From Catenuloplanes niger (GTDB lineage Bacteria > Actinomycetota > Actinomycetes > Mycobacteriales > Micromonosporaceae), in contig NZ_JAVDYC010000001.1 of NCBI RefSeq assembly GCF_031458255.1, forward strand, positions 4,783,001-4,847,000: 64,000 nucleotides of DNA, read 5' to 3'. Positions 1 to 64,000 of this stretch are shown piece by piece. The stretch's first letter is position 1. Every line of letters begins with the position of its first letter. A program made the position numbers and the translations under genes. Under the pieces are notes generated by a model. That model searched no databases and was not told the DNA's origin. It saw nothing but the letters and a program-made list of their open reading frames with translations.

Positions 1-824
1 AACCGGCGGATGTGCTGGAGTACGTCGTCCGGGTAGGACCCGCGCAGGATCGGGTCGAAGAAGATCCGGTTCTGCAGGCCGTCGACCAGGTGCGCGGCGG
101 CCACGTCGGCCTCGCTGTCCGGGTCGGCGGGGGAGACCGCGGCCGGATTGAGCGTGATGCCGAGCTTCTGCACGCCCGCGTCCCGGAGCGCGCGCGTCGC
201 CATGCCATGGCCGAGCAGCAGGTGGTGGACGGCCTTGAACGCGGCCTCCGGGTCCTGGACGCCGGGCGCGTGGATGCCGGCGGCGTAGCCCAGGTAGGCG
301 GAGCACCACGGCTCGTTCAGCGTGGTCCAGGTCTCGACCCGGTCGCCGAGCCGCTTGTGGACCGCCTGCGCGTAGTCGGCGAAGGCGAAGGCCGTGTCCC
401 GCGACGTCCAGCCGCCACGGTCCTCCAGCGACTGCGGCAGGTCCCAGTGGTACAGCGTGACGACCGGGGTGATCCCCTTGCCGCGCAGTTCGTCCACGAG
501 CCGGTCGTAGAAGTCGAGGCCGGCCGGGTTGACCGGGCCGGCGCCGTCCGGCTGGATGCGCGGCCAGGCGATCGAGAACCGGTACGCCTGCAGGCCCAGG
601 TCCGCCATCATGGCCACGTCGTCGCGGTACCGGTGGTAGTGGTCGCAGGCGACGTCGCCGGTGTGCCCGGCGTAGACCTTGCCGGGCGTGCGGCTGAACG
701 TGTCCCAGATCGAGGGGCCGCGGCCGTCCTCACGGGCGGCGCCCTCGATCTGGTAGGAGGCCGTGGCGGACCCCCAGAGGAAGCCCTTGGGGAACGTCAC
801 GCTCGGTGTTGAGGGGTTAGTCAC
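1..824 (-). CDS. GH1 family beta-glucosidase (partial, 3' end outside window)
   Basis: Glycoside hydrolase family 1 enzyme, probably a cytoplasmic beta-glucosidase that releases glucose from beta-linked oligosaccharides. About 274 residues of a family that usually has 440-480 are present; the C-terminal half with the nucleophile glutamate lies beyond position 1. Visible family signatures are [19 protein letters not shown] at the N-terminus, [25 protein letters not shown], and the acid/base motif [12 protein letters not shown]. The GTG start at 824 places the FLWG motif about 13 residues in, as is usual. No signal peptide is visible. The gene reads in the same direction as the next gene, 39 bp upstream. 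Confidence 0.93.
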
Positions 825-863
825 GTCGCCATTATCACTCTCGGATCATGACGGCGGGTGCGG

Positions 864-1625
864 TCAGCCGATGCGCAGGCCGTCCAGCAGAGAACGCTCT
901 CCGGTGATTTCCAGCGTGTCGAACGGGATTCGGCCGTGCAGCGCCAGCAGCAGGTCGCTGGCGGAGCCGGCCGCGAGCACGCGCGCGCGGTGGTCGTCGG
1001 AGTCCAGGATCGTGTCCGTGTCGAGCAGTGCCAGGCCCTCGCCGCGCAGCCGGACGAACCACTCGTGCTGCAGGTCGGAGGCGACCAGGTGGATCATGCC
1101 GAACCGGTCGCGCGGGCCGGTGCCGCGGCCGGCCGGGAGCAGCGTGTCGAGCAGTTCGGCCAGCCCGTCCACGGCCAGCTTGGCCTCGACCGGCTCGGAC
1201 AGCCCGATCGTCATCTGCGCGTCCCACCGGTGCAGCGTGGTCAGGTGCGCGGCGCGGCGCAGCCAGAACGCGGCCTTCTTCGGCGCGGGCATCGGGTTCC
1301 ACGCGGGCAGGTCCTCCTCCACGCCCTCCAGCGTCGCCAGCGCGGCCGCGTACCGCTCGTCCCACCAGACCAGCGGGTCGACGCCGGCCGGGACGCCGCT
1401 CGCCGGCCGGGTCGCCTCGGGTGCGGTGGTCACCCCGCGCGTGACGTGCGTGACGACCCACTCGTAGAAGCCGCCGAGGTGGCCGATGAGGTCCGTCACG
1501 GTCCACTCCGGACGGGTGGGGACGGGCGCGCCCAGCGCCTGTTCCCCGAGGGCCGCGCGGAACGCGGGACCCTCGGCGCGCAGCGCGCCGATCCAGAAGT
1601 CTTTCGTGGCATGCAGCTTCGTCAT
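864..1625 (-). CDS. Maleylpyruvate isomerase (MDMPI) family mycothiol-dependent-type enzyme
   Basis: A 253-residue protein of the DinB-like four-helix MDMPI family. Members bind a divalent metal and several use mycothiol, the actinobacterial thiol, as cofactor. The typical segment PEWTVTDLIGHLGGFYEW is present, with a candidate metal-ligand histidine at about residue 49; a second histidine lies in LHRWDAQM. The ATG at 1625 was chosen because MTKLHATKDFW matches the normal start of the family, whereas the longer reading frame adds a poorly conserved leader. The substrate cannot be inferred. It is transcribed divergently from murB across a 57-bp gap. Confidence 0.8.
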   Translation of the reverse strand: MTKLHATKDFWIGALRAEGPAFRAALGEQALGAPVPTRPEWTVTDLIGHLGGFYEWVVTHVTRGVTTAPEATRPASGVPAGVDPLVWWDERYAAALATLEGVEEDLPAWNPMPAPKKAAFWLRRAAHLTTLHRWDAQMTIGLSEPVEAKLAVDGLAELLDTLLPAGRGTGPRDRFGMIHLVASDLQHEWFVRLRGEGLALLDTDTILDSDDHRARVLAAGSASDLLLALHGRIPFDTLEITGERSLLDGLRIG

Positions 1626-1682
1626 GACCGTTCCTCCCACGCGGCCGCCCAGTCCGCTCGCCCCCAGCCTAGGGTTAAGGGC

Positions 1683-2768
1683 GTGCACGACGTTAGCGCT
1701 GATTCGCCCACCGTCGCAGGGTCGACAGTCCCCAGTTCACTCGCTCCGCACACCACGTTGCGGTTGGGCGGGCCCGCCAGACGGCTGGTTTCCGCCGAAA
1801 ATGCGGACGAACTGGTTGATTTGACGAAGGCTGCGGGCCGAACGGGTGACCCTCTGCTGTTGCTGGCCGGCGGCAGCAACGTGGTCATCGGGGACGACGG
1901 ATTCGCCGGCACCGCGATCCTGGTCCGCAGCCGTGGCGTGGAGGTGATCAGTCGCCGCCCGGACCAGTGGATCGTCCGGGTCCAGGCCGGGCATCCGTGG
2001 GACGAGTTCGTCGCCGAGACGGTCGCGGCCGGCTGGGCCGGTGTCGAGTGCCTCTCCGGCATCCCCGGCTCGACCGGGGCCACCCCGATCCAGAACGTCG
2101 GGGCGTACGGGCAGGACGTGGCGGAGACGATCTCGTCGGTGACGGTCTACGACCGGGCCGAGGGCGTCATCCGGGACATGCCCGCGGCCGACTGCGGCTT
2201 CGGCTACCGCGCGAGCATCTTCAAGCACAACGAGCGGTACGTCGTGCTCTCCGTCGACTTCCGGCTGCGGCCCGCCGCGGAGTCCGGTCCGGTGCGCTAC
2301 GCGGAGCTGGCCCGCACGCTCGGCGTGGCGCAGGGCGATCGGGTGCCGCTGGCCGCCGCGCGCGAGACCGTGCTGGCGCTGCGCGCCGGCAAGGGCATGG
2401 TGCTGGACGCGGACGACCGGGACACCTGGTCCGTCGGGTCGTTCTTCACCAACCCGATCGTGGACGCGGGCGCGTGGGAGAAGCTGCGCGAGGCGTCCGC
2501 CGGCGAGCCGCCCGGCTGGCCCGGTGAGGGCGGCCGGGTCAAGGTCAGCGCGGCCTGGCTGATCGACAAGGCCGGGTTCGGCCGGGGATATCCGGGCGGT
2601 GACGTGCCGGTCAGCATCTCCACCAAGCACACGTTGGCGCTGACCAACCGGGGTTCGGGCAGCACCGCGCAGCTGCTCGGCCTGGCGCGGGAGATCCGCG
2701 ACGGCGTGCGTGACCGCTTCGGCGTGCTCCTGCACCCCGAGCCGGTGCTGGTCGGCTGCGAGATCTGA
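1683..2768 (+). CDS. murB: UDP-N-acetylmuramate dehydrogenase MurB
   Basis: Reduces UDP-N-acetylglucosamine-enolpyruvate to UDP-N-acetylmuramate with NADPH through bound FAD, the second committed step of peptidoglycan synthesis in the cytoplasm. The 361-residue protein has the FAD-binding motif LLLLAGGSNVVIGDDGF, the signature GIPGSTGATPIQNVGAYGQ, the catalytic-serine segment SVGSFFTNPI and the C-terminal HPEPVLVG with the catalytic glutamate, as in type I MurB. The GTG start at 1683 is inferred. A TAGGGT hexamer at 1670-1675 ends only 7 bases before it, so the message may be leaderless. A strong hairpin follows the stop codon. Confidence 0.93.
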   Translation: MHDVSADSPTVAGSTVPSSLAPHTTLRLGGPARRLVSAENADELVDLTKAAGRTGDPLLLLAGGSNVVIGDDGFAGTAILVRSRGVEVISRRPDQWIVRVQAGHPWDEFVAETVAAGWAGVECLSGIPGSTGATPIQNVGAYGQDVAETISSVTVYDRAEGVIRDMPAADCGFGYRASIFKHNERYVVLSVDFRLRPAAESGPVRYAELARTLGVAQGDRVPLAAARETVLALRAGKGMVLDADDRDTWSVGSFFTNPIVDAGAWEKLREASAGEPPGWPGEGGRVKVSAAWLIDKAGFGRGYPGGDVPVSISTKHTLALTNRGSGSTAQLLGLAREIRDGVRDRFGVLLHPEPVLVGCEI

Positions 2769-2796
2769 CGCCACCGTCCGGCACCACCGGGAAACA

Positions 2797-2836
2797 GATC
2801 AAGGGATCGGCGTCCGGGGACGCCGATCCCTTGATC
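2797..2836. terminator. Bidirectional terminator between murB and the CAP gene
   Basis: Perfect 19-bp inverted repeat (2797-2815 and 2818-2836) with a 2-base centre, lying between the convergent ends of murB and the CAP-domain gene. There is no long T tract on either strand, so it probably acts as a strong stem without a classical U run. Confidence 0.8.
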
Positions 2837-2863
2837 AACGGGGGGTGAGGGGAGGTGTGTGGG

Positions 2864-3340
2864 TCAGCCGCCGAATTCCTGGGTCCAGTAGATGGTGCCG
2901 TTGGTGTCGCGGGCGACGCCGACGCCGATCTTGGTGGCTTTGCAGTTGAGGATGTTCTTGCGGTGGCCGGGGCTGTTCATCCAGCCGGTCATGACGCCGG
3001 TGGTGTCGGCGTAGCCCCAGGCGATGTTCTCGCCGACGGCGGGGGCGTAGCCGGCGGCCTTGACGCGGGCGGTGAAGGTGGAGCCGTTGCGGCCGGTGTG
3101 GGAGAAGTAGCGGTGCTTGGCCTGGTCGGAGGAGTGGCCGCGGGCGGCTTTGGTCAGTGCGGGGGAGGTGGTGAGTTTCTTGCAGCCGGCCTTGGTGCGT
3201 GCGGTGTTGGTGGCGGCGACGACCTGGGACTCCAGCGTGGTGGCCGGGGTCACGGCGGCGGTCGCGGTGGTGGCGGTGCCACCGATCACGAGGGCGGCGG
3301 TGACGGCGGTCAGGGCGGCGGAGCGGATCAGGTTGCGCAA
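2864..3340 (-). CDS. Secreted CAP-domain (SCP/PR1-like) protein
   Basis: A 158-residue exported protein with one CAP domain. The N-terminus (RNLIRSAALTAVTAALVIGG) is a signal peptide ending near ATTATAA. The mature part carries CAP signatures: VVAATNTARTKAGC, the histidine segment YFSHTGRNG, GENIAWGY and GWMNSPGHRKNIL. Bacterial CAP proteins are extracellular and mostly of unknown activity. A TTG start at 3340 was chosen because GAGAGG lies 9 bases upstream and the signal peptide then begins at once; a longer frame reaches a TTG at 3379. A possible FliA-type promoter ends at 3379, which also favours the shorter start. Confidence 0.82.
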   Translation of the reverse strand: MRNLIRSAALTAVTAALVIGGTATTATAAVTPATTLESQVVAATNTARTKAGCKKLTTSPALTKAARGHSSDQAKHRYFSHTGRNGSTFTARVKAAGYAPAVGENIAWGYADTTGVMTGWMNSPGHRKNILNCKATKIGVGVARDTNGTIYWTQEFGG

Positions 3341-3378
3341 GAATTCGGCCTCTCGGTCGGCGTTGCTTACGCCGGTCA

Positions 3379-3406
3379 AGTTCGGCCGGGTGCGTGGACC
3401 CTTGAT
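3379..3406 (-). promoter_or_regulatory. Possible FliA-type promoter of the CAP gene (weak)
   Basis: On the minus strand ATCA (3403-3406), 16 bases, then GCCGAACT (3379-3386). The -10-like box and the spacing match the eleven stronger motifs in this window, but the -35-like box has one mismatch (ATCA for CTCA). The predicted start of transcription falls about 30 bases before the TTG at 3340. Confidence 0.4.
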
Positions 3407-3485
3407 GAATCGACGTGGTGCTATGCGGTGAGCGCTCGGTTCCCACCCGGGTGCCGGATTCCCTCACCGTCCGGCAACCCGACCG

Positions 3486-3513
3486 CTCAGGAACCGCTCC
3501 CGCGCGCCGATAC
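3486..3513 (+). promoter_or_regulatory. FliA-type promoter of the GGDEF-like gene
   Basis: CTCA (3486-3489), 16 bases, GCCGATAC (3506-3513). Same boxes and same spacing as upstream of flagellar and chemotaxis units in this window. It lies about 60 bases before the ATG at 3574 and its ribosome-binding site. Confidence 0.7.
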
Positions 3514-3573
3514 GGCGGGTATCAGGCGGCCCGGGCCGGTGGTCCGTGCCGTACGACAGGAGGTTTCGCCGTT

Positions 3574-4041
3574 ATGGACGCCCCGACCGGTGCCATCGAC
3601 CGCAGCGCGTGGGAGGAGGAGCTGGAGCGGCGGGTCACCGCCGCGTACCGAGGCCGGTACCCGCTGGTGATCGTGCTGCTCGACCTGGACCACTTCGCGG
3701 CCTACCAGGCGCAGCACGGACGGGAGGCCGCCGAGCAGCTGCTCCTGGACGCCGGTGAGGCCTGGCGTGCCCACGTACGCCCCGACGATCTGCTCGTCCG
3801 GTACGGGGAGGGACAGTTCGGCGTGATCCTCAGCCGGGTGCAGCTGCGCGCGGCGGAACGGATCATCGCGCGACTGCAGCAGGCCACGCCGGTCGCGCAG
3901 ACGTTCTCCGCGGGCGTGGCGCTGTGGAACGGCTCCGAGGACTGGCAGTCGCTCGTCGCGCGCGCGGTCGAGGCGCTGGAGGCGGCGAAGGACGGCGGCC
4001 GTAACCGGTGCGTGGTGCACGGCGCCTCCGCGCTGATCTGA
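3574..4041 (+). CDS. Single-domain GGDEF-like protein, probably catalytically inactive
   Basis: A 155-residue soluble protein made of one GGDEF-type fold. The metal-binding segment VLLDLDHFAAYQAQHG is well kept, but the active-site signature is RYGEGQFGV instead of R(G/A)GGDEF, so the second catalytic acidic positions are altered and cyclase activity is doubtful. There are no sensor or membrane segments. The start is fixed by AGGAGG 9 bases before the ATG. A FliA-type promoter lies upstream, so the protein is probably made with the flagella and may bind a nucleotide or partner rather than make c-di-GMP. Function is inferred from fold and context only. Confidence 0.7.
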   Translation: MDAPTGAIDRSAWEEELERRVTAAYRGRYPLVIVLLDLDHFAAYQAQHGREAAEQLLLDAGEAWRAHVRPDDLLVRYGEGQFGVILSRVQLRAAERIIARLQQATPVAQTFSAGVALWNGSEDWQSLVARAVEALEAAKDGGRNRCVVHGASALI

Positions 4042-4061
4042 GGGCCGGTTCCCGGAACGGC

Positions 4062-4748
4062 TCAGGCGGTCGGCAGCCGCACCGTGATCGCCGCGCCGGT
4101 CCGCGGGTCGAAGCCGATCGAGACCGCGCCGCCGTGGCGGTGCGCGATCGCCCGGGCGAGCAACATCCAGAGCGCCAGGCTGCGGGTACGGTCGCCGCCC
4201 GGCACCGGCAGCGAGGTCGCCAGGAAGTATTCGTCGGTGAGCGTCTCGGCCTGGGTGCTGCGGATCGTCACGGTCCAGTGGTCGCCGAAGCAGGCGCCGC
4301 GGATCTCGCCGCTGCCGTCCAGCGCCCGCTCGGTCATCGCGCCGGTGACCGCGTAGAACAGCTGGTGCAGCAGGCCGGCGTCGCCCGGGACGGCCGGCCC
4401 GGCCTCGACCGTGCCGCGCACCGCCGCGGTCGGCACCACACGCTCGACCTCCCGGCCGGCGTCGGCGACGACCGCCGCCAGCTCGACCGGTTCGGACTGC
4501 ACCGGCAGGTCGCCGGACTCGAGGCGAGACAGCAGCATCAGGTCCTCGACCAGCACCAGCATGCGTTCGGTGTTGCGCTGCACGACGGAGAGCGCGGTGG
4601 GCCGCTCGCCCTCCGGCAGCTCGACGCCGGAGAGCATCTCCGTGAACGCGGCGATGGAGGTCAGCGGCGTGCGCAACTCGTGCGAGACGACGGCGAGGAA
4701 CTGGGCCTTGAATGCATCCCGTGATTCGGGCTCCGGTGCGGTTTTCAC
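4062..4748 (-). CDS. Soluble sensor histidine kinase (HisKA, degenerate ATPase domain)
   Basis: A 228-residue cytoplasmic histidine kinase with no sensing or membrane domain. The H-box VVSHELRTPLTSIAAFTEML carries the phospho-acceptor at about His23. The following ATP-binding region is poorly conserved: the usual N box and the G-rich GTGLGL segment are not recognisable, only ALWMLLARAIAHRHGG at the expected place, so it may be a phosphotransfer or scaffold protein rather than an active kinase. GTG at 4748 has AGGA 6 bases upstream; an alternative GTG at 4832 would add residues encoded by an AT-rich, promoter-like stretch. It is divergent from the response regulator at 4936. Confidence 0.7.
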   Translation of the reverse strand: MKTAPEPESRDAFKAQFLAVVSHELRTPLTSIAAFTEMLSGVELPEGERPTALSVVQRNTERMLVLVEDLMLLSRLESGDLPVQSEPVELAAVVADAGREVERVVPTAAVRGTVEAGPAVPGDAGLLHQLFYAVTGAMTERALDGSGEIRGACFGDHWTVTIRSTQAETLTDEYFLATSLPVPGGDRTRSLALWMLLARAIAHRHGGAVSIGFDPRTGAAITVRLPTA

Positions 4749-4935
4749 GAGCGGTCCTGTTTCGGATGCGGGCGCAAGCAGTGACTTCCCACGATAAACT
4801 CTGACTGTTCGGTTTTTTGCTCCTAATATCACCTTATAGGCATCGTAACCGATTCATGCCATATGGGTATCCGGACGATGCTGCAGGGGGTGGGCTAATG
4901 CAGGGACCCATGTGTGCCCGGGCGGGGGCGATCCG

Positions 4936-5634
4936 GTGAGCAAGCTTCTGGTCGTCGAGGACGATCCGGACATCGCGCTGGCTCTGCGGATGCTTTTCGG
5001 TCGCGCCGGGTACGACATCTCACACGCCTCCGACGGCCGCAGCGGACTGCGCGAGGCCTACACGGAGAAGCCCGATCTGGTCGTCCTGGACGTGGGACTG
5101 CCGGAGATGGACGGCTGGCAGGTGCTGGAACGGCTGCGGGACGTCTCGGACGTACCGGTGCTGGTGCTGACCGCGCACGGCCAGGAGGCCGAGAAGGTGC
5201 GCGGCCTGCGCGGCGGCGCCGACGACTACCTCACCAAGCCGTTCGCGAACGCGGAACTGCTGGCCCGGGTCGAGGCGCTGCTGCGCCGCTCGTCGGCCGG
5301 CCAGAACAGCTGGGCCAGCCAGGTCTACGACGACGGCGTCGTGCACCTGGACCCCACCCGGCGCCGCGTCTACGTCAAGGGCGAGGAGGTCCGGCTCACG
5401 CCGACCGAGTTCCGGCTGCTGAACGCGCTCGTCCGGCACGCCGGGGCGGTCCTCAGCCCGAACCAGCTGCTGACCCAGGCGTGGGACGACCCGACCGGCA
5501 TCGGCCAGGAGCGGGTGAAGTTCGCCGTGCTGCGACTGCGCCGCAAGCTGGGCTGGTCCGACCCCGAAGAGTCGCCCATCGAATCGGTACGAGGTTTCGG
5601 CTACCGGTACCGGAAGGCCAACCCCGATGCCTGA
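4936..5634 (+). CDS. OmpR/PhoB-family response regulator
   Basis: A 232-residue two-domain regulator. The N-terminal receiver (about 1-120) has the acidic pair Asp9-Asp10, the phospho-acceptor Asp52 in VVLDVGLPEMDGW and the lysine in LTKPFANAELLARV. The C-terminal winged helix (about 135-230) shows VRLTPTEFRLLNAL and ESVRGFGYRYRKA, typical of OmpR-type DNA binding. GTG at 4936 begins the canonical SKLLVVEDD; upstream GGCGGGGGCG can serve as ribosome-binding site. It precedes cheA by 61 bp, but a separate promoter lies in that gap, so it may not belong to the chemotaxis pathway. Its partner could be the divergent kinase at 4062-4748. Confidence 0.85.
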   Translation: MSKLLVVEDDPDIALALRMLFGRAGYDISHASDGRSGLREAYTEKPDLVVLDVGLPEMDGWQVLERLRDVSDVPVLVLTAHGQEAEKVRGLRGGADDYLTKPFANAELLARVEALLRRSSAGQNSWASQVYDDGVVHLDPTRRRVYVKGEEVRLTPTEFRLLNALVRHAGAVLSPNQLLTQAWDDPTGIGQERVKFAVLRLRRKLGWSDPEESPIESVRGFGYRYRKANPDA

Positions 5635-5637
5635 TTC

Positions 5638-5665
5638 CTCAAGTACGTCCTTTTTCGGTCGATAG
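5638..5665 (+). promoter_or_regulatory. FliA-type promoter of cheA-cheW
   Basis: CTCA (5638-5641), 16 bases, GTCGATAG (5658-5665), between the response regulator gene and cheA. It is followed by GGAGCAGGAGGGA and the GTG of cheA at 5696. Confidence 0.75.
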
Positions 5666-5695
5666 GGCTCCTGCACCGGAGCAGGAGGGAAGCCT

Positions 5696-8113
5696 GTGGA
5701 AGAGCTTGGCGAGATCGTCGGCGAGTTCCTGATGGAGAGCCACGAGAACCTGGACCAACTGGACCGGGACCTCGTGTCGCTGGAGCAGGACCCCGGATCG
5801 CGTGACCTGATCTCACGCATCTTTCGGACGATCCACACAATCAAGGGCACCAGCGGGTTCCTCGCGTTCTCCCGGCTGGAGACCCTGACCCACGCCGGTG
5901 AGTCGCTGCTGTCGCGGCTGCGCGACGGCGTGCAGCCGGTGACCGCGGAGACCATCACCGCGCTGCTCGCGATGCTGGACGGCGTCCGTGCGCTGCTGGC
6001 CACGATCGAGGAGACCGGCGCCGAGGGCGACGTCGACGTGGACGGCATCATCGCCACCGTCAACGCGCAGATGGCCGAGCCGGGCGCCGCTCCCGCCGCC
6101 GCGAAGCCGGCCGCGGAGAAGCCCGCCGCGGCCGAGGAGGCCCCGGCCGAGGCCGAGGACAAGGCGCCCAAGGCGCCGGCCGGCGTGCCGTCCGCGTTCG
6201 AGGACGAGGCCGCGGCCGACGACGCCGGTGAGCAGCGCCCCACGCCCGAGCCGATCGAGGAGCAGCGCAAGCCGATCGGCGAGCAGCTGGTCGAGTCCGG
6301 CGCCGCCTCCACGGCCGACGTCGCCTCCGCACTGCAGCAGCAGATCGAGGGCGACGAGCGCAAGCTCGGCACGATCCTGCTCGACGAGGGCAAGGCCGCC
6401 CCGGCCGCGGTGAGTGACGCGGTGCAGAACCAGGCGCCGAAGCGCAGCGTCGCGGACAGCGCGATCCGCGTCGACGTCGACCTGCTCGACGGCCTGATGA
6501 ACCTGGTCGGTGAGCTGGTGCTCGCCCGCAACCAGCTGGTCCGCGGCGTGGCCGAGATGGGCGACCAGGCGATGGTGCGCAGCGCCCAGCGGCTCAACCT
6601 GATCACCAGTGAGCTGCAAGAGGGCATCATGAAGACCCGCATGCAGCCGATCGACCACATCTGGTCGAAGCTGCCGCGAGTCGTCCGGGACCTCTCCAAG
6701 GCGCTGGACAAGCAGATCAACCTGGTCATGGAGGGCAAGGAGACCGAGCTCGACCGCACGCTGCTGGAGGCGGTCAAGGACCCGCTGACCCACCTGGTGC
6801 GCAACGCGGTCGACCACGGCATCGAGGACGTGCCGACCCGCATCGCGTCCGGCAAGGGCCCGGAGGGCACGCTCACGCTGCGCGCGTTCCACGAGGGCGG
6901 GCACGTGACGGTCGAGGTCGCCGACGACGGCGCCGGCCTCAACGTGGAGCGGATCGCGAAGAAGGCCGTGGAGAACGGCCTCGCCAAGCCGGAGCAGATC
7001 GCGACCATGGACCGGCGCGAGATCATGTCGATGGTCTTCCAGCCCGGGTTCTCCACCGCCGCGAAGGTCACCAACGTCTCCGGCCGCGGCGTCGGCATGG
7101 ACGTGGTGAAGACCAACATCGAGCGCGTCGGCGGCGCGGTCGGCGTCGACTCCGTGCCGGGCAAGGGCACCACCTGGCGCCTGACCATCCCGCTGACCCT
7201 GGCGATCATCCAGGCGCTGACCATCGACTGCGCCGACCAGCGGTACGTGGTGCCGCAGGCCTCGGTGCTGGAGCTGGTCTTCATCGACGGCAACTCGACG
7301 AAGATCGAGTACGCGTCCGGCGCCCCGGTCTACCGGCTGCGCGGCCGGCTGCTCCCGTTGGTCCGCCTGGACCGCACGCTCGGCCTGCCGGTCGGCGGCG
7401 ACCAGGGCGTCTACATCGTGGTGCTGCAGGCCGACGGCCGCAGCTTCGGCCTGGTCGTGGACCGCGTCCTGAACACCGAGGAGGTCGTGGTCAAGGCGCT
7501 CAACTCGCGGTTCAAGGACGTCGGCCTCTACGCCGGCGCCACGATCCTCGGCCACGGCAAGGTCGGCCTGATCCTGGACGTCGCGTCGCTGGCCCGCCGG
7601 TCGAACCTGGCGACCAGCTCGGAGCGCGACTCCAGCATCAGCGCGCGGGACAGCCGCGGGCCGAGCGACAACGCGGAGCGCCTGCTGGTCACCGCGGTCG
7701 GCGAGCGCCGGGTGGCGATCCCGCTGGACACGGTCACCCGCCTGGAGGAGTTCCCGATCGCGAAGATCGAGCACGCCGGCAGCCGGGAGGTCGTGCAGTA
7801 CCGCGGCCAGATCCTGCCGCTGGTCCGGCTGTCGTACCTGCTCGGTGCGATGCCGGAGGAGACCGGCGAGACGGTCTCCGTGGTGGTCTACAGCGAGGGC
7901 GAGCGCAGTGTCGCGCTGGTCGTCGACAAGATCGTGGACATCGTGGAGGACGCGATGACCGCCCGCCGGAACGTCGACGACGACGGCCTGGTCGGCACCG
8001 CGGTCATCCAGCAGCGGGTCACCGAGCTGCTCGACGTCCGCCGTGCGATCGTCGCGGCCGACCCGAACTTCTACAGCGACCTGCACGAGGACGAGATGCT
8101 GGTGGAGGCCTGA
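5696..8113 (+). CDS. cheA: Chemotaxis histidine kinase CheA with two CheW domains
   Basis: Central chemotaxis kinase that autophosphorylates under receptor control and feeds CheY and CheB. 805 residues. Order: Hpt domain (about 1-105; His47 in RTIHTIKGTSGF), an Ala/Pro/Glu-rich linker with a small helical module (about 195-245, IGEQLVESGAAS and LGTILLDEGKAA) resembling MshEN-type domains, dimerisation domain, ATPase domain (about 345-500; LVRNAVDHGIE, VADDGAGLN, GRGVGMDVV), then two successive CheW-like domains (about 500-640 and 655-795). No classical CheY-binding P2 domain is recognisable. The GTG start has GCAGGAGGGA upstream. The stop is 1 base before the cheW ATG. Confidence 0.95.
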   Translation: MEELGEIVGEFLMESHENLDQLDRDLVSLEQDPGSRDLISRIFRTIHTIKGTSGFLAFSRLETLTHAGESLLSRLRDGVQPVTAETITALLAMLDGVRALLATIEETGAEGDVDVDGIIATVNAQMAEPGAAPAAAKPAAEKPAAAEEAPAEAEDKAPKAPAGVPSAFEDEAAADDAGEQRPTPEPIEEQRKPIGEQLVESGAASTADVASALQQQIEGDERKLGTILLDEGKAAPAAVSDAVQNQAPKRSVADSAIRVDVDLLDGLMNLVGELVLARNQLVRGVAEMGDQAMVRSAQRLNLITSELQEGIMKTRMQPIDHIWSKLPRVVRDLSKALDKQINLVMEGKETELDRTLLEAVKDPLTHLVRNAVDHGIEDVPTRIASGKGPEGTLTLRAFHEGGHVTVEVADDGAGLNVERIAKKAVENGLAKPEQIATMDRREIMSMVFQPGFSTAAKVTNVSGRGVGMDVVKTNIERVGGAVGVDSVPGKGTTWRLTIPLTLAIIQALTIDCADQRYVVPQASVLELVFIDGNSTKIEYASGAPVYRLRGRLLPLVRLDRTLGLPVGGDQGVYIVVLQADGRSFGLVVDRVLNTEEVVVKALNSRFKDVGLYAGATILGHGKVGLILDVASLARRSNLATSSERDSSISARDSRGPSDNAERLLVTAVGERRVAIPLDTVTRLEEFPIAKIEHAGSREVVQYRGQILPLVRLSYLLGAMPEETGETVSVVVYSEGERSVALVVDKIVDIVEDAMTARRNVDDDGLVGTAVIQQRVTELLDVRRAIVAADPNFYSDLHEDEMLVEA

Positions 8114-8114
8114 G

Positions 8115-8558
8115 ATGGCGACCCGACAATTCGCCACGTTCGAGGTGGCGGGGCAGCTCTTCGGCGTCGAGGTGCACACGGTGCAGGAGGTGCTCTCCTA
8201 CAACGAGTACACGATGGTGCCGCTGGCGCCGTCCGCGGTCGGCGGACTGTTCAACCTCCGCGGTCAGGTGATCGCGGCGGTGGACCTCCGGGTGCAGCTC
8301 GGCCTGCCCCGGCAGTCGCTGGACGGCCCGGTGATGAACGTGATCCTGCGCGGCGACGAGGAGCCGGTCAGCCTGCTGGTCGACAAGATCGGTGAGGTGG
8401 TCGACCTGGACGAGGCCACGTTCGAACCGCCGCCGGACACGCTGAACGGCCCGACCCGCGAGCTGGTCGTCGGCACGTTCAAGCTGGAAGGCCGCCTGAT
8501 GCTGGCGCTCAACGTGGCTCAGGCAGTGGACACCTACCGCACCCCGGCCGTGAGCTAG
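8115..8558 (+). CDS. cheW: Chemotaxis coupling protein CheW
   Basis: A 147-residue single CheW domain that links chemoreceptors to CheA. It has the beta-barrel signatures QFATFEVAGQLFGVEV, AVGGLFNLRGQVIAAVDLR and LLVDKIGEVVDL. It begins one base after the cheA stop, so the two are co-transcribed and probably translationally coupled. A perfect hairpin follows, which closes the cheA-cheW unit. Confidence 0.95.
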   Translation: MATRQFATFEVAGQLFGVEVHTVQEVLSYNEYTMVPLAPSAVGGLFNLRGQVIAAVDLRVQLGLPRQSLDGPVMNVILRGDEEPVSLLVDKIGEVVDLDEATFEPPPDTLNGPTRELVVGTFKLEGRLMLALNVAQAVDTYRTPAVS

Positions 8559-8575
8559 GGCTTGTGATCACCTCC

Positions 8576-8628
8576 GGACCCTCGCACCCCCGTGCCGCCG
8601 ATCCGTCGGCCCGGGGGTGCGAGGGTCC
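8576..8628 (+). terminator. Terminator after cheW
   Basis: Perfect 17-bp inverted repeat (8576-8592 and 8612-8628) with a 19-base loop, 18 bases after the cheW stop codon. No T tract. Confidence 0.7.
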
Positions 8629-8656
8629 GCTGTCTAAGGCCGGGTGCTGATTTCTC

Positions 8657-9532
8657 GTGTACAGCCTTGTCAGTGCGCCCGTGCTCGGCTTCGACCTGAC
8701 CCGGTTGGCGGGCGGGTCCGCCACCGCCGAGGTGCTGCTGCGGGCGTTGCGGCTGAGCCGGGAGGACCTGCCGGTGCTGGCCGGCACGCTGCCGAGCGAG
8801 GAGATCCGGGCGCCGCTCTGGCTCGAGGTGGAGAGCGCGGCGCGCCAGGTGCCGACGCTGCGCGGGCTGTCCGACATGGCCGACTCCGCGGCCGCGCTCA
8901 CCATGGTCGAGCGCGCCCCGATCGGCAGCGTCGACTCGCTGCTCACCTGCGTGCGCTACGACGTGATGTCCTGGACGTGGGTCGGCAAGGGGCGCGGCGC
9001 CCGCCAGGACGAGGTCGCGGAGAAGGCGACCGCACTGCTCTGTGACGCGGTGGTCGCGTCGTACCTGCGCGAGGTCCTGGACGACTCCGTGCGCCGCCGG
9101 CTCGGCGCGGGCTGGGTGGCCGCGGTCCGCCGGTTACCCGGTGGCCCACCGGTGGACCTGGGCCCGCACCACTACGTGGTCTCCTCGCTGCTGGAACGGC
9201 TGCGCTCGCTGACCGGGGCGGACGTGGAACGGCTGATCCGCTCCGGCGAGGACGCGCGGGTGAACTCCGGCGGCTGGTCCCCGGCCGTGCACTCGGCGTC
9301 CTGGGCGGCGTACCTGTCCGACCGGATCCGCACGGCCGCGGCCGCCCAGCTGCTGCTCGTGCAGGCGATCGACACGTCCGCGGTGCCGATGTCCGCGCGG
9401 GCCGGCGGCGTCTGGAACATGCTCAGCGGCGCGGTCCAGGCACTGGTGGTCCGCGACCTGCTGGACACCGGCACCGCACACCGGCTGTTGAGCCCGGTCG
9501 TAGCCGCTTTGGGACCGGCATGGCTGTCCTGA
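8657..9532 (+). CDS. Conserved-looking hypothetical protein between cheW and cheB
   Basis: A 291-residue, mostly helical protein that I do not recognise. It has no signal peptide and no clear membrane segment. Recognisable stretches are the repeated tryptophan-rich SWTWVGKGRGARQDEV and GGWSPAVHSASWAAYL, and an arginine-rich middle (DDSVRRRLGAGWV). Codon use is typical of the neighbours. The GTG at 8657 has no strong ribosome-binding site and no FliA-type motif is visible upstream. Position between the cheA-cheW terminator and the cheB promoter suggests, but does not prove, a link to chemotaxis. Confidence 0.65.
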   Translation: MYSLVSAPVLGFDLTRLAGGSATAEVLLRALRLSREDLPVLAGTLPSEEIRAPLWLEVESAARQVPTLRGLSDMADSAAALTMVERAPIGSVDSLLTCVRYDVMSWTWVGKGRGARQDEVAEKATALLCDAVVASYLREVLDDSVRRRLGAGWVAAVRRLPGGPPVDLGPHHYVVSSLLERLRSLTGADVERLIRSGEDARVNSGGWSPAVHSASWAAYLSDRIRTAAAAQLLLVQAIDTSAVPMSARAGGVWNMLSGAVQALVVRDLLDTGTAHRLLSPVVAALGPAWLS

Positions 9533-9558
9533 CCGTTATATCCCCGTTGCGAGAAAGC

Positions 9559-9586
9559 CTCAATTCGGTCGCGGTGGGGTCGATTC
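9559..9586 (+). promoter_or_regulatory. FliA-type promoter of the cheB-cheR-cheY-cheX unit
   Basis: CTCA (9559-9562), 16 bases, GTCGATTC (9579-9586). It lies 65 bases before the cheB GTG at 9651. Confidence 0.7.
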
Positions 9587-9650
9587 AAGGTTGCGGGCAG
9601 GGTGCGCAGAGCGCGCAGACCCGCCGGATGTGGCGCAGGGAGGCGAGGAA

Positions 9651-10811
9651 GTGACGATCGCAGTGATGGTGGTCGACGACTCAGTGGTCGTCCGCCGGCT
9701 GATCGTGGACGCGCTCGACGGCATGCCCGACATCAAGGTCGTCGGTACCGCCTCCAACGGCCGTCTGGCCCAGGCGAAGATCGACCAGCTGAAGCCGGAC
9801 GTCATCACGATGGACATCGAGATGCCGGAGATGAACGGCATCGAAGCGGTCCGGGAGCTGCGCAAACGGCACAAGACGCCGGTCATCATGTTCAGCACGC
9901 TCAGTGCCGCGGGCGCCACCGCGACGCTGGACGCGCTGGCCGCCGGCGCCACCGACTACGTCACCAAGCCGGCGAACGTGGGCAGCGTGCAGGCCTCCAT
10001 CCAGGCGGTACGCGACCAGCTGGTGCCGAAGATCCACGCGTTGGGCGGGCGCCGCGGCGGACCGCCGATGGCCGGCCGCCCACCGGCCCGCCCGATGGCC
10101 CCGACGGCCCCGGCCCGGCCCGGCGCGCCGATGATGGGCCGCCCGGGACTGCCGCCGCTGGCCGGTGGCCCCGCGCCGCACGGCGGACCGGGCGCGCCGA
10201 CCGGGCGGATCGACCTGATCGCGGTGGGCTGCTCGACCGGTGGCCCGGACGCGCTCGCCCGGGTGGTGCAGTCCTTTCCCGGAGACCTGCCGGTGCCGGT
10301 GGTGGTCACCCAGCACATGCCGCCGGTCTTCACGAAGATGTTCGCCGAACGGCTGGACCGCACGAACGCGATCCAGGTCGTCGAGGCCACGGACGGTATG
10401 ACACTCAAGCCGGGGGCGATGTACATCGCTCCCGGCGACCGCCACCTCGTCCTGGTCAAACGGGGGACCGGCGTGGTCACCCAGCTGTCCACCGCGCCGC
10501 CGGAGAACTCGTGCCGGCCCGCCGTGGACGTGATGTTCCGAGCGGTCGGCCGCGCCTACGGCGGCTCGACCCTCGCCGTGATCCTGACCGGCATGGGTCA
10601 GGACGGCCGCAATGGCTGCCAGGAACTCCGGGCGGCCGGCGCCGAGATCGTCGCGCAGGACGAGGCGACCTCGGTGGTGTGGGGAATGCCCGGCGCGGTC
10701 GTCACCGCGAACCTCGCCCACACCGTGCTGCCGCTGGACCAGATCGGCCCGTACCTGACCTCTCGTGTGAATGCCGGCCGCACGGCTCGGCCGAAGGTGG
10801 TGACTCGATGA
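9651..10811 (+). CDS. cheB: Chemotaxis methylesterase CheB
   Basis: Protein-glutamate methylesterase that removes methyl groups from chemoreceptors when phosphorylated by CheA. 386 residues: receiver domain (1-125; Asp9-Asp10, acceptor Asp55 in VITMDIEMPEMNG, lysine in YVTKPAN), a Gly/Pro/Arg-rich linker (about 130-185), and the catalytic domain (about 190-380) with the serine in AVGCSTGGPDAL, the histidine in TQHMPPVF and the aspartate in LTGMGQDG. GTG at 9651 follows GGGAGGCGAGGAA. It overlaps cheR by 4 bases (ATGA). Confidence 0.96.
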   Translation: MTIAVMVVDDSVVVRRLIVDALDGMPDIKVVGTASNGRLAQAKIDQLKPDVITMDIEMPEMNGIEAVRELRKRHKTPVIMFSTLSAAGATATLDALAAGATDYVTKPANVGSVQASIQAVRDQLVPKIHALGGRRGGPPMAGRPPARPMAPTAPARPGAPMMGRPGLPPLAGGPAPHGGPGAPTGRIDLIAVGCSTGGPDALARVVQSFPGDLPVPVVVTQHMPPVFTKMFAERLDRTNAIQVVEATDGMTLKPGAMYIAPGDRHLVLVKRGTGVVTQLSTAPPENSCRPAVDVMFRAVGRAYGGSTLAVILTGMGQDGRNGCQELRAAGAEIVAQDEATSVVWGMPGAVVTANLAHTVLPLDQIGPYLTSRVNAGRTARPKVVTR

Positions 10812-11653
10812 CACTGTCTCAACAAGACTTCTCATTCGTCGCTGGGCTCGTGCGACGCGAGGCGTCGATCGTGCTGGCTCCGGGCAAGGAGTACCTGGTC
10901 GAGGCGCGGCTGATCCCGGTCGCGCGCCAGGTCGGCGCGGCCAGCGTGACCGAGTTCCTGGCGAACATGCAGCGCCGTCCGGATCCCACGCACCAGCGGA
11001 TGATCGTGGACGCGCTGACGACGAACGAGACGTCCTGGTTCCGGGACCGTGAGCCGTTCACCGCACTCACCGAACAGATCCTGCCGGAGCTGATCAGTGC
11101 CCGGGCGACCAGCCGCAAGCTGCGGTTCTGGTCGGCCGCGTGCTCCAGCGGGCAGGAGCCGTACAGCCTGGCGATCACGCTGCAGCAGGCGCTGCCGGCC
11201 GGCTGGAACTACGAGATCGTCGGCAGCGACATCTCCACCGAGATGATCAAGCGGGCCGAGGCCGGCGAGTTCAGCCAGGTGGAGATCAACCGGGGCCTGC
11301 CGGCCGCGCAGCTCGTGCACTACTTCGAGCGGGCCGGCGCGCACTGGCGGATCGCGCCCTCGCTGCGGCGCAACGTCTCCTTCACCCGGCTGAACCTGAC
11401 CGCGCCGCTGCCGCCGATGCCGCCGTTCGACGTCGTGTTCCTGCGCAACGTGCTCATCTACTTCGACGTGGACACCAAGCGCACCGTGTTGCGCAATATC
11501 GGCCGGATGCTGCGGCCGGACGGGTGGCTCTTCCTGGGAGCCGCCGAGACAACAATCGGCATCGATGACAACTATGAGCGGGTCGTAGCCGGGCGCACGT
11601 CGGCGTACCGACTCAAGTCTGCGGTGCCGGCCGGCACCGCACGGAAGGGGTGA
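10808..11653 (+). CDS. cheR: Chemotaxis methyltransferase CheR
   Basis: Transfers methyl groups from S-adenosylmethionine to glutamates of chemoreceptors, the opposite of CheB. 281 residues: an N-terminal helical domain (about 1-85, TLSQQDFSFVAGLVRREASI) and a SAM-binding Rossmann domain with FWSAACSSGQEPYSLAI, VGSDISTEM, and VVFLRNVLIYFD. Starts inside the cheB stop (ATGA) and overlaps the next gene by GTGA, so the whole run is one translationally coupled operon. Confidence 0.96.
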   Translation: MTLSQQDFSFVAGLVRREASIVLAPGKEYLVEARLIPVARQVGAASVTEFLANMQRRPDPTHQRMIVDALTTNETSWFRDREPFTALTEQILPELISARATSRKLRFWSAACSSGQEPYSLAITLQQALPAGWNYEIVGSDISTEMIKRAEAGEFSQVEINRGLPAAQLVHYFERAGAHWRIAPSLRRNVSFTRLNLTAPLPPMPPFDVVFLRNVLIYFDVDTKRTVLRNIGRMLRPDGWLFLGAAETTIGIDDNYERVVAGRTSAYRLKSAVPAGTARKG

Positions 11654-12045
11654 GCCACGTGCAGGCGATTTTGATCGACGACTCCCGGGCGATGCGTCTG
11701 ATCCTGCGCCGCATCGTCGGGCAGATCGGCTTCGACGCGGTGGAAGCAGAGGACGGGCAGGCCGCCATCGACCTGCTCAACAGCATGGAGAAGGCGCCGG
11801 AACTGGCGCTCATTGACTGGAACATGCCCAACATGAACGGCCTCGAGTTCGTCACCGCGGTCCGCAAGGAGCCGAAGTACCGCGAGATGACGCTCGTCAT
11901 GGTCACGACGGAGAGCGAACAGAGCCAGATCGTACGAGCGCTCGCCGCCGGCGCGCACGAGTACGTGATCAAGCCGTTCACCGCGGGCGCCATGATCGAA
12001 AAGCTGGCCCTGCTGGGCCTCGTCCCTCAGGGAGCGAGTTCATGA
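11650..12045 (+). CDS. cheY: CheY-like single-domain response regulator (first of two)
   Basis: A 131-residue receiver domain without output domain. Asp10-Asp11 form the acidic pocket, Asp56 in LALIDWNMPNMNG is the acceptor, Thr in MVTTESEQS and Lys in YVIKPFTAGA complete the active site. It presumably carries the signal from CheA to FliM/FliN at the motor, although which of the two CheY proteins in this operon does so cannot be told. The GTG at 11650 overlaps the cheR stop; the stop overlaps the next ATG. Confidence 0.88.
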   Translation: MSHVQAILIDDSRAMRLILRRIVGQIGFDAVEAEDGQAAIDLLNSMEKAPELALIDWNMPNMNGLEFVTAVRKEPKYREMTLVMVTTESEQSQIVRALAAGAHEYVIKPFTAGAMIEKLALLGLVPQGASS

Positions 12046-12524
12046 GTGATGTAGCTGCACTTCGGGTCGAAGACCTGTCGGAGATCGTCGAACAGGTGTG
12101 GTCGTCGTACCTCGATCCGGAGGGCGTCGAGCCGCTCCTCCCGGTCTACGACGACATCGACAGCATGAAGACGGACATGCACGCGTCCGTGTCGATCACC
12201 GGCACCTGGCACGGGCACGTGGTCGTCGCCTGCAACGAGTCGGCCGCGAAGAACACCTCCGCCGCGTTCCTGGCGATGGAGGTGGAGGAGGTCGGCGAGG
12301 CCGACATGATGGACGTGCTGGGCGAACTGGCCAACATCGTCGGCGGCAACGTGAAGAGCATGCTCCCGCCGGGCTGCTTCGTCTCGCTGCCGACCGTGGT
12401 CACCGGCGAGGCCCCGCACTACCCGTCCGCGGAGCCGGTCTGCCGGCTGGCCGGTACCTGGATGAGCGATCCGTTCGTCATCACCATGTGGCAGAGCCGC
12501 GGAGACGGAGGCGAGGCGGCATGA
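12042..12524 (+). CDS. cheX: CheX/CheC-type CheY phosphatase
   Basis: A 160-residue protein of the CheC/CheX/FliY fold. The family phosphatase motif, a glutamate followed two residues later by asparagine with a downstream proline, is seen as Glu95 and Asn98 in LGELANIVGGNVKSMLP. Family knowledge: these residues dephosphorylate CheY. Here it lies directly between two cheY genes, overlapping both by ATGA, and is probably the phosphatase that ends the signal, since no CheZ or CheD is visible. Confidence 0.85.
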   Translation: MSDVAALRVEDLSEIVEQVWSSYLDPEGVEPLLPVYDDIDSMKTDMHASVSITGTWHGHVVVACNESAAKNTSAAFLAMEVEEVGEADMMDVLGELANIVGGNVKSMLPPGCFVSLPTVVTGEAPHYPSAEPVCRLAGTWMSDPFVITMWQSRGDGGEAA

Positions 12525-12883
12525 AGATTCTGATCGCTGATGACAGCCGGGTGATGCGCCAGATCGTCACCCGTACGCTGCGCCAGGCCGGCTTCGACGG
12601 GCACGACCTGGTCGAGGCGCAGGACGGCAAGCAGGCGTTCGACCTGGTGCAGTCGGAGAAGCCGGACCTGGTGATCTCCGACTGGAACATGCCCGAGATG
12701 ACCGGCGTGGAGTGCCTCCGGCAGCTGCGCGCGAACGGGAACAACGTCAAATTCGGCTTCGTCACCTCGGAGTGCACGCCCGAGATGATGCAACAGGCCG
12801 AAGCCGCCGGTGCCGAGTTCTTCATCATCAAGCCGTTCACAGCTGAACGATTTGATGAGGTCTTTAGTCCAATTTTGGGATGA
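12521..12883 (+). CDS. cheY: CheY-like single-domain response regulator (second)
   Basis: A 120-residue receiver domain: Asp7-Asp8, acceptor Asp54 in LVISDWNMPEMTG, and Lys in FIIKPFTAERF. It shares the rare acceptor context DWNMP with the first CheY in this operon. The ATG overlaps the stop of the CheX gene. Family members of this type act on the flagellar switch; a phosphate-sink role is possible for one of the two. Confidence 0.88.
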   Translation: MKILIADDSRVMRQIVTRTLRQAGFDGHDLVEAQDGKQAFDLVQSEKPDLVISDWNMPEMTGVECLRQLRANGNNVKFGFVTSECTPEMMQQAEAAGAEFFIIKPFTAERFDEVFSPILG

Positions 12884-12891
12884 TATGAGCC

Positions 12892-13377
12892 ATGTCTGAC
12901 ACTCTCGCAGTTCCCGCCTCTCTCGCGGTGCGCAACATGCTCGGGGACACCCTGGGCCGTGAGGTCACCGTCAATATCGGAAATCCGCTGACGCAGAAGG
13001 ATCTGCCCACCGCCACGGTGGCGATCTACGTCGACTCCAGCAACCGGGTGGCGGCCGTCCTCGGGATGGACCTGAAGCTCGCCGCGTTCGCCGGTGCCGC
13101 GCTGGGTCTGCTGCCGGTCGGCGGTGCGGAGGACGCCATCGACGACAAGGAGCTCTACCCGAACCTCGCGGAGAACGTCGGCGAGCTCTGCAACATCCTG
13201 ACCGGCCTGCTCAACAAGGAGGGCGCGCCGCACGTCAAACTCGACCGCGTCGTCCTCCCGGGCGAGTCGATCCCGAACGACGCACAGGCCCACCTGCTCG
13301 CACTCGGCCGCCGCATCGACCTGACGGTCGACATCCAGCGGTACGGCAGCGGCACGTTCTCACTCTCGCTGGCCTGA
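12892..13377 (+). CDS. CheC/CheX-like protein, second putative CheY phosphatase
   Basis: A 161-residue protein that follows the second cheY by 8 bases. Overall similarity to known families is weak by eye, but it has an E-x2-N motif, Glu98 and Asn101 in ENVGELCNILTGLLN, with a proline 22 residues on (VVLPGES), which matches the CheC/CheX phosphatase pattern. It may dephosphorylate one of the CheY proteins or bind the switch. It is the last gene of the unit; a hairpin follows. The assignment is inferred from motif and position. Confidence 0.6.
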   Translation: MSDTLAVPASLAVRNMLGDTLGREVTVNIGNPLTQKDLPTATVAIYVDSSNRVAAVLGMDLKLAAFAGAALGLLPVGGAEDAIDDKELYPNLAENVGELCNILTGLLNKEGAPHVKLDRVVLPGESIPNDAQAHLLALGRRIDLTVDIQRYGSGTFSLSLA

Positions 13378-13394
13378 ACCACGTTCTCCCGCGT

Positions 13395-13418
13395 CGCCGG
13401 CCCCGCACGGGGCCGGCG
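13395..13418 (+). terminator. Terminator after the cheB-to-cheX-like unit
   Basis: 10-bp perfect stem (13395-13404 and 13409-13418) with a 4-base loop, extended by further partial pairing outside, 17 bases after the last stop codon. Confidence 0.65.
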
Positions 13419-13481
13419 GCGCGACGCGTTCCAGGGACGGTGGACCGCGGTACGGCGTGAGCCGTAGCGCTGCCGAAATTC

Positions 13482-13509
13482 CTGAGATCTCCCCGCAACC
13501 GGCCGATAA
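13482..13509 (+). promoter_or_regulatory. FliA-type promoter of the glycine-rich gene
   Basis: CTGA (13482-13485), 16 bases, GCCGATAA (13502-13509). The downstream box is a perfect match to the classical FliA/WhiG -10 element; the upstream box differs from CTCA by one base. Confidence 0.65.
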
Positions 13510-13555
13510 CCGGATTACAGCGGACCGTCTACCCCCGGTCCGGAAGGAGATCGAC

Positions 13556-14167
13556 ATGGGTTCCATCAGCAGCGTCAGCGGTGGGGCGAACACCGCGTAC
13601 GCGAACAGCGGCCGCATCGAGCGCCGCGACCCGATGGCCACCGTCGCGAAGACGCTCGGCCTGGACAACAACACCCTCCGGGAGAAGATGAAGGAGGGGA
13701 ACTCGCTCGCCGACATCGCGGAGACCCAGGGCGTCGCGAACGATGACCTGATCGCCGCGATCAAGCAGGGCATGCCGGTCGACAAGGCCAACTCGCCGCA
13801 GGCCACCGAGCTGGCGGAGTCGCTGGCCAACGCGACGAACGCGGGTGCGCTGGCCGCGGCCGGCGGTGCGGGCGGCCCCGGTGGTCCCGGTGCCGGCGGT
13901 CCCGGCGGCGGGCACGGTGGCGGACCGGGCGGTGGCCACGGCGGCCAGCTCGGCGGGCCCGGGCTCAGCAGCCCACCGCGCGCGACCACGGAGTCGGAGT
14001 CGCTCAGCCGGATCAGCAACCTGCTGGAGATGTCCACCGACGAGGTCAGCCAGCAGGTGCACAGCGCCGCCGACCTGCTCAACCTGGCCAGCTCCAAGGG
14101 CGTCACCACCGAGCAGCTGACCTCGGTCCTGCAGCGCAGCGGCAGCCTGGTCGACGTCCGCGTCTGA
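13556..14167 (+). CDS. Hypothetical glycine-rich linker protein, likely in the flagellar regulon
   Basis: A 203-residue protein I do not recognise. The N-terminal part has a helical motif suggestive of a helix-turn-helix-like repeat (TLGLDNNTLREKMKEG, DIAETQGVANDDLIAAI); the middle (about 105-145) is nearly all Gly, Pro and His; the C-terminal part is another small helical module (ISNLLEMSTDEVSQQVHSAA and SSKGVTTEQLTSVL) of the same style. There is no signal peptide. GGAAGGAG lies 6 bases before the ATG. A FliA-type promoter and the adjoining che operon suggest a motility-linked role. A short hairpin ends the gene. Confidence 0.7.
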   Translation: MGSISSVSGGANTAYANSGRIERRDPMATVAKTLGLDNNTLREKMKEGNSLADIAETQGVANDDLIAAIKQGMPVDKANSPQATELAESLANATNAGALAAAGGAGGPGGPGAGGPGGGHGGGPGGGHGGQLGGPGLSSPPRATTESESLSRISNLLEMSTDEVSQQVHSAADLLNLASSKGVTTEQLTSVLQRSGSLVDVRV

Positions 14168-14184
14168 CCAGGCCGCACACGGGC

Positions 14185-14213
14185 GAGGCCCGGGACGTAC
14201 CGTCCCGGGCCTC
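14185..14213. terminator. Bidirectional terminator
   Basis: Perfect 13-bp stem (14185-14197 and 14201-14213) with a TAC loop between the convergent glycine-rich gene and the small membrane protein gene. Confidence 0.75.
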
Positions 14214-14227
14214 GAAGGTTCTGCGAT

Positions 14228-14494
14228 CTACTGCCCCTCGGCCGAGGGCTCCGGGGTCTCCACCGGGCGCCACCACTGCCAGGCCAGGAAGAGCAGGCCC
14301 AGCGCGAGCATGCCGAGGCCCATCCACAGGTTGATCCGGACGCCCTCGGCCTTGGCGATCTCGTCGGGACCGTCGAACAGGCCGACGGCCGTGATGATGA
14401 CGCCGTAGACCGTGAAGAGACCGCCGATCACGCGCCGGACGTCGAAGGTGCGTGCGGCCGAGGCCCGCTTCTGCTCGAGTTCGTTGTCGGTCAT
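14228..14494 (-). CDS. Small membrane protein next to the symporter
   Basis: An 88-residue protein with two hydrophobic segments (VIGGLFTVYGVIITAVGLF and LWMGLGMLALGLLFLAWQWW) and charged ends. It overlaps nothing but starts 15 bases after the symporter stop, so it is probably co-transcribed and may be an accessory subunit. ATG at 14494 is preceded by GGGGGAA; a longer GTG start at 14512 would overlap the symporter gene by 4 bases. The function is not recognisable beyond membrane location. Confidence 0.7.
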   Translation of the reverse strand: MTDNELEQKRASAARTFDVRRVIGGLFTVYGVIITAVGLFDGPDEIAKAEGVRINLWMGLGMLALGLLFLAWQWWRPVETPEPSAEGQ

Positions 14495-14508
14495 CGTGGG
14501 TTCCCCCG

Positions 14509-16161
14509 TCACCAGATCGGGATGTAGAGCAGCACGGACAGGACCAGGGCGATCACGCCCAGCAGCACCGGCGAGCGGTACCAGACGGCGTCGCCGGCGA
14601 GTGCGTCACTGACGCCGCCGGTGCCCTGCAGCCCGTAGACCAGGCCGCGGAGGTCGTCGTCGGACTTCGGCCGGGTCAGCGGCGTGATGACCAGCGCGAC
14701 GATCACCACGGTGAAGAACGCGATGCCGGAACCCCAGAAGCTCTCCTCCAGGTCCGAGCCGAACGGCAGCGTGCCGGCCTTGTAGAGCAGGTAGACCGTC
14801 AGCGACGCGAGCGTGCCGAGCAGCAGCGACCAGAAACCGGCCTGCGCGGTCATTCGCTTCCAGAACATGCCTACAATGAATGTCGCGAACAATGGCGCAT
14901 TGAACAAGCTAAATAGCGTTTGAATGTAATTCATAATATTGTTGAAATCGGCGGCGATGAACGCGGTGCCGATTCCGATCAGCACGCCGCACACCGTGGC
15001 GATCCGGCCCACCCGCAGGTAGTACCCGTCCGGCCGGTCCTTGCGGACGTAGGCCTGCCAGATGTCGTACGTGAAGACCGTGTTGAAACCGCTGACGTTC
15101 GCGGCCATGCCGGCCATGAAGGACGCGATCAGGCCGGTCACCGCGATGCCGAGCACGCCGTTCGGCAGCAGGTCGCGCATCAGCAGCGGGATCGCGTTGT
15201 TGTACTGCAGCGCGCCGGACTCCGCGCCCAGGCCGGACACGGTCACCAGCGCGATCAGGCCGGGCACCACGACGACGGCCGGGATCAGCAGCTTCGGGAA
15301 CGCCGCGATGATCGGGGTACGCCGGGCCGCGCTCATGTTCCGGGCGCTCAGCGCGCGCTGGACCTCCGCGAAGTTCGTGGTCCAGTAGCCGAACGAGAGC
15401 ACGAAGCCGAGGCCGAAGACGATGCCGATCCAGCTCGCGCCGAGCGGGTTGTCCGAGCCACCGGTGTCCGCCCAGGTGTGCAGTCCGGCCTCGCCGAGCG
15501 TGCTGTTCCGGACCGCGTCCGCCAGGCCGTTCACGCCGCCCACCTTGACCAGGCCGATCACGGTCAGCGGGATCAGGCCGGCCAGGATCACGAAGAACTG
15601 CAGCACCTCGTTGTAGATCGCCGAGGTGAGGCCGCCGACCGTGATGTACGCCAGCACGATCAGCGCACCGACCACGATGGACACCCACAGTGGCCAGCCG
15701 AGCAGCGCCTCCAGCACCAGGGCGAGTGCGAACAGGTTCACGCCCGCGATCAGCACCTGGGCGAGCGCGAAGCTCAGCGCGTTGAGCAGGTGGGTCGGCC
15801 GGTTGAAGCGGCGGAGCAGGAACTCCGGCACGCTCCGGACCTTGGAGCCGTAGTAGAACGGCATCATCACGATGCCCAGGAAGACCATCGCCGGTACGGC
15901 GCCGATCAGGTAGTAGTGCAGCGTCATCATGCCGTACTGGGCGCCGTTCGCGGCCATGCCGATGATCTCGAGCGCGCCGAGGTTGGCCGAGACGAACGCC
16001 AGACCGGTCACCCACGCCGGCAGCGACCGGCCGGACAGGAAGAAGTCGACGCTGGTCTTGATCGCGCGCCGGGCCGCGAAGCCCACGCCCAGCACGGTGC
16101 CGAAGTAGAGCACCAGAATCAGATAGTCGATTATGCCAAGATCAAGTCTTAGCTCCTCCAC
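14509..16161 (-). CDS. Sodium:solute symporter (SSS family)
   Basis: A 550-residue integral membrane transporter with about 13 hydrophobic segments. Family features: N-terminal DFFLSGRSLPAWVTGLAFVSANLGALEIIG, the conserved GGLTSAIYNEVLQFF, and YDIWQAYVRKDRP after an AANVSGFNTVF segment. Members drive uptake of sugars, amino acids or similar solutes with Na+; the sugar-transporter (SGLT-like) branch looks closest, which would fit the nearby glycosidase, but the substrate is not deducible. The GTG start has GGGGAGG 7 bases upstream. Confidence 0.9.
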   Translation of the reverse strand: MEELRLDLGIIDYLILVLYFGTVLGVGFAARRAIKTSVDFFLSGRSLPAWVTGLAFVSANLGALEIIGMAANGAQYGMMTLHYYLIGAVPAMVFLGIVMMPFYYGSKVRSVPEFLLRRFNRPTHLLNALSFALAQVLIAGVNLFALALVLEALLGWPLWVSIVVGALIVLAYITVGGLTSAIYNEVLQFFVILAGLIPLTVIGLVKVGGVNGLADAVRNSTLGEAGLHTWADTGGSDNPLGASWIGIVFGLGFVLSFGYWTTNFAEVQRALSARNMSAARRTPIIAAFPKLLIPAVVVVPGLIALVTVSGLGAESGALQYNNAIPLLMRDLLPNGVLGIAVTGLIASFMAGMAANVSGFNTVFTYDIWQAYVRKDRPDGYYLRVGRIATVCGVLIGIGTAFIAADFNNIMNYIQTLFSLFNAPLFATFIVGMFWKRMTAQAGFWSLLLGTLASLTVYLLYKAGTLPFGSDLEESFWGSGIAFFTVVIVALVITPLTRPKSDDDLRGLVYGLQGTGGVSDALAGDAVWYRSPVLLGVIALVLSVLLYIPIW

Positions 16162-16316
16162 GGAACACCTCCCCAGGTGCCGGCGCGTGGGGTGCCGGTC
16201 GCCGGGGCGTGGACTACCCCTCGGTAACGGCGCTTACACGCGTGAGATCGTGTTGCGCACCACGTGTCAGTTGATCACCGGGTCGGTACGCTGCGGTGGT
16301 CGAAAAAGGGGGCGAA

Positions 16317-17744
16317 ATGGGGCGTGGCCGTCGCCTGCTGATCCTGCTGATCTGTTGCATGAGCCTGCTGATCGTGGGCCTGGACAACACGATCGTCCAG
16401 GTGGCACTGCCGTCCATCCGCGCGGACCTGGGCGCCTCCGTGACTGGTCTGCAGTGGACCGTCGACGCGTACACGCTGGTCCTCGCGAGCCTGCTGATGC
16501 TGGCCGGCTCGACCGCGGACCGCATCGGACGGCGGCGGGTGTTCCAGACCGGGCTGCTCGTCTTCGCGCTCGGCAGCCTGGCGTGCAGCCTCGCCCCCAC
16601 ACTGGAGTGGCTGATCGCGGCGCGCGTACTGCAAGCGGTCGGCGGCTCGATGCTCAACCCGGTCGCCATGTCGATCATCACGAACACGTTCACCGACCCG
16701 CGCGAACGAGCCCGGGCGATCGGCGTCTGGGGCGCGGTCAGCGGCCTCGGCATGGCACTCGGCCCGGTCCTCGGCGGCATCCTGATCGGCAGCGTCGGCT
16801 GGGAGGCGATCTTCTGGATCAACATCCCGGTCGGGATCGCCGCGATCGCGCTGACCGCGCTCTACGTGCCGGAGTCCCGCGCCGAGCACCCGCGCCGCCC
16901 CGACCCGGCCGGGCAGCTGCTGGTGCTGGGGTTCCTGGCCACGCTCACGTTCGGCATCATCGAGGGCCCGAACCTCGGCTGGACCGCGCCGCTCATCCTC
17001 GGCGCGTTCGCCGCCGCCGCGCTGTCCCTGGCCGGCCTGCTGTACTACGAGCCGCGGCGCGACGAGCCCCTGCTCGACCTGCGGTTCTTCCGCAGCGCGC
17101 CGTTCTCCGGCGCGGTCGTCATCGCGATCAGCGGCTTCGCCGCGCTGGCCGGCATGCTCTTCCTCGGCACGCTCTACCTCCAGGAGGTGCGCGGCCTGTC
17201 CGCGCTGCACGCCGGCCTGTGGATGCTGCCGATCGCGGCCGCCACCGTCATCTTCTCGCCGATCGCCGGCCGGCTCGTCGGTGCGTGCGGGACCCGGCTC
17301 CCACTGATCATCGCGGGTGTCTCGATGACCGTGGCCGGCGCGATGCTCGCCGCGTTCACCGCCGCGACGCCGCTGCCGTGGATCCTCCTGCCGTACGCGC
17401 TGTTCGGCCTCGGCTTCGGCATGCTCAACACGCCGATCACCAACACCGCGGTCTCCGGCATGCCCCGCGCCCAGGCCGGCCTGGCCGCCTCGATCGCCTC
17501 CACCAGCCGTCAGGTCGGCCAGTCCCTCGGCGTGGCCGTGATCGGCGCCGTGGTCGTCACCGGTCTCGGTGACGCCACCGGCGCGACGCTCGCCGCCGAC
17601 TTCCCGGCCGCCAGCCGCCCCGGCTTCCTCATCGTCGCCGCCGGTGGCCTCGTCGTCCTCCTCGTCGGCCTCGCCACCACCACCCCGCGCGCCACGGCCT
17701 CCGCCGCCCGCGTCGCCGCCGCCCTCGACCCGGCCCACGCCTGA
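16317..17744 (+). CDS. MFS drug:H+ antiporter, DHA2 (EmrB/QacA) family
   Basis: A 475-residue transporter with about 14 predicted membrane helices. The motif GLDNTIVQVALPSIRADL in helix 1, motif A-like STADRIGRRRVFQTG between helices 2 and 3, and the helix-5 motif GLGMALGPVLGG are typical of DHA2 exporters, which expel drugs or other hydrophobic compounds against protons. The ATG at 16317 follows AAAAGGGGGCGAA. It ends next to a foldback repeat. Substrate unknown. Confidence 0.9.
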   Translation: MGRGRRLLILLICCMSLLIVGLDNTIVQVALPSIRADLGASVTGLQWTVDAYTLVLASLLMLAGSTADRIGRRRVFQTGLLVFALGSLACSLAPTLEWLIAARVLQAVGGSMLNPVAMSIITNTFTDPRERARAIGVWGAVSGLGMALGPVLGGILIGSVGWEAIFWINIPVGIAAIALTALYVPESRAEHPRRPDPAGQLLVLGFLATLTFGIIEGPNLGWTAPLILGAFAAAALSLAGLLYYEPRRDEPLLDLRFFRSAPFSGAVVIAISGFAALAGMLFLGTLYLQEVRGLSALHAGLWMLPIAAATVIFSPIAGRLVGACGTRLPLIIAGVSMTVAGAMLAAFTAATPLPWILLPYALFGLGFGMLNTPITNTAVSGMPRAQAGLAASIASTSRQVGQSLGVAVIGAVVVTGLGDATGATLAADFPAASRPGFLIVAAGGLVVLLVGLATTTPRATASAARVAAALDPAHA

Positions 17745-17823
17745 TCCCCACACCCAGATTCCCACGGGTTGCCCATCCCACCAATAGCCCGCCCGAGGAC
17801 TCTCACACCGTCCTCCCGGCTGG

Positions 17824-17935
17824 CTTTGCTCTGCTTACATGACCAAACCAGCCCAATTCCCGCCGGTACGCGGACCGCGCGCGACGTACCGCCGGGTCTG
17901 CTTTGGTCGGTTTTGGCAATGTAAGCAGAGCAAAG
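17824..17935. repeat. Foldback repeat, copy A
   Basis: Inverted repeat with 17-bp perfect arms (17824-17840 and 17919-17935) starting CTTTGCTCTGCTTAC, separated by 78 bases that can pair further but imperfectly. It belongs to a family of four in the window. It lies between the convergent ends of the MFS gene and the HxlR-type regulator gene. On its outer right side the sequence near 17959-17972 is shared, inverted, with the flank of copy B. Confidence 0.85.
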
Positions 17936-17975
17936 GTGGGCGTGGCGGGATGGAGGGTGGGAATTGCGGCGCCGG

Positions 17976-18344
17976 CTAGGCGGCGGCGGTCGGGAAGCGG
18001 TGGATGTTCTGCTCGACCCAGGTGCGCAGCAGCGCGAGCGGGGCGCACGCGTCGCGGCCGAGCTCGGTCAGCGAGTACTCGACGTGCAGCGGCACGGCCG
18101 GGAAGACGGTGCGGTCGACCAAGCCGTGCGCCTCCAGGCCGCGCAGCGTGTGGGTGAGCACCTTCGGGCTGACGCCCTGCAGCCGGTCCCGGAGCGCGCC
18201 GAACCGCTGCGGGCCGTCCTCCAGCGCGCCGAGCGCGAGCGCGCTCCACTTGTTGGCCAGCAGGTCCAGCATGTTCCGGCAGGGGCAGGCGGCGGAGTAG
18301 ACGTCGCGGGGACCGCAGGTCTCGGCATGGGGCTCGACACGCAT
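17976..18344 (-). CDS. HxlR-family transcriptional regulator
   Basis: A 122-residue winged-helix regulator. The HxlR signature is clear: CPCRNMLDLLANKWSALAL near the N-terminus with the family cysteine, then RFGALRDRLQGVSPKVLTHTL as recognition region and YSLTELGRDACAPLALL. Members usually control an adjacent divergent gene in response to oxidants or electrophiles. Here the divergent neighbour is an oxidoreductase gene, and the 93-bp gap contains repeated GGTAAC(T/C)ACT elements that look like its operator. Confidence 0.9.
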   Translation of the reverse strand: MRVEPHAETCGPRDVYSAACPCRNMLDLLANKWSALALGALEDGPQRFGALRDRLQGVSPKVLTHTLRGLEAHGLVDRTVFPAVPLHVEYSLTELGRDACAPLALLRTWVEQNIHRFPTAAA

Positions 18345-18366
18345 CCGGCCAGGATAGTTCCCGAAG

Positions 18367-18416
18367 GGTAGTAGTTTCCCAGCGGTAACTACTGGTCATT
18401 GACGGTAACCACTACC
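18367..18416. promoter_or_regulatory. Candidate HxlR-type operator
   Basis: Inverted repeat AGTAGTT (18370-18376) with AACTACT (18387-18393), and a direct repeat GGTAACTACT (18384-18393) and GGTAACCACT (18404-18413). These sites cover the divergent promoter region between the HxlR-type regulator and the oxidoreductase. Confidence 0.55.
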
Positions 18417-18427
18417 CCGGGGATACC
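18399..18427 (+). promoter_or_regulatory. Candidate sigma-70-type promoter of the oxidoreductase
   Basis: TTGACG (18399-18404), 17-base spacer, GATACC (18422-18427), 10 bases before the ATG at 18438. It overlaps the repeated operator-like elements, so binding there would block it. Confidence 0.45.
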
Positions 18428-18437
18428 GTCGGCGACC

Positions 18438-19451
18438 ATGAGCGAAACGATGCGCGCGGTCGCGTACCGCAGAAGTCTTCCGGCCGGTGATCCGGAGAGC
18501 CTGGTCGACGTGGAGCTGCCGGTGCCGGTGGCACACGGGCGCGACCTGCTGGTCCGGGTGCACGCGGTCTCGGTCAACCCGGTGGACACGAAGGTGCGGC
18601 GCGGCGGCGACCCCGCGGGCGGCCCGCGCGTGCTGGGGTTCGACGCGTCCGGCGTGGTCGAGGCGGTCGGGCCGGACGTCACCCGGTTCGCGGTCGGCGA
18701 CGAGGTCTACTACGCGGGCTCGATCGGCCGGTCCGGCAGCGACGCGGAACTGCACCTGGTGGACGAGCGGGTGACCGGGCCCAAGCCGACGACGCTGAGC
18801 CACGCGGCGGCGGCCGCACTGCCACTGACCGCGATCACGGCGTGGGAGAGCCTGTTCGAGAAGCTGCGGGTGACCGCGGCGAGCACCGGCACGCTGCTGG
18901 TCGTGGGCGCGGCCGGTGGCGTCGGCTCGATGGTGATCCAGCTGGCCCGGCGGCTGACCGGGCTGACCGTGATCGCGACCGCGTCCCGGCCGGAGTCGCG
19001 CGAGTGGGCGCTGCGGATGGGCGCGCACCACGTGGTCGACCACCGCGACGGCCTGGCGGACGCGGTACTCGCGCTGGTGCCGGACGGCGTGGAGTACGTG
19101 TTCACCGCGTTCTCGGCGACCTCGCCGATCGGCGAGTACGAGCGGCTGACCGCGCCGTTCGGGCAGATCGTGGTGATCGACGACCCGGAGACGCTGGACG
19201 TGGTGCCGCTGAAGGGAAAGAGCATCAGCGTGCACTGGGAGCTGATGTTCACCAAGCCGCTGCACCTGCCCGCGGACGACACGCAGCACCGGCTGCTGAG
19301 CGAGGTGGCGCGCCTGGTCGACGAGGGACAGCTGCGCAGCACGATCACCGAGGAGCTGAGCCCGATCGGCGCGGCCGCGCTGCGGAAGGCGCACGCGCTG
19401 GTGGAGTCCGGTTCCGTGATCGGCAAGGTGGTCGTGTCCGGCGGGTTCTGA
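18438..19451 (+). CDS. Zinc-type alcohol dehydrogenase / quinone oxidoreductase family protein
   Basis: A 337-residue medium-chain dehydrogenase/reductase. The N-terminal GroES-like part has SVNPVDTKVRRGG and GVVEAVGPDVTRFAVGDEVYY; the Rossmann part has the NADPH loop VVGAAGGVGSMVIQLAR. The structural zinc cysteines are absent, as in the ZADH/quinone oxidoreductase branch. It probably reduces quinones or activated carbonyls. Divergent from the HxlR-type regulator, which likely controls it. ATG at 18438 was chosen because MSETMRAVAYR is the usual start of the family. Confidence 0.87.
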   Translation: MSETMRAVAYRRSLPAGDPESLVDVELPVPVAHGRDLLVRVHAVSVNPVDTKVRRGGDPAGGPRVLGFDASGVVEAVGPDVTRFAVGDEVYYAGSIGRSGSDAELHLVDERVTGPKPTTLSHAAAAALPLTAITAWESLFEKLRVTAASTGTLLVVGAAGGVGSMVIQLARRLTGLTVIATASRPESREWALRMGAHHVVDHRDGLADAVLALVPDGVEYVFTAFSATSPIGEYERLTAPFGQIVVIDDPETLDVVPLKGKSISVHWELMFTKPLHLPADDTQHRLLSEVARLVDEGQLRSTITEELSPIGAAALRKAHALVESGSVIGKVVVSGGF

Positions 19452-19456
19452 CGGCA

Positions 19457-19488
19457 GGAGGGGCCGGCCGCGACCGGCCGGCCCCTCC
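19457..19488. terminator. Bidirectional terminator
   Basis: Perfect 14-bp stem (19457-19470 and 19475-19488) with a CGAC loop between the convergent oxidoreductase and protease genes. Confidence 0.8.
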
Positions 19489-19496
19489 CGCGCGCG

Positions 19497-20339
<843 letters not shown>

Positions 20340-20387
20340 CTATGGCTCGGTCACCCATCGATGGGCATATCGAAATAGATATACCGC

Positions 20388-20663
20388 CTACGAGGCCAGG
20401 CGCGGCGTCGCGTCCGAGATCGTGCCCTCCAGCGGCGCGGACTCCGTCCCGTCGGCGGCCGGCGCCTTCGCCGGGCCGGACTGGCCGTAGCCGAACGTCA
20501 CGAACCGGAAACCGGCCAGCAGCAGCGCCGCAACGGGCACCGCGACCAGGAACCGGATCAGCGCGTCCGTGACGTCCAGCGTCTGCAGGATCAGCGACTG
20601 GAAGAACGCCGGCAGGGACAGGATCGCGGCGAACCACAGTGCAGACGGACGGATCAGCCCCAT
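20388..20663 (-). CDS. Small membrane protein downstream of flhF
   Basis: A 91-residue protein with two hydrophobic segments (LWFAAILSLPAFFQSLIL and FLVAVPVAALLLAGFRFV) and a hydrophilic tail. The ATG overlaps the flhF stop by one base (TAATG), so it is translated with flhF and belongs to the flhA unit. I do not recognise the family. A role in export or placement of the flagellum is a guess from position only. Confidence 0.65.
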   Translation of the reverse strand: MGLIRPSALWFAAILSLPAFFQSLILQTLDVTDALIRFLVAVPVAALLLAGFRFVTFGYGQSGPAKAPAADGTESAPLEGTISDATPRLAS

Positions 20664-22357
20664 TAACGCCTCCGCTTTCGGGTGGACTTCTTCTCGGATT
20701 GGGTCAGACGCTGGCACAGCATGGCGGCCCACGCGTGCGGTGACGCGTCCTGGCCGTCGATCGTGAAGATCGGTACTTCCAGACCCAGCACGGTGGCCGG
20801 GTCCGCGGTCACGGCGGTGCCGTAGACCGCCACCGCGTCCACGTCACCCATGCCCTTCAGGTGGCGCAGCGTGTCCGCGGTCTTCCGGGTCGCGTCGACG
20901 GCCGCCCACACCTCGGTCGCGCCGATGGCGTCGCAGACGTCCCGGACCCACTCCTGGTTCGGCTCGTTCACCGGGGCGTCCAGCACCACCACGTACGGCG
21001 TGTCACCTCGGTGGATCTTGCGAGCCTTCTTCTCGGCCGCGCTCGGCCCGGAGATCTTCCGCGACGGGTGGATGCCGGTGCCGGCCGCGGACGGTCCGGC
21101 CAGCAGCAGCCGGGACGCGTCCAGCCGCAGCTGCTCGACCACCTTCCGGGCGACCGGCAGCGCGTGGCTCAGCTCGCCGGCCACCACCAGCACGTCACCG
21201 GCGCGCGCGGGCGGCTGCGGCCGGGGCGGCAGGTCGGCCAGCGCCTCCAGCACCCCGCCGTAGGCGTCCGGGCCGCTCGCCCGCTCCGCCATCGCGGCCG
21301 GCATGCCGAGCGCGATCAGCCGCTCGGCGATCGAGCTCCGCGTGACCTCGGCCACCGGCTCCGGCTCCGGCTGCGGCTGCGGCTGCGGCGCCAAGGCCGG
21401 TGCCGGGGCCGCTGCCGGGACCGGTGCCGCCTTCGGCACCGTGGGAGCCACGATCTCAGGAGCATGCACCGGTACGGCCGGGAGCGCCGGATGCACCGGG
21501 ACCAGGGCCGATCGTTCCGGGGGCGCCGGAGCGGCCGGAATGATCGGCACCTCGGGCGCCATCGTCGCTGTTGCCATCGGTGTACTCATCGGCGGCGGCG
21601 CCGGTGCCGGCTGGGAAACGCCGGGTGCCAACGGGTTGGTTTCCGCGATCAGCTGTTCCAGCAGCGCCGGGCTGACCATCGGGCCGCCCGGTGCCGGCGG
21701 CCCGTCCGGCGACGTCGCGGCCGGCGGACGGTACGGCCGGACCGTGGGCGCGGCCGGCTTGAGCGGCACGTCGATCGCGGGCGGATCGCGCGGTACGTCG
21801 ATCGCCGGCGCGGCGCCGCCGGACGGTGCGGACGGGGTGACTGCGGGATACCCGGCCGGTGCTCCGGCGGTGACCGCGCGCTCGGCCGGGGCGCGGGTCA
21901 GGTGCCCGCTCTCCAGCCCCGCCATGATCTCGGCGAACGCCGGGCTCGCGGTGGAGACCAGGCCGGCGCGTGCGGGCAGCTCACCGCCGCCGCCCTGGCC
22001 GTACGGGTTCCGGACCGGCGGCGGCTCCTTCGCGGGGGCCCGGGAGAAGCCGTCGTTGTCCGCGCGCTCCAGCAGCGCCGCCAGTGTGTCGGCTGGCTTC
22101 TCCCGGGGCGGCGCCTCCTGACCGCCACCGCCACCGCCCCCGCCAGTGCCACCGCCGCCACCGCCGTGCTTGCCGGCCATCACCTCGTCCGGGACCTCGA
22201 CGGACAGCTCGTACTTCTGTTTCGCGAAGAAGCCGCCGAACCCGCCGGTGCGCACCTTGTCCGCCGAGATGATGCGCACCGAGGTGCCGTACTCCCTGCG
22301 CACCTGCTCCAGCAGCGGCTCGATGGCCGGACCCTCAAGCAGCACCCGCGTAGGCAC
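20663..22357 (-). CDS. flhF: FlhF-like protein with degenerate GTPase domain
   Basis: FlhF is an SRP-type GTPase that sets flagellar number and place. This 564-residue protein keeps the FlhF N-terminal B domain (VRREYGTSVRIISADKVRTGGFGGFF) and a long Pro/Ala-rich linker (about 60-370), but the C-terminal SRP-GTPase fold lacks its motifs: where G1 should read GxTGxGKTT there is VVAGELSHALPVARKV, and the G3 DTAGR place reads VVLDAPVNEP. It probably cannot bind GTP in the usual way. GTG at 22357 overlaps flhA by 23 bases, the usual flhA-flhF order. Confidence 0.8.
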   Translation of the reverse strand: MPTRVLLEGPAIEPLLEQVRREYGTSVRIISADKVRTGGFGGFFAKQKYELSVEVPDEVMAGKHGGGGGGTGGGGGGGGQEAPPREKPADTLAALLERADNDGFSRAPAKEPPPVRNPYGQGGGGELPARAGLVSTASPAFAEIMAGLESGHLTRAPAERAVTAGAPAGYPAVTPSAPSGGAAPAIDVPRDPPAIDVPLKPAAPTVRPYRPPAATSPDGPPAPGGPMVSPALLEQLIAETNPLAPGVSQPAPAPPPMSTPMATATMAPEVPIIPAAPAPPERSALVPVHPALPAVPVHAPEIVAPTVPKAAPVPAAAPAPALAPQPQPQPEPEPVAEVTRSSIAERLIALGMPAAMAERASGPDAYGGVLEALADLPPRPQPPARAGDVLVVAGELSHALPVARKVVEQLRLDASRLLLAGPSAAGTGIHPSRKISGPSAAEKKARKIHRGDTPYVVVLDAPVNEPNQEWVRDVCDAIGATEVWAAVDATRKTADTLRHLKGMGDVDAVAVYGTAVTADPATVLGLEVPIFTIDGQDASPHAWAAMLCQRLTQSEKKSTRKRRR

Positions 22358-24386
22358 CGTTCACCACCCCCATCGTCTCGATCTGCGCGGTCGAACCGGC
22401 GATCTCCGAGTAGGACATGACCGCGGTCTTGCGCCCACCGGCCCGCAACAGCCGGTGCAGCGGCGGCCGCAGCTGCGGCGAGCAGGCCAGCACCGGGTTG
22501 GCGCCCTGCTGCTCCGCGGTCTCGGCGTGCATCCCGATCTGGTTCACCACGTTCTCCGCGAGCGCGGCGTCCAGCGCCAGGAACAGCCCGTTCTCGCTCG
22601 GCCGCAGCGACTCCAGCATCGCGTGCTCCAGCTGCGGGTCGAGCGTGATCACGGTCAGCGTGCCCGCGGTGGTGAACTGCTGCGCGATCGCCGGGCCGAG
22701 CGCCGCGCGGGCCGCCTCCACCAGGCCGTCGTGGTCGGTGGAGACCTTCGCGCGCAGCGACAGCGACTCGAAGATGCGCACCAGGTCGCGGATGGCGACG
22801 CCCTCCTCCAGCAGCGACTGCAGCACCCGCTGGATCTGGCCGAGGCTGAGCAGCGACGGCGTCAGCTCCTCGACCACCACCGGGTGGGTGCGCTTGACCG
22901 TCTCGACCAGCGCGCGCACGTCCTCGCGGCCGAGCAGCCGGCTCGCGTTCGTGCGGACCACCTCGGCCAGATGCGTGATGATCACCGAGGCCCGGTCGAC
23001 CACGGTCGCGCCGGCCAGCTCCGCCTGGTAGTGCAGCTCGGCCGGGACCCACTTGCCGGCCAGCCCGAACACCGGCTCGATGCCGGCCCGGCCGGGCAGC
23101 GCGGAGAGGCCGTCGCCGATCGCCAGCACGGTGCCCGGCGGTGCCTGGCCGCGGCCGGTCTCCACGCCGCTGATCCGGATCGCGTACCCGGAGAGCGGCA
23201 ATTCGAGATCATCGCGGGTACGGACCGGGGGCATCACCACGCCGAGCTCCAGCGCGATCTTGCGGCGCAGCGCGCGGACCCGGTCCAGCAGGTCACCGCC
23301 GGTCGGGTCGACCAGGTCCACCAGGTCGGGGGAGAGCGCCAGCTCCAGCGGGTCGACCCGCATCTCACCCATGATCGACTCGGTGGTGTCCGGGTTGACC
23401 GACGCGGCCGCGGAGCCCTCGGCCGCCTCGCCCGGCGCGGGCTCCTCCACCGGCGGCTTGAGCCGGGTGGACGCGAACAGCACCAGCCCGCCGACCACCA
23501 GGAACGGCAGCTTCGGCAGGCCCGGGATGACGCAGAGCGCCAGCGCGGCACCGCCGCCGATCTGCAGCGCCAGCTTGTGCTGACCGAGTTGCTTGGTGAC
23601 GCTGCTGCCCATGTCGCCCTCGGTGGCCGACCGGGTCACGATCAGACCGGTCGCCACGGACAGCAGCAGCGCCGGAATCTGCGAGACCAGGCCGTCACCC
23701 ACGCTGAGCAGGCTGTACGTCTGGATCGCCTCGGCCGGCGCCATGCCCTTCTGCAGCATGCCGACGCCGAAGCCGCCGATCAGGTTGATCAACGTGATGA
23801 TGATGGCCGCGATCGCGTCGCCCTTGACGAACTTCGAGGCGCCGTCCATCGCGCCGTAGAAGTCGGCCTCCGCGGAGACCTCCTGGCGCCGCTTCCGCGC
23901 CTCCGGCTCGTCGATCAGGCCCGCGTTCAGGTCCGCGTCGATCGCCATCTGCTTGCCGGGCATCGCGTCGAGCGTGAACCGGGCACCGACCTCGGCGACG
24001 CGTTCCGCACCCTTGGTCACCACGACCATCTGCACGATCACCAGGATGGTGAAGATGACCAGGCCGACGATGAGCGAGCCGCCGACCACGAAGTGACCGA
24101 ACGCCTCGATCACCTTGCCGGCGAAGCCGTCCATCAGCACCAGCCGGGTCGCGCTGATGTTCAGTGCCAGCCGGAACAGCGTGAAGATCAGCAGGAGTGC
24201 CGGGAAGATCGAGAACTCCAGCGGCTTCTGGACGAACATGCTGACCAGGACGATCAGCAGCGCACCGGTGATGTTCAGCGCGATGAGCAGGTCGAGGAGC
24301 ATCGTCGGCAGTGGCACCACCATCATCACGATGATCGCGATGACGCCGATCGGTACGGCCAGTTGGCCCATCAGCTTCGAGTTCAC
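22335..24386 (-). CDS. flhA: Flagellar export gate protein FlhA
   Basis: Largest export-gate protein; it couples the proton gradient to export and docks chaperone-substrate complexes. About 683 residues: eight membrane helices in the N-terminal half, the FHIPEP signature region (MPGKQMAIDADLNAGLIDEPEARKRR), and a cytoplasmic domain (about 330-683) with a normal layout. GTG at 24386 follows GGAAGG; another GTG at 24398 without ribosome-binding site would add four residues. A FliA-type promoter lies at 24463-24490, so the flhA-flhF unit can be transcribed separately from flhB. Confidence 0.95.
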   Translation of the reverse strand: MNSKLMGQLAVPIGVIAIIVMMVVPLPTMLLDLLIALNITGALLIVLVSMFVQKPLEFSIFPALLLIFTLFRLALNISATRLVLMDGFAGKVIEAFGHFVVGGSLIVGLVIFTILVIVQMVVVTKGAERVAEVGARFTLDAMPGKQMAIDADLNAGLIDEPEARKRRQEVSAEADFYGAMDGASKFVKGDAIAAIIITLINLIGGFGVGMLQKGMAPAEAIQTYSLLSVGDGLVSQIPALLLSVATGLIVTRSATEGDMGSSVTKQLGQHKLALQIGGGAALALCVIPGLPKLPFLVVGGLVLFASTRLKPPVEEPAPGEAAEGSAAASVNPDTTESIMGEMRVDPLELALSPDLVDLVDPTGGDLLDRVRALRRKIALELGVVMPPVRTRDDLELPLSGYAIRISGVETGRGQAPPGTVLAIGDGLSALPGRAGIEPVFGLAGKWVPAELHYQAELAGATVVDRASVIITHLAEVVRTNASRLLGREDVRALVETVKRTHPVVVEELTPSLLSLGQIQRVLQSLLEEGVAIRDLVRIFESLSLRAKVSTDHDGLVEAARAALGPAIAQQFTTAGTLTVITLDPQLEHAMLESLRPSENGLFLALDAALAENVVNQIGMHAETAEQQGANPVLACSPQLRPPLHRLLRAGGRKTAVMSYSEIAGSTAQIETMGVVNGAYAGAA

Positions 24387-24462
24387 GGCACCTTCCACGG
24401 GTGTGGGGCTGTTCCCGGGCTGGTCCGTGCCCCTGCGTGAAGGTGCCGTCCTGGCGACGTTC

Positions 24463-24490
24463 CGATCGGCACCCCGGTGGGAGAGCTGAG
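24463..24490 (-). promoter_or_regulatory. FliA-type promoter of flhA-flhF
   Basis: On the minus strand CTCA (24487-24490), 16 bases, GCCGATCG (24463-24470), immediately after the flhB stop. It is followed 77 bases later by the GTG of flhA. Confidence 0.72.
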
Positions 24491-24492
24491 GC

Positions 24493-25566
24493 TTACGCGG
24501 CCAGGCGGTGCGTGCCGGCCGCGGATCCGCGGGACTTCAGGCTCATCACGAACGCCAGCACCTTCGCCACCGCGCCGTAGAACTCGGCCGGGATCTCGGT
24601 GCCGATCTCGCAGCTGCCGTAGAGCGCGCGGGCCAGCGGCACGTCCTGGATCATCGGGATGCGGTTCTCGGTGGCCAGGTCGCGGATCTTCTGCGCCACG
24701 TTGCCCTGCCCCTTCGCGACCACCCGCGGCGCGCCCTTCTCCGGTTCGTAGCGCAGCGCGACCGCCACGTGCGTCGGGTTGACCAGCACCACGTCCGCCT
24801 TCGGCACGTCGGACATCATCCGGTTGCGGGCCATCGCGTGCTGCCGCGCCCGGATCTGGCCCTTGACGTGCGGGTCGCCCTCGGTCTTCTTGTACTCGTC
24901 CTTGACCTCCTGCTTCGACATCTTCAGCTGCTTCATGGTGCGCATCTTCACCACGAAGTAGTCGGCCGCGGCCATCACCAGGCCGGCCACCGCGGCGGTC
25001 CGGATGATCGCGATGGTGGCGTCCTTGACCATGTCCAGCAGCACCGCGAGCGGCAGGTTGCCGGCCGTCATCAGCGACGGGACCAGGTCCTTGATCTGCA
25101 TGTACAGCACGCCGGCCAGGACCACCGTCTTGATCAGCGCCTTGACGCCCTCCCAGATCGCCTGCATGCCGAGGATCCGCTTGAAGCCCTGCAGCGGGTT
25201 GAGCCGGGAGAACTTCGGCATCAGCAGCTTGGTGGCGACGTGGATGCCGCCCTGCACGCCGGAGCCGATGATGCCGATCAGCATCATCGAGACCGCGAGC
25301 GGCGCCACCGCGTACGCCGAGCCCAGCAGCGCGTCGCGGAACATGTCCAGCGCGGAGCCGACGTCCGGGTTCTCCACCACGTCCGGCAGCCGCAGGATCA
25401 CCTCCCGCGCCTTGATGACCGCCTGCTCCAGCGTCATCGGCACCAGCACGCTGGCCGCCGCGATGCCGGCCCACGCGCCCAGATCCGGCGTCTTGCCGAT
25501 CTGGCCCTCTTCGCGGGCCTTCTTGAGTTTCTGCGGTGTGGGTTTCTCGGTCTTCTCGCCGCTCAC
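24493..25566 (-). CDS. flhB: Flagellar export switch protein FlhB
   Basis: Inner-membrane export protein whose self-cleavage switches substrates from rod/hook to filament type. 357 residues: N-terminal KTEKPTPQKLKKAREEGQI, four membrane helices (about 30-215), and the cytoplasmic domain with the autocleavage motif NPTH at about residue 265 in VVLVNPTHVAVALRYE. GTG at 25566 has GGGGAGG upstream. It follows fliR by 16 bases. Confidence 0.96.
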   Translation of the reverse strand: MSGEKTEKPTPQKLKKAREEGQIGKTPDLGAWAGIAAASVLVPMTLEQAVIKAREVILRLPDVVENPDVGSALDMFRDALLGSAYAVAPLAVSMMLIGIIGSGVQGGIHVATKLLMPKFSRLNPLQGFKRILGMQAIWEGVKALIKTVVLAGVLYMQIKDLVPSLMTAGNLPLAVLLDMVKDATIAIIRTAAVAGLVMAAADYFVVKMRTMKQLKMSKQEVKDEYKKTEGDPHVKGQIRARQHAMARNRMMSDVPKADVVLVNPTHVAVALRYEPEKGAPRVVAKGQGNVAQKIRDLATENRIPMIQDVPLARALYGSCEIGTEIPAEFYGAVAKVLAFVMSLKSRGSAAGTHRLAA

Positions 25567-25582
25567 GTCTCACCTCCCCGCG

Positions 25583-26350
25583 TCAGGCCCCGGACAGGGT
25601 GATGACCGCGGAGACCGCCTTCTCGATGATGGAGTCCAGCGCGCGCGGCAGCACCGCGATCGCGGTGCCGCCCAGCATCAGCACCAGGAAGATCTTGGCG
25701 GGGAAGCCGAGCGAGAACGCGTTGAGCGCCGGCGCGACGCGGTTGAGCAGGCCGAAGCCGACGTCCGTGAGGAACAGCACCGCGATCAGCGGGCCGGCGA
25801 TCTGGATCGCGGCCAGGAACATGTCGACCACGCCCTCGGTGAGCAGCCTGGAGAGCGTCTCCAGGGAGAGCGTGTCGTTGAGCGGCAGCGAGGTGTACGA
25901 CATCATGAAGCCGCGCAGCACCATCTGGTGCCCCTCGGTGGCGAACAGCAGCGTCACGGCCAGCAGGTTGTAGAACCGGCCGAAGATCGAGCTCTGCACC
26001 TGGGACAGCGGGTCGAACGCCATCGCGAGCGTGAAGCCGCCGAACAGGTCGATCATGTCGCCGGCCGCCTGGATCGCGGCGAACAGCAACGCGGTGATGA
26101 AGCCGAGCGCGGCGCCGACCACGACCTGTTCGACCACGCTGACGAGAAGAGCCGATGTCGCCAGCTCCGGTACCTGACCGGCGAGCTTGGGCGACATCGG
26201 CAGCGCGAGCGCGAGGGCGAGCAGGGCCTTGATCCGGGCCGGGATGAGCCGCGAGTTGAACGGCGGGCAGAGCGCCAGCCAGGCCGACGCGCGAACCATG
26301 GCGAGCAGCAGCGCAGTGAGGTTCGCGGTCTGCAGCTCCATCGACACCAT
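25583..26350 (-). CDS. fliR: Flagellar export gate protein FliR
   Basis: Polytopic export-gate protein of 255 residues with about six membrane segments. Typical features are RASAWLALCPPFNSRLIPARIK at the N-terminus and GFGLLNRVAPALNAFSLGFPAK in the C-terminal half. It works with FliP and FliQ in the helical export channel. It starts at ATG 26350 or at a second ATG 9 bases further on. It follows fliQ (26370-26639) by 19 bases and precedes flhB by 16. Confidence 0.94.
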   Translation of the reverse strand: MVSMELQTANLTALLLAMVRASAWLALCPPFNSRLIPARIKALLALALALPMSPKLAGQVPELATSALLVSVVEQVVVGAALGFITALLFAAIQAAGDMIDLFGGFTLAMAFDPLSQVQSSIFGRFYNLLAVTLLFATEGHQMVLRGFMMSYTSLPLNDTLSLETLSRLLTEGVVDMFLAAIQIAGPLIAVLFLTDVGFGLLNRVAPALNAFSLGFPAKIFLVLMLGGTAIAVLPRALDSIIEKAVSAVITLSGA

Positions 26351-26369
26351 CGCCCGGCCCGGCTCCCGC

Positions 26370-26639
26370 CTACCCGAGAAGGCTCGGGATCCGCTCGAAC
26401 AGGTTGTGCGTGAAGGACGTCATCTCGTGCAGCATCCAGTTGCCGCTGACCAGCAGCGCGACGCCGCAGGCGATGGCCTTGGGCACGAAGCTGAGCGTAG
26501 CCTCCTGGATCTGGGTCACGGACTGGAACAGCGAAATCGCGAAGCCGATGGCCAGCGCGGTGAGCAGAACGGGCGCGCACAGCTTGGCCGCGATGGTCAT
26601 AGCCTCAAGCCCGAGGTGCACAACCTGCGTGTCCGTCAA
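26370..26639 (-). CDS. fliQ: Flagellar export gate protein FliQ, copy next to fliR
   Basis: 89-residue export-gate subunit with two membrane hairpins (LCAPVLLTALAIGFAISLFQ and ACGVALLVSGNWML), complete compared with the usual 86-90 residues. It is 86/89 identical to the other FliQ at 27228-27497; the three changes (THNLFE for TRALFD) lie near the C-terminus. The start is TTG (ACGGACACGCAG follows), with AAAGGCG 5-7 bases upstream; no ATG or GTG fits. It is followed by fliR, as in normal clusters, but is separated from fliP by the second copy, a terminator and a foldback repeat. Confidence 0.93.
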   Translation of the reverse strand: MTDTQVVHLGLEAMTIAAKLCAPVLLTALAIGFAISLFQSVTQIQEATLSFVPKAIACGVALLVSGNWMLHEMTSFTHNLFERIPSLLG

Positions 26640-26741
26640 CGTTTCGCCTTTCGCCGAGGTCCGCGGTGGCTCGTGCCCCGCTGAGAACTACTCTCCGCCC
26701 CGGCCGTGGCAGCCCGGTTACCCGCCCGGTCACCACTCGGT
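26370..26741 (-). repeat. Duplicated block containing fliQ, copy 1
   Basis: 372-bp block (fliQ plus about 100 bp upstream) repeated at 27228-27599 in the same orientation with no net length change. Long stretches in the middle are identical; the divergence is greatest at the 3' end of fliQ and in the upstream part. Spacing between copies is 858 bp. Confidence 0.88.
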
Positions 26742-26807
26742 TGCGGCCCTCGACATGCCAACCCCGCAATTCCCACCCCACCCCCAGCGGGTACGCCTTC
26801 CGCCCGC

Positions 26808-26927
26808 CTTTGCTCTGCTTACCTGCGCGAACCGCGCGTATCGGGCACCGATGGTGGCCGCGGCGGGCGCCGTCGCGCGCCGCTGGGCGGCGGTGTGCGG
26901 TGTTTTGCGCAGGTAAGCAGAGCAAAG
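26808..26927. repeat. Foldback repeat, copy B
   Basis: Inverted repeat with 21-bp perfect arms (26808-26828 and 26907-26927), core TTTGCTCTGCTTAC, and a 78-base very GC-rich centre. It is preceded by CGCCCGC as in copy C. It lies inside the 588-bp gap between the two fliQ copies. The rest of that gap (26928-27180) shows no gene, promoter motif or further repeat that I can see. Confidence 0.88.
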
Positions 26928-27182
26928 CCGGCGGCGGAGAGGGTGCGGGCCGCGGGCGGGGCGGGACCGCCGGCGCGGTGCGGGAAGTGAGCGGTGCGGG
27001 AATCGCGGGGGTTCGGTGAGTGGCCGGGACCGGCTCCGACGCGGCGGCCGGAGCGGAGCGCCGGCGGAGCCGGAGGCCTCCGCGCGGTTGGCCCGCGGGA
27101 GCGTGCGGGCCCGGACCACGCCGGGAGCGGGAAGATCGGTTTCCGGCTCTGAGGGGCTTGCCGGGTTTCCGCGACAAAAAAA

Positions 27183-27212
27183 CAGGGCCCGGGTGGGGGA
27201 ACCCGGGCCCTG
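27183..27212 (-). terminator. Strong terminator directly after the second fliQ copy
   Basis: 12-bp perfect stem (27183-27194 and 27201-27212) with a 6-base loop, followed on the minus strand by seven T residues. It begins 15 bases after the fliQ stop at 27228. This is one of the clearest intrinsic terminators in the window and would separate fliM-to-fliQ from fliQ-fliR-flhB. Confidence 0.9.
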
Positions 27213-27227
27213 CGGAGGAAGGACGTG

Positions 27228-27497
27228 TCAGCCGAGGAGGCTGGGGATGCGGTCGAAGAGCGCCCGCGTGAAGGACGTCATCTCGTGCAGCATCCAGTTG
27301 CCGCTGACCAGCAGCGCGACGCCGCAGGCGATGGCCTTGGGCACGAAGGAGAGCGTGGCCTCCTGGATCTGCGTGACGGACTGGAACAGCGAGATGGCGA
27401 AGCCGATGGCCAGCGCGGTGAGCAGAACGGGCGCGCACAGCTTGGCCGCGATGGTCATAGCTTCGAGCCCGAGGTGCACAACCTGCGTGTCGGTCAA
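27228..27497 (-). CDS. fliQ: Flagellar export gate protein FliQ, copy next to fliP
   Basis: Second complete 89-residue FliQ, nearly identical to the one at 26370-26639 and with the same unusual TTG start and AAAGGCG ribosome-binding site. It lies 109 bases after fliP, the normal position in fliO-fliP-fliQ-fliR order, and is followed by a strong terminator. Both copies are intact, so either could work; which one is expressed more is not visible from sequence. Confidence 0.93.
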   Translation of the reverse strand: MTDTQVVHLGLEAMTIAAKLCAPVLLTALAIGFAISLFQSVTQIQEATLSFVPKAIACGVALLVSGNWMLHEMTSFTRALFDRIPSLLG

Positions 27498-27599
27498 GGT
27501 TTCGCCTTTCGCCTGGGAGCCGCGGGGCGACTGCCCCGCTGAGAAGTACTCTCCGGCACCGGCGTGGCGGAACGGTTACCGGTTCGGTCGCCGGTCGGT
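27228..27599 (-). repeat. Duplicated block containing fliQ, copy 2
   Basis: Partner of the block at 26370-26741. Its upstream edge at 27599 lies 8 bases before the fliP stop codon, which suggests that the unit was copied from this place. Both copies share GCCCCGCTGAGAA and TACTCTCCG upstream of fliQ. Confidence 0.88.
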
Positions 27600-27606
27600 A
27601 GCAGGC

Positions 27607-28380
27607 TCAGCCGTAGCTGCCGACGAGCGCCGTGATGACCAGGCCCCAGCCGTCGACGAGGACGAACAGCAGCAGCTTGAACGGGAGTGCCACGGTCACC
27701 GGCGGCAGCATCATCATGCCCAGCGACATCAGGGACGCGGACACCACGATGTCGATGATGAGGAACGGGATGAAGATGACGAAGCCGATGATGAACGCGG
27801 CGCGCAGCTCGGACAGGATGAACGCGGGCACCAGCGTGGTCAGCGGCACCGCCTCCGGGTTGGCCGGTTTCTCCGCGTCCGCGACCTTGGTGAGCAGCGC
27901 GATCTCGTCGGCCCGGGTGTGCTCCAGCATGAACGCGCGCAGCGGCCGCACCCCGTCGTTGAACGCCGCGGTCTGGTCCTTGTCGCCCTTCAGGTAGGGC
28001 TGCACGCCGGTCGCGTTCACCTCGGACAGCACCGGACTCATGATGAAGAACGTGATGAACAGCGCCAGACCGGCGATTACCTGGTTCGGTGGCATCGAGG
28101 TGAGGCCGAGCGCGTTGCGGGTGATGCCGAGGACCATGAAGACCTTGGTGAAGCACGTGCAGAGCAGCAGCAGCGCGGGCGCCACGGAGAGCAGCGTCAG
28201 GCCGATCAGCAGCACGATCGACGTGCTGGGCTGGCCGGCGTCGCCGCCACCGTTGATGTTGATGTCGATCGTGCCGGCATCGGTCGGCTGCGGCGCGGGC
28301 GCGGCCGCGACCGACGCGGGGCTGATGATCAGCAGCGCGCCCAGCAGGAGCAGCAGTGCGGCCGTGCGCCTCGCGGTCAT
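27607..28380 (-). CDS. fliP: Flagellar export gate protein FliP
   Basis: Core export-gate subunit that is made with a signal peptide. 257 residues: signal peptide about 1-27 (TAALLLLLGALLIISPAS, VAAAPA), then helix 1 (SIVLLIGLTLLSVAPALLLL), the family signature MVLGITRNALGLTSMPPNQV, and C-terminal helices with AFIIGFVIFIPFLIIDIVVS. ATG at 28380 overlaps the fliO stop by 4 bases (ATGA). It is followed by fliQ. Confidence 0.96.
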   Translation of the reverse strand: MTARRTAALLLLLGALLIISPASVAAAPAPQPTDAGTIDININGGGDAGQPSTSIVLLIGLTLLSVAPALLLLCTCFTKVFMVLGITRNALGLTSMPPNQVIAGLALFITFFIMSPVLSEVNATGVQPYLKGDKDQTAAFNDGVRPLRAFMLEHTRADEIALLTKVADAEKPANPEAVPLTTLVPAFILSELRAAFIIGFVIFIPFLIIDIVVSASLMSLGMMMLPPVTVALPFKLLLFVLVDGWGLVITALVGSYG

Positions 28381-28823
28381 CGGCGGACCGTCCGCTCCCT
28401 CAGGAAGTTCACGGTCTGTGACCAGGTACGCCCGGTGGCCACGCCCCCGTCCGACGGGCGTTCCACGATCACGCTGTCCTCGGCGCCCTCGCCGCTGAGG
28501 TCCTCGCCGGGTTTCACGTGCTCGGGCAGCGTGATCCGGTTCCGCCGTTCGAGCGGCCCGGCCAGCTGCCGCTCGACCGCGGCCAGGTCGGTCTCGCCGA
28601 GCAGCGTCACCTGGCCCTCGGTCACGCCCACGATGAGCGCCTTGTCCACCACCCGGATCAGCGCGACCGACGAGCCGCGGCTGAGCTGCGCGCGGGACAG
28701 CACGTCCAGCGCGGCGCCGCTGTGCCGCCCGGTGAGCGGCTTCTTCAGCACGCGCGCCAGACCCCACATCAGGCCGAAGACGATGGCCAGCGAGAAGGTG
28801 ATCCGGAGGACCAGCTCGAGCAC
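28377..28823 (-). CDS. fliO: Flagellar protein FliO
   Basis: Assembly factor for the FliP ring. 148 residues with one N-terminal membrane helix (VLRITFSLAIVFGLMWGLARVL) and a small cytoplasmic domain (SVALIRVVDKALIVGVTEGQVTLLGE) typical of FliO. The GTG start at 28823 lies 10 bases after the fliN stop at 28834. The low-complexity tail is not conserved in the family. Confidence 0.85.
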   Translation of the reverse strand: MLELVLRITFSLAIVFGLMWGLARVLKKPLTGRHSGAALDVLSRAQLSRGSSVALIRVVDKALIVGVTEGQVTLLGETDLAAVERQLAGPLERRNRITLPEHVKPGEDLSGEGAEDSVIVERPSDGGVATGRTWSQTVNFLRERTVRR

Positions 28824-28833
28824 GGGGTTTCAC

Positions 28834-29574
28834 CTATTCGTTCGGTGTCATGATCTCGGTGATCCGGATGCCGAAGTTCTCGTCGATCACGACCACCTCG
28901 CCGCGTGCGATCAACCGGCCGTTGACCAGCAGATCGGCCGGGCTGCCCGCGGCCCGGTCCAGCTCGACGATGGTGCCGGGGGTGACCGAGAGCAGGTCGC
29001 GCACGCTCATCCGGGTGCGCCCGAGCTCGGCCGAGACCTCCATCTCGACGTCGTGCAGCATCTCCAGGCCGGCCCGGACCGCGGTGGCCGGCGCGGCGGC
29101 GCGGGGCGCGACGTCACCGCCCTCGGTCGGCCACGGCGAGAGCAGCACCGCGACCACAGCCCGGGTCTCGCCGCCCTCCAGCAGCGGCACGCTCACCGTC
29201 ATGTCGCCCTTGACGGTCAGCGCGCTCATCGCGACCGCCGGCTCCATGACCTGGCCCGGGTCCAGCACGACCGGGCCGAACGCGCGGGCCGCGCCCTCCA
29301 GCGCGGGCCGGACCGCGGTGGCCAGGTCGAGCTCGCCGAGCGGGCTGGTGCGCAGCGCCTCCGCGAGGTCCGCGCCGACGATCACCACCACCTCGCCGGT
29401 GGCCGCGCCGCTGAACCGCGCGGTGATCGCCTGGCCGTCCGGAAGGTCGGTGAGCGCGCCCGCGACCGGCTGCCCGGCCTGCAGCGGCGTGCTGGTCGGC
29501 AGCACGGCGAGCGCGGCCTGCGCCGCGGAGCGCGCGAGCGTCAGCTGCGAGTCGGTGACGGTGGCCGCGGTCAT
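28834..29574 (-). CDS. fliN: Flagellar switch protein FliN (long, FliY-like form)
   Basis: C-ring protein. 246 residues: the C-terminal 80 ([24 protein letters not shown] and [21 protein letters not shown]) form the SpoA/FliN domain; the N-terminal 150 resemble the CheC-like half seen in FliY, but I do not see a clear E-x2-N phosphatase motif there. It is thus longer than the enteric 137-residue FliN. It lies 22 bases after fliM in the fliM-fliN-fliO-fliP-fliQ order. Confidence 0.92.
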
Positions 29575-29596
29575 GCGTGCACCCCCTGAGGCTGCG

Positions 29597-30553
29597 TCAT
29601 TTGCGGGAGTCCTCCTTGGGCGAGGGCACGATCAGGCAGGCGAGGCGCGCTCCCTGGGTCCCGGGGACGGCGTGGGCGAAGACGGTGTCGTTGACCACGA
29701 CGGAGAGGGGGACGGTGACCGGGTGCCCGAGCGGCACCACGTCGCCGGGGCGCAGGTCGACGATGTCGTCCGTGCGCATGCGGATCGGTGCGAAACGCAC
29801 CGCCACGTCCAGCGGCGCGAGCGACAGGCCGGTGGTGAGGTTCGACTGCGCGCGCAGCAGGCTCATCCGCTCCTCCGGCGTCAGCTGCACGTCCTCGGTC
29901 GGCTTCTCCAGCACCGGCAGGATGCTCGCGAACGGGATGCAGATGCTGGCGATCGACTCCTCGGAGCCGACCCGGATCTCGAACGACGTGACCACCACGG
30001 CGTCACCGGGGGCGATCGTGCGGACGAACTGCGGGTTGTACTCGATCGCGCCGAGCTTCGGCTGGACCGTGACCATGGCCTCCAGGCCGTACGCGAGCTC
30101 GCCCAGCATCTTCTCGATCAGGCCGCGCAGCAGCGGCATCTCCAGATCGGTCAGCGGGCGTTCCGGCTGCGCGCCGCCGGGGCCGCCGAGCAGATGGTCG
30201 ATGCTGGCCATCGCGGTGCTGAGCGGCACCTCGAACAGGATCGAGCCGGTGAGCGGCTCCAGCGTGACCACGGCCAGCACGGTCGGGTTGTTCAGCTGGG
30301 TCTGGTACTCCTCGTAGGTGAGCTGCTCGATGGCGAGCAGGCCGACCTGGGAGACCGCCCGGAGCCGGGTGGTGAGCAGGGTCCCGCAGCTGCGCGCATA
30401 CGTCTCGAAGGACATCTGCAGGTTCCGCATGTGCTCGCGGGACAGCTTGATCGGGCGACGGAAGTCGTAGGGCTGCGGCCCCGTACCTCCGCCGCGACGC
30501 GACATGCGGCCCGATGCGACTTTGCCGGAGACCGCGGACGGCGACTTGGTCAC
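29597..30553 (-). CDS. fliM: Flagellar switch protein FliM
   Basis: C-ring protein that receives CheY-P. 318 residues: middle domain from [22 protein letters not shown] and [20 protein letters not shown], and a C-terminal SpoA domain ([22 protein letters not shown]). The N-terminal CheY-binding LSQxEIDALL motif of enteric FliM is not recognisable. If translation begins at the GTG at 30553, the message would be leaderless, because the FliA-type -10 box ends only 7 bases before; an internal ATG at 30505 (SRRGGG follows) is the alternative. Confidence 0.93.
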
Positions 30554-30560
30554 GCGGTTC

Positions 30561-30588
30561 CCATCGGCATCTTGAGAGCTTCACTGAG
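30561..30588 (-). promoter_or_regulatory. FliA-type promoter of fliM-to-fliQ
   Basis: On the minus strand CTCA (30585-30588), 16 bases, GCCGATGG (30561-30568). The upstream box overlaps the T tract of the fliL terminator, so one transcription unit ends exactly where the next begins. Confidence 0.75.
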
Positions 30589-30591
30589 AAA

Positions 30592-30616
30592 ACCGCCCAA
30601 ACTCGCCTCGGGCGGT
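30592..30616 (-). terminator. Terminator after fliL
   Basis: 7-bp stem (30592-30598 and 30610-30616) with an 11-base loop followed on the minus strand by TTTCTC. It lies about 60 bases after the fliL stop and directly before the fliM promoter. Confidence 0.7.
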
Positions 30617-30678
30617 GCCGGCGTGCCCGGCGGACCCCGGTGAACCGGAGCCCGCCTCGCACGTTACCGACATTTCGC

Positions 30679-31134
30679 TTATTGCGTGACGAAAGTCGTG
30701 TAGTAGATCGCCATGACCTCGTCCTCGTACGCTTCCTTGATCTTCTCGGTCAGCGCCTCCTTGAGCTTGGCGCGACCTTCGGCCGACTCCAGCTCGGCGA
30801 CCTTCACGTTGGTGTACTGGTCGATCGCCAGGTTGAGCGCCTTGCTGCCGTCCGGCTCCGCGGCCGCGGTCGCGGTCGCCTGGAGCGCGATGCCGACCTT
30901 GAGGTAGTGCCCGGCGGCCAGGTTGATGGTGACCGGGTCCAGCGCCACGATCGCGCCCGGCTCCGGCTCCGGTGCGGCCTCCGCCTCGCTCGACCCGCCG
31001 GCCAGCATCATGTACGCGCCGCCGCCACCGCCACCGAGCAGCAGTACCGCCGCGATGATGATGATCATCAGGAGCTTCTTCTTGCCGCCCTTCTTGGGAG
31101 CGTCGCCCTCGGCGGCCTTCTCGTCCTTAGCCAT
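30679..31134 (-). CDS. fliL: Flagellar basal-body protein FliL
   Basis: 151-residue single-pass membrane protein that supports the stator around the motor. A Lys-rich N-terminus is followed by one membrane helix (KLLMIIIIAAVLLLGGGGGG), an acidic linker, and the FliL domain (GHYLKVGIALQATA ending in YEDEVMAIYYTTFVTQ). It lies 35 bases after motB and is the last gene of the flbD-motA-motB-fliL unit. Confidence 0.92.
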   Translation of the reverse strand: MAKDEKAAEGDAPKKGGKKKLLMIIIIAAVLLLGGGGGGAYMMLAGGSSEAEAAPEPEPGAIVALDPVTINLAAGHYLKVGIALQATATAAAEPDGSKALNLAIDQYTNVKVAELESAEGRAKLKEALTEKIKEAYEDEVMAIYYTTFVTQ

Positions 31135-31169
31135 GGAAATTCCCCTTCGAACGTGTGGAAGCTGGTGAG

Positions 31170-32069
31170 TTACTTGGTGCCGACGACCGTGGGCAGAAGG
31201 CTTGCCTGGGTGGCCGGAAGGGTGGTCAGGATGATGACGTCGACCCGGCGGTTCATGGTCACCGAGCGCGGGTCCTTCGGGTCGATCAGCGGGCGGGTGT
31301 CCGCGAAGCCGTTCGCCATCAGGCGCTTGTCCGAGATGCCGTCCGTGATCAGCCGCCGGACCACCGACGACGCGCGGGCCGAGGAGAGCTCCCAGCCGCT
31401 CGGGTAGTCGCCGGCCGACACGTTGAGCTGATTCGTGTGGCCGTCGACCTCGATGTTGTTCGGGATCTTCTTCAGCGCCGGGACCACCGAGTCAATGATC
31501 TTGTTGCCGCTGGGCCGCAGCTCCGCCTTGTTGCCGGCGAACACGACCTCGTTGGTGACCACGGTGACGATCAGGCCGCGCGCGTCGATCGAGTACTTGA
31601 CCTGATCCTGCAGGCCGGCCTTCTTCAGCTCGGCGTCGATCTGCTGCTTGATCTTGTCGAGGTTCTCCGCCTCGGCCTTGGCGGCCGCCAGGTCCTGCGC
31701 GGCCTTCTGCCGGTCGGACGCGGCCACCGCCTGCTCGATCTGGTCCTCGGTGGCGGTCTTCGGGACGCCGGACACCTCCTCGGCCAGGCCGGGGTTGATA
31801 TTCATGATGCTGGCGTCCGTGGCCGAGCCGTCGAGCAGCGAGATGTTCCCCTGCAGCGCGGCCGACTCGGCACCGAAACCCTGCTTGAGGCCGGCCGCGA
31901 GCTCGGCGTACTTCGCCTTGTCGACGTTGCTCATCGAGTAGAGCACCACGAACAGAACGAAGAGCAGGGTGAGCATGTCCGCGTACGAGACGAGCCAGCG
32001 TTCGTGGTTGACGTGCTCCTCGTGCTCCTCGTGGCCGCCCTTCTTCTTGGGCTTGGCTGCCTTGGCCAT
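31170..32069 (-). CDS. motB: Stator protein MotB
   Basis: Wall-anchored stator subunit. 299 residues: cytoplasmic basic/His-rich N-terminus, one membrane helix with the proton-carrying aspartate at about residue 31 (WLVSYADMLTLLFVLFVV), a periplasm-side coiled-coil region (about 105-150, rich in Ala/Glu/Lys), and an OmpA-like peptidoglycan-binding domain (VDGHTNQLNVSAGD, NRRVDVIIL). The conserved Asp and the absence of PomB-like features suggest, but do not prove, H+ drive. It follows motA by 38 bases. Confidence 0.95.
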   Translation of the reverse strand: MAKAAKPKKKGGHEEHEEHVNHERWLVSYADMLTLLFVLFVVLYSMSNVDKAKYAELAAGLKQGFGAESAALQGNISLLDGSATDASIMNINPGLAEEVSGVPKTATEDQIEQAVAASDRQKAAQDLAAAKAEAENLDKIKQQIDAELKKAGLQDQVKYSIDARGLIVTVVTNEVVFAGNKAELRPSGNKIIDSVVPALKKIPNNIEVDGHTNQLNVSAGDYPSGWELSSARASSVVRRLITDGISDKRLMANGFADTRPLIDPKDPRSVTMNRRVDVIILTTLPATQASLLPTVVGTK

Positions 32070-32107
32070 TACTCACCTCCCTCGGATTCGATGTGTCTGC
32101 TCATGGA

Positions 32108-32893
32108 TCAGGCGGCCTTCTTGCCCTTGTCGTCCGCGGCCGGCTTGCCGCCCGGCGGGAGCAGGCTGCGCAGCTTCTGGGCGACCAGGCGCGGGTTGGA
32201 ACCGGACTGGATGGCCAGCACGCCCTCGATGGTCAGTTCCATCTGGTCGACCTCCAGCGCGCTGAGCCGGGTGAGCCGGTTGCCGATCGGCAGCCAGAGG
32301 AGGTTCGCGCTGAGCACGCCCCACAGCGTCGCGACGAACGCCGCGGCGATCGCGTGGCCGAGGCCCTCGGGTTTGTCCAGGTTCTCCAGCACGTGCACCA
32401 GGCCCATGACCGTGCCGATGATGCCGATCGTCGGGGCGAAGCCGCCCATGTTCTCGAACATCTTGATCCCGGCCTTGTCCGCCTTCTTCTTGGCGGTGAT
32501 CTCGGCGTGCAGGATGTCGTGCAGCTCCTCCGGGTCGGTGCCGTCGATCGCCAGCTGCAGGCCGCGCTTCAGGAACGGGTGCGGCACCTCCTTGACCGCG
32601 TCCTCCAGCGCCAGCAGGCCCTCGCGGCGAGCGCGCTCGGCCAGCTTGACGACGTCCTCGACCAGCTTGTCCGAGGCGACGACCTTGGCCAGGAACGCCT
32701 TCTGGAGCGAGGCGCCGAGCCCGGTCGTGTCCTTCAGGATGCCGCCGGCCATGGCCGCGCCGAGGCCGCCGCCGAACACCAGGAGCATCGACGGGAGCAG
32801 GATGATCGAGCTCGCGTGGCCGCCTTCGAGCGCCTGCACGACGAAGACGATGATGAGCGAGGCGACTACACCGACAATCGTCGCGATGTCCAT
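32108..32893 (-). CDS. motA: Stator protein MotA
   Basis: 261-residue stator subunit with four membrane helices. Conserved parts: SSIILLPSMLLVFGGGLG, the cytoplasmic loop with ARREGLLALEDAVKEVPHPF, and the last two helices with GGFAPTIGIIGTVMGLVHVL and FVATLWGVLSANLLWLPIG. The ATG at 32893 overlaps the flbD stop by one base (TGATG); a TTG just before it would add one residue. Confidence 0.95.
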   Translation of the reverse strand: MDIATIVGVVASLIIVFVVQALEGGHASSIILLPSMLLVFGGGLGAAMAGGILKDTTGLGASLQKAFLAKVVASDKLVEDVVKLAERARREGLLALEDAVKEVPHPFLKRGLQLAIDGTDPEELHDILHAEITAKKKADKAGIKMFENMGGFAPTIGIIGTVMGLVHVLENLDKPEGLGHAIAAAFVATLWGVLSANLLWLPIGNRLTRLSALEVDQMELTIEGVLAIQSGSNPRLVAQKLRSLLPPGGKPAADDKGKKAA

Positions 32894-33189
32894 CAACGGT
32901 CCTTTCGGTGGAGCGGAAGGACCTTCGCGGTCTTTTCCGGGTCAGGGTCAGAGTGGTCGGGCTCGTCGTCGAGCAGCTGGTGCGGAGTGGAGTCGAGGCG
33001 CTGCGCCTTGGCGATGAGGCCGGCGCGGTATCCCATGATCAGGTCGATGAACTCGGGCACCGATTCGGAGATGATGTACTTGGTGCCGTCGACCAGGGTG
33101 ACGACGGTGTCGGGCGTGCAGTCCGCACGCTCGACGAGATCGGGGTTCAAGGCGAACACCGTGCCGTTCAGGCGGGTAACCAGGATCAC
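32893..33189 (-). CDS. flbD: FlbD-family flagellar protein
   Basis: 98-residue protein with the FlbD core (ILVTRLNGTVFALNPDLVER, TLVDGTKYIISESVPEFID) and a charged C-terminal tail. Gram-positive motility operons often carry this small gene beside motA; its job is not known. GTG at 33189 was chosen because it begins the conserved VILVTRLNG and because the FliA-type promoter at 33255-33282 predicts an mRNA start near 33248, which rules out the longer frame from 33249. Confidence 0.85.
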   Translation of the reverse strand: MILVTRLNGTVFALNPDLVERADCTPDTVVTLVDGTKYIISESVPEFIDLIMGYRAGLIAKAQRLDSTPHQLLDDEPDHSDPDPEKTAKVLPLHRKDR

Positions 33190-33254
33190 GGAAAGGCCGT
33201 CCTCGGGCTCTGCTTGGCTGGGCTGGAAGGCCGTCCGTGGCCTGTACACAAGAC

Positions 33255-33282
33255 TTTTCGACGCCGGCGCCGGTGAAGTGAG
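33255..33282 (-). promoter_or_regulatory. FliA-type promoter of flbD-motA-motB-fliL
   Basis: On the minus strand CTCA (33279-33282), 16 bases, GTCGAAAA (33255-33262), about 65 bases before the flbD GTG and after the flgE terminator. Confidence 0.7.
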
Positions 33283-33352
33283 CCATCACCCGGTAGCAGG
33301 CCGGTCGCAAGCTGTTGCGGGAACTGAGCGAAAAAGGGCTCCGAAAAAGCAA

Positions 33353-33384
33353 CCGGGGCGGGCCACTTTCGTGGCCCGCCCCGG
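33353..33384 (-). terminator. Terminator after flgE
   Basis: 14-bp perfect stem (33353-33366 and 33371-33384) with loop TTTC (plus-strand reading), 22 bases after the flgE stop; on the minus strand it is followed within a few bases by TTGCTTTTTCGG. It ends the long flgB-to-flgE operon. Confidence 0.88.
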
Positions 33385-33406
33385 CGGGTAAGACGCTTAT
33401 GCGTGA

Positions 33407-34573
33407 TTACCGCTTGATGTTGACCAGCTCCTCGAGGATCTGGTCGGAGGTGGTGATGATCCGGGAGTTCGCCTGGAAACCGCGCTGGGCGATGACCAGG
33501 TTGGTGAACTCGCTGGCGAGGTCGACGTTCGACATCTCGAGCATGCCGCTGGAGAGCGTGCCGAGTCCGCTGTCGGACGGCGTGCCCACCTGCGCCATGC
33601 CGGAGTTCACCGTGGTCCGGTACATCGAGTCTCCGACCTTCTCCAGGCCGCCGACGTTGTTGAAGTTCGCCAGCGCGACCTGACCCAGGGTCGACTTCAT
33701 GCCGTTCGTGAAGACACCCACGATCTCACCGGTCTGCGAGATGTTGTACGAGGCCAGCGTGCCCGACGCGTTACCGTCCACCTGGTTCAGCTTCGGGTTG
33801 GTCTTGCCGCTGTACTCGGTCATCTTGCTGACGTCGACGGTGTAGTCGCCGAGCGTGATCGTGGGAGTGGTGGGGACACCGTCGGTGAAGTTGATCGTCG
33901 CGGTGCCTCCGCCGTTCGGCAGCTCGACGCTCCACGCGTCGTCGCCGGTCTTCGTGAAGCTGAGCGTCAGGCTCTCGGTCGCGCCGGTCTCCGTGAACAC
34001 GCTGATCGGCAGCTCGATCGCGGGGTCGGTGGTGGCCGCCTCCGCGGAGAGGTTGCCGGTCAGCGTCACGGTGTCGGTTTCCTTCGGCGCGATGGTCTGG
34101 CCGAGCGGCAGCTTGATCGGCTCGATCGCGCCGTTGGCGTCGACCTGGCCGTCCGTCGCCTGCCAGCCCATCACCTTCTGGCCACCGACCGTGACCATGT
34201 TGCCCTGCGTGTCGAACGAGAACGAGCCAGCACGGGTGTACATGGTCTCGTTGCCGTTCTTCACCGCGAACATGCCGTCGCCCTGGATCATCAGGTCCGT
34301 GCTCCGACCGGTGGTCTGCGCGGAACCCTGCGAGAAGTTGGTGTTGATGCCGGCGAGCTTCACGCCGAGTCCGATCTGAGCGGGGTTTGTCCCGCCAGCC
34401 GTGTCCTGCGGTGAGCCGGCTGAGCGAACCATCTGGCTGAGCGTGTCCTGGAATACGGCGTTACTGGACTTGAATCCAGCCGTGTTCACGTTGGCAATGT
34501 TGTTGCCCGTGATGTCCATCATCTGCTGGTGGACACGGAGACCGCCGATTCCCGAGAACAGCGAACGCAGCAT
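33407..34573 (-). CDS. flgE: Flagellar hook protein FlgE
   Basis: 388-residue hook subunit. The N-terminus MLRSLFSGIGGLRVHQQMMD with GNNIANVNTAGFKSS and the C-terminus SNVDLASEFTNLVIAQRGFQANSRII with LLEELVNIKR-like end are the rod/hook signatures; the middle is the variable hook D1-D2 domain. No signal peptide, as the protein leaves by the flagellar export channel. It is the last gene of the operon, 59 bases after flgD. Confidence 0.93.
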   Translation of the reverse strand: MLRSLFSGIGGLRVHQQMMDITGNNIANVNTAGFKSSNAVFQDTLSQMVRSAGSPQDTAGGTNPAQIGLGVKLAGINTNFSQGSAQTTGRSTDLMIQGDGMFAVKNGNETMYTRAGSFSFDTQGNMVTVGGQKVMGWQATDGQVDANGAIEPIKLPLGQTIAPKETDTVTLTGNLSAEAATTDPAIELPISVFTETGATESLTLSFTKTGDDAWSVELPNGGGTATINFTDGVPTTPTITLGDYTVDVSKMTEYSGKTNPKLNQVDGNASGTLASYNISQTGEIVGVFTNGMKSTLGQVALANFNNVGGLEKVGDSMYRTTVNSGMAQVGTPSDSGLGTLSSGMLEMSNVDLASEFTNLVIAQRGFQANSRIITTSDQILEELVNIKR

Positions 34574-34632
34574 AGAGGTGGTTTCCTTTGTTCGGTGGAG
34601 TGTTGCTGGACCGGTTGTTCGCCGCGAAGCGT

Positions 34633-35109
34633 TTAGCTGGGCTTCGCGGCCTGACGAACATCCTTGACGTCTGACAGCGCTACATCCTTGTCCCCGATTT
34701 TCAGCGTCGGGGTGCTGCCACCAAATGTCGCCGACGTGACGACACCAGTAATGTCGGCACCCCCGGCGGGATCTTTAGCGGTCACGGTCTTCCCGATCAG
34801 ATTGCTGGCGCCCAGCATCAGCTGGCTCTGCAGCATCGATGCCTGCCCGCTCGCCAGCGTGTCCAGTTTCGCCACGCTGTCGGCGATCGCGCCGAGTTTC
34901 TCCACCTGCGTGAACTGCGCGGTCTGGGTGAGGAACTGCGTGGCGTCCGCCGGATTGCTCGGATCCTGATACTTCATCTGCGCCACCAGCAGCTTCAGGA
35001 ACGTGTCCTGGTCGAGCTTGTTGCTCGACTTCGCGGCCTCCTGGTTCGTCTTGCCCAGAACGTCGTTGATGTTGGTATATCCGGACCCGCCTACGGCGCC
35101 CGTGGTCAT
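34633..35109 (-). CDS. flgD: Hook assembly (capping) protein FlgD
   Basis: 158-residue hook cap protein, at the short end of the family. The FlgD core is clear: KLDQDTFLKLLVAQMKYQDP, then NPADATQFLTQTAQFTQVEK. The C-terminal half (LMLGASNLIGKTVTAKDPAG) is compact and lacks the larger tudor/FnIII part of enteric FlgD. It lies 9 bases after fliK and before flgE, the normal gene order. Confidence 0.92.
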   Translation of the reverse strand: MTTGAVGGSGYTNINDVLGKTNQEAAKSSNKLDQDTFLKLLVAQMKYQDPSNPADATQFLTQTAQFTQVEKLGAIADSVAKLDTLASGQASMLQSQLMLGASNLIGKTVTAKDPAGGADITGVVTSATFGGSTPTLKIGDKDVALSDVKDVRQAAKPS

Positions 35110-35118
35110 GTGTCCCCC

Positions 35119-36834
35119 TTAGGCCGTGGTGTCGACCCGGCGGGTGCCGCCGCGGTCGGTGAAGAAGCCGCGCGAGGCCCCGGCCGGCGCGGCGGCCGGC
35201 TCCGCGGCGGCGGACGCGTCGCCGCCGCCGTAGCCGCCCCGGTTCTGGTTGCGCAGCGCGAACTGCCGCTGGTACGCGTCCGCGTTCTGCTGCGGCGTCC
35301 CCGAGCTGAGGTCCAGGTTGGTGTTGCCGAACCCGGCGTCCTGCAGTTCCCGGCGCAGGTCGTTCATCGAGTTGCGCAGCGCCTCCCGGCCGGCCTCGGT
35401 GCCGCCGGACAGTTGCACGTTGATGTCGCCGTTCCGGATCTCCGCCACCACGCTCACCGGGCCGAGGTCGACCGGGTGCAGGTGCACGGTGAGCCGGTGG
35501 ATGCCGTCCGCCTCCAGCTTCAGCGGTGCGATGTGCATCGCGACCTGCTGGGCCGGCGGCGTGTTCGGCGTGCCGGCGTAGGCCGGTGCCGGCGTGACCG
35601 CGGTGACCGGTGCGGCCGGTGCCGGCGCGGTGGGCTGCGCGATCGCACCCGCGGCCAGCGCCGGGTCCGGCGCGCCGGCCGGCCGCGCCGCGGTGCGCGC
35701 GGGGTCCGGACCCGGCGCGGGCGCGGCCTGCGGCCCGGCGGCGGTTCCGTCCGGTGCGGTCTCCAGGGGCGTCGCGGGTACGGCCGGAGCCGCGTTCCCG
35801 GACGCGTCGCCGCCCTGCCCGCCGTCGCCGGCCGCGGCGTCCTGGCCGGTGGCCGGCGTGGTGGTGGGGACGGTCGCGGCCGCCGGGTCGGCGGTGCCGG
35901 TGGCGTCCGCCGGCACGGTGCCGGGCGCCGCGTCGGCCGGGACCGCCGGTGCGGCCGTGGCCTGCGCCTCGGCCGGTGCGAGCGCACCGGGCAGCGCGAC
36001 GGTCTCGCCGTCGGCCACCGGCGTGAAGCCGGCCGGCAGCGGCACGCCGGTCTCCGTACCCTCGGCGGGGTTGATCGTGGTGGGCGCGGTGCCGGCGGCC
36101 GGACCGGCCGCCTGGGCGAGCCCGGGGACGCCCGCGGCGATCGCCACGGCCTGCCCGGTCTGCGCGTTCTGTCCGGTCGCGGCCGCGGTGACCGAGGCGG
36201 TGGCGGCGCCGGCCGGTGCGGGCGAGGCCGGGATCACGGACGCGAGCAGCGCGGTGGCGGCGTCCATCGGCGCGGTGGCCGGCTTCTGCGCGTCACCCGC
36301 CGACGCGGCGGTGTCCTCGTCCGGCGTCGAAACCTCGGCGGTCTTCTCGGTGCCCTCGGCCGCCCCCGGCTCACCGGTCCGTCCGGTCTCGCCGGCCGCG
36401 CGCGCCTCCCGGGGGCCGTCGGTCTCCCGCGCCTCCCGGCTCTCGCGCGGGGCGCGTGCGTCCCGGGTTTCCCGCACGTCCCGGGTTTCCCGCACGTCCC
36501 GGGTTTCCCGCACGTCGCGGGTCTCCCGGGCGTCGCGGGTCTCCCGGGCGTCGCGGGTGTTCCGGGGGTTGCGGACCTCGCGTGTGTCGCGCGCCTCGCG
36601 GTCGAGGCGGCTGTCCCGCGGCGGCCGGGCCGCGTCGTGGTCACGGCGCTCGGTGGAGCGGTCGTTCTGTCGCTGGGTCTGCGGGCGCTGCGCCTCCGGC
36701 TGCTTCGAGTCCACCTCGGTGGCCAGCATCGAGGAGAACGCGTCGGCGTCGCCGCCGGGCCGCTTGGCGGCGTTGCCGGAGGCGTTGGTCTTCGACGTGG
36801 CGTTCGACGCGTTGATGGACATCGGGTTGGTCAT
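35119..36834 (-). CDS. fliK: Flagellar hook-length control protein FliK
   Basis: 571-residue molecular ruler that measures the hook and flips FlhB specificity. The C-terminal domain (about 465-530; LEADGIHRLTVHLHPVDLGP, IRNGDINVQLSGG, ALRNSMNDLRRELQDAG) is the conserved FliK core. The N-terminal 430 residues are low-complexity, Ala/Pro/Thr-rich. Residues about 85-125 are a charged tandem repeat of the type RETRD(A/V), encoded by an 18-bp DNA repeat. Length of such regions sets hook length in other bacteria, so copy-number changes here could matter. Confidence 0.88.
   Translation of the reverse strand: MTNPMSINASNATSKTNASGNAAKRPGGDADAFSSMLATEVDSKQPEAQRPQTQRQNDRSTERRDHDAARPPRDSRLDREARDTREVRNPRNTRDARETRDARETRDVRETRDVRETRDVRETRDARAPRESREARETDGPREARAAGETGRTGEPGAAEGTEKTAEVSTPDEDTAASAGDAQKPATAPMDAATALLASVIPASPAPAGAATASVTAAATGQNAQTGQAVAIAAGVPGLAQAAGPAAGTAPTTINPAEGTETGVPLPAGFTPVADGETVALPGALAPAEAQATAAPAVPADAAPGTVPADATGTADPAAATVPTTTPATGQDAAAGDGGQGGDASGNAAPAVPATPLETAPDGTAAGPQAAPAPGPDPARTAARPAGAPDPALAAGAIAQPTAPAPAAPVTAVTPAPAYAGTPNTPPAQQVAMHIAPLKLEADGIHRLTVHLHPVDLGPVSVVAEIRNGDINVQLSGGTEAGREALRNSMNDLRRELQDAGFGNTNLDLSSGTPQQNADAYQRQFALRNQNRGGYGGGDASAAAEPAAAPAGASRGFFTDRGGTRRVDTTA
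36458..36565 (-). repeat. 18-bp tandem repeat inside fliK
   Basis: About five to six head-to-tail units of 18 bp, of the kind CGGGTTTCCCGCACGTCC on the plus strand, with two slightly different unit types in blocks. They encode RETRDV and RETRDA. The block structure points to recent slippage or unequal exchange. Confidence 0.85.
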
Positions 36835-36885
36835 CAGCTGGAACGTCTCCCTAAAAAAGGCGATATTTCGGGTTGAGGTCTCTGC

Positions 36886-37881
36886 TCAGCCGAGCGCGGC
36901 CAGCGCGGCCTTCACCTTCGGCACGTACGCCTGGGTCTCCGCGAACGGCGGGATCCCGTCGTACTTCTTCACCGCACCGCCGCCCGCGTTGTAGGCGGCC
37001 AGCGCCAGGTCGAGCGACTTGAACTCCCGGAGGTTCGACTTCAGCAGCTTGGCCGCCCCCTCGATGGCCTGCTTCGGGTCGAACGCGTTGTCGACGCCGA
37101 GACCGCGCGCGGTCGACGGCATCAGCTGCATCAGGCCCTGCGCACCGGCCGGGCTGACCGCCCTCGGGTTGTAGCCCGACTCCACCTTCGCGACCGCGGC
37201 CAGCAACTTCGCCGGCACGCCGTGCTTCGCCGCGGCCTGCGTGAACAGGTCCGCGTACGGCACACCGCTCAGCGACGCGCTGGTGCCGAGCGCGGCGGCC
37301 CGCAGCCCGGACACCGCGGCGGCCGGGACCGGCGTGGCGGCGGCCGGGTCGTCGATCACCCGGCGGATCGTGCTGGGCGTCTCGTACACCTTCTGGATCT
37401 TGACGTGGTCACCCGGCTTCGGCGCGGCGATCATCTTGTTGTCGCCGAGGTAGATGCCGACGTGGTCCACCGGCCGGTTGAACGCCAGGATGTCACCCGG
37501 CTCGGCCTGCGCGAGGTTCTGCACCGCGGTGCCGACCTTCGCCTGGTCGGCCGCGATGCGCGGAAGCTTGACGCCCATGTCGGAATAGGCGCGTTGCACG
37601 AGAGACGAGCAGTCCAGGCCCTTGTCCGGATTGGTGCTGCCGAACACGTACGGGACGCCGAGGTACTTCTTCGCTGCCTCGACGATGCCGGCGCCGGTGG
37701 CGCCGTTCGTGGCCGGCGAGGACCCGGTGGCCGCGGTGAGCGCGGACGCGAAGCCGGCGCCGCTCGCGGTGGTGGTGCGGGTGGTGCTGACCGTCACCGG
37801 GTTCGTGCTGGTCGGATTAAGGCCTAGCTGAGTCTGCAGTTGCGCGATGCGCTGCTGGACGTTAGCGATGCCTTGGATCAC
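36886..37881 (-). CDS. NlpC/P60 peptidase-lytic transglycosylase fusion in the flagellar operon
   Basis: 331-residue putative wall-opening enzyme. Residues about 70-190 form an NlpC/P60 domain (Cys in GLDCSSLVQRAY, His in RPVDHVGIYLG); residues about 225-330 form an SLT/lysozyme-like domain (Glu in AKVESGYNPRAVSPAG, then AQGLMQLMPSTARGLGVD and LALAAYNAGGGAV). No signal peptide is visible: the N-terminus (VIQGIANVQQRIAQLQTQLG) is a short helix like those of export substrates. It lies between fliJ and fliK, where it may replace FlgJ and clear a path for the rod. GTG overlaps the fliJ stop by 4 bases. Confidence 0.85.
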   Translation of the reverse strand: MIQGIANVQQRIAQLQTQLGLNPTSTNPVTVSTTRTTTASGAGFASALTAATGSSPATNGATGAGIVEAAKKYLGVPYVFGSTNPDKGLDCSSLVQRAYSDMGVKLPRIAADQAKVGTAVQNLAQAEPGDILAFNRPVDHVGIYLGDNKMIAAPKPGDHVKIQKVYETPSTIRRVIDDPAAATPVPAAAVSGLRAAALGTSASLSGVPYADLFTQAAAKHGVPAKLLAAVAKVESGYNPRAVSPAGAQGLMQLMPSTARGLGVDNAFDPKQAIEGAAKLLKSNLREFKSLDLALAAYNAGGGAVKKYDGIPPFAETQAYVPKVKAALAALG

Positions 37882-38324
37882 GCACTGGCTCCCCGGGCCG
37901 AAGCCCGCTGGCCGTTCGTCACGGCCAGTTCGTCGATCGCCTTCTGGTCGGTTGCCATCTCGTGGGCCTTGCGAGCCTCGGCATGCCGCTCGGCCAGCCG
38001 CTCCACCGCACGCCGCTTCTTGGCGGCGTCCGCGAGCAGCTGCTGCTGCAGTGCCGTGATCTCGCCGGCCTCGACGACCTTCGCCTCCGCGGCGGCCAGG
38101 TTGGCGGCGAGCGCCTGCCGGGCCACCAGGGCGGCGACGATCGCCCGGGCGGTGCCCTCGGTCGGCGCCTCCGCGCCGACCAGGTCGAGCGAGGCCCGCT
38201 TCGCCAGGTCCTGAGCATCGCGCTCGGCGGATCTGGCGCGGACGAGTCCGCCCTTCGCCGCGTCTTCCTGCGCCTGTCGAGCGCGGAGCACCGGTGCGAG
38301 TCGGAAGTGGCGGCGGTTCATCAT
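37878..38324 (-). CDS. fliJ: Flagellar export chaperone/ATPase stalk protein FliJ
   Basis: 148-residue protein, almost entirely coiled coil, starting MMNRRHFRLAPVLRARQAQED as FliJ proteins do. It sits in the centre of the FliI ring and escorts chaperones. The sequence is Ala- and Arg-rich and only weakly conserved, so the call rests on the N-terminal motif, length, helical content and the place directly after fliI. ATG at 38324 overlaps the fliI stop (ATGA). Confidence 0.85.
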   Translation of the reverse strand: MMNRRHFRLAPVLRARQAQEDAAKGGLVRARSAERDAQDLAKRASLDLVGAEAPTEGTARAIVAALVARQALAANLAAAEAKVVEAGEITALQQQLLADAAKKRRAVERLAERHAEARKAHEMATDQKAIDELAVTNGQRASARGASA

Positions 38325-39655
38325 GACCTTCCTTCAATCGGCAGGCTGTCGGCGTTCAGTAGGGAATTCAGCAAAGCCCAGGAGTGCTCGACCGGGGTGG
38401 GCTCGTCCAGGCTCTGCCGGAGGAACGCGAGGATCTGCGGCCACATGGCGTTGGCCAGGTCCGCGTCCGGGTTGGTGCCGGGGACGTACGCGCCGATCTC
38501 GACCAGCTCCCGCACGTCCCGGTGCGCGGCCAGCAGCCGGCGCAGCCGGGTGGCCAGCGCGCGCTGCTCCGGCGTGGTGACCACGTTCGCCACCCGGGAG
38601 ATCGACTCCAGCGCCTCGATCGCCGGGAAGTGCCCGGACGTCGCGAGCTTGCGGTCCAGCACGATGTGGCCGTCCAGGATGCCGCGCGCCGCGTCCGCGA
38701 TCGGCTCGTTGTGGTCGTCGCCCTCGACCAGCACCGTGTAGAGCGCGGTGATGCTGCCGATCGCGCCCGGGCCGGCGCGTTCCAGCAGCGACGCCATCAT
38801 GCCGAAGACCGACGGCGGGTAACCGCGGGTGGCCGGCGGCTCGCCGACCGACAGGCCGACCTCGCGCTGCGCCATCGCGGTACGCGTGACGCTGTCCATC
38901 ATCAGCAGCACGTCGCTGCCGGAGTCCCGGAACCACTCCGCCATCCGGGTCGCCACGAACGCGGCCCGCAGCCGCACCAGCGGCGGCTGGTCACCGGTCG
39001 CGATCACCACCACGGACCGCGCCAGGCCCTCCGGACCCAGGTCGCGCTCCAGGAACTCGCGCACCTCCCGGCCGCGCTCGCCGATCAGCCCGATCACCGC
39101 GATCTCGCAGTCGCAGCCGCGGGTGATCATGCTCATCAGTGAGGACTTGCCGACGCCGGAACCGGCGAAGATGCCCATCCGCTGGCCCCGGCCGAGCGGG
39201 ATCAGCGTGTCCAGCACCCGCACGCCGAGCGGCATCGGGCGGTCCACGGTCTGCCGGGCCAGCGCGGACGGTGGCACCGCGTCGATGCTGACCCGCTCAC
39301 CGCGCAGCGGCGGGCCGCCGTCCATCGGCCGGCCCAGCCCGTCCAGCACCCGGCCGCGCAGGTCGGGCCCGACCGGCACCTGCAGCGGGGCCCCGGTGTT
39401 CACCACCGGGGCGCCGGTGCCGATGCCGGTGATCGGGCCCAGCGGCAGGCAGCTGAGCCGCTCACCCTCCAGCGCGACCACCTCGGCCAGGATCGGCTCG
39501 TCGTCGCCGCCGATCTGCAGCAGGTCACCGACGCGGGCGCCGATGCCGCTGACCGTGACGCGCAGGCCGACCGCGCCGGTGACCTCGCCGACCGCCATCG
39601 GTTTCGCCGCGCGCACCGCCGAGCTGAGCCGGCTTCGCAGTGTCGACGTGCTCAC
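38321..39655 (-). CDS. fliI: Flagellum-specific export ATPase FliI
   Basis: 444-residue ATPase related to F1-beta that powers unloading of export substrates. Walker A GIFAGSGVGKSSLMSM, Walker B VLLMMDSVTRTAMAQRE, and the family segment GEPPATRGYPPSVF are present. GTG at 39655 overlaps the fliH stop by 4 bases and gives a normal N-terminal beta-barrel domain. Confidence 0.96.
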   Translation of the reverse strand: MSTSTLRSRLSSAVRAAKPMAVGEVTGAVGLRVTVSGIGARVGDLLQIGGDDEPILAEVVALEGERLSCLPLGPITGIGTGAPVVNTGAPLQVPVGPDLRGRVLDGLGRPMDGGPPLRGERVSIDAVPPSALARQTVDRPMPLGVRVLDTLIPLGRGQRMGIFAGSGVGKSSLMSMITRGCDCEIAVIGLIGERGREVREFLERDLGPEGLARSVVVIATGDQPPLVRLRAAFVATRMAEWFRDSGSDVLLMMDSVTRTAMAQREVGLSVGEPPATRGYPPSVFGMMASLLERAGPGAIGSITALYTVLVEGDDHNEPIADAARGILDGHIVLDRKLATSGHFPAIEALESISRVANVVTTPEQRALATRLRRLLAAHRDVRELVEIGAYVPGTNPDADLANAMWPQILAFLRQSLDEPTPVEHSWALLNSLLNADSLPIEGRS

Positions 39656-40320
39656 AGGTCCAGCACCTCCCTCACCCGGGCCATCGCGGCCGCGATGGTG
39701 GCGTCGATCGTCGTGGGACCGCATTCGGCGACCGCGTCGCCCGGCTGCAGGCCCGGATCGGGTTGCATCCGGATCACCCGGCCCTCATAAGTGAACTCGC
39801 CACCGGTAGCGGTGGTCAGCAGGTTTTGGTAATCGTTCGGGTGCAGCCGGACCCGGACGTCGCCGGTCGGCGGCGCCATCGCGAGCGCGCGGTGGATCGC
39901 GTCCAGCCCGCCGTTCTGCGCCGTCGCCAGCTCCCGGCCGATCACCGCCTCGGCCAGTTCCAGCGCGCAGGCCAGCACGGTCTCCTGCAGGTCGGCGAGG
40001 GTCGGGACGATCCGCGCGTCCAGCCGGGCCACGGCCGCGCCGATCGCGGCCACCGCGGAGGCCAGCGCGGCCTCCCGCCTGGCCTCGTGCACGCGGTGCG
40101 CGGCCTCGGCCTGATCGCGCGCGGCGTGCGCGGCGACCGCGGCGGCCTGCTGGCCCTGCGCCCAGCCCTCGGCGTAGCCGGCGGTGCGGGCCGCGGTCCG
40201 GGCCCGTTCCACCGCCTCGGCCGGCACCGGCGCCTCGTGGCGCAGGTCGATGTCGAACCGCGCGGCCGCGACGTGACCGGCGTTCTCGGCCCGGATGACC
40301 GGGTCAGGCGATGAGCTCAT
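39652..40320 (-). CDS. fliH: Flagellar export ATPase regulator FliH
   Basis: 222-residue stator-like partner of FliI. It contains a long Ala/Glu-rich helix (about 35-100, AGYAEGWAQGQQAAAVAAHA) and a C-terminal FliH/HrpE domain (ALELAEAVIGRELATAQ and VRVRLHPNDYQNLL). Weakly conserved, but position between fliG and fliI and the C-terminal motif support it. ATG at 40320 overlaps fliG by 17 bases. Confidence 0.88.
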   Translation of the reverse strand: MSSSPDPVIRAENAGHVAAARFDIDLRHEAPVPAEAVERARTAARTAGYAEGWAQGQQAAAVAAHAARDQAEAAHRVHEARREAALASAVAAIGAAVARLDARIVPTLADLQETVLACALELAEAVIGRELATAQNGGLDAIHRALAMAPPTGDVRVRLHPNDYQNLLTTATGGEFTYEGRVIRMQPDPGLQPGDAVAECGPTTIDATIAAAMARVREVLDL

Positions 40321-41320
40321 CCTCCGCGTCACCGCCGCCCCGCTGGATCTCGATCTGTCCGGAGTCCTCCAGCGCCCGGATGACCTGGACGATCTTCGTC
40401 TGCGCCTCCTCGACCATCCGCAACCGGACCGGGCCGAGCAGGTCGATCTCCTCGAGCAGGTTCTCCCGGGCCCGCTCGGAGAGGTTGCGCACGACCTTGT
40501 CGCGTACCTCCGCCGCGACGCCCTTGAGCGCGGTGGCCAGGTCGTTCGACTCGACCTGCCGCAGGATCAGCTGAATCGCGCGGTCGTCCAGCGTCTTGAT
40601 GTCCTCGAACATGAACATCCGGCGCCGGATCTCCTCGGCCAGCTCCGGGTCGCGGCCCTCCAGGCCCTCCAGGATGAGCCGCTCCGAGCCGCGGTCCGAC
40701 CGGTTGATGATGTCCACCAGGGGTTGCAGGCCGCCGACCGTGGAGAGCTCGGACGGCTGCAGCACGGTGCTGAGCTTCCGCTCGAACGCGATCTCGACCT
40801 GCCGGATGACCTCGGGGGAGGTGCGGTCCATCTTCGCGATCCGGTGCGCGACGTCGGACTGCGCGTTCGCGTCCAGGCCGGAGAGGATCTGCGAGGCGAG
40901 CGTGGACGGCAGGTGCGCCAGGACCAGCGCGATCGTCTGCGGGTGCTCGTGCTGCAGGAAGGACAGGACCTGCCGGGGGTCGGCGTGGCTGAGGAAGTTG
41001 AACGGCATGTCCGTCATCGACGCGTTCAGCCGGTCCAGGATCATCGAGGCGCGCTCCGGACCGAGCGACGCCTCCAGCAGTTCCCGGGCGTACTCCAGAC
41101 CGCCCTGGCCCGCGTGCCGCACCGTGATCTGCGCGTGGAACTCGTCCATCACGGTGTCGGCGGTCTCCGACTCCACCCGGCCCAGCCGGGCGATCTCCGC
41201 GGAGAGCTCCTCGACCTCGCTCTCCTTCAGCTGGGCGAGCAGTTTCGCGGAGCGCTCCTTGTCCATCTGGACCAGCATCACGGCGGCCTTGCGCAGGCCG
41301 GTCATCGTTCCGCTTGCCAT
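40304..41320 (-). CDS. fliG: Flagellar motor switch protein FliG
   Basis: 338-residue torque-generating C-ring protein. N-terminal domain (MTGLRKAAVMLVQMDKERS) binds FliF; the middle EHPQT motif (FLQHEHPQTIALVLAHL) binds FliM; the C-terminal domain (RRRMFMFEDIKTLDDRAIQ) with charged residues faces MotA. All three parts are complete. A hairpin separates it from fliF. Confidence 0.96.
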   Translation of the reverse strand: MASGTMTGLRKAAVMLVQMDKERSAKLLAQLKESEVEELSAEIARLGRVESETADTVMDEFHAQITVRHAGQGGLEYARELLEASLGPERASMILDRLNASMTDMPFNFLSHADPRQVLSFLQHEHPQTIALVLAHLPSTLASQILSGLDANAQSDVAHRIAKMDRTSPEVIRQVEIAFERKLSTVLQPSELSTVGGLQPLVDIINRSDRGSERLILEGLEGRDPELAEEIRRRMFMFEDIKTLDDRAIQLILRQVESNDLATALKGVAAEVRDKVVRNLSERARENLLEEIDLLGPVRLRMVEEAQTKIVQVIRALEDSGQIEIQRGGGDAEDELIA

Positions 41321-41349
41321 CCGGCACCCCCATCTCGGCGAAAATGCGG

Positions 41350-41382
41350 CAGGCCCGGCCGGGGTCTCCCCGGCCGGGCCTG
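41350..41382 (-). terminator. Hairpin between fliF and fliG
   Basis: 15-bp perfect stem (41350-41364 and 41368-41382) with a 3-base loop, 8 bases after the fliF stop and followed on the minus strand by GCCGCATTTTCG. As the genes are otherwise tightly packed, it probably attenuates the operon or protects the upstream message. Confidence 0.65.
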
Positions 41383-41389
41383 TGGTCCA

Positions 41390-42973
41390 CTACCTGCGCT
41401 CCGACATCCAGCCGCGGAGCATCTGCGCGACCTCGTCGGGCTGGTCGTCGACCATGCGCTCGATCTCCTTCTGCCGCATCGCGCGGTCCTCGGCGTGCTG
41501 GTCGTTCGCGCGCTCGATCTCGACCTGCGTGCTCATCGAGGCGCGGCGGGCGCGCTCGGCCTCCTCCTCGGCGGCCAGACGGGCCAGCTCCTCCTCGGTC
41601 AGGCGCTGGCGGCGGGCCTTCCGGCCGGCGCGCCACGCCACGAACACCAGGATCAGCAGGATCAGCACGACCGCGCCGGTCTTGGCCAGCGACAGGTAGG
41701 TGGCCTGCTTCTCCGCGTTGGTCGCCTGGGTCAGCGACGCGGAGGCGGCGTCCGCGGCCGAGGTGTCGAACGGCACGGCCGACACCGCGAGCGTGTCACC
41801 GCGGGTGGTGTCGATGCCGGCCGCGGACGCGACCAGCTTCTCCACCTCGGCCGGGTCCATGCCGCCCGCGGCCGCGCTGTTGATGATGACGCCCATGTTG
41901 AGCTTCTTCAGCGCGCCACCGGCGGCCTTGCGGACCTCCTCGGTCTTGTTGACCGCGTTGTTCTTGGTGGACGTGGTCGACTCGTAGGAGCCGTTCGCGC
42001 CGTTCGCGTTGCCGTTCGGCACCTGGATGTTGTCCGGGCCGAGCACGCCGGCCGCGGTGTTGCCACCGTTCGCGTACGTCTCCCGGCTGTTCGACTCCGA
42101 CAGCGCCGGCACGGTCGGGTCGAAGCTGTACTTCGTGGTCTTGGTCTCGGTGTTGTCGAAGTCCAGGTCCGCGGTGGTGGTGACGGTCGAGTTGCCCGGG
42201 CCGAGCACCTTGTCCAGCATCGCCTGGATCTTGTTGTTCATCTGGGTCTGGAACGCGGCGGTCTTCTGGTCGCCGTCGCCGCTGCCCGCGCCGACCGTGG
42301 TGCCGTCCCCGGCGGAGAGCACCTTGCCGGACGAGTCGGCCACGGTCACCGCGGTCGGGTCGAGCCCGTCGACGCTGGACGCCACCAGGTGGACGACGGA
42401 CTGGACCTGCTGGTTGCTCAGCGGGGTGTTGCCCTGCGCGGCGATCAGGACCGAGGCGGTCGGCTTCTCCGCGTCGTCGGAGAACACGTCCTTCTGCGGG
42501 ATCGCCAGGTGCACGGTCGCGGCCTGGACGCCGTCGATCGAGCCGATGGTCTTGTTGAGCTCGCCCTCCAGCGCCCGCTGGTAGCCGACGTGCTGCATGA
42601 ACTCCGAGGTGGTGATGCCCTGCTTGTCCAGCAGCGCGTAACCGGAGTCGGAGTTGGCCGGCAGTCCTTGGCCGCTCATCTGGATCCGCAGGTCGTAGAC
42701 CTGGTCCTTCGGAACCATGATGGTCGCGCCGCCGTCGGCGAGCTCGTACGTGACACCCTCAGCCGTGAGATTCTCGACGATCGCGCTCGCGTCCTCACCG
42801 GAGAGGTTGTTGAACAACATCGCGTACGAGGGCTTCGAGGCCCAGGTGGCGAAGAAGTAACCGCCGATGGCGAGCGCGAGGACCGCGAAGATCGTGACGG
42901 CCTTCTGGCCGGTGGTGAAGGAGGCGAACGAGTCGGTCAGGCGGCGGACGGGCGCCGGAAGCCGGTTCTTCAT
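41390..42973 (-). CDS. fliF: Flagellar MS-ring protein FliF
   Basis: 527-residue ring protein, the base of the flagellum. N-terminal membrane helix (VTIFAVLALAIGGYFFATW), YscJ/FliF ring-building motifs (GLPANSDSGYALLDKQGITTSEFM and ALEGELNKTIGSIDGVQAATVHLAIP), a Ser/Asn-rich middle, a second membrane helix (TGAVVLILLILVFVAWRAG) and a charged C-terminal tail for FliG. ATG overlaps the fliE stop by one base (TAATG). Confidence 0.96.
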   Translation of the reverse strand: MKNRLPAPVRRLTDSFASFTTGQKAVTIFAVLALAIGGYFFATWASKPSYAMLFNNLSGEDASAIVENLTAEGVTYELADGGATIMVPKDQVYDLRIQMSGQGLPANSDSGYALLDKQGITTSEFMQHVGYQRALEGELNKTIGSIDGVQAATVHLAIPQKDVFSDDAEKPTASVLIAAQGNTPLSNQQVQSVVHLVASSVDGLDPTAVTVADSSGKVLSAGDGTTVGAGSGDGDQKTAAFQTQMNNKIQAMLDKVLGPGNSTVTTTADLDFDNTETKTTKYSFDPTVPALSESNSRETYANGGNTAAGVLGPDNIQVPNGNANGANGSYESTTSTKNNAVNKTEEVRKAAGGALKKLNMGVIINSAAAGGMDPAEVEKLVASAAGIDTTRGDTLAVSAVPFDTSAADAASASLTQATNAEKQATYLSLAKTGAVVLILLILVFVAWRAGRKARRQRLTEEELARLAAEEEAERARRASMSTQVEIERANDQHAEDRAMRQKEIERMVDDQPDEVAQMLRGWMSERR

Positions 42974-43296
42974 TAAGCCTGCATCCTCATAATCTCTGTG
43001 AAGGCCTCAACGGCCTTGTTCCGAACTGCCACGGTGAGCTGGGTCGCCAGCGCCGCTTCGGTGCTGGCCATCGTGTAGGCGGCTGGATCCGAGAGAGTGC
43101 CGTTAGCGGCTTGTACAGCCAGTTCATCGGCACGGCCCTGCACCTTCTGAAGGTTTTCCAGGCCGCTGGTGAGCATCGAGGCGAAGTCGCCGTTCGGGCC
43201 GGAGACGGCCGGGGTGGCGGACGGCGCGGTCGGTGCGACGGGTGCGATCGGCAGCGCGGCGCCGATGCCGGAGATGCCGGAGATCGGAGATGTCAT
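42973..43296 (-). CDS. fliE: Flagellar hook-basal body protein FliE
   Basis: 107-residue adaptor between the MS ring and the rod. N-terminal half is Ala/Pro-rich and variable; the C-terminal half has the FliE pattern [20 protein letters not shown] and [27 protein letters not shown] at 43296 overlaps the flgC stop by one base. Confidence 0.92.
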
Positions 43297-43694
43297 CAGG
43301 AGCCCTTCCCGAGCTGGATGGCGGCGTTGTAGGAGTCCTTGGCGCGTTCGACGACGGACAGGTTGGCCTGGTAGCCGCGCTGCGCCATGACCAGCTGGCC
43401 CATCTGGGAGCCGAGGTCGATGTCGGGCATGCGCACGTATCCGTCGGCGTCGGCGAGCGGGTGGTTCGGGTCGTGGACCAGCCGGCCCTCGGCACTGCCG
43501 AACGCGGCGCCGCCGACCTGCACACCGTTGCCGTCGCCGGCCTCCTGCGCGATGACGTAGCGCTCGCGGAACGCGGACTCCGACGTCCGGGTGACCGTGT
43601 TCATGTTCGCGACGTTGTCCGAGACCGCGTCCAGCCACTTGCGGTAGACCGTGACGCCGGTGCTGGCGACGCCGATCGCGTTGAATGTGCTCAC
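43296..43694 (-). CDS. flgC: Proximal rod protein FlgC
   Basis: 132-residue rod subunit. N-terminal [20 protein letters not shown] with [12 protein letters not shown] and C-terminal [20 protein letters not shown] and [17 protein letters not shown] are the rod signatures. GTG at 43694; it follows flgB by 12 bases. Confidence 0.94.
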
Positions 43695-43706
43695 CGGTTA
43701 TCCCCC

Positions 43707-44048
43707 TCAGCCCTTCAGAACCGTGCTGATCAGGCCGTACTTGCTGTCCAGCGCGCGCAGCGTCAGCTGGTACCGCATGGACGTGTCGACGTGCGAGAGC
43801 GTCTCCTCGTCGAGGTTGACGTTGCTGCCGTTGAGCCGGGTCGGCTCCAGCGAGCGGTCGACGGACGGTGCGACGCGGGTCGGCTGGCCGGTCTCGACCG
43901 CGTGCGAGAGCGCCTCCTCGAACTTGACCTTCTGGGCGTGGTAGCCCGGGGTCTCGATGTTGGCGATGTTGTTGGCGATCGCCTTCTGCCGGGCGGCGAG
44001 CCCGTTCACGGCGATACGCAGCGCTGACGACGTGACATCGTCGAACAC
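43707..44048 (-). CDS. flgB: Proximal rod protein FlgB
   Basis: 113-residue rod subunit, first gene of the large operon flgB-flgC-fliE-fliF-fliG-fliH-fliI-fliJ-lytic gene-fliK-flgD-flgE. Motifs: [42 protein letters not shown] at 44048 has GGAAGGAG 9 bases upstream. Confidence 0.94.
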
Positions 44049-44126
44049 GGCAGCGACTCCTTCCCCCTTGCGTGGCCGCCGGTCCGTGGCGAGTCGTTCC
44101 CCGAGCGCTCCGTGCTCGTGCCCTTC

Positions 44127-44154
44127 CCATCGGCCGGGGCGGCGCGGGCTTGAG
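44127..44154 (-). promoter_or_regulatory. FliA-type promoter of the flgB-to-flgE operon
   Basis: On the minus strand CTCA (44151-44154), 16 bases, GCCGATGG (44127-44134), about 80 bases before the flgB GTG. The rest of the 226-bp gap holds the terminator of the previous unit. Confidence 0.75.
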
Positions 44155-44209
44155 GCCGCACGGGTTTCCGGTCGGTTGCGGATTTCGCTGTCGAGTTGTC
44201 AAGAGACGC

Positions 44210-44242
44210 GTCCCCACGGACCCGGAGCGGGTCCGTGGGGAC
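44210..44242 (-). terminator. Terminator after the fliD-fliS unit
   Basis: 14-bp perfect stem (44210-44223 and 44229-44242) with a 5-base loop, 33 bases after the last stop codon of the unit. No long T tract. Confidence 0.78.
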
Positions 44243-44274
44243 AGGGGCGGTGCAAAAGCGTCGAGGGTACGGGT

Positions 44275-44616
44275 TCACATCGCGCAGTCCAGGTACGCCG
44301 GGCGGGACGGCACCGAGTCGCGGGTCTCCACCTTCGCCACGGCGGCCACCTGCCGGCGCGTGCCGACCAGGCGCTGGGCGAGCAGTTGCGCGGCCGCGGT
44401 CTGCCGTTTGAGGATGCCGTCCGCGCGCGGGCGCAGGTCCAGCGGCAGCGGGCCGAGCCCTTCCGGCGGCGACCACGGGTCGGGCACCGGCGTGTCGTCG
44501 AGCCGGTGCGTGTCGGCCAGCATCGTCTCCACGGCGGCGACGTCCAGTTCCAGGCGGTCGAGCGCCTTCGTCCAGGCCGACCGCCAGCCCTCTTCCGTAC
44601 CGTGCGGGGTGTTCAT
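44275..44616 (-). CDS. Hypothetical helical protein after fliS, possibly a flagellar chaperone
   Basis: 113-residue protein with predicted helices (WTKALDRLELDVAAVETMLA and RQTAAAQLLAQRLVGTRRQV) separated by a Pro-rich loop (TPVPDPWSPPEGLGPLPLDL). Size, helical build and position after fliD-fliS are what one expects for a FliT-type chaperone of the filament cap, but I see no diagnostic sequence. ATG at 44616 follows GAGGGAA and lies 11 bases after the fliS stop. Confidence 0.6.
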   Translation of the reverse strand: MNTPHGTEEGWRSAWTKALDRLELDVAAVETMLADTHRLDDTPVPDPWSPPEGLGPLPLDLRPRADGILKRQTAAAQLLAQRLVGTRRQVAAVAKVETRDSVPSRPAYLDCAM

Positions 44617-44627
44617 GGTGGTTTCCC

Positions 44628-45011
44628 TCAGCCGGCCGCCGCGGGCTGCGCGGCCGCCTCCCGCCACGCGTCCCGGACCGGTTCGATCTGTTCGCGCACC
44701 GCGCGGGCCCGCGCCGCGTCGTTGCCCACGTTCGCGCCGATCAGCTCCGCCAGCCAGTACGCGTAGAGCGCGGCCAGCCCGGCCGCGCCGGACCAGACGG
44801 ACATGTCCAGCGTCGACCGCAACTCGATGATGATCTCCTGGGCGTGCTGGAGCTTGTCGGCCGCGGTGATCCGGTCGCCGGCCAGCAGCGCCTCCTCGCC
44901 CTGCGCCACGTCCAGCACCAGGCGGTCGTAGAGCATTACCAGCAGCCGCCCGGGTGAGGCGGTGGCGATCGAGTCGTTGAGGTAACGGTTACGCAGGGCT
45001 GGGCTGGTCAT
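44628..45011 (-). CDS. fliS: Flagellin export chaperone FliS
   Basis: 127-residue four-helix protein that binds the C-terminus of flagellin. The family start RNRYLNDSIATASPGRLLVMLYDRL (in part) with NRYLNDSIATASP and LLVMLYDRLVLDVAQGEEAL is clear; the C-terminus is Ala/Glu-rich. It follows fliD by 11 bases. Confidence 0.93.
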   Translation of the reverse strand: MTSPALRNRYLNDSIATASPGRLLVMLYDRLVLDVAQGEEALLAGDRITAADKLQHAQEIIIELRSTLDMSVWSGAAGLAALYAYWLAELIGANVGNDAARARAVREQIEPVRDAWREAAAQPAAAG

Positions 45012-45022
45012 CTGGGCTCCCC

Positions 45023-46318
45023 TTACAGGCCGGCGAGCTGACCGGCCAGCCAGTTGGACTGGTTCTTCATGCTGCTCAGCGAGGTCTCCAGGTTCGCAAA
45101 CTGGCGGGTCAGCGCCGTTTTGCGAGTGGCGAGCCGGATGTCCCAGTTGCTGATCTGGTCGTTCATGTCGTCGATGAGCGACTTACGGCCGTTGATCACG
45201 TCCGTCACGCCGGTCTGCGACCTGTCCGCGAGTTCCTTGACCCCGGTCGCGTACGCCGTGGTGGCGGTCTTGATGGCGTCCGGGTCGGCCTCGTAGGTGT
45301 TCTTGAACTTCGCCTCGTCGAAGGAGACCGTGCCGTCCCGGGTGAGCGAGATGCCCAGTTTCGAGAGGCTGCCGAAGTTGTCCAGGCCGCCGCTGACCGT
45401 GCCGAGCAGCCGCTGACTGATCTGTCGCACCGCGAAGTCGCCGGTCAGCGCGGCGGAGCCCTTGTTCGACGAGTTGTACGCGGTCTGCTTGCCGATCTCG
45501 GAGAACGTGCCGTTCATGGCGTCGACCAGCGACTTCACCTTGGCGGTGATCGCCGAGGTGTCCGAGGCGACGTCGACCGTGACACCGGTCTCGCCCTCCT
45601 TGGTGACGGTGATCGAGGTGCCGGTGATCAGGTTGCCGAACGTGTTGCTGGAGCTGGTGACCGCGAAGCCGCCGTCCGCGTCCGCGCCGCCCACCTGGAG
45701 CTTCGCGTCGCTGGCCGCGGTCGGGGTCTTGATGTCGGTGTCGAAGCCGCCGTCGATGGTGAAGCCGTTCGCCAGGCCGGGCTTCGTGGAGCTCATCTGC
45801 AGGACGCTCTCGCCGCCCTCCAGGGCCACCACCGTCGCCTTGATACCGAGACCGGCGCCGTTGATCGCGCTGGCGATGCCGGCGAGCGAGCGGTCCGCGG
45901 AGACGTCGACGCTGGACTGCGTACCGTCGCCCTTGGTGATGGTGATGCTGCTCTGGCTGGTGGCGTCGCCGGTGCTGACGGCGCGCGTGGTGGAGACCTG
46001 TGACTTGGCCAGCGAGATCACGTCGAACGTGACCGCGCCGGTCTGGGTGGTGTTGCCGCTCGCGGTGGTCGCGGTGACCGAGCTGCTGCTCGAGGTCGCC
46101 TTCGCGGACCGCCAGGTGGCGAGCTTGCCGAGGTCGTCGGCCGCGGTCTTGATCGCGGCCAGCTTCGTGTTCACGGACTGGTAGGCGGTGACCGCCTTCT
46201 CCTCCGTGCTCACCTTGGACTTCAGGCGAGTCTGACCGGCCGCCTCGACCTGCATGAGCTGGGAGACGAGCGCGCTGGTGTCCATGCCGCTGACGAGGCC
46301 GCTGACGCTGGTGGTCAC
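45023..46318 (-). CDS. fliD: Flagellar filament cap protein FliD
   Basis: 431-residue hook-associated protein 2. N-terminal SVSGLVSGMDTSALVSQLMQ is the family signature; the C-terminal part has YNSSNKGSAALTGDFAVRQI and a long helix to the end (RKTALTRQFANLETSLSSMK). It caps the filament and folds flagellin into place. GTG at 46318. Confidence 0.93.
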   Translation of the reverse strand: MTTSVSGLVSGMDTSALVSQLMQVEAAGQTRLKSKVSTEEKAVTAYQSVNTKLAAIKTAADDLGKLATWRSAKATSSSSSVTATTASGNTTQTGAVTFDVISLAKSQVSTTRAVSTGDATSQSSITITKGDGTQSSVDVSADRSLAGIASAINGAGLGIKATVVALEGGESVLQMSSTKPGLANGFTIDGGFDTDIKTPTAASDAKLQVGGADADGGFAVTSSSNTFGNLITGTSITVTKEGETGVTVDVASDTSAITAKVKSLVDAMNGTFSEIGKQTAYNSSNKGSAALTGDFAVRQISQRLLGTVSGGLDNFGSLSKLGISLTRDGTVSFDEAKFKNTYEADPDAIKTATTAYATGVKELADRSQTGVTDVINGRKSLIDDMNDQISNWDIRLATRKTALTRQFANLETSLSSMKNQSNWLAGQLAGL

Positions 46319-46355
46319 GGGCGATCCCTCCGAAGGTAGGGAGATGAGGCCTTAT

Positions 46356-46399
46356 GGGATAGGGGCGGCCGGCGCCGTCTGCCAGCCACCCCTACCTAT
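46356..46399 (-). terminator. Imperfect hairpin between fliC and fliD
   Basis: About 16 bp of paired sequence with a one-base bulge and two G-U pairs around a short loop. It lies some 45 bases after the fliC stop and could partly end the abundant flagellin message, letting only some transcripts reach fliD. Confidence 0.5.
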
Positions 46400-46444
46400 T
46401 CGATTGTGAAAAGCGATCTTCAGTTGATTAAGTTGTTGTGTGGC

Positions 46445-47278
46445 CTAGCGCAGCAGCGACAGAACACCCTGCGGGGCCTGGTTCGCCTGGGCCAGCATCG
46501 AGGTGCCAGCCTGCGACAGGATCTGGGCCCGCGTGAACGAGACCATCTCCTGGGCCATGTCGGTGTCACGGATACGCGACTCCGACGCCGACAGGTTCTC
46601 GACCGACACGTTCAGGTTGTTGATCGTGTGCTCGAGACGGTTCTGGTACGCACCGAGCGTCGCACGGGTGGTGGAGACGTTCGCGATGGCGGTGTCGATG
46701 GCCGCGAGGGCCGTGTCGGCACCACCGGCGGCGATCAGATCCTGGCCGCCGACGCCCAGACTCGTGGAGTCCATGGCCTGGGTGATCGCCACCTGGAACT
46801 TGCCACCCGTGGTGGTGACGTCCTTCCAGTCCACCTGGAAGTCGCCGGAGTAGTTGCCGTCGAGGAGCGCCTGGGACCCGAACTTGGTGGTGTTCGCAAT
46901 CCGGTCGAGCTCCTTGCCCAGCTCCTGAAACTCGGTGTTGCTCGCGGTACGCGCGTCGACGTCGTTGGAACCCGACGACGACGCCTGCACCGACAGGTCA
47001 CGCATACGCTGGAGAATGCTGTGCACCTCGGTGAGCGCACCTTCAGCGGTCTGCACGACGCTGATACCGTCCTGCGCGTTACGAACGGCGACCTTGAGGC
47101 CACCGGTCTGGGCGCGCAGGCCCTCGCTGATGCTCAGACCAGCCGCGTCGTCGGCCGCCCGGTTGATGCGGAAACCGCTGGACAGCTTCTCCAGCGACTT
47201 CGCCATCTGACCGTCCGTGACGGACAGGTTCCGGTAGGCGTTCTGTGCGGCGATGTTCTGGTTGATACGAAGACCCAT
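46445..47278 (-). CDS. fliC: Flagellin
   Basis: 277-residue filament protein of the short type without D2/D3 domains. N-terminus [20 protein letters not shown] with [21 protein letters not shown]-terminus [20 protein letters not shown] and [22 protein letters not shown] with a very strong GGAGGAATTTC ribosome-binding site. A FliA-type promoter lies about 60 bases upstream and the leader contains a CsrA-like hairpin. It stands alone between two promoters. Confidence 0.97.
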
Positions 47279-47311
47279 TTGAAATTCCTCCTTGATATCG
47301 GGCCCCTGTGC

Positions 47312-47327
47312 GGCACATCCGTGCGCC
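47312..47327 (-). promoter_or_regulatory. CsrA-type binding hairpin in the fliC leader
   Basis: On the minus strand GGCGCACGGATGTGCC: six paired bases on each side (one G-U) and the loop CGGA. CsrA proteins prefer GGA in a hairpin loop, and CACGGATGT is close to their known best site. A second GGA lies in the ribosome-binding site AAGGAGGA (about 47284-47291), the usual arrangement for blocking translation. Confidence 0.6.
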
Positions 47328-47339
47328 GTACGCCATGAC

Positions 47340-47367
47340 TATTCGGCGCGGGGGACTCGCTCTTGAG
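47340..47367 (-). promoter_or_regulatory. FliA-type promoter of fliC
   Basis: On the minus strand CTCA (47364-47367), 16 bases, GCCGAATA (47340-47347). Predicted start of the message is near 47333, giving a leader of about 55 bases. Confidence 0.8.
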
Positions 47368-47466
47368 ATTTCGCGAGACTTTTTCTGGCTTGCGGCCGGC
47401 GATTCCGTGCGGAGGCCGGCGGTGCCGCCGACCGACGAATCGGCGGCGCGGCGCGGCGCCTGAGGG

Positions 47467-48342
47467 TCAGGCCGCTATCGCGATCGGCACCCCGTGGTGA
47501 TCGGTGAACGCGAGCCGGGTGTGCAGGTTCCCGAGCGAGCCCACCTCCTGGTAGTAGGAGGCCCGCCGGCGTGCCACGCACCCGTCCTTCCTGTCCTTGC
47601 GGTCGATCAGGTCCGGGTCCAGGTGCGTGTTGAGTCCTTCGCGCAGCAGCGTCAGTGCCTCCGCGCGCAGCTGCGAGACGCGGGACTCGGTCACGCCGAG
47701 CTCGGCCGCGATCGTGGCCATCGGCCGTTCCTGCATGAAGTAGCCGTTGACCACGGTGCGCAGCCGGTCCGGCAGGGCCTCGATCGCGTTGTGCAGGTAA
47801 CCGATCTTCTCCCGGTGCAGCAGCAGGTCCTCCGGGCCGGCGGTGCGCTCGGTGACCATGTCCTCCGCGGCGCCGGTGGTGAAGCCCTGCAGGCTGAGCA
47901 CGACCGCGCGCTGCACGTCGTCCTCCACCTCCTTGAGCTCGTCCACCGCGATGCCGAGGAACGCGGCCAGCTCCTGCTGGGTCGGTGTCCGCCCGAGCGT
48001 GGCGGTCAGTTCCTGCCGGGCGGTGTCGGTCTTGCGGGCCCGGGATCGTACGGACCGGGACGCCCAGTCCAGATGGCGCAGCTCGTCGAGGAGCGCGCCG
48101 CGCACGCGGGTGGCGGCGAACCGCGCGAACGGGATGCCCCGCGACGGGTCGAAGCCACGCGCGGCCGTGACCAGCGCGGCGAGGCCGGCCGAGGTCAGGT
48201 CGTCGCGATTGACGTGCGAGGGCACCCGGCTCAGCATGTCGCGGACCAGGTGGCCGACGAGCGGGATGTGTTCCCGGATCAGATGCTCGTGCTCGTGGGC
48301 GGTGGCGACGTTCGCGGCGGTGGCCGCGGCGACGGCAGTCAT
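47467..48342 (-). CDS. fliA: RNA polymerase sigma factor, FliA/WhiG family
   Basis: 291-residue sigma factor. Region 2: IREHIPLVGHLVRDMLSRVP, DDLTSAGLAALVTAARGFDP and IPFARFAATRVRGALLDELR; region 3: TARQELTATLGRTPTQQELA; region 4: LPDRLRTVVNGYFMQERPMA and TESRVSQLRAEALTLLREG. FliA/WhiG-family sigma factors read promoters like those found at eleven places here. A tail of about 45 residues after region 4 (DRKDGCVARRRASYYQEVG) is unusual. No FlgM-type anti-sigma gene is visible next to it. ATG at 48342; divergent from flgN. Confidence 0.93.
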   Translation of the reverse strand: MTAVAAATAANVATAHEHEHLIREHIPLVGHLVRDMLSRVPSHVNRDDLTSAGLAALVTAARGFDPSRGIPFARFAATRVRGALLDELRHLDWASRSVRSRARKTDTARQELTATLGRTPTQQELAAFLGIAVDELKEVEDDVQRAVVLSLQGFTTGAAEDMVTERTAGPEDLLLHREKIGYLHNAIEALPDRLRTVVNGYFMQERPMATIAAELGVTESRVSQLRAEALTLLREGLNTHLDPDLIDRKDRKDGCVARRRASYYQEVGSLGNLHTRLAFTDHHGVPIAIAA

Positions 48343-48486
48343 GAGATTCCCCCTCAGGCGTAGGCCCGCGCTCGCGCGAGCTGTTCACCGTGAACAAGAG
48401 AAACTCTCTGTTACTCAGGGTGCTGTGTACGTGACTTACGGTTGCCATTTGGTTGCATCCGAGCCGGAATCCTCAGGTCGAAACCC

Positions 48487-48514
48487 CTCATGGGCGGCCC
48501 TGTGCTGCCGACGG
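48487..48514 (+). promoter_or_regulatory. FliA-type promoter of flgN-flgK-flgL-fliW-csrA
   Basis: CTCA (48487-48490), 16 bases, GCCGACGG (48507-48514), 44 bases before the flgN GTG. Confidence 0.7.
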
Positions 48515-48557
48515 GCAAGGACGAACAGGGGACATCGTCCGGCAGGCGGAGGCACGC

Positions 48558-49040
48558 GTGAGCTTGATCGAACTGTCCAGCGTCCTGTGGCGAACCCGGG
48601 AGCTGATGGAGCTGCTGCTCTTCAAGCTCGAAGAGGAGCAGGTACTGCTCGCCTCCGGCCGCTCGCGGTGGCTCGCGCACGCGACCCGCGAGGTCGAGAT
48701 GGTCCTCGAACAGATGCGGGAGACCGAGGTCATCCGCGCCGCCCACGCACAGGCGGCCGCGGTCGAGCTGGGGCTCTCGCCCGAAGCCAGCCTGGGGGAG
48801 ATCGCCGACGCGGCGGCCGCGCCGTGGAGTGACCTCCTCCATGAACACCGTAAGTCATTTCTGACGCTGACCGCGGAGATCAGCGGTCTTGCCGCCACCA
48901 ACCGTGACCTGCTCTCAGCCGGGCAGCGCGCCGCGCGCGAGACCATGATGATCATCGCCGGTTCCGTCGAGACCTACGGCCCGCAGGGGCAGTCCGTATC
49001 CGTCGGCCACCGTGCCCGCCTAGTGGATGAGGCGATTTGA
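48558..49040 (+). CDS. flgN: Export chaperone FlgN
   Basis: 160-residue helical protein with the FlgN pattern: SVLWRTRELMELLLFKLEEE near the N-terminus and a long central helix, ending with LTAEISGLAATNRDLLSAGQ. It holds FlgK and FlgL, whose genes follow directly, for export. GTG at 48558 follows GGAGG by 6 bases; the stop overlaps the flgK ATG by one base (TGATG). Confidence 0.87.
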   Translation: MSLIELSSVLWRTRELMELLLFKLEEEQVLLASGRSRWLAHATREVEMVLEQMRETEVIRAAHAQAAAVELGLSPEASLGEIADAAAAPWSDLLHEHRKSFLTLTAEISGLAATNRDLLSAGQRAARETMMIIAGSVETYGPQGQSVSVGHRARLVDEAI

Positions 49041-50422
49041 TGGCGAGTACCTTCTCCGGCATCACCACCGCGCTCAGCTCGCTCTACGCCCAGCGCCGCG
49101 CGCTGGACGTGGCGGGCCAGAACATCGCGAACGCGAACACCGAGGGATACACCCGGCAGCGCGTGCAGATGACGTCGGCCAGCGGCAACACCATGCCGAC
49201 CATGTGGTCCACCTCGGACGGCATCGGCAACGGCGTCGCGATCTCCGACATCCGGCGCACCCGGGACGAGTTCCTGGAGGGGCGCGGGCGCGAGGAGCGC
49301 GCGAACATCTCGTACCTGTCGAACCAGAAGCAGCAGTTCGTCACGATCGAGAACACGTTCGCGGAGCCGAGCGACACCGCGCTGCAGCACCAGCTCGGCG
49401 AGCTGTGGGGCGCGTTCGGCGACGTCGCGAACAACCCGAACGACCGGGCCATCCGGACCGCGCTGATCCAGCAGGGCAACACCGTGGTCGACGGCGTCCA
49501 CTCCGCCTACAACGCGCTCGGCGCGCAGTGGAAGGCGAACCGGGACCAGGCCGACGCGCTGGCCACCGAGGTCAACACGCTGGCCAAGAACATCGCGCAG
49601 TTGAACACCACGATCCAGCGCGCCACCGCGGCCGGCCTGCCGGTCAACGAGATGGCCGACCAGCGCGACGTGCAGCTGATGAAGCTCTCCGAACTGACCG
49701 GCGCGACCGCGTCGATCCAGGCCGACGGCACCGCCGCGGTCTACCTCGGCGGCTCCGGCCTGGTGCAGGGCGTCACCGCCCGGGAGATCCGGATGACCGG
49801 CGCGGACCGGCTGCAGAACCAGACCGGCGACCCGGCCAACAGCGTGGCCGTGCGGTGGGCCGACTCCGGCACGCCCGCGCAGGTCGGCGGCACGCTCGCG
49901 TCGATCCAGGACACGCTGGTCACCACGATCCCGAAGTACGCGAACCAGCTCGACGGCGTCGCCGCGAACCTGGCGAACACGGTCAACACGCTGCACGCCG
50001 GCGGGTACGGCCTGGACGGCGTGACCGGCCGCGCGTTCTTCACCGGCACGACCGCCGAGTCGATCAAGGTGGCGATCGACAACCCGGAGTTCGTGGCGGC
50101 GTCCTCGACGGCCGGCACGTTCGACGCCGCGAACGCGGACGCGCTGGCCGACCTGGCGACCACGCCGGGCGGGGCGGGCGAGACGTACGCCGTCATGATC
50201 GCGAACCTCGGTGTGGAGGCCCAGTCGGTCGACCGCCGGCAGGCGATCCAGGCCGTGGTCACCCAGGACACGGACGCGGCGCGGGAGTCCTTCGCCGGCG
50301 TCAACCTGGACGAGGAGATGACCCAGCTGATCACGTATCAGCGCGGGTACGAGGCGGCGTCCCGGGTGCTCAACGCGGTCGACGAGATGCTCGACGTGCT
50401 GATCAACCGCATGGCCGTCTAG
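49040..50422 (+). CDS. flgK: Hook-filament junction protein FlgK
   Basis: 460-residue hook-associated protein 1. N-terminal STFSGITTALSSLYAQRRAL and NIANANTEGYTRQRV; central NEMADQRDVQLMKLSELTGA; C-terminal GVNLDEEMTQLITYQRGYEA and RVLNAVDEMLDVLINRM. Shorter than enteric FlgK (about 550), with a reduced variable domain. It is followed by flgL after 12 bases. Confidence 0.94.
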   Translation: MASTFSGITTALSSLYAQRRALDVAGQNIANANTEGYTRQRVQMTSASGNTMPTMWSTSDGIGNGVAISDIRRTRDEFLEGRGREERANISYLSNQKQQFVTIENTFAEPSDTALQHQLGELWGAFGDVANNPNDRAIRTALIQQGNTVVDGVHSAYNALGAQWKANRDQADALATEVNTLAKNIAQLNTTIQRATAAGLPVNEMADQRDVQLMKLSELTGATASIQADGTAAVYLGGSGLVQGVTAREIRMTGADRLQNQTGDPANSVAVRWADSGTPAQVGGTLASIQDTLVTTIPKYANQLDGVAANLANTVNTLHAGGYGLDGVTGRAFFTGTTAESIKVAIDNPEFVAASSTAGTFDAANADALADLATTPGGAGETYAVMIANLGVEAQSVDRRQAIQAVVTQDTDAARESFAGVNLDEEMTQLITYQRGYEAASRVLNAVDEMLDVLINRMAV

Positions 50423-50434
50423 GGGGTCTGAACG

Positions 50435-51337
50435 ATGGCGATGCAGCTGAGGGTCACCGACGGGGCCATCACCAACCGGGTGCTGGCCAACCTGCAGGGC
50501 AACCTGACCCGGGTCGGCAACCTGCAGGAACAGCTCTCCAGCGGCAAGCAGATCAGCCGCCCGTCCGACTCACCGACCGGCACGGTCTCGGCCATGCAGC
50601 TGCGCGGCGAGTCGCGGGCCGTGCAGCAGTACACCCGCAACGCCTCGGACGGCCTGGGTTGGCTCGGTGTCATCGACACGGCGCTGACCAGCTCACTCTC
50701 CCAGACCGGCAAGGTTCGGGAGCTGGTGCTGCAGGGCATGTCGGCCGGCACCGCCAGCACCCCGGACGCGCGCGAGGCGCTCGCCGCCGAGGTGGAGAAC
50801 CTGCGCAAGTCGCTGATCGGCGTCGCGAACACGAAGTACCTGGACCGGCCGGTCTTCGGCGGGACCACGACGGGCGAGCGCGCGTTCGACGGGAACGGCC
50901 AGTTCGTCGGCGACACCGGCACCGTGATGCGCACGGTCGGCGACAACTCGAAGGTGCAGGTCGACGCGAACGGCGCCACGGTCTTCGGCGCCAACGGCGC
51001 GGACTCGCAGCTGTTCACCGTGCTGGAGTCGATCACCAACAATCTGCGCGGTTCGAACACCGCCGGCCTTGACGCCGATCTTCAGAATCTCGACGTCGCG
51101 ATTGGTACGATCAAGACAAATCTGGCCGACGTCGGTGCGCGGTACAACCGCATCGAGACCAGCCGCACCGCCGCCGACGACCGGCTGCTGAACGTCAAGA
51201 GCAAGCTCTCGGAGATCGAGGACATCGATCTTCCCAACACCATCATGCAGATGCAGTTGCAGCAGACGGCTTACCAGGCGGCGCTGCAGGCGACCGCCAA
51301 GGTGATCCAGCCCTCGCTGATGGATTTCCTGCGCTAG
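50435..51337 (+). CDS. flgL: Hook-filament junction protein FlgL
   Basis: 300-residue hook-associated protein 3, flagellin-like at both ends: LRVTDGAITNRVLANLQGNL and EQLSSGKQISRPSDSP at the start, LSEIEDIDLPNTIMQMQLQQ and TAYQAALQATAKVIQPSLMD at the end. Joined to flgK and followed by fliW after 52 bases. Confidence 0.94.
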   Translation: MAMQLRVTDGAITNRVLANLQGNLTRVGNLQEQLSSGKQISRPSDSPTGTVSAMQLRGESRAVQQYTRNASDGLGWLGVIDTALTSSLSQTGKVRELVLQGMSAGTASTPDAREALAAEVENLRKSLIGVANTKYLDRPVFGGTTTGERAFDGNGQFVGDTGTVMRTVGDNSKVQVDANGATVFGANGADSQLFTVLESITNNLRGSNTAGLDADLQNLDVAIGTIKTNLADVGARYNRIETSRTAADDRLLNVKSKLSEIEDIDLPNTIMQMQLQQTAYQAALQATAKVIQPSLMDFLR

Positions 51338-51389
51338 CAGAAAGCTCACCATCCACCGAACCGACCACCGAGAACGATCGAGGGAAGCC

Positions 51390-51821
51390 ATGACCGCGCG
51401 CACGATCGAGCAAGAGATGGACGCAGACCTGCTGGATCTGCCGATCATCGACCTGGTCTCTCCGATGCCCGGTTTCCCGGACAACCGGCAGTTCGTCCTG
51501 GTCCGGCTGGACGAGAACGGACTCCTCTACTCGCTGCGGGCGGTGGACAACGCCGACCTGCGTTTCCTGGTAATGCCTCCGTCGCCGTTCTTCCCGGACT
51601 ACGCTCCGGAGATCGACGACGAAGCCGCCGAGATGCTCGGCTCCCCGAAGCCCGAGGACCTGATGGTCCTGCTCGTGGTGACGGCCGGTGACACCGCCGC
51701 GCACGCCACGGCGAACCTGCTGGCCCCGATCGTCATCGACCGGGGTAACCGCCGGGGCATGCAGACCGTGCTCAGCGGGTCCGGGCTGCCGGTGCGCGCG
51801 GAGCTCGCCGTCGCGGGGTGA
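51390..51821 (+). CDS. fliW: Flagellar assembly factor FliW
   Basis: 143-residue protein that binds CsrA and flagellin in turn, so that secretion of flagellin frees FliW to inhibit CsrA. Motifs: [40 protein letters not shown], and [20 protein letters not shown] near the C-terminus. ATG follows GAGGGAAGCC. csrA follows after 52 bases. Confidence 0.93.
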
Positions 51822-51873
51822 GTCCCGGGTCCCGCGTCGGTCCGGTGCGTCCAACCATGGAGGGGAAAGCCGC

Positions 51874-52107
51874 ATGCTCGTATTGACCCGGCGCTCCGGA
51901 GAGAGCGTGATGGTCGGCGACGACATCGTCATCACCGTGCTGGAGGTGCGGGGCGAGGTGATCCGGCTGGGGATCCGCGCGCCCCGCACCGTACAGGTGC
52001 ACCGCGAGGAGATCTACCGGGAGCTGCAGACCGCCAACCGGGAGGCCGCGTCCCCGGCGGACAGCGCCGTGGAAGCGCTGGCCGGAGCACTGCGCAAGCC
52101 CGACTGA
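51874..52107 (+). CDS. csrA: Carbon storage regulator CsrA, post-transcriptional repressor
   Basis: 77-residue RNA-binding dimer: [20 protein letters not shown], then [20 protein letters not shown]. Complete, with an Ala-rich tail. With fliW directly upstream it makes the standard Gram-positive switch that holds flagellin translation until the hook is finished; the hairpin in the fliC leader is the likely target. ATG follows GGAGGGGAAAGC. Confidence 0.96.
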
Positions 52108-52127
52108 ACACTCTGCGTGAACCGTCC

Positions 52128-52162
52128 GGAAGGGCCGGCCGCCACTCGGCGTCGGCCCTTCC
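52128..52162 (+). terminator. Terminator after csrA
   Basis: 10-bp stem (52128-52137 and 52153-52162) with an internal small hairpin, 20 bases after the csrA stop; ends the flgN-to-csrA operon. It also faces the end of the convergent peptidase gene. Confidence 0.7.
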
Positions 52163-52216
52163 GCCGTGTCCGGGCCCGGTGGCCGGGGCGTCGTCGACAC
52201 CCCGGCCACCCGGGCG

Positions 52217-53062
52217 TCACCGCACCGGGACGCCCTTCGCCTTCAGGAACAGGAACGGGTCGACCGCGTTCTCCACCGTCGCCGGGAAGGCGGTGTGCAC
52301 CTCGAAGTGCAGGTGCGGGCCGGTGGAGTGACCGGACGAGCCGACCTGCCCGATCAGGTCGCCCGCGGTCACGGTCTGGCCGGGCACCACGGACGGACGC
52401 CGGAGCAGGTGGCAGTAGCGAGTGGTGACGCCGTCCGCGTCGCGGATCTCCGCGAACCAGCCGCAACCGCTCACGGTCAGGCCGCCGTCGGTGTCACAGG
52501 TGCCGATCGAGACCTGGCAGAGCACGCGCATCACCACGCCGGAGTGCGCGGCCCGGACCGGGGTCTCCTTCGCGGCGGCCAGGTCCATGCCGTTGTGCGT
52601 GGGACGCTGCGGCGTCCGGAAGGCACTGTTCATCGCGGCCGACACCGGCAGCACCCACGCGGGACCGGCCGCGCCCTCGGTGCTACGGCTCGGGCTCGGC
52701 TTCGGCGGGTCGCAGACCGGCAGCTTCGTGGCCGGCCGCTTGATGTACGCGTCGGAGACGTAACCGCCGTCGGAGAGCCGGTCCCACAGGTCGGTGGTGC
52801 GTACCGTACCGGTGACCCGGTTGCCCTTGGCCTGGCAGACGATGCTGACCTTGGCGCCCTCCTGAAGCGTCCCGACCCGCTTGGCCGCGGTCTTGGCCGC
52901 CTTGCGGACGTTGAGCACGAGCCCGCCGGTGCTGACCGTGCCGGACACCGAGGAGGCTGCCTCCGCGGGGCTCGCGGTCACCGTCGCGAGGCCGCCGACC
53001 AGCAGACCGAGTCCGGCGATGGCCGCGGCCGAGGCGCGGCGCCGGATGCGTTTCGTGGGCAA
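52217..53062 (-). CDS. Secreted M23-family peptidase with N-terminal SH3-like region
   Basis: 281-residue exported peptidoglycan endopeptidase-type protein. A signal peptide (RASAAAIAGLGLLVGGLATV, ASPAEA) precedes an SH3-like part (about 40-110; VLNVRKAAKTAAKRVGTLQE) that may bind the wall, then the M23 domain with zinc ligands in THNGMDLAA and STGPHLHFEVHT. TTG at 53062 was chosen because GGAGGAG lies upstream and the signal peptide follows at once. It is not clearly part of the flagellar regulon. Confidence 0.85.
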   Translation of the reverse strand: MPTKRIRRRASAAAIAGLGLLVGGLATVTASPAEAASSVSGTVSTGGLVLNVRKAAKTAAKRVGTLQEGAKVSIVCQAKGNRVTGTVRTTDLWDRLSDGGYVSDAYIKRPATKLPVCDPPKPSPSRSTEGAAGPAWVLPVSAAMNSAFRTPQRPTHNGMDLAAAKETPVRAAHSGVVMRVLCQVSIGTCDTDGGLTVSGCGWFAEIRDADGVTTRYCHLLRRPSVVPGQTVTAGDLIGQVGSSGHSTGPHLHFEVHTAFPATVENAVDPFLFLKAKGVPVR

Positions 53063-53243
53063 GGCTTCTCCTCCCGCCCCGCCGGGCGGCGGGCACGGGA
53101 AGAAGGTTGCCGGGCGTGCCTTGCCGTCCCGGTGCCCGAGAAGTGCGGCCGGGTTGCGGCCGGCACGCACCCGTCCGGCACCACGGAACGACCCCGGTAA
53201 ATCGCCCTAACCCCCGTTTTCCCCGACGAAGGCGCTGGATTGG

Positions 53244-53271
53244 CTCATGACGGTTGCCACGCCGCCGATGT
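53244..53271 (+). promoter_or_regulatory. FliA-type promoter of the chemoreceptor gene
   Basis: CTCA (53244-53247), 16 bases, GCCGATGT (53264-53271), about 50 bases before the TTG start at 53323. Confidence 0.75.
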
Positions 53272-53322
53272 GGCCCATGTGCGGAGCCTTGCCTCGGTAC
53301 CGCCCTCACCTAGGAGGTCGCT

Positions 53323-54885
53323 TTGGCTGGTCTGGCAGACGTGGGCGTGGGCAAACGCCTCTCCGTCATCGTGGTGTCCGGCGTCGTCGTGGCCGCCTGC
53401 GTCACCGGGATCGGCATGTGGTCCCAGGGCAGGCTCGCCGATCAGGCCGAGACGGTACGCGTCTTCGCGCTGACCAAGGCCGCGCTCAACCACCTGGACA
53501 CCCGCGAGAGCGAGCTGAAGGTGGACGCCTACCGGGCCGCCAACGGCGAGGACACCACCGGCGACGTGACCGACGACGTGCAGTCCGCGCTGGACGCGCT
53601 CGCGGCCGCGGAGGGCTGGGACCTGCCCGGCGAGATCGACGACGACATCGACGCGCTGGCCGCCAGCGTCGCGGACTTCAATGCGTTCACCACCCAGTTC
53701 GTCACTGACGCGGTGGCGAACCCGGCGAGCGTAGGGGACCGCTACGACCAGATCGCCGAGCAGAACAACGTGGTCGACGACCAGATCGGGGCGATCCACG
53801 AGAAGCTCGACGCCGCGATCGAGCAGGAGCAGGCCGACATGGCCGCCACCACCGCCTCGACCCGGCTGTGGATGCTGCTGGTCGCCGGCCTCGGCATGGC
53901 CGCGCTGATCGGCTTCGCGATCCCGCTGGTCCGCTCGATCCTGAACCCGGTCCGCCGGGTCGGTGACGTCGTCGACGCGCTCGCCAACGGTGACCTGACG
54001 GTCCGTGCCGGGATCTCCTCGCACGACGAGCTGGGCCGGATGGCGCAGGGCCTGGACCGGGCCGTGGACCGGATGCGGCAGGCGATGGAGGCGATGGCCG
54101 CGAACGCGAACACGCTCGCCGGCGCGGCCACCGAGCTCTCCGCGACCAGCTCCGAGATCGCCCACGCGGCGCAGGAGACGAACGGGCAGACCTCCGCCGC
54201 GTCCGCCGAGGCCGAGGAGATCTCCCGCAACGTGCAGACCGTCGCGGCCGGCGGCGAGGAGATGGGCCTGTCCATCCGGGAGATCTCGCAGAACACCAAC
54301 GAGGCCGCGCAGATCGCCGGCCAGGCGGTCAGCGAGGCCGCGCTGGCCACCCAGAGCATCGAGCGGCTGGGCGAGTCCAGCGCCGAGATCGGCAACGTGA
54401 TCAAGCTGATCACCTCGATCGCGGAGCAGACCAACCTGCTGGCGCTGAACGCCACCATCGAGGCCGCGCGCGCCGGCGACGCGGGCAAGGGCTTCGCGGT
54501 GGTCGCGTCCGAGGTCAAGGATCTGGCGCAGGAGACCGCGCGGGCCACCGAGGACATCTCCTCCCGGGTCGCCGCGATCCAGTCCGACACCGGCGGCGCG
54601 GTCGAGGTGATCAACCGGATCAGCGAGGTCATCGCGAAGATCAACGACTACCAGACGACGATCGCCAGCGCGGTCGAGGAACAGACCGCCACCACCGCGG
54701 AGATGTCCCGCAGCATCGCGGAGGTCGCCGCGGGCGCCAGCCGGATCGCAGGCAGCATCTCCGAGGTCGCGCAGGCCGGCACGCACTCCATGGAGGGCGT
54801 CAACCAGACCAACCAGGCCAGCCAGGAGGTCGCCCGCACCGCCGAGGAGCTGCGCGCCCTGGTCGGCAGCTTCCGCATCAGTTAG
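53323..54885 (+). CDS. Methyl-accepting chemotaxis protein
   Basis: 520-residue receptor: membrane helix 1 (about 12-34), an extracellular four-helix-bundle sensor (about 35-185), membrane helix 2 ([20 protein letters not shown]), HAMP domain (about 205-260) and a cytoplasmic signalling domain with the CheW/CheA hairpin tip [20 protein letters not shown] and [20 protein letters not shown]. No C-terminal pentapeptide for CheR docking. TTG start with TAGGAGG upstream. Ligand unknown. Confidence 0.93.
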
Positions 54886-54945
54886 GCGGCTCCGTCTCCG
54901 GTCGTCGCTGCGCTCGGGGAAGCCGCCGAAATTCCTGCAGTCTCA

Positions 54946-54979
54946 TCGGGGGGTACGACGCGCGCGTCGTACCCCCCGA
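54946..54979 (+). terminator. Terminator after the chemoreceptor gene
   Basis: 15-bp perfect stem (54946-54960 and 54965-54979) with a CGCG loop, followed by CCGGTTTTCC. Confidence 0.82.
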
Positions 54980-55115
54980 CCGGTTTTCCACTACCGGACT
55001 GCACCTGCGCGATACCCACCGGCACTACACGCCGGGCCGATTGTCATCTCGGGCGGGAGTCGCCCCACCGAAGGCGCCGATCGGCGGCGCCCGGGCGAGA
55101 CGCAGGGAGCACACC

Positions 55116-55850
55116 GTGAGCGCAGAGCGCACCGCCGCCGTCGAGGCGACGCCGATGCTTGACCTGTGCGCCGACGCGCACGTCCACACCGGCTTCTCCG
55201 CGGGGCGCGACAGCGTCGGCGTGGTGGTGATGGCCGCCGACCGTGCGGGCCTGACCTCGCTCACGTTCGCGGACCAGGCCGGTCCGGACAGCACGTGGCT
55301 GCCGGCCTACGGCGACTCGGTCCGGCGCGCCCAGCAGCGCACCGACATCCGGCTCTCGGTCGCGGCGGAGATCGAGATCATCCGGGCGGACGGCTGGCTG
55401 GCCTGGCCGCCGGACCTGGGTGGCCTGGACGCCATCTCGGTCTCGCTCAGCCGCCTCCCGCTGGCCGCCGGCCCGGCCACGCCGCAGCAGGTCCGCGGCC
55501 TGCTCGCGGCCGGCACGGTACGCCGCGCGGACGTGATCGAACGCGCGGTGGAGGCGACGGTCCGCGGCGTCGAGCGCGCCGCCCGGTACGCGCCGGCCCG
55601 CCTGTCCCGCCCGCTGAGCCTGCTCAACCAGATCGGCATCACCGAGGACGAGATCGACGCGCACCTGCTCACCCACCTGGTCGAGGGCTGCCGCGTCACG
55701 CACGCCACGGTCGAGGTCAGCGAGGCCTGGCGCACCCCGTCCGCGGCCCTGGTGCGCCGCATGCTCGAGGCCGGCGTGACCGTCTCCGCCGCCTCGGACG
55801 CCCGCTACGCCGCCCAGGTCGGCCGCTGGCAGTACATCGCCACGCTCTGA
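55116..55850 (+). CDS. PHP-domain phosphoesterase-like protein
   Basis: 244-residue soluble protein with a PHP fold, as in histidinol phosphatase: metal motif CADAHVHTGFSAGRDS near residue 20, TFADQAGPDSTW, VAAEIEIIRADGW, and VTVSAASDARYAAQVGRW at the C-terminus with the late metal-binding Asp. It probably hydrolyses a phosphate ester; the substrate is unknown. GTG at 55116 follows AGGGAG by 6 bases. Not close to his genes, so HisK is uncertain. Confidence 0.78.
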   Translation: MSAERTAAVEATPMLDLCADAHVHTGFSAGRDSVGVVVMAADRAGLTSLTFADQAGPDSTWLPAYGDSVRRAQQRTDIRLSVAAEIEIIRADGWLAWPPDLGGLDAISVSLSRLPLAAGPATPQQVRGLLAAGTVRRADVIERAVEATVRGVERAARYAPARLSRPLSLLNQIGITEDEIDAHLLTHLVEGCRVTHATVEVSEAWRTPSAALVRRMLEAGVTVSAASDARYAAQVGRWQYIATL

Positions 55851-55956
55851 CACGGGGTTCTTCGATTCGCGGCTTTTGCTCACTTTGCCTGGCTACGCTC
55901 AGGGGAACCGGTCCCCTGCCCGGACCGGGGTGATCTCCTAGTCGTTGGAGGATCCG

Positions 55957-56934
55957 ATGAGCACCGTGAAGCAGGCCATCGAGGTGGGCGCGCCACTGCA
56001 TGCGGTCTACGAGCAGCTGTCGCACTTCGAGAACTATCCGCAGTTCATGAGCGGGGTCCAGGAAGTCACGCAGCTGTCCAGCACCAAGACCCACTGGATC
56101 ATGGATCTGGACGGTCAGCGACGGGAGTTCGACGCGCAGATCACCGAGTGCCGCCCGGACGAGCTGGTCGCCTGGCGCGCCACGAACGGGCCCGCGTTCT
56201 CGGAGGTCATCACGCTGCGGCCGATGACCGCGGAACGGACCCAGATCATCGCGCAGATGGACGCGGACGTGGCCGCGCTGATGCCCAGCGACCGGCACGC
56301 GCAGGACTCGCTGAGCCGCCGGCTGAAGGCGGACCTGACCAGCTTCAAGCGGCTGATGGAGAACGCCGGCTTCGGCCCGCACCAGGCGTCCGGCGTGCCG
56401 CTCGCCACCACGATGGGCCGAGCCGGCACGAACGCCGGGATGAACGTGGGGCTGAACAAGACCTACGGTACGAACGAGCCCGGCATCACCACCGCGGGCA
56501 CGCTCTCCGAGAGTCTGACCAAGCCCACCATCGGCGCCGGATCCGGCATCGGGGCCGGCACGAAGCGCGGCAACCAGCGGTCGGTCGCGCCCAGCCCGGC
56601 CATGATGCGCAACCGCCGCCCCGAACCGATCACCCAGCCGGCCGGCCGGATCAGCGCCGCCAAGCCCGCGGAGACCGCCGGCACCACCGAGTCGACGACC
56701 ACCATCGACACGACCGGCACCGGCAGCGGCACGACCACCACCGGCGCCACCGCCTCCGCGGTCGCGGCCACCGGCCCCTCCACCGCCACGGCCGCGGTCA
56801 CCGGCGGCACCCGCCGCGCCGGCGAGGGCATCAGCGGCGGCATGGGCGCCGACTCCACCGTCGACCTGGCCGCCGCGGACGCCGCCACCGAGCGCGTCCC
56901 CAAGAACAGCCGGCGCACGACCAAGAAGTCCTGA
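55957..56934 (+). CDS. SRPBCC-family (START-like) protein with long disordered tail
   Basis: 325 residues. The first about 140 form a polyketide-cyclase/START-like lipid-binding fold (STVKQAIEVGAPLHAVYEQL, HFENYPQFMSGVQEV). The rest is low-complexity, rich in Thr, Gly, Ala and Ser (TTTIDTTGTGSGTTTTGA), ending in a basic stretch RVPKNSRRTTKKS. No signal peptide. ATG follows GGAGG by 5 bases. The role is not known; the tail may be a flexible linker or cell-wall-like segment. Confidence 0.8.
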   Translation: MSTVKQAIEVGAPLHAVYEQLSHFENYPQFMSGVQEVTQLSSTKTHWIMDLDGQRREFDAQITECRPDELVAWRATNGPAFSEVITLRPMTAERTQIIAQMDADVAALMPSDRHAQDSLSRRLKADLTSFKRLMENAGFGPHQASGVPLATTMGRAGTNAGMNVGLNKTYGTNEPGITTAGTLSESLTKPTIGAGSGIGAGTKRGNQRSVAPSPAMMRNRRPEPITQPAGRISAAKPAETAGTTESTTTIDTTGTGSGTTTTGATASAVAATGPSTATAAVTGGTRRAGEGISGGMGADSTVDLAAADAATERVPKNSRRTTKKS

Positions 56935-56954
56935 CGCCGACGCCACCCACGCGA

Positions 56955-56985
56955 AAGCCCCGGCCCGCTCCTCGGGCCGGGGCTT
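56955..56985 (+). terminator. Terminator after the SRPBCC gene
   Basis: 13-bp perfect stem (56955-56967 and 56973-56985) with a 5-base loop, 20 bases after the stop codon. Confidence 0.78.
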
Positions 56986-57040
56986 CGTGCGTTTCCGCCC
57001 GGCGCGCTCCGCCGCTCACCCGGACATCTCGGCTGGCCAC

Positions 57041-57236
57041 CCGCCCGCCTTTGCTCTGCTTACCTACCGAAATCGGGCAGATTCGAGCCGGCCACGCCAC
57101 GCGGCGTCACCGGCTCCGCTCTGCTTACCTCGCCGCCGCGCGGCTGCGCCGCCACGACCCGCGCGGCTGCGCCGCCACGACCGCGCGTGCGCGTCACGTC
57201 CGTTTTCGCCCGGGTAAGCAGAGCAAAAGCGGGCGG
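57041..57236. repeat. Foldback repeat, copy C (expanded)
   Basis: Arms 57041-57063 and 57214-57236, 22 of 23 bases paired, core TTTGCTCTGCTTAC. The centre (150 bases) contains a third partial arm GCTCTGCTTAC (57118-57128) and a 23-bp tandem repeat (57138-57159 and 57161-57182). It lies between the convergent SRPBCC and receiver genes, inside a 322-bp gap that otherwise holds only the SRPBCC terminator. Confidence 0.85.
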
Positions 57237-57256
57237 AAGGCTAGGCGGGCGGAAGA

Positions 57257-57658
57257 CTAGGCGGGCGGGTCGTCGTGCAGGGCGGCGTTGACGGCGTCGA
57301 TCAGGGCGCTGGTGGTGAACGGCTTCTGCAGCAGCCGGGCGTGCTCGTCGACCATGCCCTTGTCCACCGCGACCTCCTTGGGGAGGCCGGAGACGTAGAT
57401 GACGCGGAGCCCGGGGCGCATCGCCGAGGCCTGCTCCGCGACCTCGCGCCCGGTGACACCGGGCATGCTGAGGTCCGTCACGAGCAGGTCGATCCCGCCG
57501 TCGTGGTCGCGGCAGGCGACGATCGCGCCGTCGGCGTCGCCGGCGGTGAGCGCGGTGAAGCCCTTGCGCTCCAGCATGCGGCGCATGATGTCGCGCAGGT
57601 CCTCCTCGTCGTCGACGACGAGCACCGTGGGCGGCGGCGACTGCAGGTCCTGCACCAT
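57257..57658 (-). CDS. Single-domain response regulator (receiver only)
   Basis: 133-residue receiver: VLVVDDEEDLRDIMRRML, acceptor Asp in LLVTDLSMPGVTG, VIYVSGLPKE and KPFTTSALIDAVNAAL. It closely resembles the C-terminal receiver of the hybrid kinase at 62478-64000 in motif style (YVSG and KPF segments), so it may take phosphate from such a kinase. ATG follows GGAGGG. No output domain. Confidence 0.85.
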   Translation of the reverse strand: MVQDLQSPPPTVLVVDDEEDLRDIMRRMLERKGFTALTAGDADGAIVACRDHDGGIDLLVTDLSMPGVTGREVAEQASAMRPGLRVIYVSGLPKEVAVDKGMVDEHARLLQKPFTTSALIDAVNAALHDDPPA

Positions 57659-57730
57659 CGCACCCTCCTCCGACCGTACCGAAAGATAAGGCTATATCCG
57701 TTTTCTGGGTTTTTCCCGGAAACGCGAAAG

Positions 57731-57760
57731 GCCCCGCCGTCCCGGACGGGACGGCGGGGC
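57731..57760 (-). terminator. Terminator after the subtilisin gene
   Basis: 13-bp perfect stem (57731-57743 and 57748-57760) with a GGAC loop, 22 bases after the stop codon on the minus strand. Confidence 0.8.
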
Positions 57761-57781
57761 TCTCACCGGGGTGACGCGGGG

Positions 57782-59365
57782 TCAGACCGTGAGGGTCCAG
57801 GAGTCGAGCAGGCCGGTCCGGCCCTGCGCGTCCTTGACCGTCAGCGTCCAGGTGCCGTTCTTCAGCGCGCTCGAGGCGTCGAAGTTCCAGACGGCGTTCA
57901 GGTTGCCGGTGCCGGTGGACGGCTTCAGGTTCCAGATCTTCCCGTTCGGGGAGGTGAGCTGGACCCGCAGGTCGCCACGGACCGCCTGGCGGACGGACAC
58001 CTGCACGCTGGTCCGCGCCGAGGCCGTGGTGGACGCCGGGCCGCAGTTCGCGACGGTCAGCGCCGAGGTCGCGGGCAGCGCCACGTCGGTGAGCGACTCG
58101 ACCCGGTTGCAGTTCGCGGTCGCCGGGGTGACCGGCGTCTGCACGGCCAGCGGCGCGGTGGCCGTGCCGGTGTAGAGCAGCCGGTTCGGCGAGCCGTTCG
58201 CGCCGGACACCCGGCCGGTGGTGGCCGCGCCGGTCAGCGCGTCACGCACCTGCTGCGGGGTGGCCAGCGGGTTCGCGCCCAGCACCAGCGCGGCCGCGCC
58301 GGCCACGTGCGGCGCCGCCATCGAGGTGCCGCTCATCGTGGCGGTGGCGGTGTCGCCGGACCGGGCCGCCGACAGGATCCGCGCGCCGGGCGCGAAGAGG
58401 TCCAGGCAGCTGCCCCAGTTCGAGAACGACGCGCGGGCGTCGACGCTGTCCGAGGCGCCGACCGTGATGCCGGCCGGGAGCCGGGCCGGGGAGGAACCGC
58501 AGGCGTCCCGGTTGTCGTTGCCGGCGGCCAGCACGTACGTCACGCCCGAGTTGATCGAGCGCTGCACCGCGTCGTCCAGCGACGCCGAGGCCGAGCCGCC
58601 GAGGCTCATGTTCACCACGGCCGGCTTCGCCGCGTTGCGGGTGACCCAGTCGACGCCCGCGATGATCTGCGAGTAGCTGCCGCTGCCGTCGCAGCCGAGC
58701 ACCCGCACGGACACCAGCTTGACGTCCTTGGCGACGCCGTACGCGGTGCCGCCGACCGTACCGGCGACGTGGGTGCCGTGGCCCTGGCAGTCGTCCGCGA
58801 CCGCGTCGTTGTCGACGAAGTCCCAGCCGTGCCTGGCCCGGCCGCCGAAGTCCTGGTGGCTGATCCGCACGCCGGTGTCCAGCACGTACGCGGTCACGTT
58901 CGACGCGGACGGGGAGGTGTAGCTCCGGCTGAGCGGCAGGGTGCGCTGGTCGATGCGGTCCAGGCCCCAGGTCGGGTTGCTCTGCGTGCCGCTCATCGTG
59001 ACGCGGCGGTCCTGCTCGACGAACTTGACGGCGGGGTCGGCCGCGAGGCGCCGCGCCGCGGTCCGGGACATCTCGGTGGTGAAGCCGCGCACGGCCGAGG
59101 TGAACGACGCGCGGACCTTGCCGCCGTACCGCTTCGCCAGGTCGCCCGCCACGTTCGCGGATCGGCCGGTCGCCGCGGTGTCCCGCAGGACCACGATGTA
59201 GCTGTCCTTGATCGCGCCCGGCGCCCCGTCCTGGAGGACGGCGCCGGTGGCCGGTGCGGCGGCCTGGGCCACGCCCACGCCGGTCAGCGCGACGAACGCG
59301 GCGGCGGTGGCGGAGGCGATGGCGAGACCGGTGGTACGCCGGCCGGTGCGGTGAAACGCGGTCAT
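57782..59365 (-). CDS. Secreted subtilisin-family protease (S8) with P domain
   Basis: 527-residue preproprotease: signal peptide about 1-36 (TGLAIASATAAAFVALTGVG), I9 inhibitor propeptide (about 48-120, KDSYIVVLRDTAATGRSANV), catalytic domain (about 130-385) with Asp in YVLDTGVRISHQDF, His in GHGTHVAGT and Ser in MSGTSMAAPHVAG, and a C-terminal proprotein-convertase-like P domain (about 415-527). Resembles aqualysin/streptomycete S8 enzymes. ATG at 59365 has AAAGGGAG upstream. The 344-bp gap to the next gene shows no further gene. Confidence 0.93.
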   Translation of the reverse strand: MTAFHRTGRRTTGLAIASATAAAFVALTGVGVAQAAAPATGAVLQDGAPGAIKDSYIVVLRDTAATGRSANVAGDLAKRYGGKVRASFTSAVRGFTTEMSRTAARRLAADPAVKFVEQDRRVTMSGTQSNPTWGLDRIDQRTLPLSRSYTSPSASNVTAYVLDTGVRISHQDFGGRARHGWDFVDNDAVADDCQGHGTHVAGTVGGTAYGVAKDVKLVSVRVLGCDGSGSYSQIIAGVDWVTRNAAKPAVVNMSLGGSASASLDDAVQRSINSGVTYVLAAGNDNRDACGSSPARLPAGITVGASDSVDARASFSNWGSCLDLFAPGARILSAARSGDTATATMSGTSMAAPHVAGAAALVLGANPLATPQQVRDALTGAATTGRVSGANGSPNRLLYTGTATAPLAVQTPVTPATANCNRVESLTDVALPATSALTVANCGPASTTASARTSVQVSVRQAVRGDLRVQLTSPNGKIWNLKPSTGTGNLNAVWNFDASSALKNGTWTLTVKDAQGRTGLLDSWTLTV

Positions 59366-59709
59366 GAACTCCCTTTCCTCTGCCGGGGCCCTGCTGGCCG
59401 CCGACCTGAACCAGATTCGGCGGCCGGGGTCGCGGCCGGGGACCCACGGGGTTGCGCTCCGGTAGCGCGTCGACGAGCCGGTGACAAGACCCCGCGCGGG
59501 TACGTTGTGGCGCCGTTGAGCTGGGGGTATGAGGTTCAAGGTGTGGCGAGCGTCGCAAATGAGGCCCCCGGTAGCGGTAACCCGGGGTAGCGGCTTGGTT
59601 AGGAGCCGGGTGCCGCGCTAAAACGGGTGGAACGGAGACCGATGTTGACCTCGTCCGGGCCACAAGGCCGCGCCGACGCATCGTTCGACCGACCAAGGAG
59701 GCCAACGCC

Positions 59710-59937
59710 ATGAACGCACTGCTGAACCCCACCCAGGTGGAGATCGTCAACACCGTCACCGAGCGCTGCGACAGCTGCGGGGCGGCTGCGAAGCTGGGCG
59801 TGCGCCTCTCCGGGGGCGGTGAGCTCTCGTTCTGCGGCCACCACGCGAACCGGCACGCCGGCGAGATCGCCAAGATGGCGAACCGGGTGCTCGTCGAGGC
59901 CGGGTTCGCCTGGACCGGCTCGTCCCGCACCGCCTGA
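59710..59937 (+). CDS. Small DUF7455-type zinc-ribbon-like protein
   Basis: 75-residue protein with a likely metal site: CDSCGAAA in the middle and SFCGHHANRHAG further on. Small proteins of this form are widespread in actinobacteria, usually near a sigma-factor or housekeeping region; the function is unknown. ATG follows AAGGAGG by 8 bases. A good terminator follows. Confidence 0.82.
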   Translation: MNALLNPTQVEIVNTVTERCDSCGAAAKLGVRLSGGGELSFCGHHANRHAGEIAKMANRVLVEAGFAWTGSSRTA

Positions 59938-59955
59938 CCGCCGCACAGACCGCGT

Positions 59956-59995
59956 AGAAAGCGCACCGAGCCCACCCGGGCTCTGTGCGCTTTCT
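59956..59995 (+). terminator. Terminator after the small zinc-ribbon gene
   Basis: 18-base arms (59956-59973 and 59978-59995) with one mismatch and an ACCC loop, 18 bases after the stop codon. Confidence 0.8.
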
Positions 59996-60220
59996 TGCAT
60001 AAGGGCGAGCATTTGCCTGATAGGCTCCTTTAGGCCCTATATAGGCGTGGATGCCCGGGCTGCGGCATGGCCCAGGAGCCGCCTGGCCGCCGTCGCGAAC
60101 ACCCCAGATACGACGCCGGTATCCGGGCCCACGGCGCACAGCCAGACGACACCTGGACCTCGCCTTGCTCCGGGCCCCACACCGATACAGGGCCGGTCCG
60201 TTCATGAGGAGCTTTCGGCC

Positions 60221-62356
60221 GTGGACATCCCGCAGTACGGGCGCCGACTCCACGGCGCGTTCGCCATCGGTGCCGGCGTCGCCGTCGCCTCCCTCGGCAT
60301 GGTCACGCTGCTGACCTGGGGAGACGGCTCCTCGGCCGGGGACCTCTTCGGTCCCGGTACGCCCGCGCCGCTGGTCGCGGTGGCGCTCGCCACGGCCGGC
60401 TGCGGCCTGATCGCGCTGGCCCCCGGCCGCCCGCAGCCGCAGGCCCGGCTGGCCGGGCGGTTCCTCGGGCTGATCACCGTGCTGGCCGGTGCCACCGGGC
60501 TGATCGCCCGCCTGTTCGGGCCGGGGCGCATCGGACCGGTCGCGCTCGACTTCCTGGGCATCCACGACGCGCCGCTCGGCCGCACGTCGACCACCACCGC
60601 GCTGACGCTGATGCTGGTCGGAGCCGCGCTGATCACGCTGGACCGCCGGGCCGCACCGCGCACGCCGCGGCCGGACCCGGCCGGCACCGAGACCACGATC
60701 ATCAGCGGTACGGTCACCGCGGCGGACCCGGCCGTACCGGCGCTCTCCCCGGAGACCGCGGTCGCGGACCAGCGGCGCGGCGGGGGAGACCGGCGGGCCG
60801 TCGGCGGCGACCGGCGGGCGGGCGGCGACCGGCGCGCCGGCGACCGGCGTGGCCTCGGCGCGGAGACCGCGGGCGCGGCCGACCTGCTCGGGCTCGGCGC
60901 CGCCACGATTGCGGTGGTGGCGCTGGTGGTGCAGATCTTCGGCCAGGCGTACCGGGAGGGTGCCGGCACCGGCGCCGCCACGGTCATGTCGCCGATCACC
61001 GCGCTCGCCGTGCTCGCGCTCTGCCTCGGCCTGCTGGTTGCGCGCCCGCAGCGCGGCCCGCTCGCGGCACTGACCGGCACCAGCCGCGGTGCCTCGGTCG
61101 GCCGCCGGCTCGCGTTCGCGCTGGTGCTGCTGCCGGTGGTGGCCGGCCTGCTGGCGATCGCGGCGGTCTACGCGGGCGTGGACCGCCCGGCCACCGCGAT
61201 CACCGGCGCCGCGATCCTGGCCACGCTCGCGCTGCTGGTGGTGCTGGCCCGGCTGGTGCGCGAGCTGAACGTCTCCGACCGCGTGCAGCAGCAGCTGGTC
61301 GACGCGCTGGAGGAGCGCCGCGAGTTCACCGAGACACTGCTGCAGTCGATCAACGAGGGCGTGGTGGTGCTCGACCGGGACCACCGCGTGCTGGACGTGA
61401 ACCGGCACTGGTGCGAGCTGACCGGCCGGACCCCGCGCGAGGCGATCGGCCACCTCCCGCCGTACCCGTGGGATCCGCCCCTGGAGGTCGCGGAGCGACC
61501 CGGCGGCGACACCGTGCTGCGCCGCCCGAACGGGGAGGACGTGCCGGTCCTGGCGTCGATGGCGGCGCTGCCCGGCCCGGGCGGACCGCGCGCGTACGTG
61601 GTGACCTACGTCGACATCACCGGGCGGAAGCGCACCGAGGAGGCGGTTGCCGCGCACGCCGCGGAGACCGAGACCACCAACGCGGAGCTGGTCGAGGCGA
61701 ACCAGCGGCTGGAGCGCGCGGTCGAGTTCAAGTCCGATCTGATGTCGATGGTGTCGCACGAGCTGGCCCAGCCGCTGAGCTCGATCGCCAGCCTCGCGGA
61801 GCTGCTCACGGTCGACTGGAACGACCTCGAGGACGACATCCGCCTGGAGCTCAGCACGAAGATCGACAAGAACACCCGGCGGCTGATCGGCATGATGAAC
61901 GACCTGACGCTGCTGTTCCGCCTGGACGCCGGCAAGGTCACCGCGCGCCGCACCCCGGTGCCGGTGCGGGACGTGGCCGAGTCCGCGATCAGCAACCTGC
62001 CACCCACGGCGCCACCGGTGCGGGTCGAGGTGGAACCGGACCTGGCCGCGCTCGCCGACCGCGGTCACCTCTGGCAGATACTGCTCAACATACTCAGCAA
62101 CGCGGTGAAGTACGGCCGGGCGCCGATCGCGCTGACCGGGCGCCGCGAGGGCGACCAGCTGGTCATCGAGATCAGCGACCACGGCCCCGGCGTCCCCGAC
62201 CACCTCGTGCCGACACTCTTCGACCGCTTCATGCGCGGCGCCGGCCTCGGCCTGTTCATCGTCCGTCACCTGGCCGAGGCGAACGGCGGCACGGTCCGTT
62301 ACCAGCCGGTCGAGCCGCACGGCGCGCTCTTCATCCTGACCATCGAGGCCGCCTGA
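60221..62356 (+). CDS. Membrane sensor histidine kinase with PAS domain
   Basis: 711 residues. The N-terminal half has several hydrophobic segments in two groups (about 10-140 and 220-340) around a charged repeat linker (GGDRRAGGDRRAGDRR). Then a PAS domain (about 365-470; SINEGVVVLDRDHRVLDVNR), HisKA with H-box MVSHELAQPLSSIASLAELL (AQPL instead of RTPL), and HATPase (ILLNILSNAVKYG, ISDHGPGVP). The G2 region is shortened to RFMRGAGLGLFIV, without the usual insert. GTG at 60221 with GAGGAG upstream. The signal is unknown; no adjacent regulator. Confidence 0.85.
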   Translation: MDIPQYGRRLHGAFAIGAGVAVASLGMVTLLTWGDGSSAGDLFGPGTPAPLVAVALATAGCGLIALAPGRPQPQARLAGRFLGLITVLAGATGLIARLFGPGRIGPVALDFLGIHDAPLGRTSTTTALTLMLVGAALITLDRRAAPRTPRPDPAGTETTIISGTVTAADPAVPALSPETAVADQRRGGGDRRAVGGDRRAGGDRRAGDRRGLGAETAGAADLLGLGAATIAVVALVVQIFGQAYREGAGTGAATVMSPITALAVLALCLGLLVARPQRGPLAALTGTSRGASVGRRLAFALVLLPVVAGLLAIAAVYAGVDRPATAITGAAILATLALLVVLARLVRELNVSDRVQQQLVDALEERREFTETLLQSINEGVVVLDRDHRVLDVNRHWCELTGRTPREAIGHLPPYPWDPPLEVAERPGGDTVLRRPNGEDVPVLASMAALPGPGGPRAYVVTYVDITGRKRTEEAVAAHAAETETTNAELVEANQRLERAVEFKSDLMSMVSHELAQPLSSIASLAELLTVDWNDLEDDIRLELSTKIDKNTRRLIGMMNDLTLLFRLDAGKVTARRTPVPVRDVAESAISNLPPTAPPVRVEVEPDLAALADRGHLWQILLNILSNAVKYGRAPIALTGRREGDQLVIEISDHGPGVPDHLVPTLFDRFMRGAGLGLFIVRHLAEANGGTVRYQPVEPHGALFILTIEAA

Positions 62357-62374
62357 CAGACCTCCGGGCCGCCG

Positions 62375-62460
62375 TTTGCTCTGCTTACCATCGCAAAGCG
62401 CGCATACCGCGCACGCCGCGGCGCCCTTTTCTCCCGTTCTGCGAAGGTAAGCAGAGCAAA
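62375..62460. repeat. Foldback repeat, copy D
   Basis: Arms 62375-62394 and 62441-62460, 19 of 20 bases paired, core TTTGCTCTGCTTAC, with a 46-base centre. It lies between the convergent ends of the two kinase genes; no other terminator is visible there, so it probably ends both. Confidence 0.87.
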
Positions 62461-62477
62461 GGCGCGCGGGAGCGGGG

Positions 62478-64000
62478 TCAGTCGTCGAGGACGGAGCGGA
62501 CGGACTGGAGGAGCCCGCGCTCGGAGAACGGCTTGGCGACCAGCGTGACGTCGTCACCCAGCGTGCCGTTCTCGGTGAGGACCGGGCGGGCGTAGCCGGA
62601 CATGAACAGCACCCGGGTGTCCGGCCGCAGCGCGGTGACCCGCTCCGCGACCTCCTTGCCCAGCATCTTCGGCATGATGACGTCGCTGAGCAGCAGGTGG
62701 ATCGGCCCGTCGTGGTGGCGCACCAGGTCCAGCGCGCGATCGCCGCCGGGCGCGGTGAGCACCCGGTACCCGTTCCGGGTGAGGATGCGGTGGGTGACGT
62801 CGCGCATCGCGTCCTCGTCCTCGACCACCAGCACGGTCTCGCCGCCGCCGGCCGCGACCTCGGGCAGCGTCGAGGTCTGCTGCTCCACGACCGGCAGCGC
62901 CTCCTCGCTGGCCGGGACGAGCGCGCTGATCGTGGTGCCGACGTCCGGCTCCGAGTAGATGCTGACCTGCCCGCCGGTCTGCGCGATCGTGCCGTACACC
63001 GTGGCCAGGCCGAGCCCGGTCGCCTCGCCCTTCGGCTTGGTGGTGAAGAACGGCTCGAACGCGCGGTCCGCGACCTCCTTCGGCATGCCCCCGCCGGTGT
63101 CGCTGACCTGCAACCGCACGTACGAGCCGGGGTGCAGCCCGGGCCGGCCGGCCAGGTAGCTCTCGTCCACCGTCACGTTGTCGGTGCCGATGGTCAGGCT
63201 GCCGCCGCCGGGCATCGCGTCCCGCGCGTTGACCGCGAGGTTGACCAGCACCTGGGTGAGCTGACCCGGATCCGCGCGGATCGGCCACAGGTCGGCGGCG
63301 AGCGCGGTCTCCAGCCGCACGTGTTCGCCGATCGTGCGCTGCAGCAGCGCCTCCACCTCACGTACCACCGTGTTGAGGTTGAGCACCCGCGGCTTGACCA
63401 CCTCGCGCCGGCCGAACGCGAGCAGCTGGTGGGTGAGCGAGATGGCGCGTTCCGCGGCGCGCTGGATCTGGTTGATGTCCTTCAGCACCGGATCCCAGCG
63501 GTCCGGGTCGCCGGTCGCGGCGTCGCCGACCTCCTCCGCGATGAACGCGATGTAGTTGAGCACCACCGCGAGCAGGTTGTTGAAGTCGTGCGCGACGCCG
63601 CCGGCCAGCTGGCCGAGGCTCTCCAACCGCTGTGACTGCTGCAGCCGGGCCTCGAGCCGCTCCCGCTCCGCGATCGCGGTCAGGCGTTCCCGTTCGGCCT
63701 GCGCCTCCAGCCGGTCGCTGACGTCCCGGATCGCGGCGGCGATCAACAGCCCCTCGGGGGTACGGATCGCGGACAGCGAGATCTCGGCCGGGAACTCGGA
63801 CCCGTCCCGCCGGCGTGCGGCCAGCGTGCCGGAGCCCATCGGCCGCGGCCGGGCGGCCTGCATGTACTCCTGCCGGTGCGAGGGGTGCGCGTCCCGTGCC
63901 GCCGCCGGGACCAGCATCTCCACGGTCCGGCCGACCAGCTCGTCCCGCCGGTAACCGAGGAGGCGCTCGGCCTGCGCGTTGATCAGCGTGATCCGGCCGT
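62478..64000 (-). CDS. Hybrid histidine kinase, PAS-HisKA-HATPase-receiver (5' end outside window)
   Basis: The visible 507 residues begin within a PAS domain (ITLINAQAERLLGYRRDELV) and PAC segment, followed by a coiled coil (DRLEAQAERERLTAIAERER), HisKA of the GGVAHDFNN type (LESLGQLAGGVAHDFNNLLA), HATPase (QVLVNLAVNARDAMPGGG, EPFFTTKPKGEATGLGLATV) and a C-terminal receiver (Asp in LLLSDVIMPKMLGKEV, LFMSGYARPV, LVAKPFSERGLLQ). The frame stays open to position 64000. Such hybrid kinases phosphorylate their own receiver; the stand-alone receiver at 57257-57658 could be a downstream partner. Confidence 0.9.
   Translation of the reverse strand, partial: GRITLINAQAERLLGYRRDELVGRTVEMLVPAAARDAHPSHRQEYMQAARPRPMGSGTLAARRRDGSEFPAEISLSAIRTPEGLLIAAAIRDVSDRLEAQAERERLTAIAERERLEARLQQSQRLESLGQLAGGVAHDFNNLLAVVLNYIAFIAEEVGDAATGDPDRWDPVLKDINQIQRAAERAISLTHQLLAFGRREVVKPRVLNLNTVVREVEALLQRTIGEHVRLETALAADLWPIRADPGQLTQVLVNLAVNARDAMPGGGSLTIGTDNVTVDESYLAGRPGLHPGSYVRLQVSDTGGGMPKEVADRAFEPFFTTKPKGEATGLGLATVYGTIAQTGGQVSIYSEPDVGTTISALVPASEEALPVVEQQTSTLPEVAAGGGETVLVVEDEDAMRDVTHRILTRNGYRVLTAPGGDRALDLVRHHDGPIHLLLSDVIMPKMLGKEVAERVTALRPDTRVLFMSGYARPVLTENGTLGDDVTLVAKPFSERGLLQSVRSVLDD

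Follow-up and report, generated by a model that had tools for sequence, protein, structure and literature searches.

A CTCA-N16-GYCGA motif of probable sigma-28 promoter type in the flagellar cluster of Catenuloplanes niger

The closest described promoters are those of Actinoplanes missouriensis, for which Jang et al. (2016, J Bacteriol) reportedly derived the motif CTCA(N15-17)GCCGAA from 11 mapped starts. The two boxes of the sigma-28 consensus are separated by 15 nt (N15). In the excerpted text of PMC8325347, the flagellar sigma-28/FliA consensus is given as TAAA at -35 and GCCGATAA at -10, and target promoters of Rubrobacter WhiG were searched with a TAAA first box. The same excerpts place Rubrobacter WhiG under the control of RsiG and describe Actinoplanes as being without RsiG (PMC8325347). 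What governs FliA in bacteria lacking FlgM is a question posed in the excerpted Kineococcus genome paper (PMC2587704).

Here a 64,000-nt stretch of Catenuloplanes niger DNA (the window) was analysed, following a preliminary description that had listed eleven CTCA-N16-G(C/T)CGA sites (hereafter GYCGA for the second box) and had read them as the map of a flagellar regulon.

Motif counts and the units they precede

All eleven listed sites, with 16 nt between the boxes, were found again in the window, ten with CTCA as first box and one, at 13482, with CTGA, as had been stated. A second site upstream of fliC, at 47440 on the minus strand, had been overlooked, and minus-strand coordinates given here are 3 off the earlier list because of a different convention for the box end. 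With 47440 included and the CTGA site excluded, the window contains 11 exact CTCA-N16-GYCGA matches, three of which have GTCGA as second box. Equal frequency in shuffled sequence had been named as a result that would count against the motif; instead, 300 dinucleotide shuffles of the window gave a mean of 2.38 matches and a maximum of 8 against the 11 real ones, and 500 shuffles of the 170 nt upstream of the 69 called genes gave a mean of 0.13 and a maximum of 3 against 10 sites on the sense strand. The antisense strand of these upstreams holds 2 matches, and their sense strand has no site at N15 or N17. Over the whole window, the two boxes occur 3 times at N14, once at N17 and never at N15 or N18, and at far spacings 5 times each at N5 and N20 and 4 times each at N11 and N13. 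The motif is confirmed as real and above chance in the window.

On the plus strand, predicted promoters of the form CTCA-N16-GCCGA precede a GGDEF gene (site 3486..3510, gene 3574-4041), the flgN-flgK-flgL unit (48487..48511, with C as the next base) and an MCP gene (53244..53268, gene 53323-54885), and those with GTCGA precede cheA (5638..5662, gene 5696-8113) and cheB (9559..9583, gene 9651-10811). On the minus strand, CTCA-N16-GCCGA is found before flhA (24466..24490, gene 22335-24386), fliM (30564..30588), the flgB-flgC-fliE-fliF unit (44130..44154) and fliC, where a proximal predicted promoter (47343..47367) is accompanied by a distal site (47440..47464); the GTCGA form precedes the flbD/swrD-motA-motB unit (33258..33282). 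A terminator-like site lies at 33352-33385, directly before the flbD/swrD promoter. The plus-strand CTGA-N16-GCCGATAA site (13482..13506), upstream of the gene at 13556-14167, has a weak first box, and its counterpart is CTGG in all three relatives having that gene, so this site breaks the CTCA rule.

The motif does not set every operon limit, as had been proposed: it fails at fliA, which has no site, and at the second fliQ. The candidate before the latter, CTCA-N17-GCGGA in the window and in relatives G001 and G004 (GTCA in G002), carries one core mismatch and was rejected as a FliA site.

Conservation in relatives and start codons

Orthologous upstream regions were compared in 16 relatives and scored out of 10 against the two boxes. 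Among the relatives' upstreams of the motif-bearing first genes, 89 of 128 scored at least 9 and 65 of 128 scored 10, counts that omit two cheA rows (both 10) with an upstream running off the fetched piece; for other genes of the cluster the figures were 45 of 483 and 11 of 483, any rows running off the fetched piece being left in. The boxes are kept in most, not all, orthologous upstreams of the 16 relatives while the spacers diverge. Directly after GYCGA, at a base left free in the search, A or T stands in 83% of 94 sites, G(C/T)CGA itself being fixed by the search pattern.

At single units, the GGDEF-gene site is present in both relatives with the gene in the fetched stretch (G001 and G004), and the MCP site in four of four other Catenuloplanes and not in matches from three other genera. 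The site upstream of cheB scores 10 in the three Catenuloplanes having cheB and in G074, and is absent from all seven genomes of the A. missouriensis genus. The proximal fliC site is found in 5/5 and the distal one in 4/5 Catenuloplanes, window included, and the second box upstream of flgN is GCCGAC in 13 of 14 relatives. The cheA site was not found in G033, several relatives are without a clear site upstream of flhA, and some have no recognisable site at flhA, flgB or fliC. The spacing of N16 only, put forward in the preliminary description, holds in the window; in the wider family, N17 at flbD and fliC of A. missouriensis and at fliM of C. japonicus rules it out as a general law.

The GTG start of fliM (29597..30553, minus strand, Pfam FliM), at 30553, lies 10 nt past the box; 13 of 16 relatives share this start position and the remaining three have no CTCA site. 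Several further genes start 10-11 nt after the box. These spacings predict leaderless mRNAs for fliM and several other genes, and the leaderless GTG start would correct the fliM start called by a simple gene finder. In two related genomes, starts lie either 5-11 nt or at least 26 nt after the box with none between, a gap from 11 to 26 nt that fits transcription starting 10-11 nt past GYCGA.

Sites elsewhere in the genome

The preliminary description had called for a weight-matrix scan of the genome at N16; here the genome was searched by pattern, with the reversed pattern as control. Bare CTCA-N16-GYCGA occurs 266 times in the whole genome against 201 for the reversed pattern (1.3 times), an enrichment so mild that the bare motif is not specific alone. 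When the pattern was extended with (A/T)NNG, 59 sites were found at N16, 25 at N17 and 12 at N15; the corresponding reversed counts of 23, 2 and 4 mark the reversed pattern as an unsteady control. Outside the window, 27 of the 50 extended N16 sites are intergenic and at most 200 nt from a called start, as are 4 of 25 at N17 and 3 of 12 at N15 (Fisher p 0.0008, N16 against both together). Intergenic position alone (33/50 at N16, 8/25 at N17) fails to separate the spacings, since it is met in 11/12 sites at N15. Whether outside sites are conserved in G001 was read off from aligned offsets, leaving out the alignments L143, L148, L161, L201, L213 (elsewhere in the locus) and L214 (too short). G008, a relative without fliF, is also enriched (38 against 13).

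By raw count, sixteen of the 27 outside genes encode GGDEF, MCP-like, PAS/histidine-kinase or PilB-like proteins. Similar signals seem, from sequence, to mark other motile-spore genes outside the cluster, and some of the outside sites may be chance. For a genus that has been little studied, the rule offers a way of listing the motile-spore regulon.

Promoter class, candidate readers and comparison with known systems

The excess over shuffles, the strict N16 upstream of genes, the conservation, the start spacing and a sigma factor that passes its family cut-off together make it very probable that the sites are sigma-28 (FliA-type) promoters. Counting against it are the mild genome-wide enrichment and unsteady reversed control, the intergenic share at N15, the relatives and fliC upstreams that have no site, the enrichment in G008 and the lack of a site before the own sigma genes. 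Position, conservation and gene content lend good support to the FliA-type regulon of the preliminary description, whereas its different upstream box, its single reader, its N16-only rule and its operon limits did not survive intact. A motif with no promoter function, arising from GC-rich coding sequence or composition, is extremely improbable. Most bare matches in the genome are probably chance, as the 266 against 201 would have it, yet for the cluster sites the shuffles, the spacing controls, the positions kept amid diverged spacers and the start-codon spacing argue strongly against such an origin.

CTCA, first described as a different upstream box, proves to be the TAAA-N15 register with A changed to C at the second base and read one base earlier (C-TCAA/G): at N15, the first box of the window sites is TCAA or TCAG where the sigma-28 consensus has TAAA. 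TAAA-N15-GYCGA itself occurs once in the window and never in the 170 nt preceding a called gene. That CTCA-N16 forms a class apart from TAAA-N15-GCCGATAA, built on a different architecture, is unlikely, even though TAAA-N15 is found in 1 of 66 actinobacterial fliC upstreams and CTCA-N16 in 24 of 66 (17 of 52 loci outside Micromonosporaceae, where 29 of 52 have not even a relaxed CT(C/A)A-N15..17 box). A further point for such a class is the residue after SQ(L/M/I/Q), which is R in the actinobacterial FliA helices printed and H in 6pmi (which we take to be E. coli FliA), in 6pfv/6pfj (the sigma of which is presumably WhiG) and in Symbiobacterium L082. Against it stand the common register, the single substitution and the CTAA first-box variants of Planosporangium, Cryobacterium and a Nocardioides, the last two of which also have R. 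R instead of H was rejected as the sole cause of CTCA, since Cryobacterium L069 and Nocardioides L090 have CTAA before fliC yet R.

The candidate reader of these sigma-28-type sites, fliA (47467..48342, minus strand), has Pfam regions 2, 3 and 4 and passes the FliA/WhiG family cut-off (TIGR02479, 190.8 bits against 189.6). The proposal that it is the reader stands as far as its FliA type is concerned, but two more FliA-type genes lie elsewhere in the genome (2.80 and 9.55 Mb), sharing 72 and 73% identity with it, and region 4.2 is near-identical in all three (ESR(V/I)SQLRAEAL), so that the reader cannot be pinned to one. Reading mainly by one of the other two, or by each of the three at a stage of its own, has somewhat less than an even chance; the two further genes with their shared region 4.2 speak for it, as do the seven clusters fetched for the A. 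missouriensis genus, in which no fliA hit was found in the stretch and several promoters are still kept, whereas the position of the window fliA between fliC and flgN and its 95-98% conservation in four other Catenuloplanes speak against it. The 350 nt before each of the three own sigma genes hold no CT(C/A)A-N15..17-GYCGA, and fliA autoregulation through such a site was rejected; a site of this kind precedes 3 of 26 sigma genes of relatives. Publications on A. missouriensis name three genes, FliA1-3, and four FliA-type genes were found in its genome; orthology of the Catenuloplanes cluster fliA to the named ones was set aside, its placement in the sigma gene tree being weak (support 0.40).

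An RNA polymerase with a FliA-family sigma would bind C-TCA(A/G), located near -36 to -32, and G(C/T)CGA(T/A), near -16 to -10, transcription probably starting about 10-11 nt after GYCGA. In this genus, one promoter type would serve flagellar units of all tiers, from export gate, switch, motor and rod to filament, and chemotaxis, as well as genes elsewhere for c-di-GMP enzymes, MCPs, histidine kinases and a PilB-like ATPase. With a promoter common to all tiers, the sigma level would turn on the motile-spore programme mostly as a single step. A candidate input that may set this level from outside is a TcrA-like direct repeat before fliA (48439..48456, minus strand), with 1 mismatch to the published box GCA(A/C)CCG-n4-GCA(A/C)CCG. 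The repeat has 1 mismatch in 5/5 Catenuloplanes, window included, and 4 in G105; boxes with 1-2 mismatches also precede other genes, such as flgB, and the window has 2 matches against 0.6 expected. flgM (PF04316) was not found in 5/5 Catenuloplanes and is present in 3 of 14 control genomes, and the findings help to make FliA control without FlgM testable. It is about an even call whether flagellated Actinomycetota have a sigma-28 dialect, CTCA(A/G)-N15-GCCGA(T/A), owed to an altered helix in sigma region 4, that here would drive a one-tier motile-spore programme without FlgM, with some transcripts (fliM, the pilB-like gene) leaderless.

Judged by sequence, the kind of promoter is already known, the window sites matching the reported Actinoplanes promoter CTCA(N15-17)GCCGAA. 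The two boxes, the family and the operons are shared with A. missouriensis, the genome of which has sites at cheA, fliM, flbD, flgB, fliC and flgN; it differs in having N17 at flbD and fliC, whereas the window has N16 only and mostly T after GYCGA. The promoter reported from Actinoplanes stands before fliC in other Actinomycetota families too. With the Rubrobacter WhiG promoters, as far as the excerpts of PMC8325347 describe them, the sigma family and second box are shared, while the TAAA first box and the control by RsiG set them apart. The sigma-28 consensus, as excerpted from the same source (PMC8325347), is like the window sites in its second box. At N15, its first box stands in their register as well, and the sites differ from it by C at the second base, a loose fourth base and a C before the box.

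Predicted promoter sites and gene layout in the flagellar window

The window, at C1:4783001-4847000 of the 9.74 Mb host genome, holds by Pfam a che operon running from cheA to a receiver protein (5.7-12.9 kb) and flagellar genes from flhA to csrA (22.3-52.1 kb), with an MCP gene following at 53.3 kb. The exact motif CTCA-N16-GYCGA (Y being C or T) occurs 11 times, against a mean of 2.38 and a maximum of 8 in 300 dinucleotide shuffles. The 170-nt stretches that precede called genes contain 10 N16 sites (shuffled upstreams, mean 0.13, maximum 3) and none with N15 or N17 spacing. The eleven matching sites first listed agree with the exact-motif total but not in membership: the site at 13482 reads CTGA (CTGG in all three relatives having that gene), and a site at 47440, a would-be second fliC promoter present in four of five Catenuloplanes including the window, had been overlooked. 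The reading of the sites as FliA-type promoters is judged correct.

Conservation was followed in flagellar clusters fetched from 16 Micromonosporaceae, A. missouriensis 431 included. At least nine of ten consensus letters were present in 89/128 upstreams of unit-first genes and all ten in 65/128 (originally 91 and 67 of 130, before removal of two cheA rows whose upstream lay beyond the fetched piece), and in 45 and 11, respectively, of 483 upstreams of other cluster genes, where any run-off upstreams were left as scored. Ninety-four sites yielded the extended consensus CTCA-N16-G(C/T)CGA(T/A)NNG. The A. missouriensis spacing is N17 at flbD and fliC, in agreement with the N15-17 reportedly published for flagellar promoters of this species. 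No clear site was seen at cheB, flhA, flgB, fliC or the MCP gene in several of the relatives examined. At the flgN promoter (48487-48515) the window and 13 of 14 relatives have GCCGAC where other sites have GCCGAT/A, a conserved deviation specific to that promoter.

The window contains fliQ twice, at 26370-26639 and 27228-27497 (-), the copies being alike at 86 of 89 residues and separated by a terminator-like hairpin (27182-27213); repeated ACCG heptamers resembling the TcrA box lie upstream of both. Two copies also occur in three other Catenuloplanes (G001, G002, G004), and a single one in the five other-genus clusters having fliQ. Three proteins in or adjoining the che operon have no Pfam or NCBIfam match; those at 8657-9532 and 12928-13377 are found in 13 of the 16 fetched clusters, and that at 13556-14167 in three, Catenuloplanes only. 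An OmpR-type response regulator (4912-5634) adjoins cheA and is 99% identical in G001 and G004 and 87-89% in the seven genomes of the A. missouriensis genus.

Register of the first box across Actinomycetota

Among tetramers preceding GYCGA within 170 nt upstream of genes, CTCA at N16 (10) is the commonest, and at N15 the commonest are TCAA (5) and TCAG (3); the first box is therefore TAAA-N15 with its second base changed from A to C. The letters CTCA given in the preliminary description stand, but they do not replace TAAA: they are the same box read one base earlier, with one base changed. CTAA variants are seen in Planosporangium, Cryobacterium and a single Nocardioides.

Upstream regions of fliC were taken from 66 actinobacterial loci of 80, the 14 non-actinobacterial loci being excluded. 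CTCA-N16-GYCGA is present in 24/66, and outside Micromonosporaceae in 17/52, where letter shuffles give 0.12; even a relaxed form is absent from 29 of these 52. Other spacings from 12 to 20 occur at most once each, and TAAA-N15 once. In eight inspected fliC upstreams from the genera Geodermatophilus, Blastococcus and Modestobacter (L027, L029, L032, L041, L042, L050, L048, L064), CTCAAG or GTCAAG is followed by a second box that reads GCCGT, which makes it a variant of this lineage. A literature search on the genus Catenuloplanes listed no paper naming the genus in its title and, judged by the entries listed, none on these promoters; the same kind of promoter has reportedly been mapped in a sister genus, and the parts worth following are how widely the promoter is distributed, the predicted leaderless transcripts and the list of regulon members.

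The candidate sigma factor and its possible control

The product of fliA (47467-48342, -), proposed earlier as the likely reader of these sites, scores over the FliA/WhiG family cut-off, but it shares the genome with two further FliA-type sigma genes, 72 and 73% identical to it. No FliA-type site lies within 350 nt upstream of any of the three. Upstream of fliA, GCAACCAAATGGCAACCG (48439..48456, -) has one mismatch to the TcrA box in PMC12691653. Such matches are not rare: the window has 2 against 0.6 by chance, and boxes with 1-2 mismatches also precede other cluster genes. The box before fliA is identical in all five Catenuloplanes, with one mismatch to the TcrA box in G033 (which we take to be Pilimelia terevasa), two in G011 and four in G105. 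A flgM gene was found in none of the five Catenuloplanes, which in this resemble Kineococcus and three other flagellated Actinobacteria, likewise without flgM according to PMC2587704.

Sites elsewhere in the genome and predicted transcript starts

Genome-wide, the extended pattern occurs 59 times with N16, 25 with N17 and 12 with N15 (reversed controls 23, 2 and 4). Fifty N16 sites lie outside the window; a simple gene caller places 33 of them between genes, 27 of these no more than 200 nt from a called start; the corresponding figures are 8/25 and 4/25 for N17 and 11/12 and 3/12 for N15. Orthologous sites were found in G001 for 14 of the 27, with a mean spacer identity of 11.3/16 (aligned offsets read by eye); 6 of 17 in-gene sites were kept, with spacers 15.2/16 identical, the level expected from coding conservation alone. 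Seven flagellated genomes have 383 extended-pattern sites against 159 reversed, and six relatives without detected fliF 160 against 111. Among genomes in which no fliF was found, G008 is an outlier, being enriched for the extended pattern (38 against 13). Two sites at genome positions 7504923 and 9606138 (L208 1524, L221 1539) are kept in G001 with spacers 4/16 and 8/16 identical and have no sense gene called downstream, the first being followed by a strong hairpin; a small or antisense RNA is possible at both.

Transcription would begin 10-11 nt past GYCGA, leaving an mRNA that either is leaderless or has room in its leader for a ribosome site. This start predicts a short-or-long split in distances to the start codon, and the 27 outside sites lie 7-11 nt (8 sites) or at least 28 nt (19) from the called start. 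The G001 distances, not independent as the sites are partly orthologous, are 5-11 nt in 7/20 and at least 26 nt in 13/20. In the window, as in each of the 13 site-bearing relatives among the 16 examined, the fliM GTG lies exactly 10 nt past GCCGA.

The 27 downstream genes comprise, as raw counts not scaled to class frequency in the genome, five GGDEF, four MCP or Cache-HAMP, six PAS or histidine kinase and one PilB-like ATPase gene, with 11 mixed or unknown. This predicted outside regulon agrees with two reports, in which WhiG-like flagellar sigma factors control flagellar and pilus genes in Actinoplanes (PMC8325347) and flagellar, pilus and MCP genes are induced jointly in A. missouriensis (PMC11960193).
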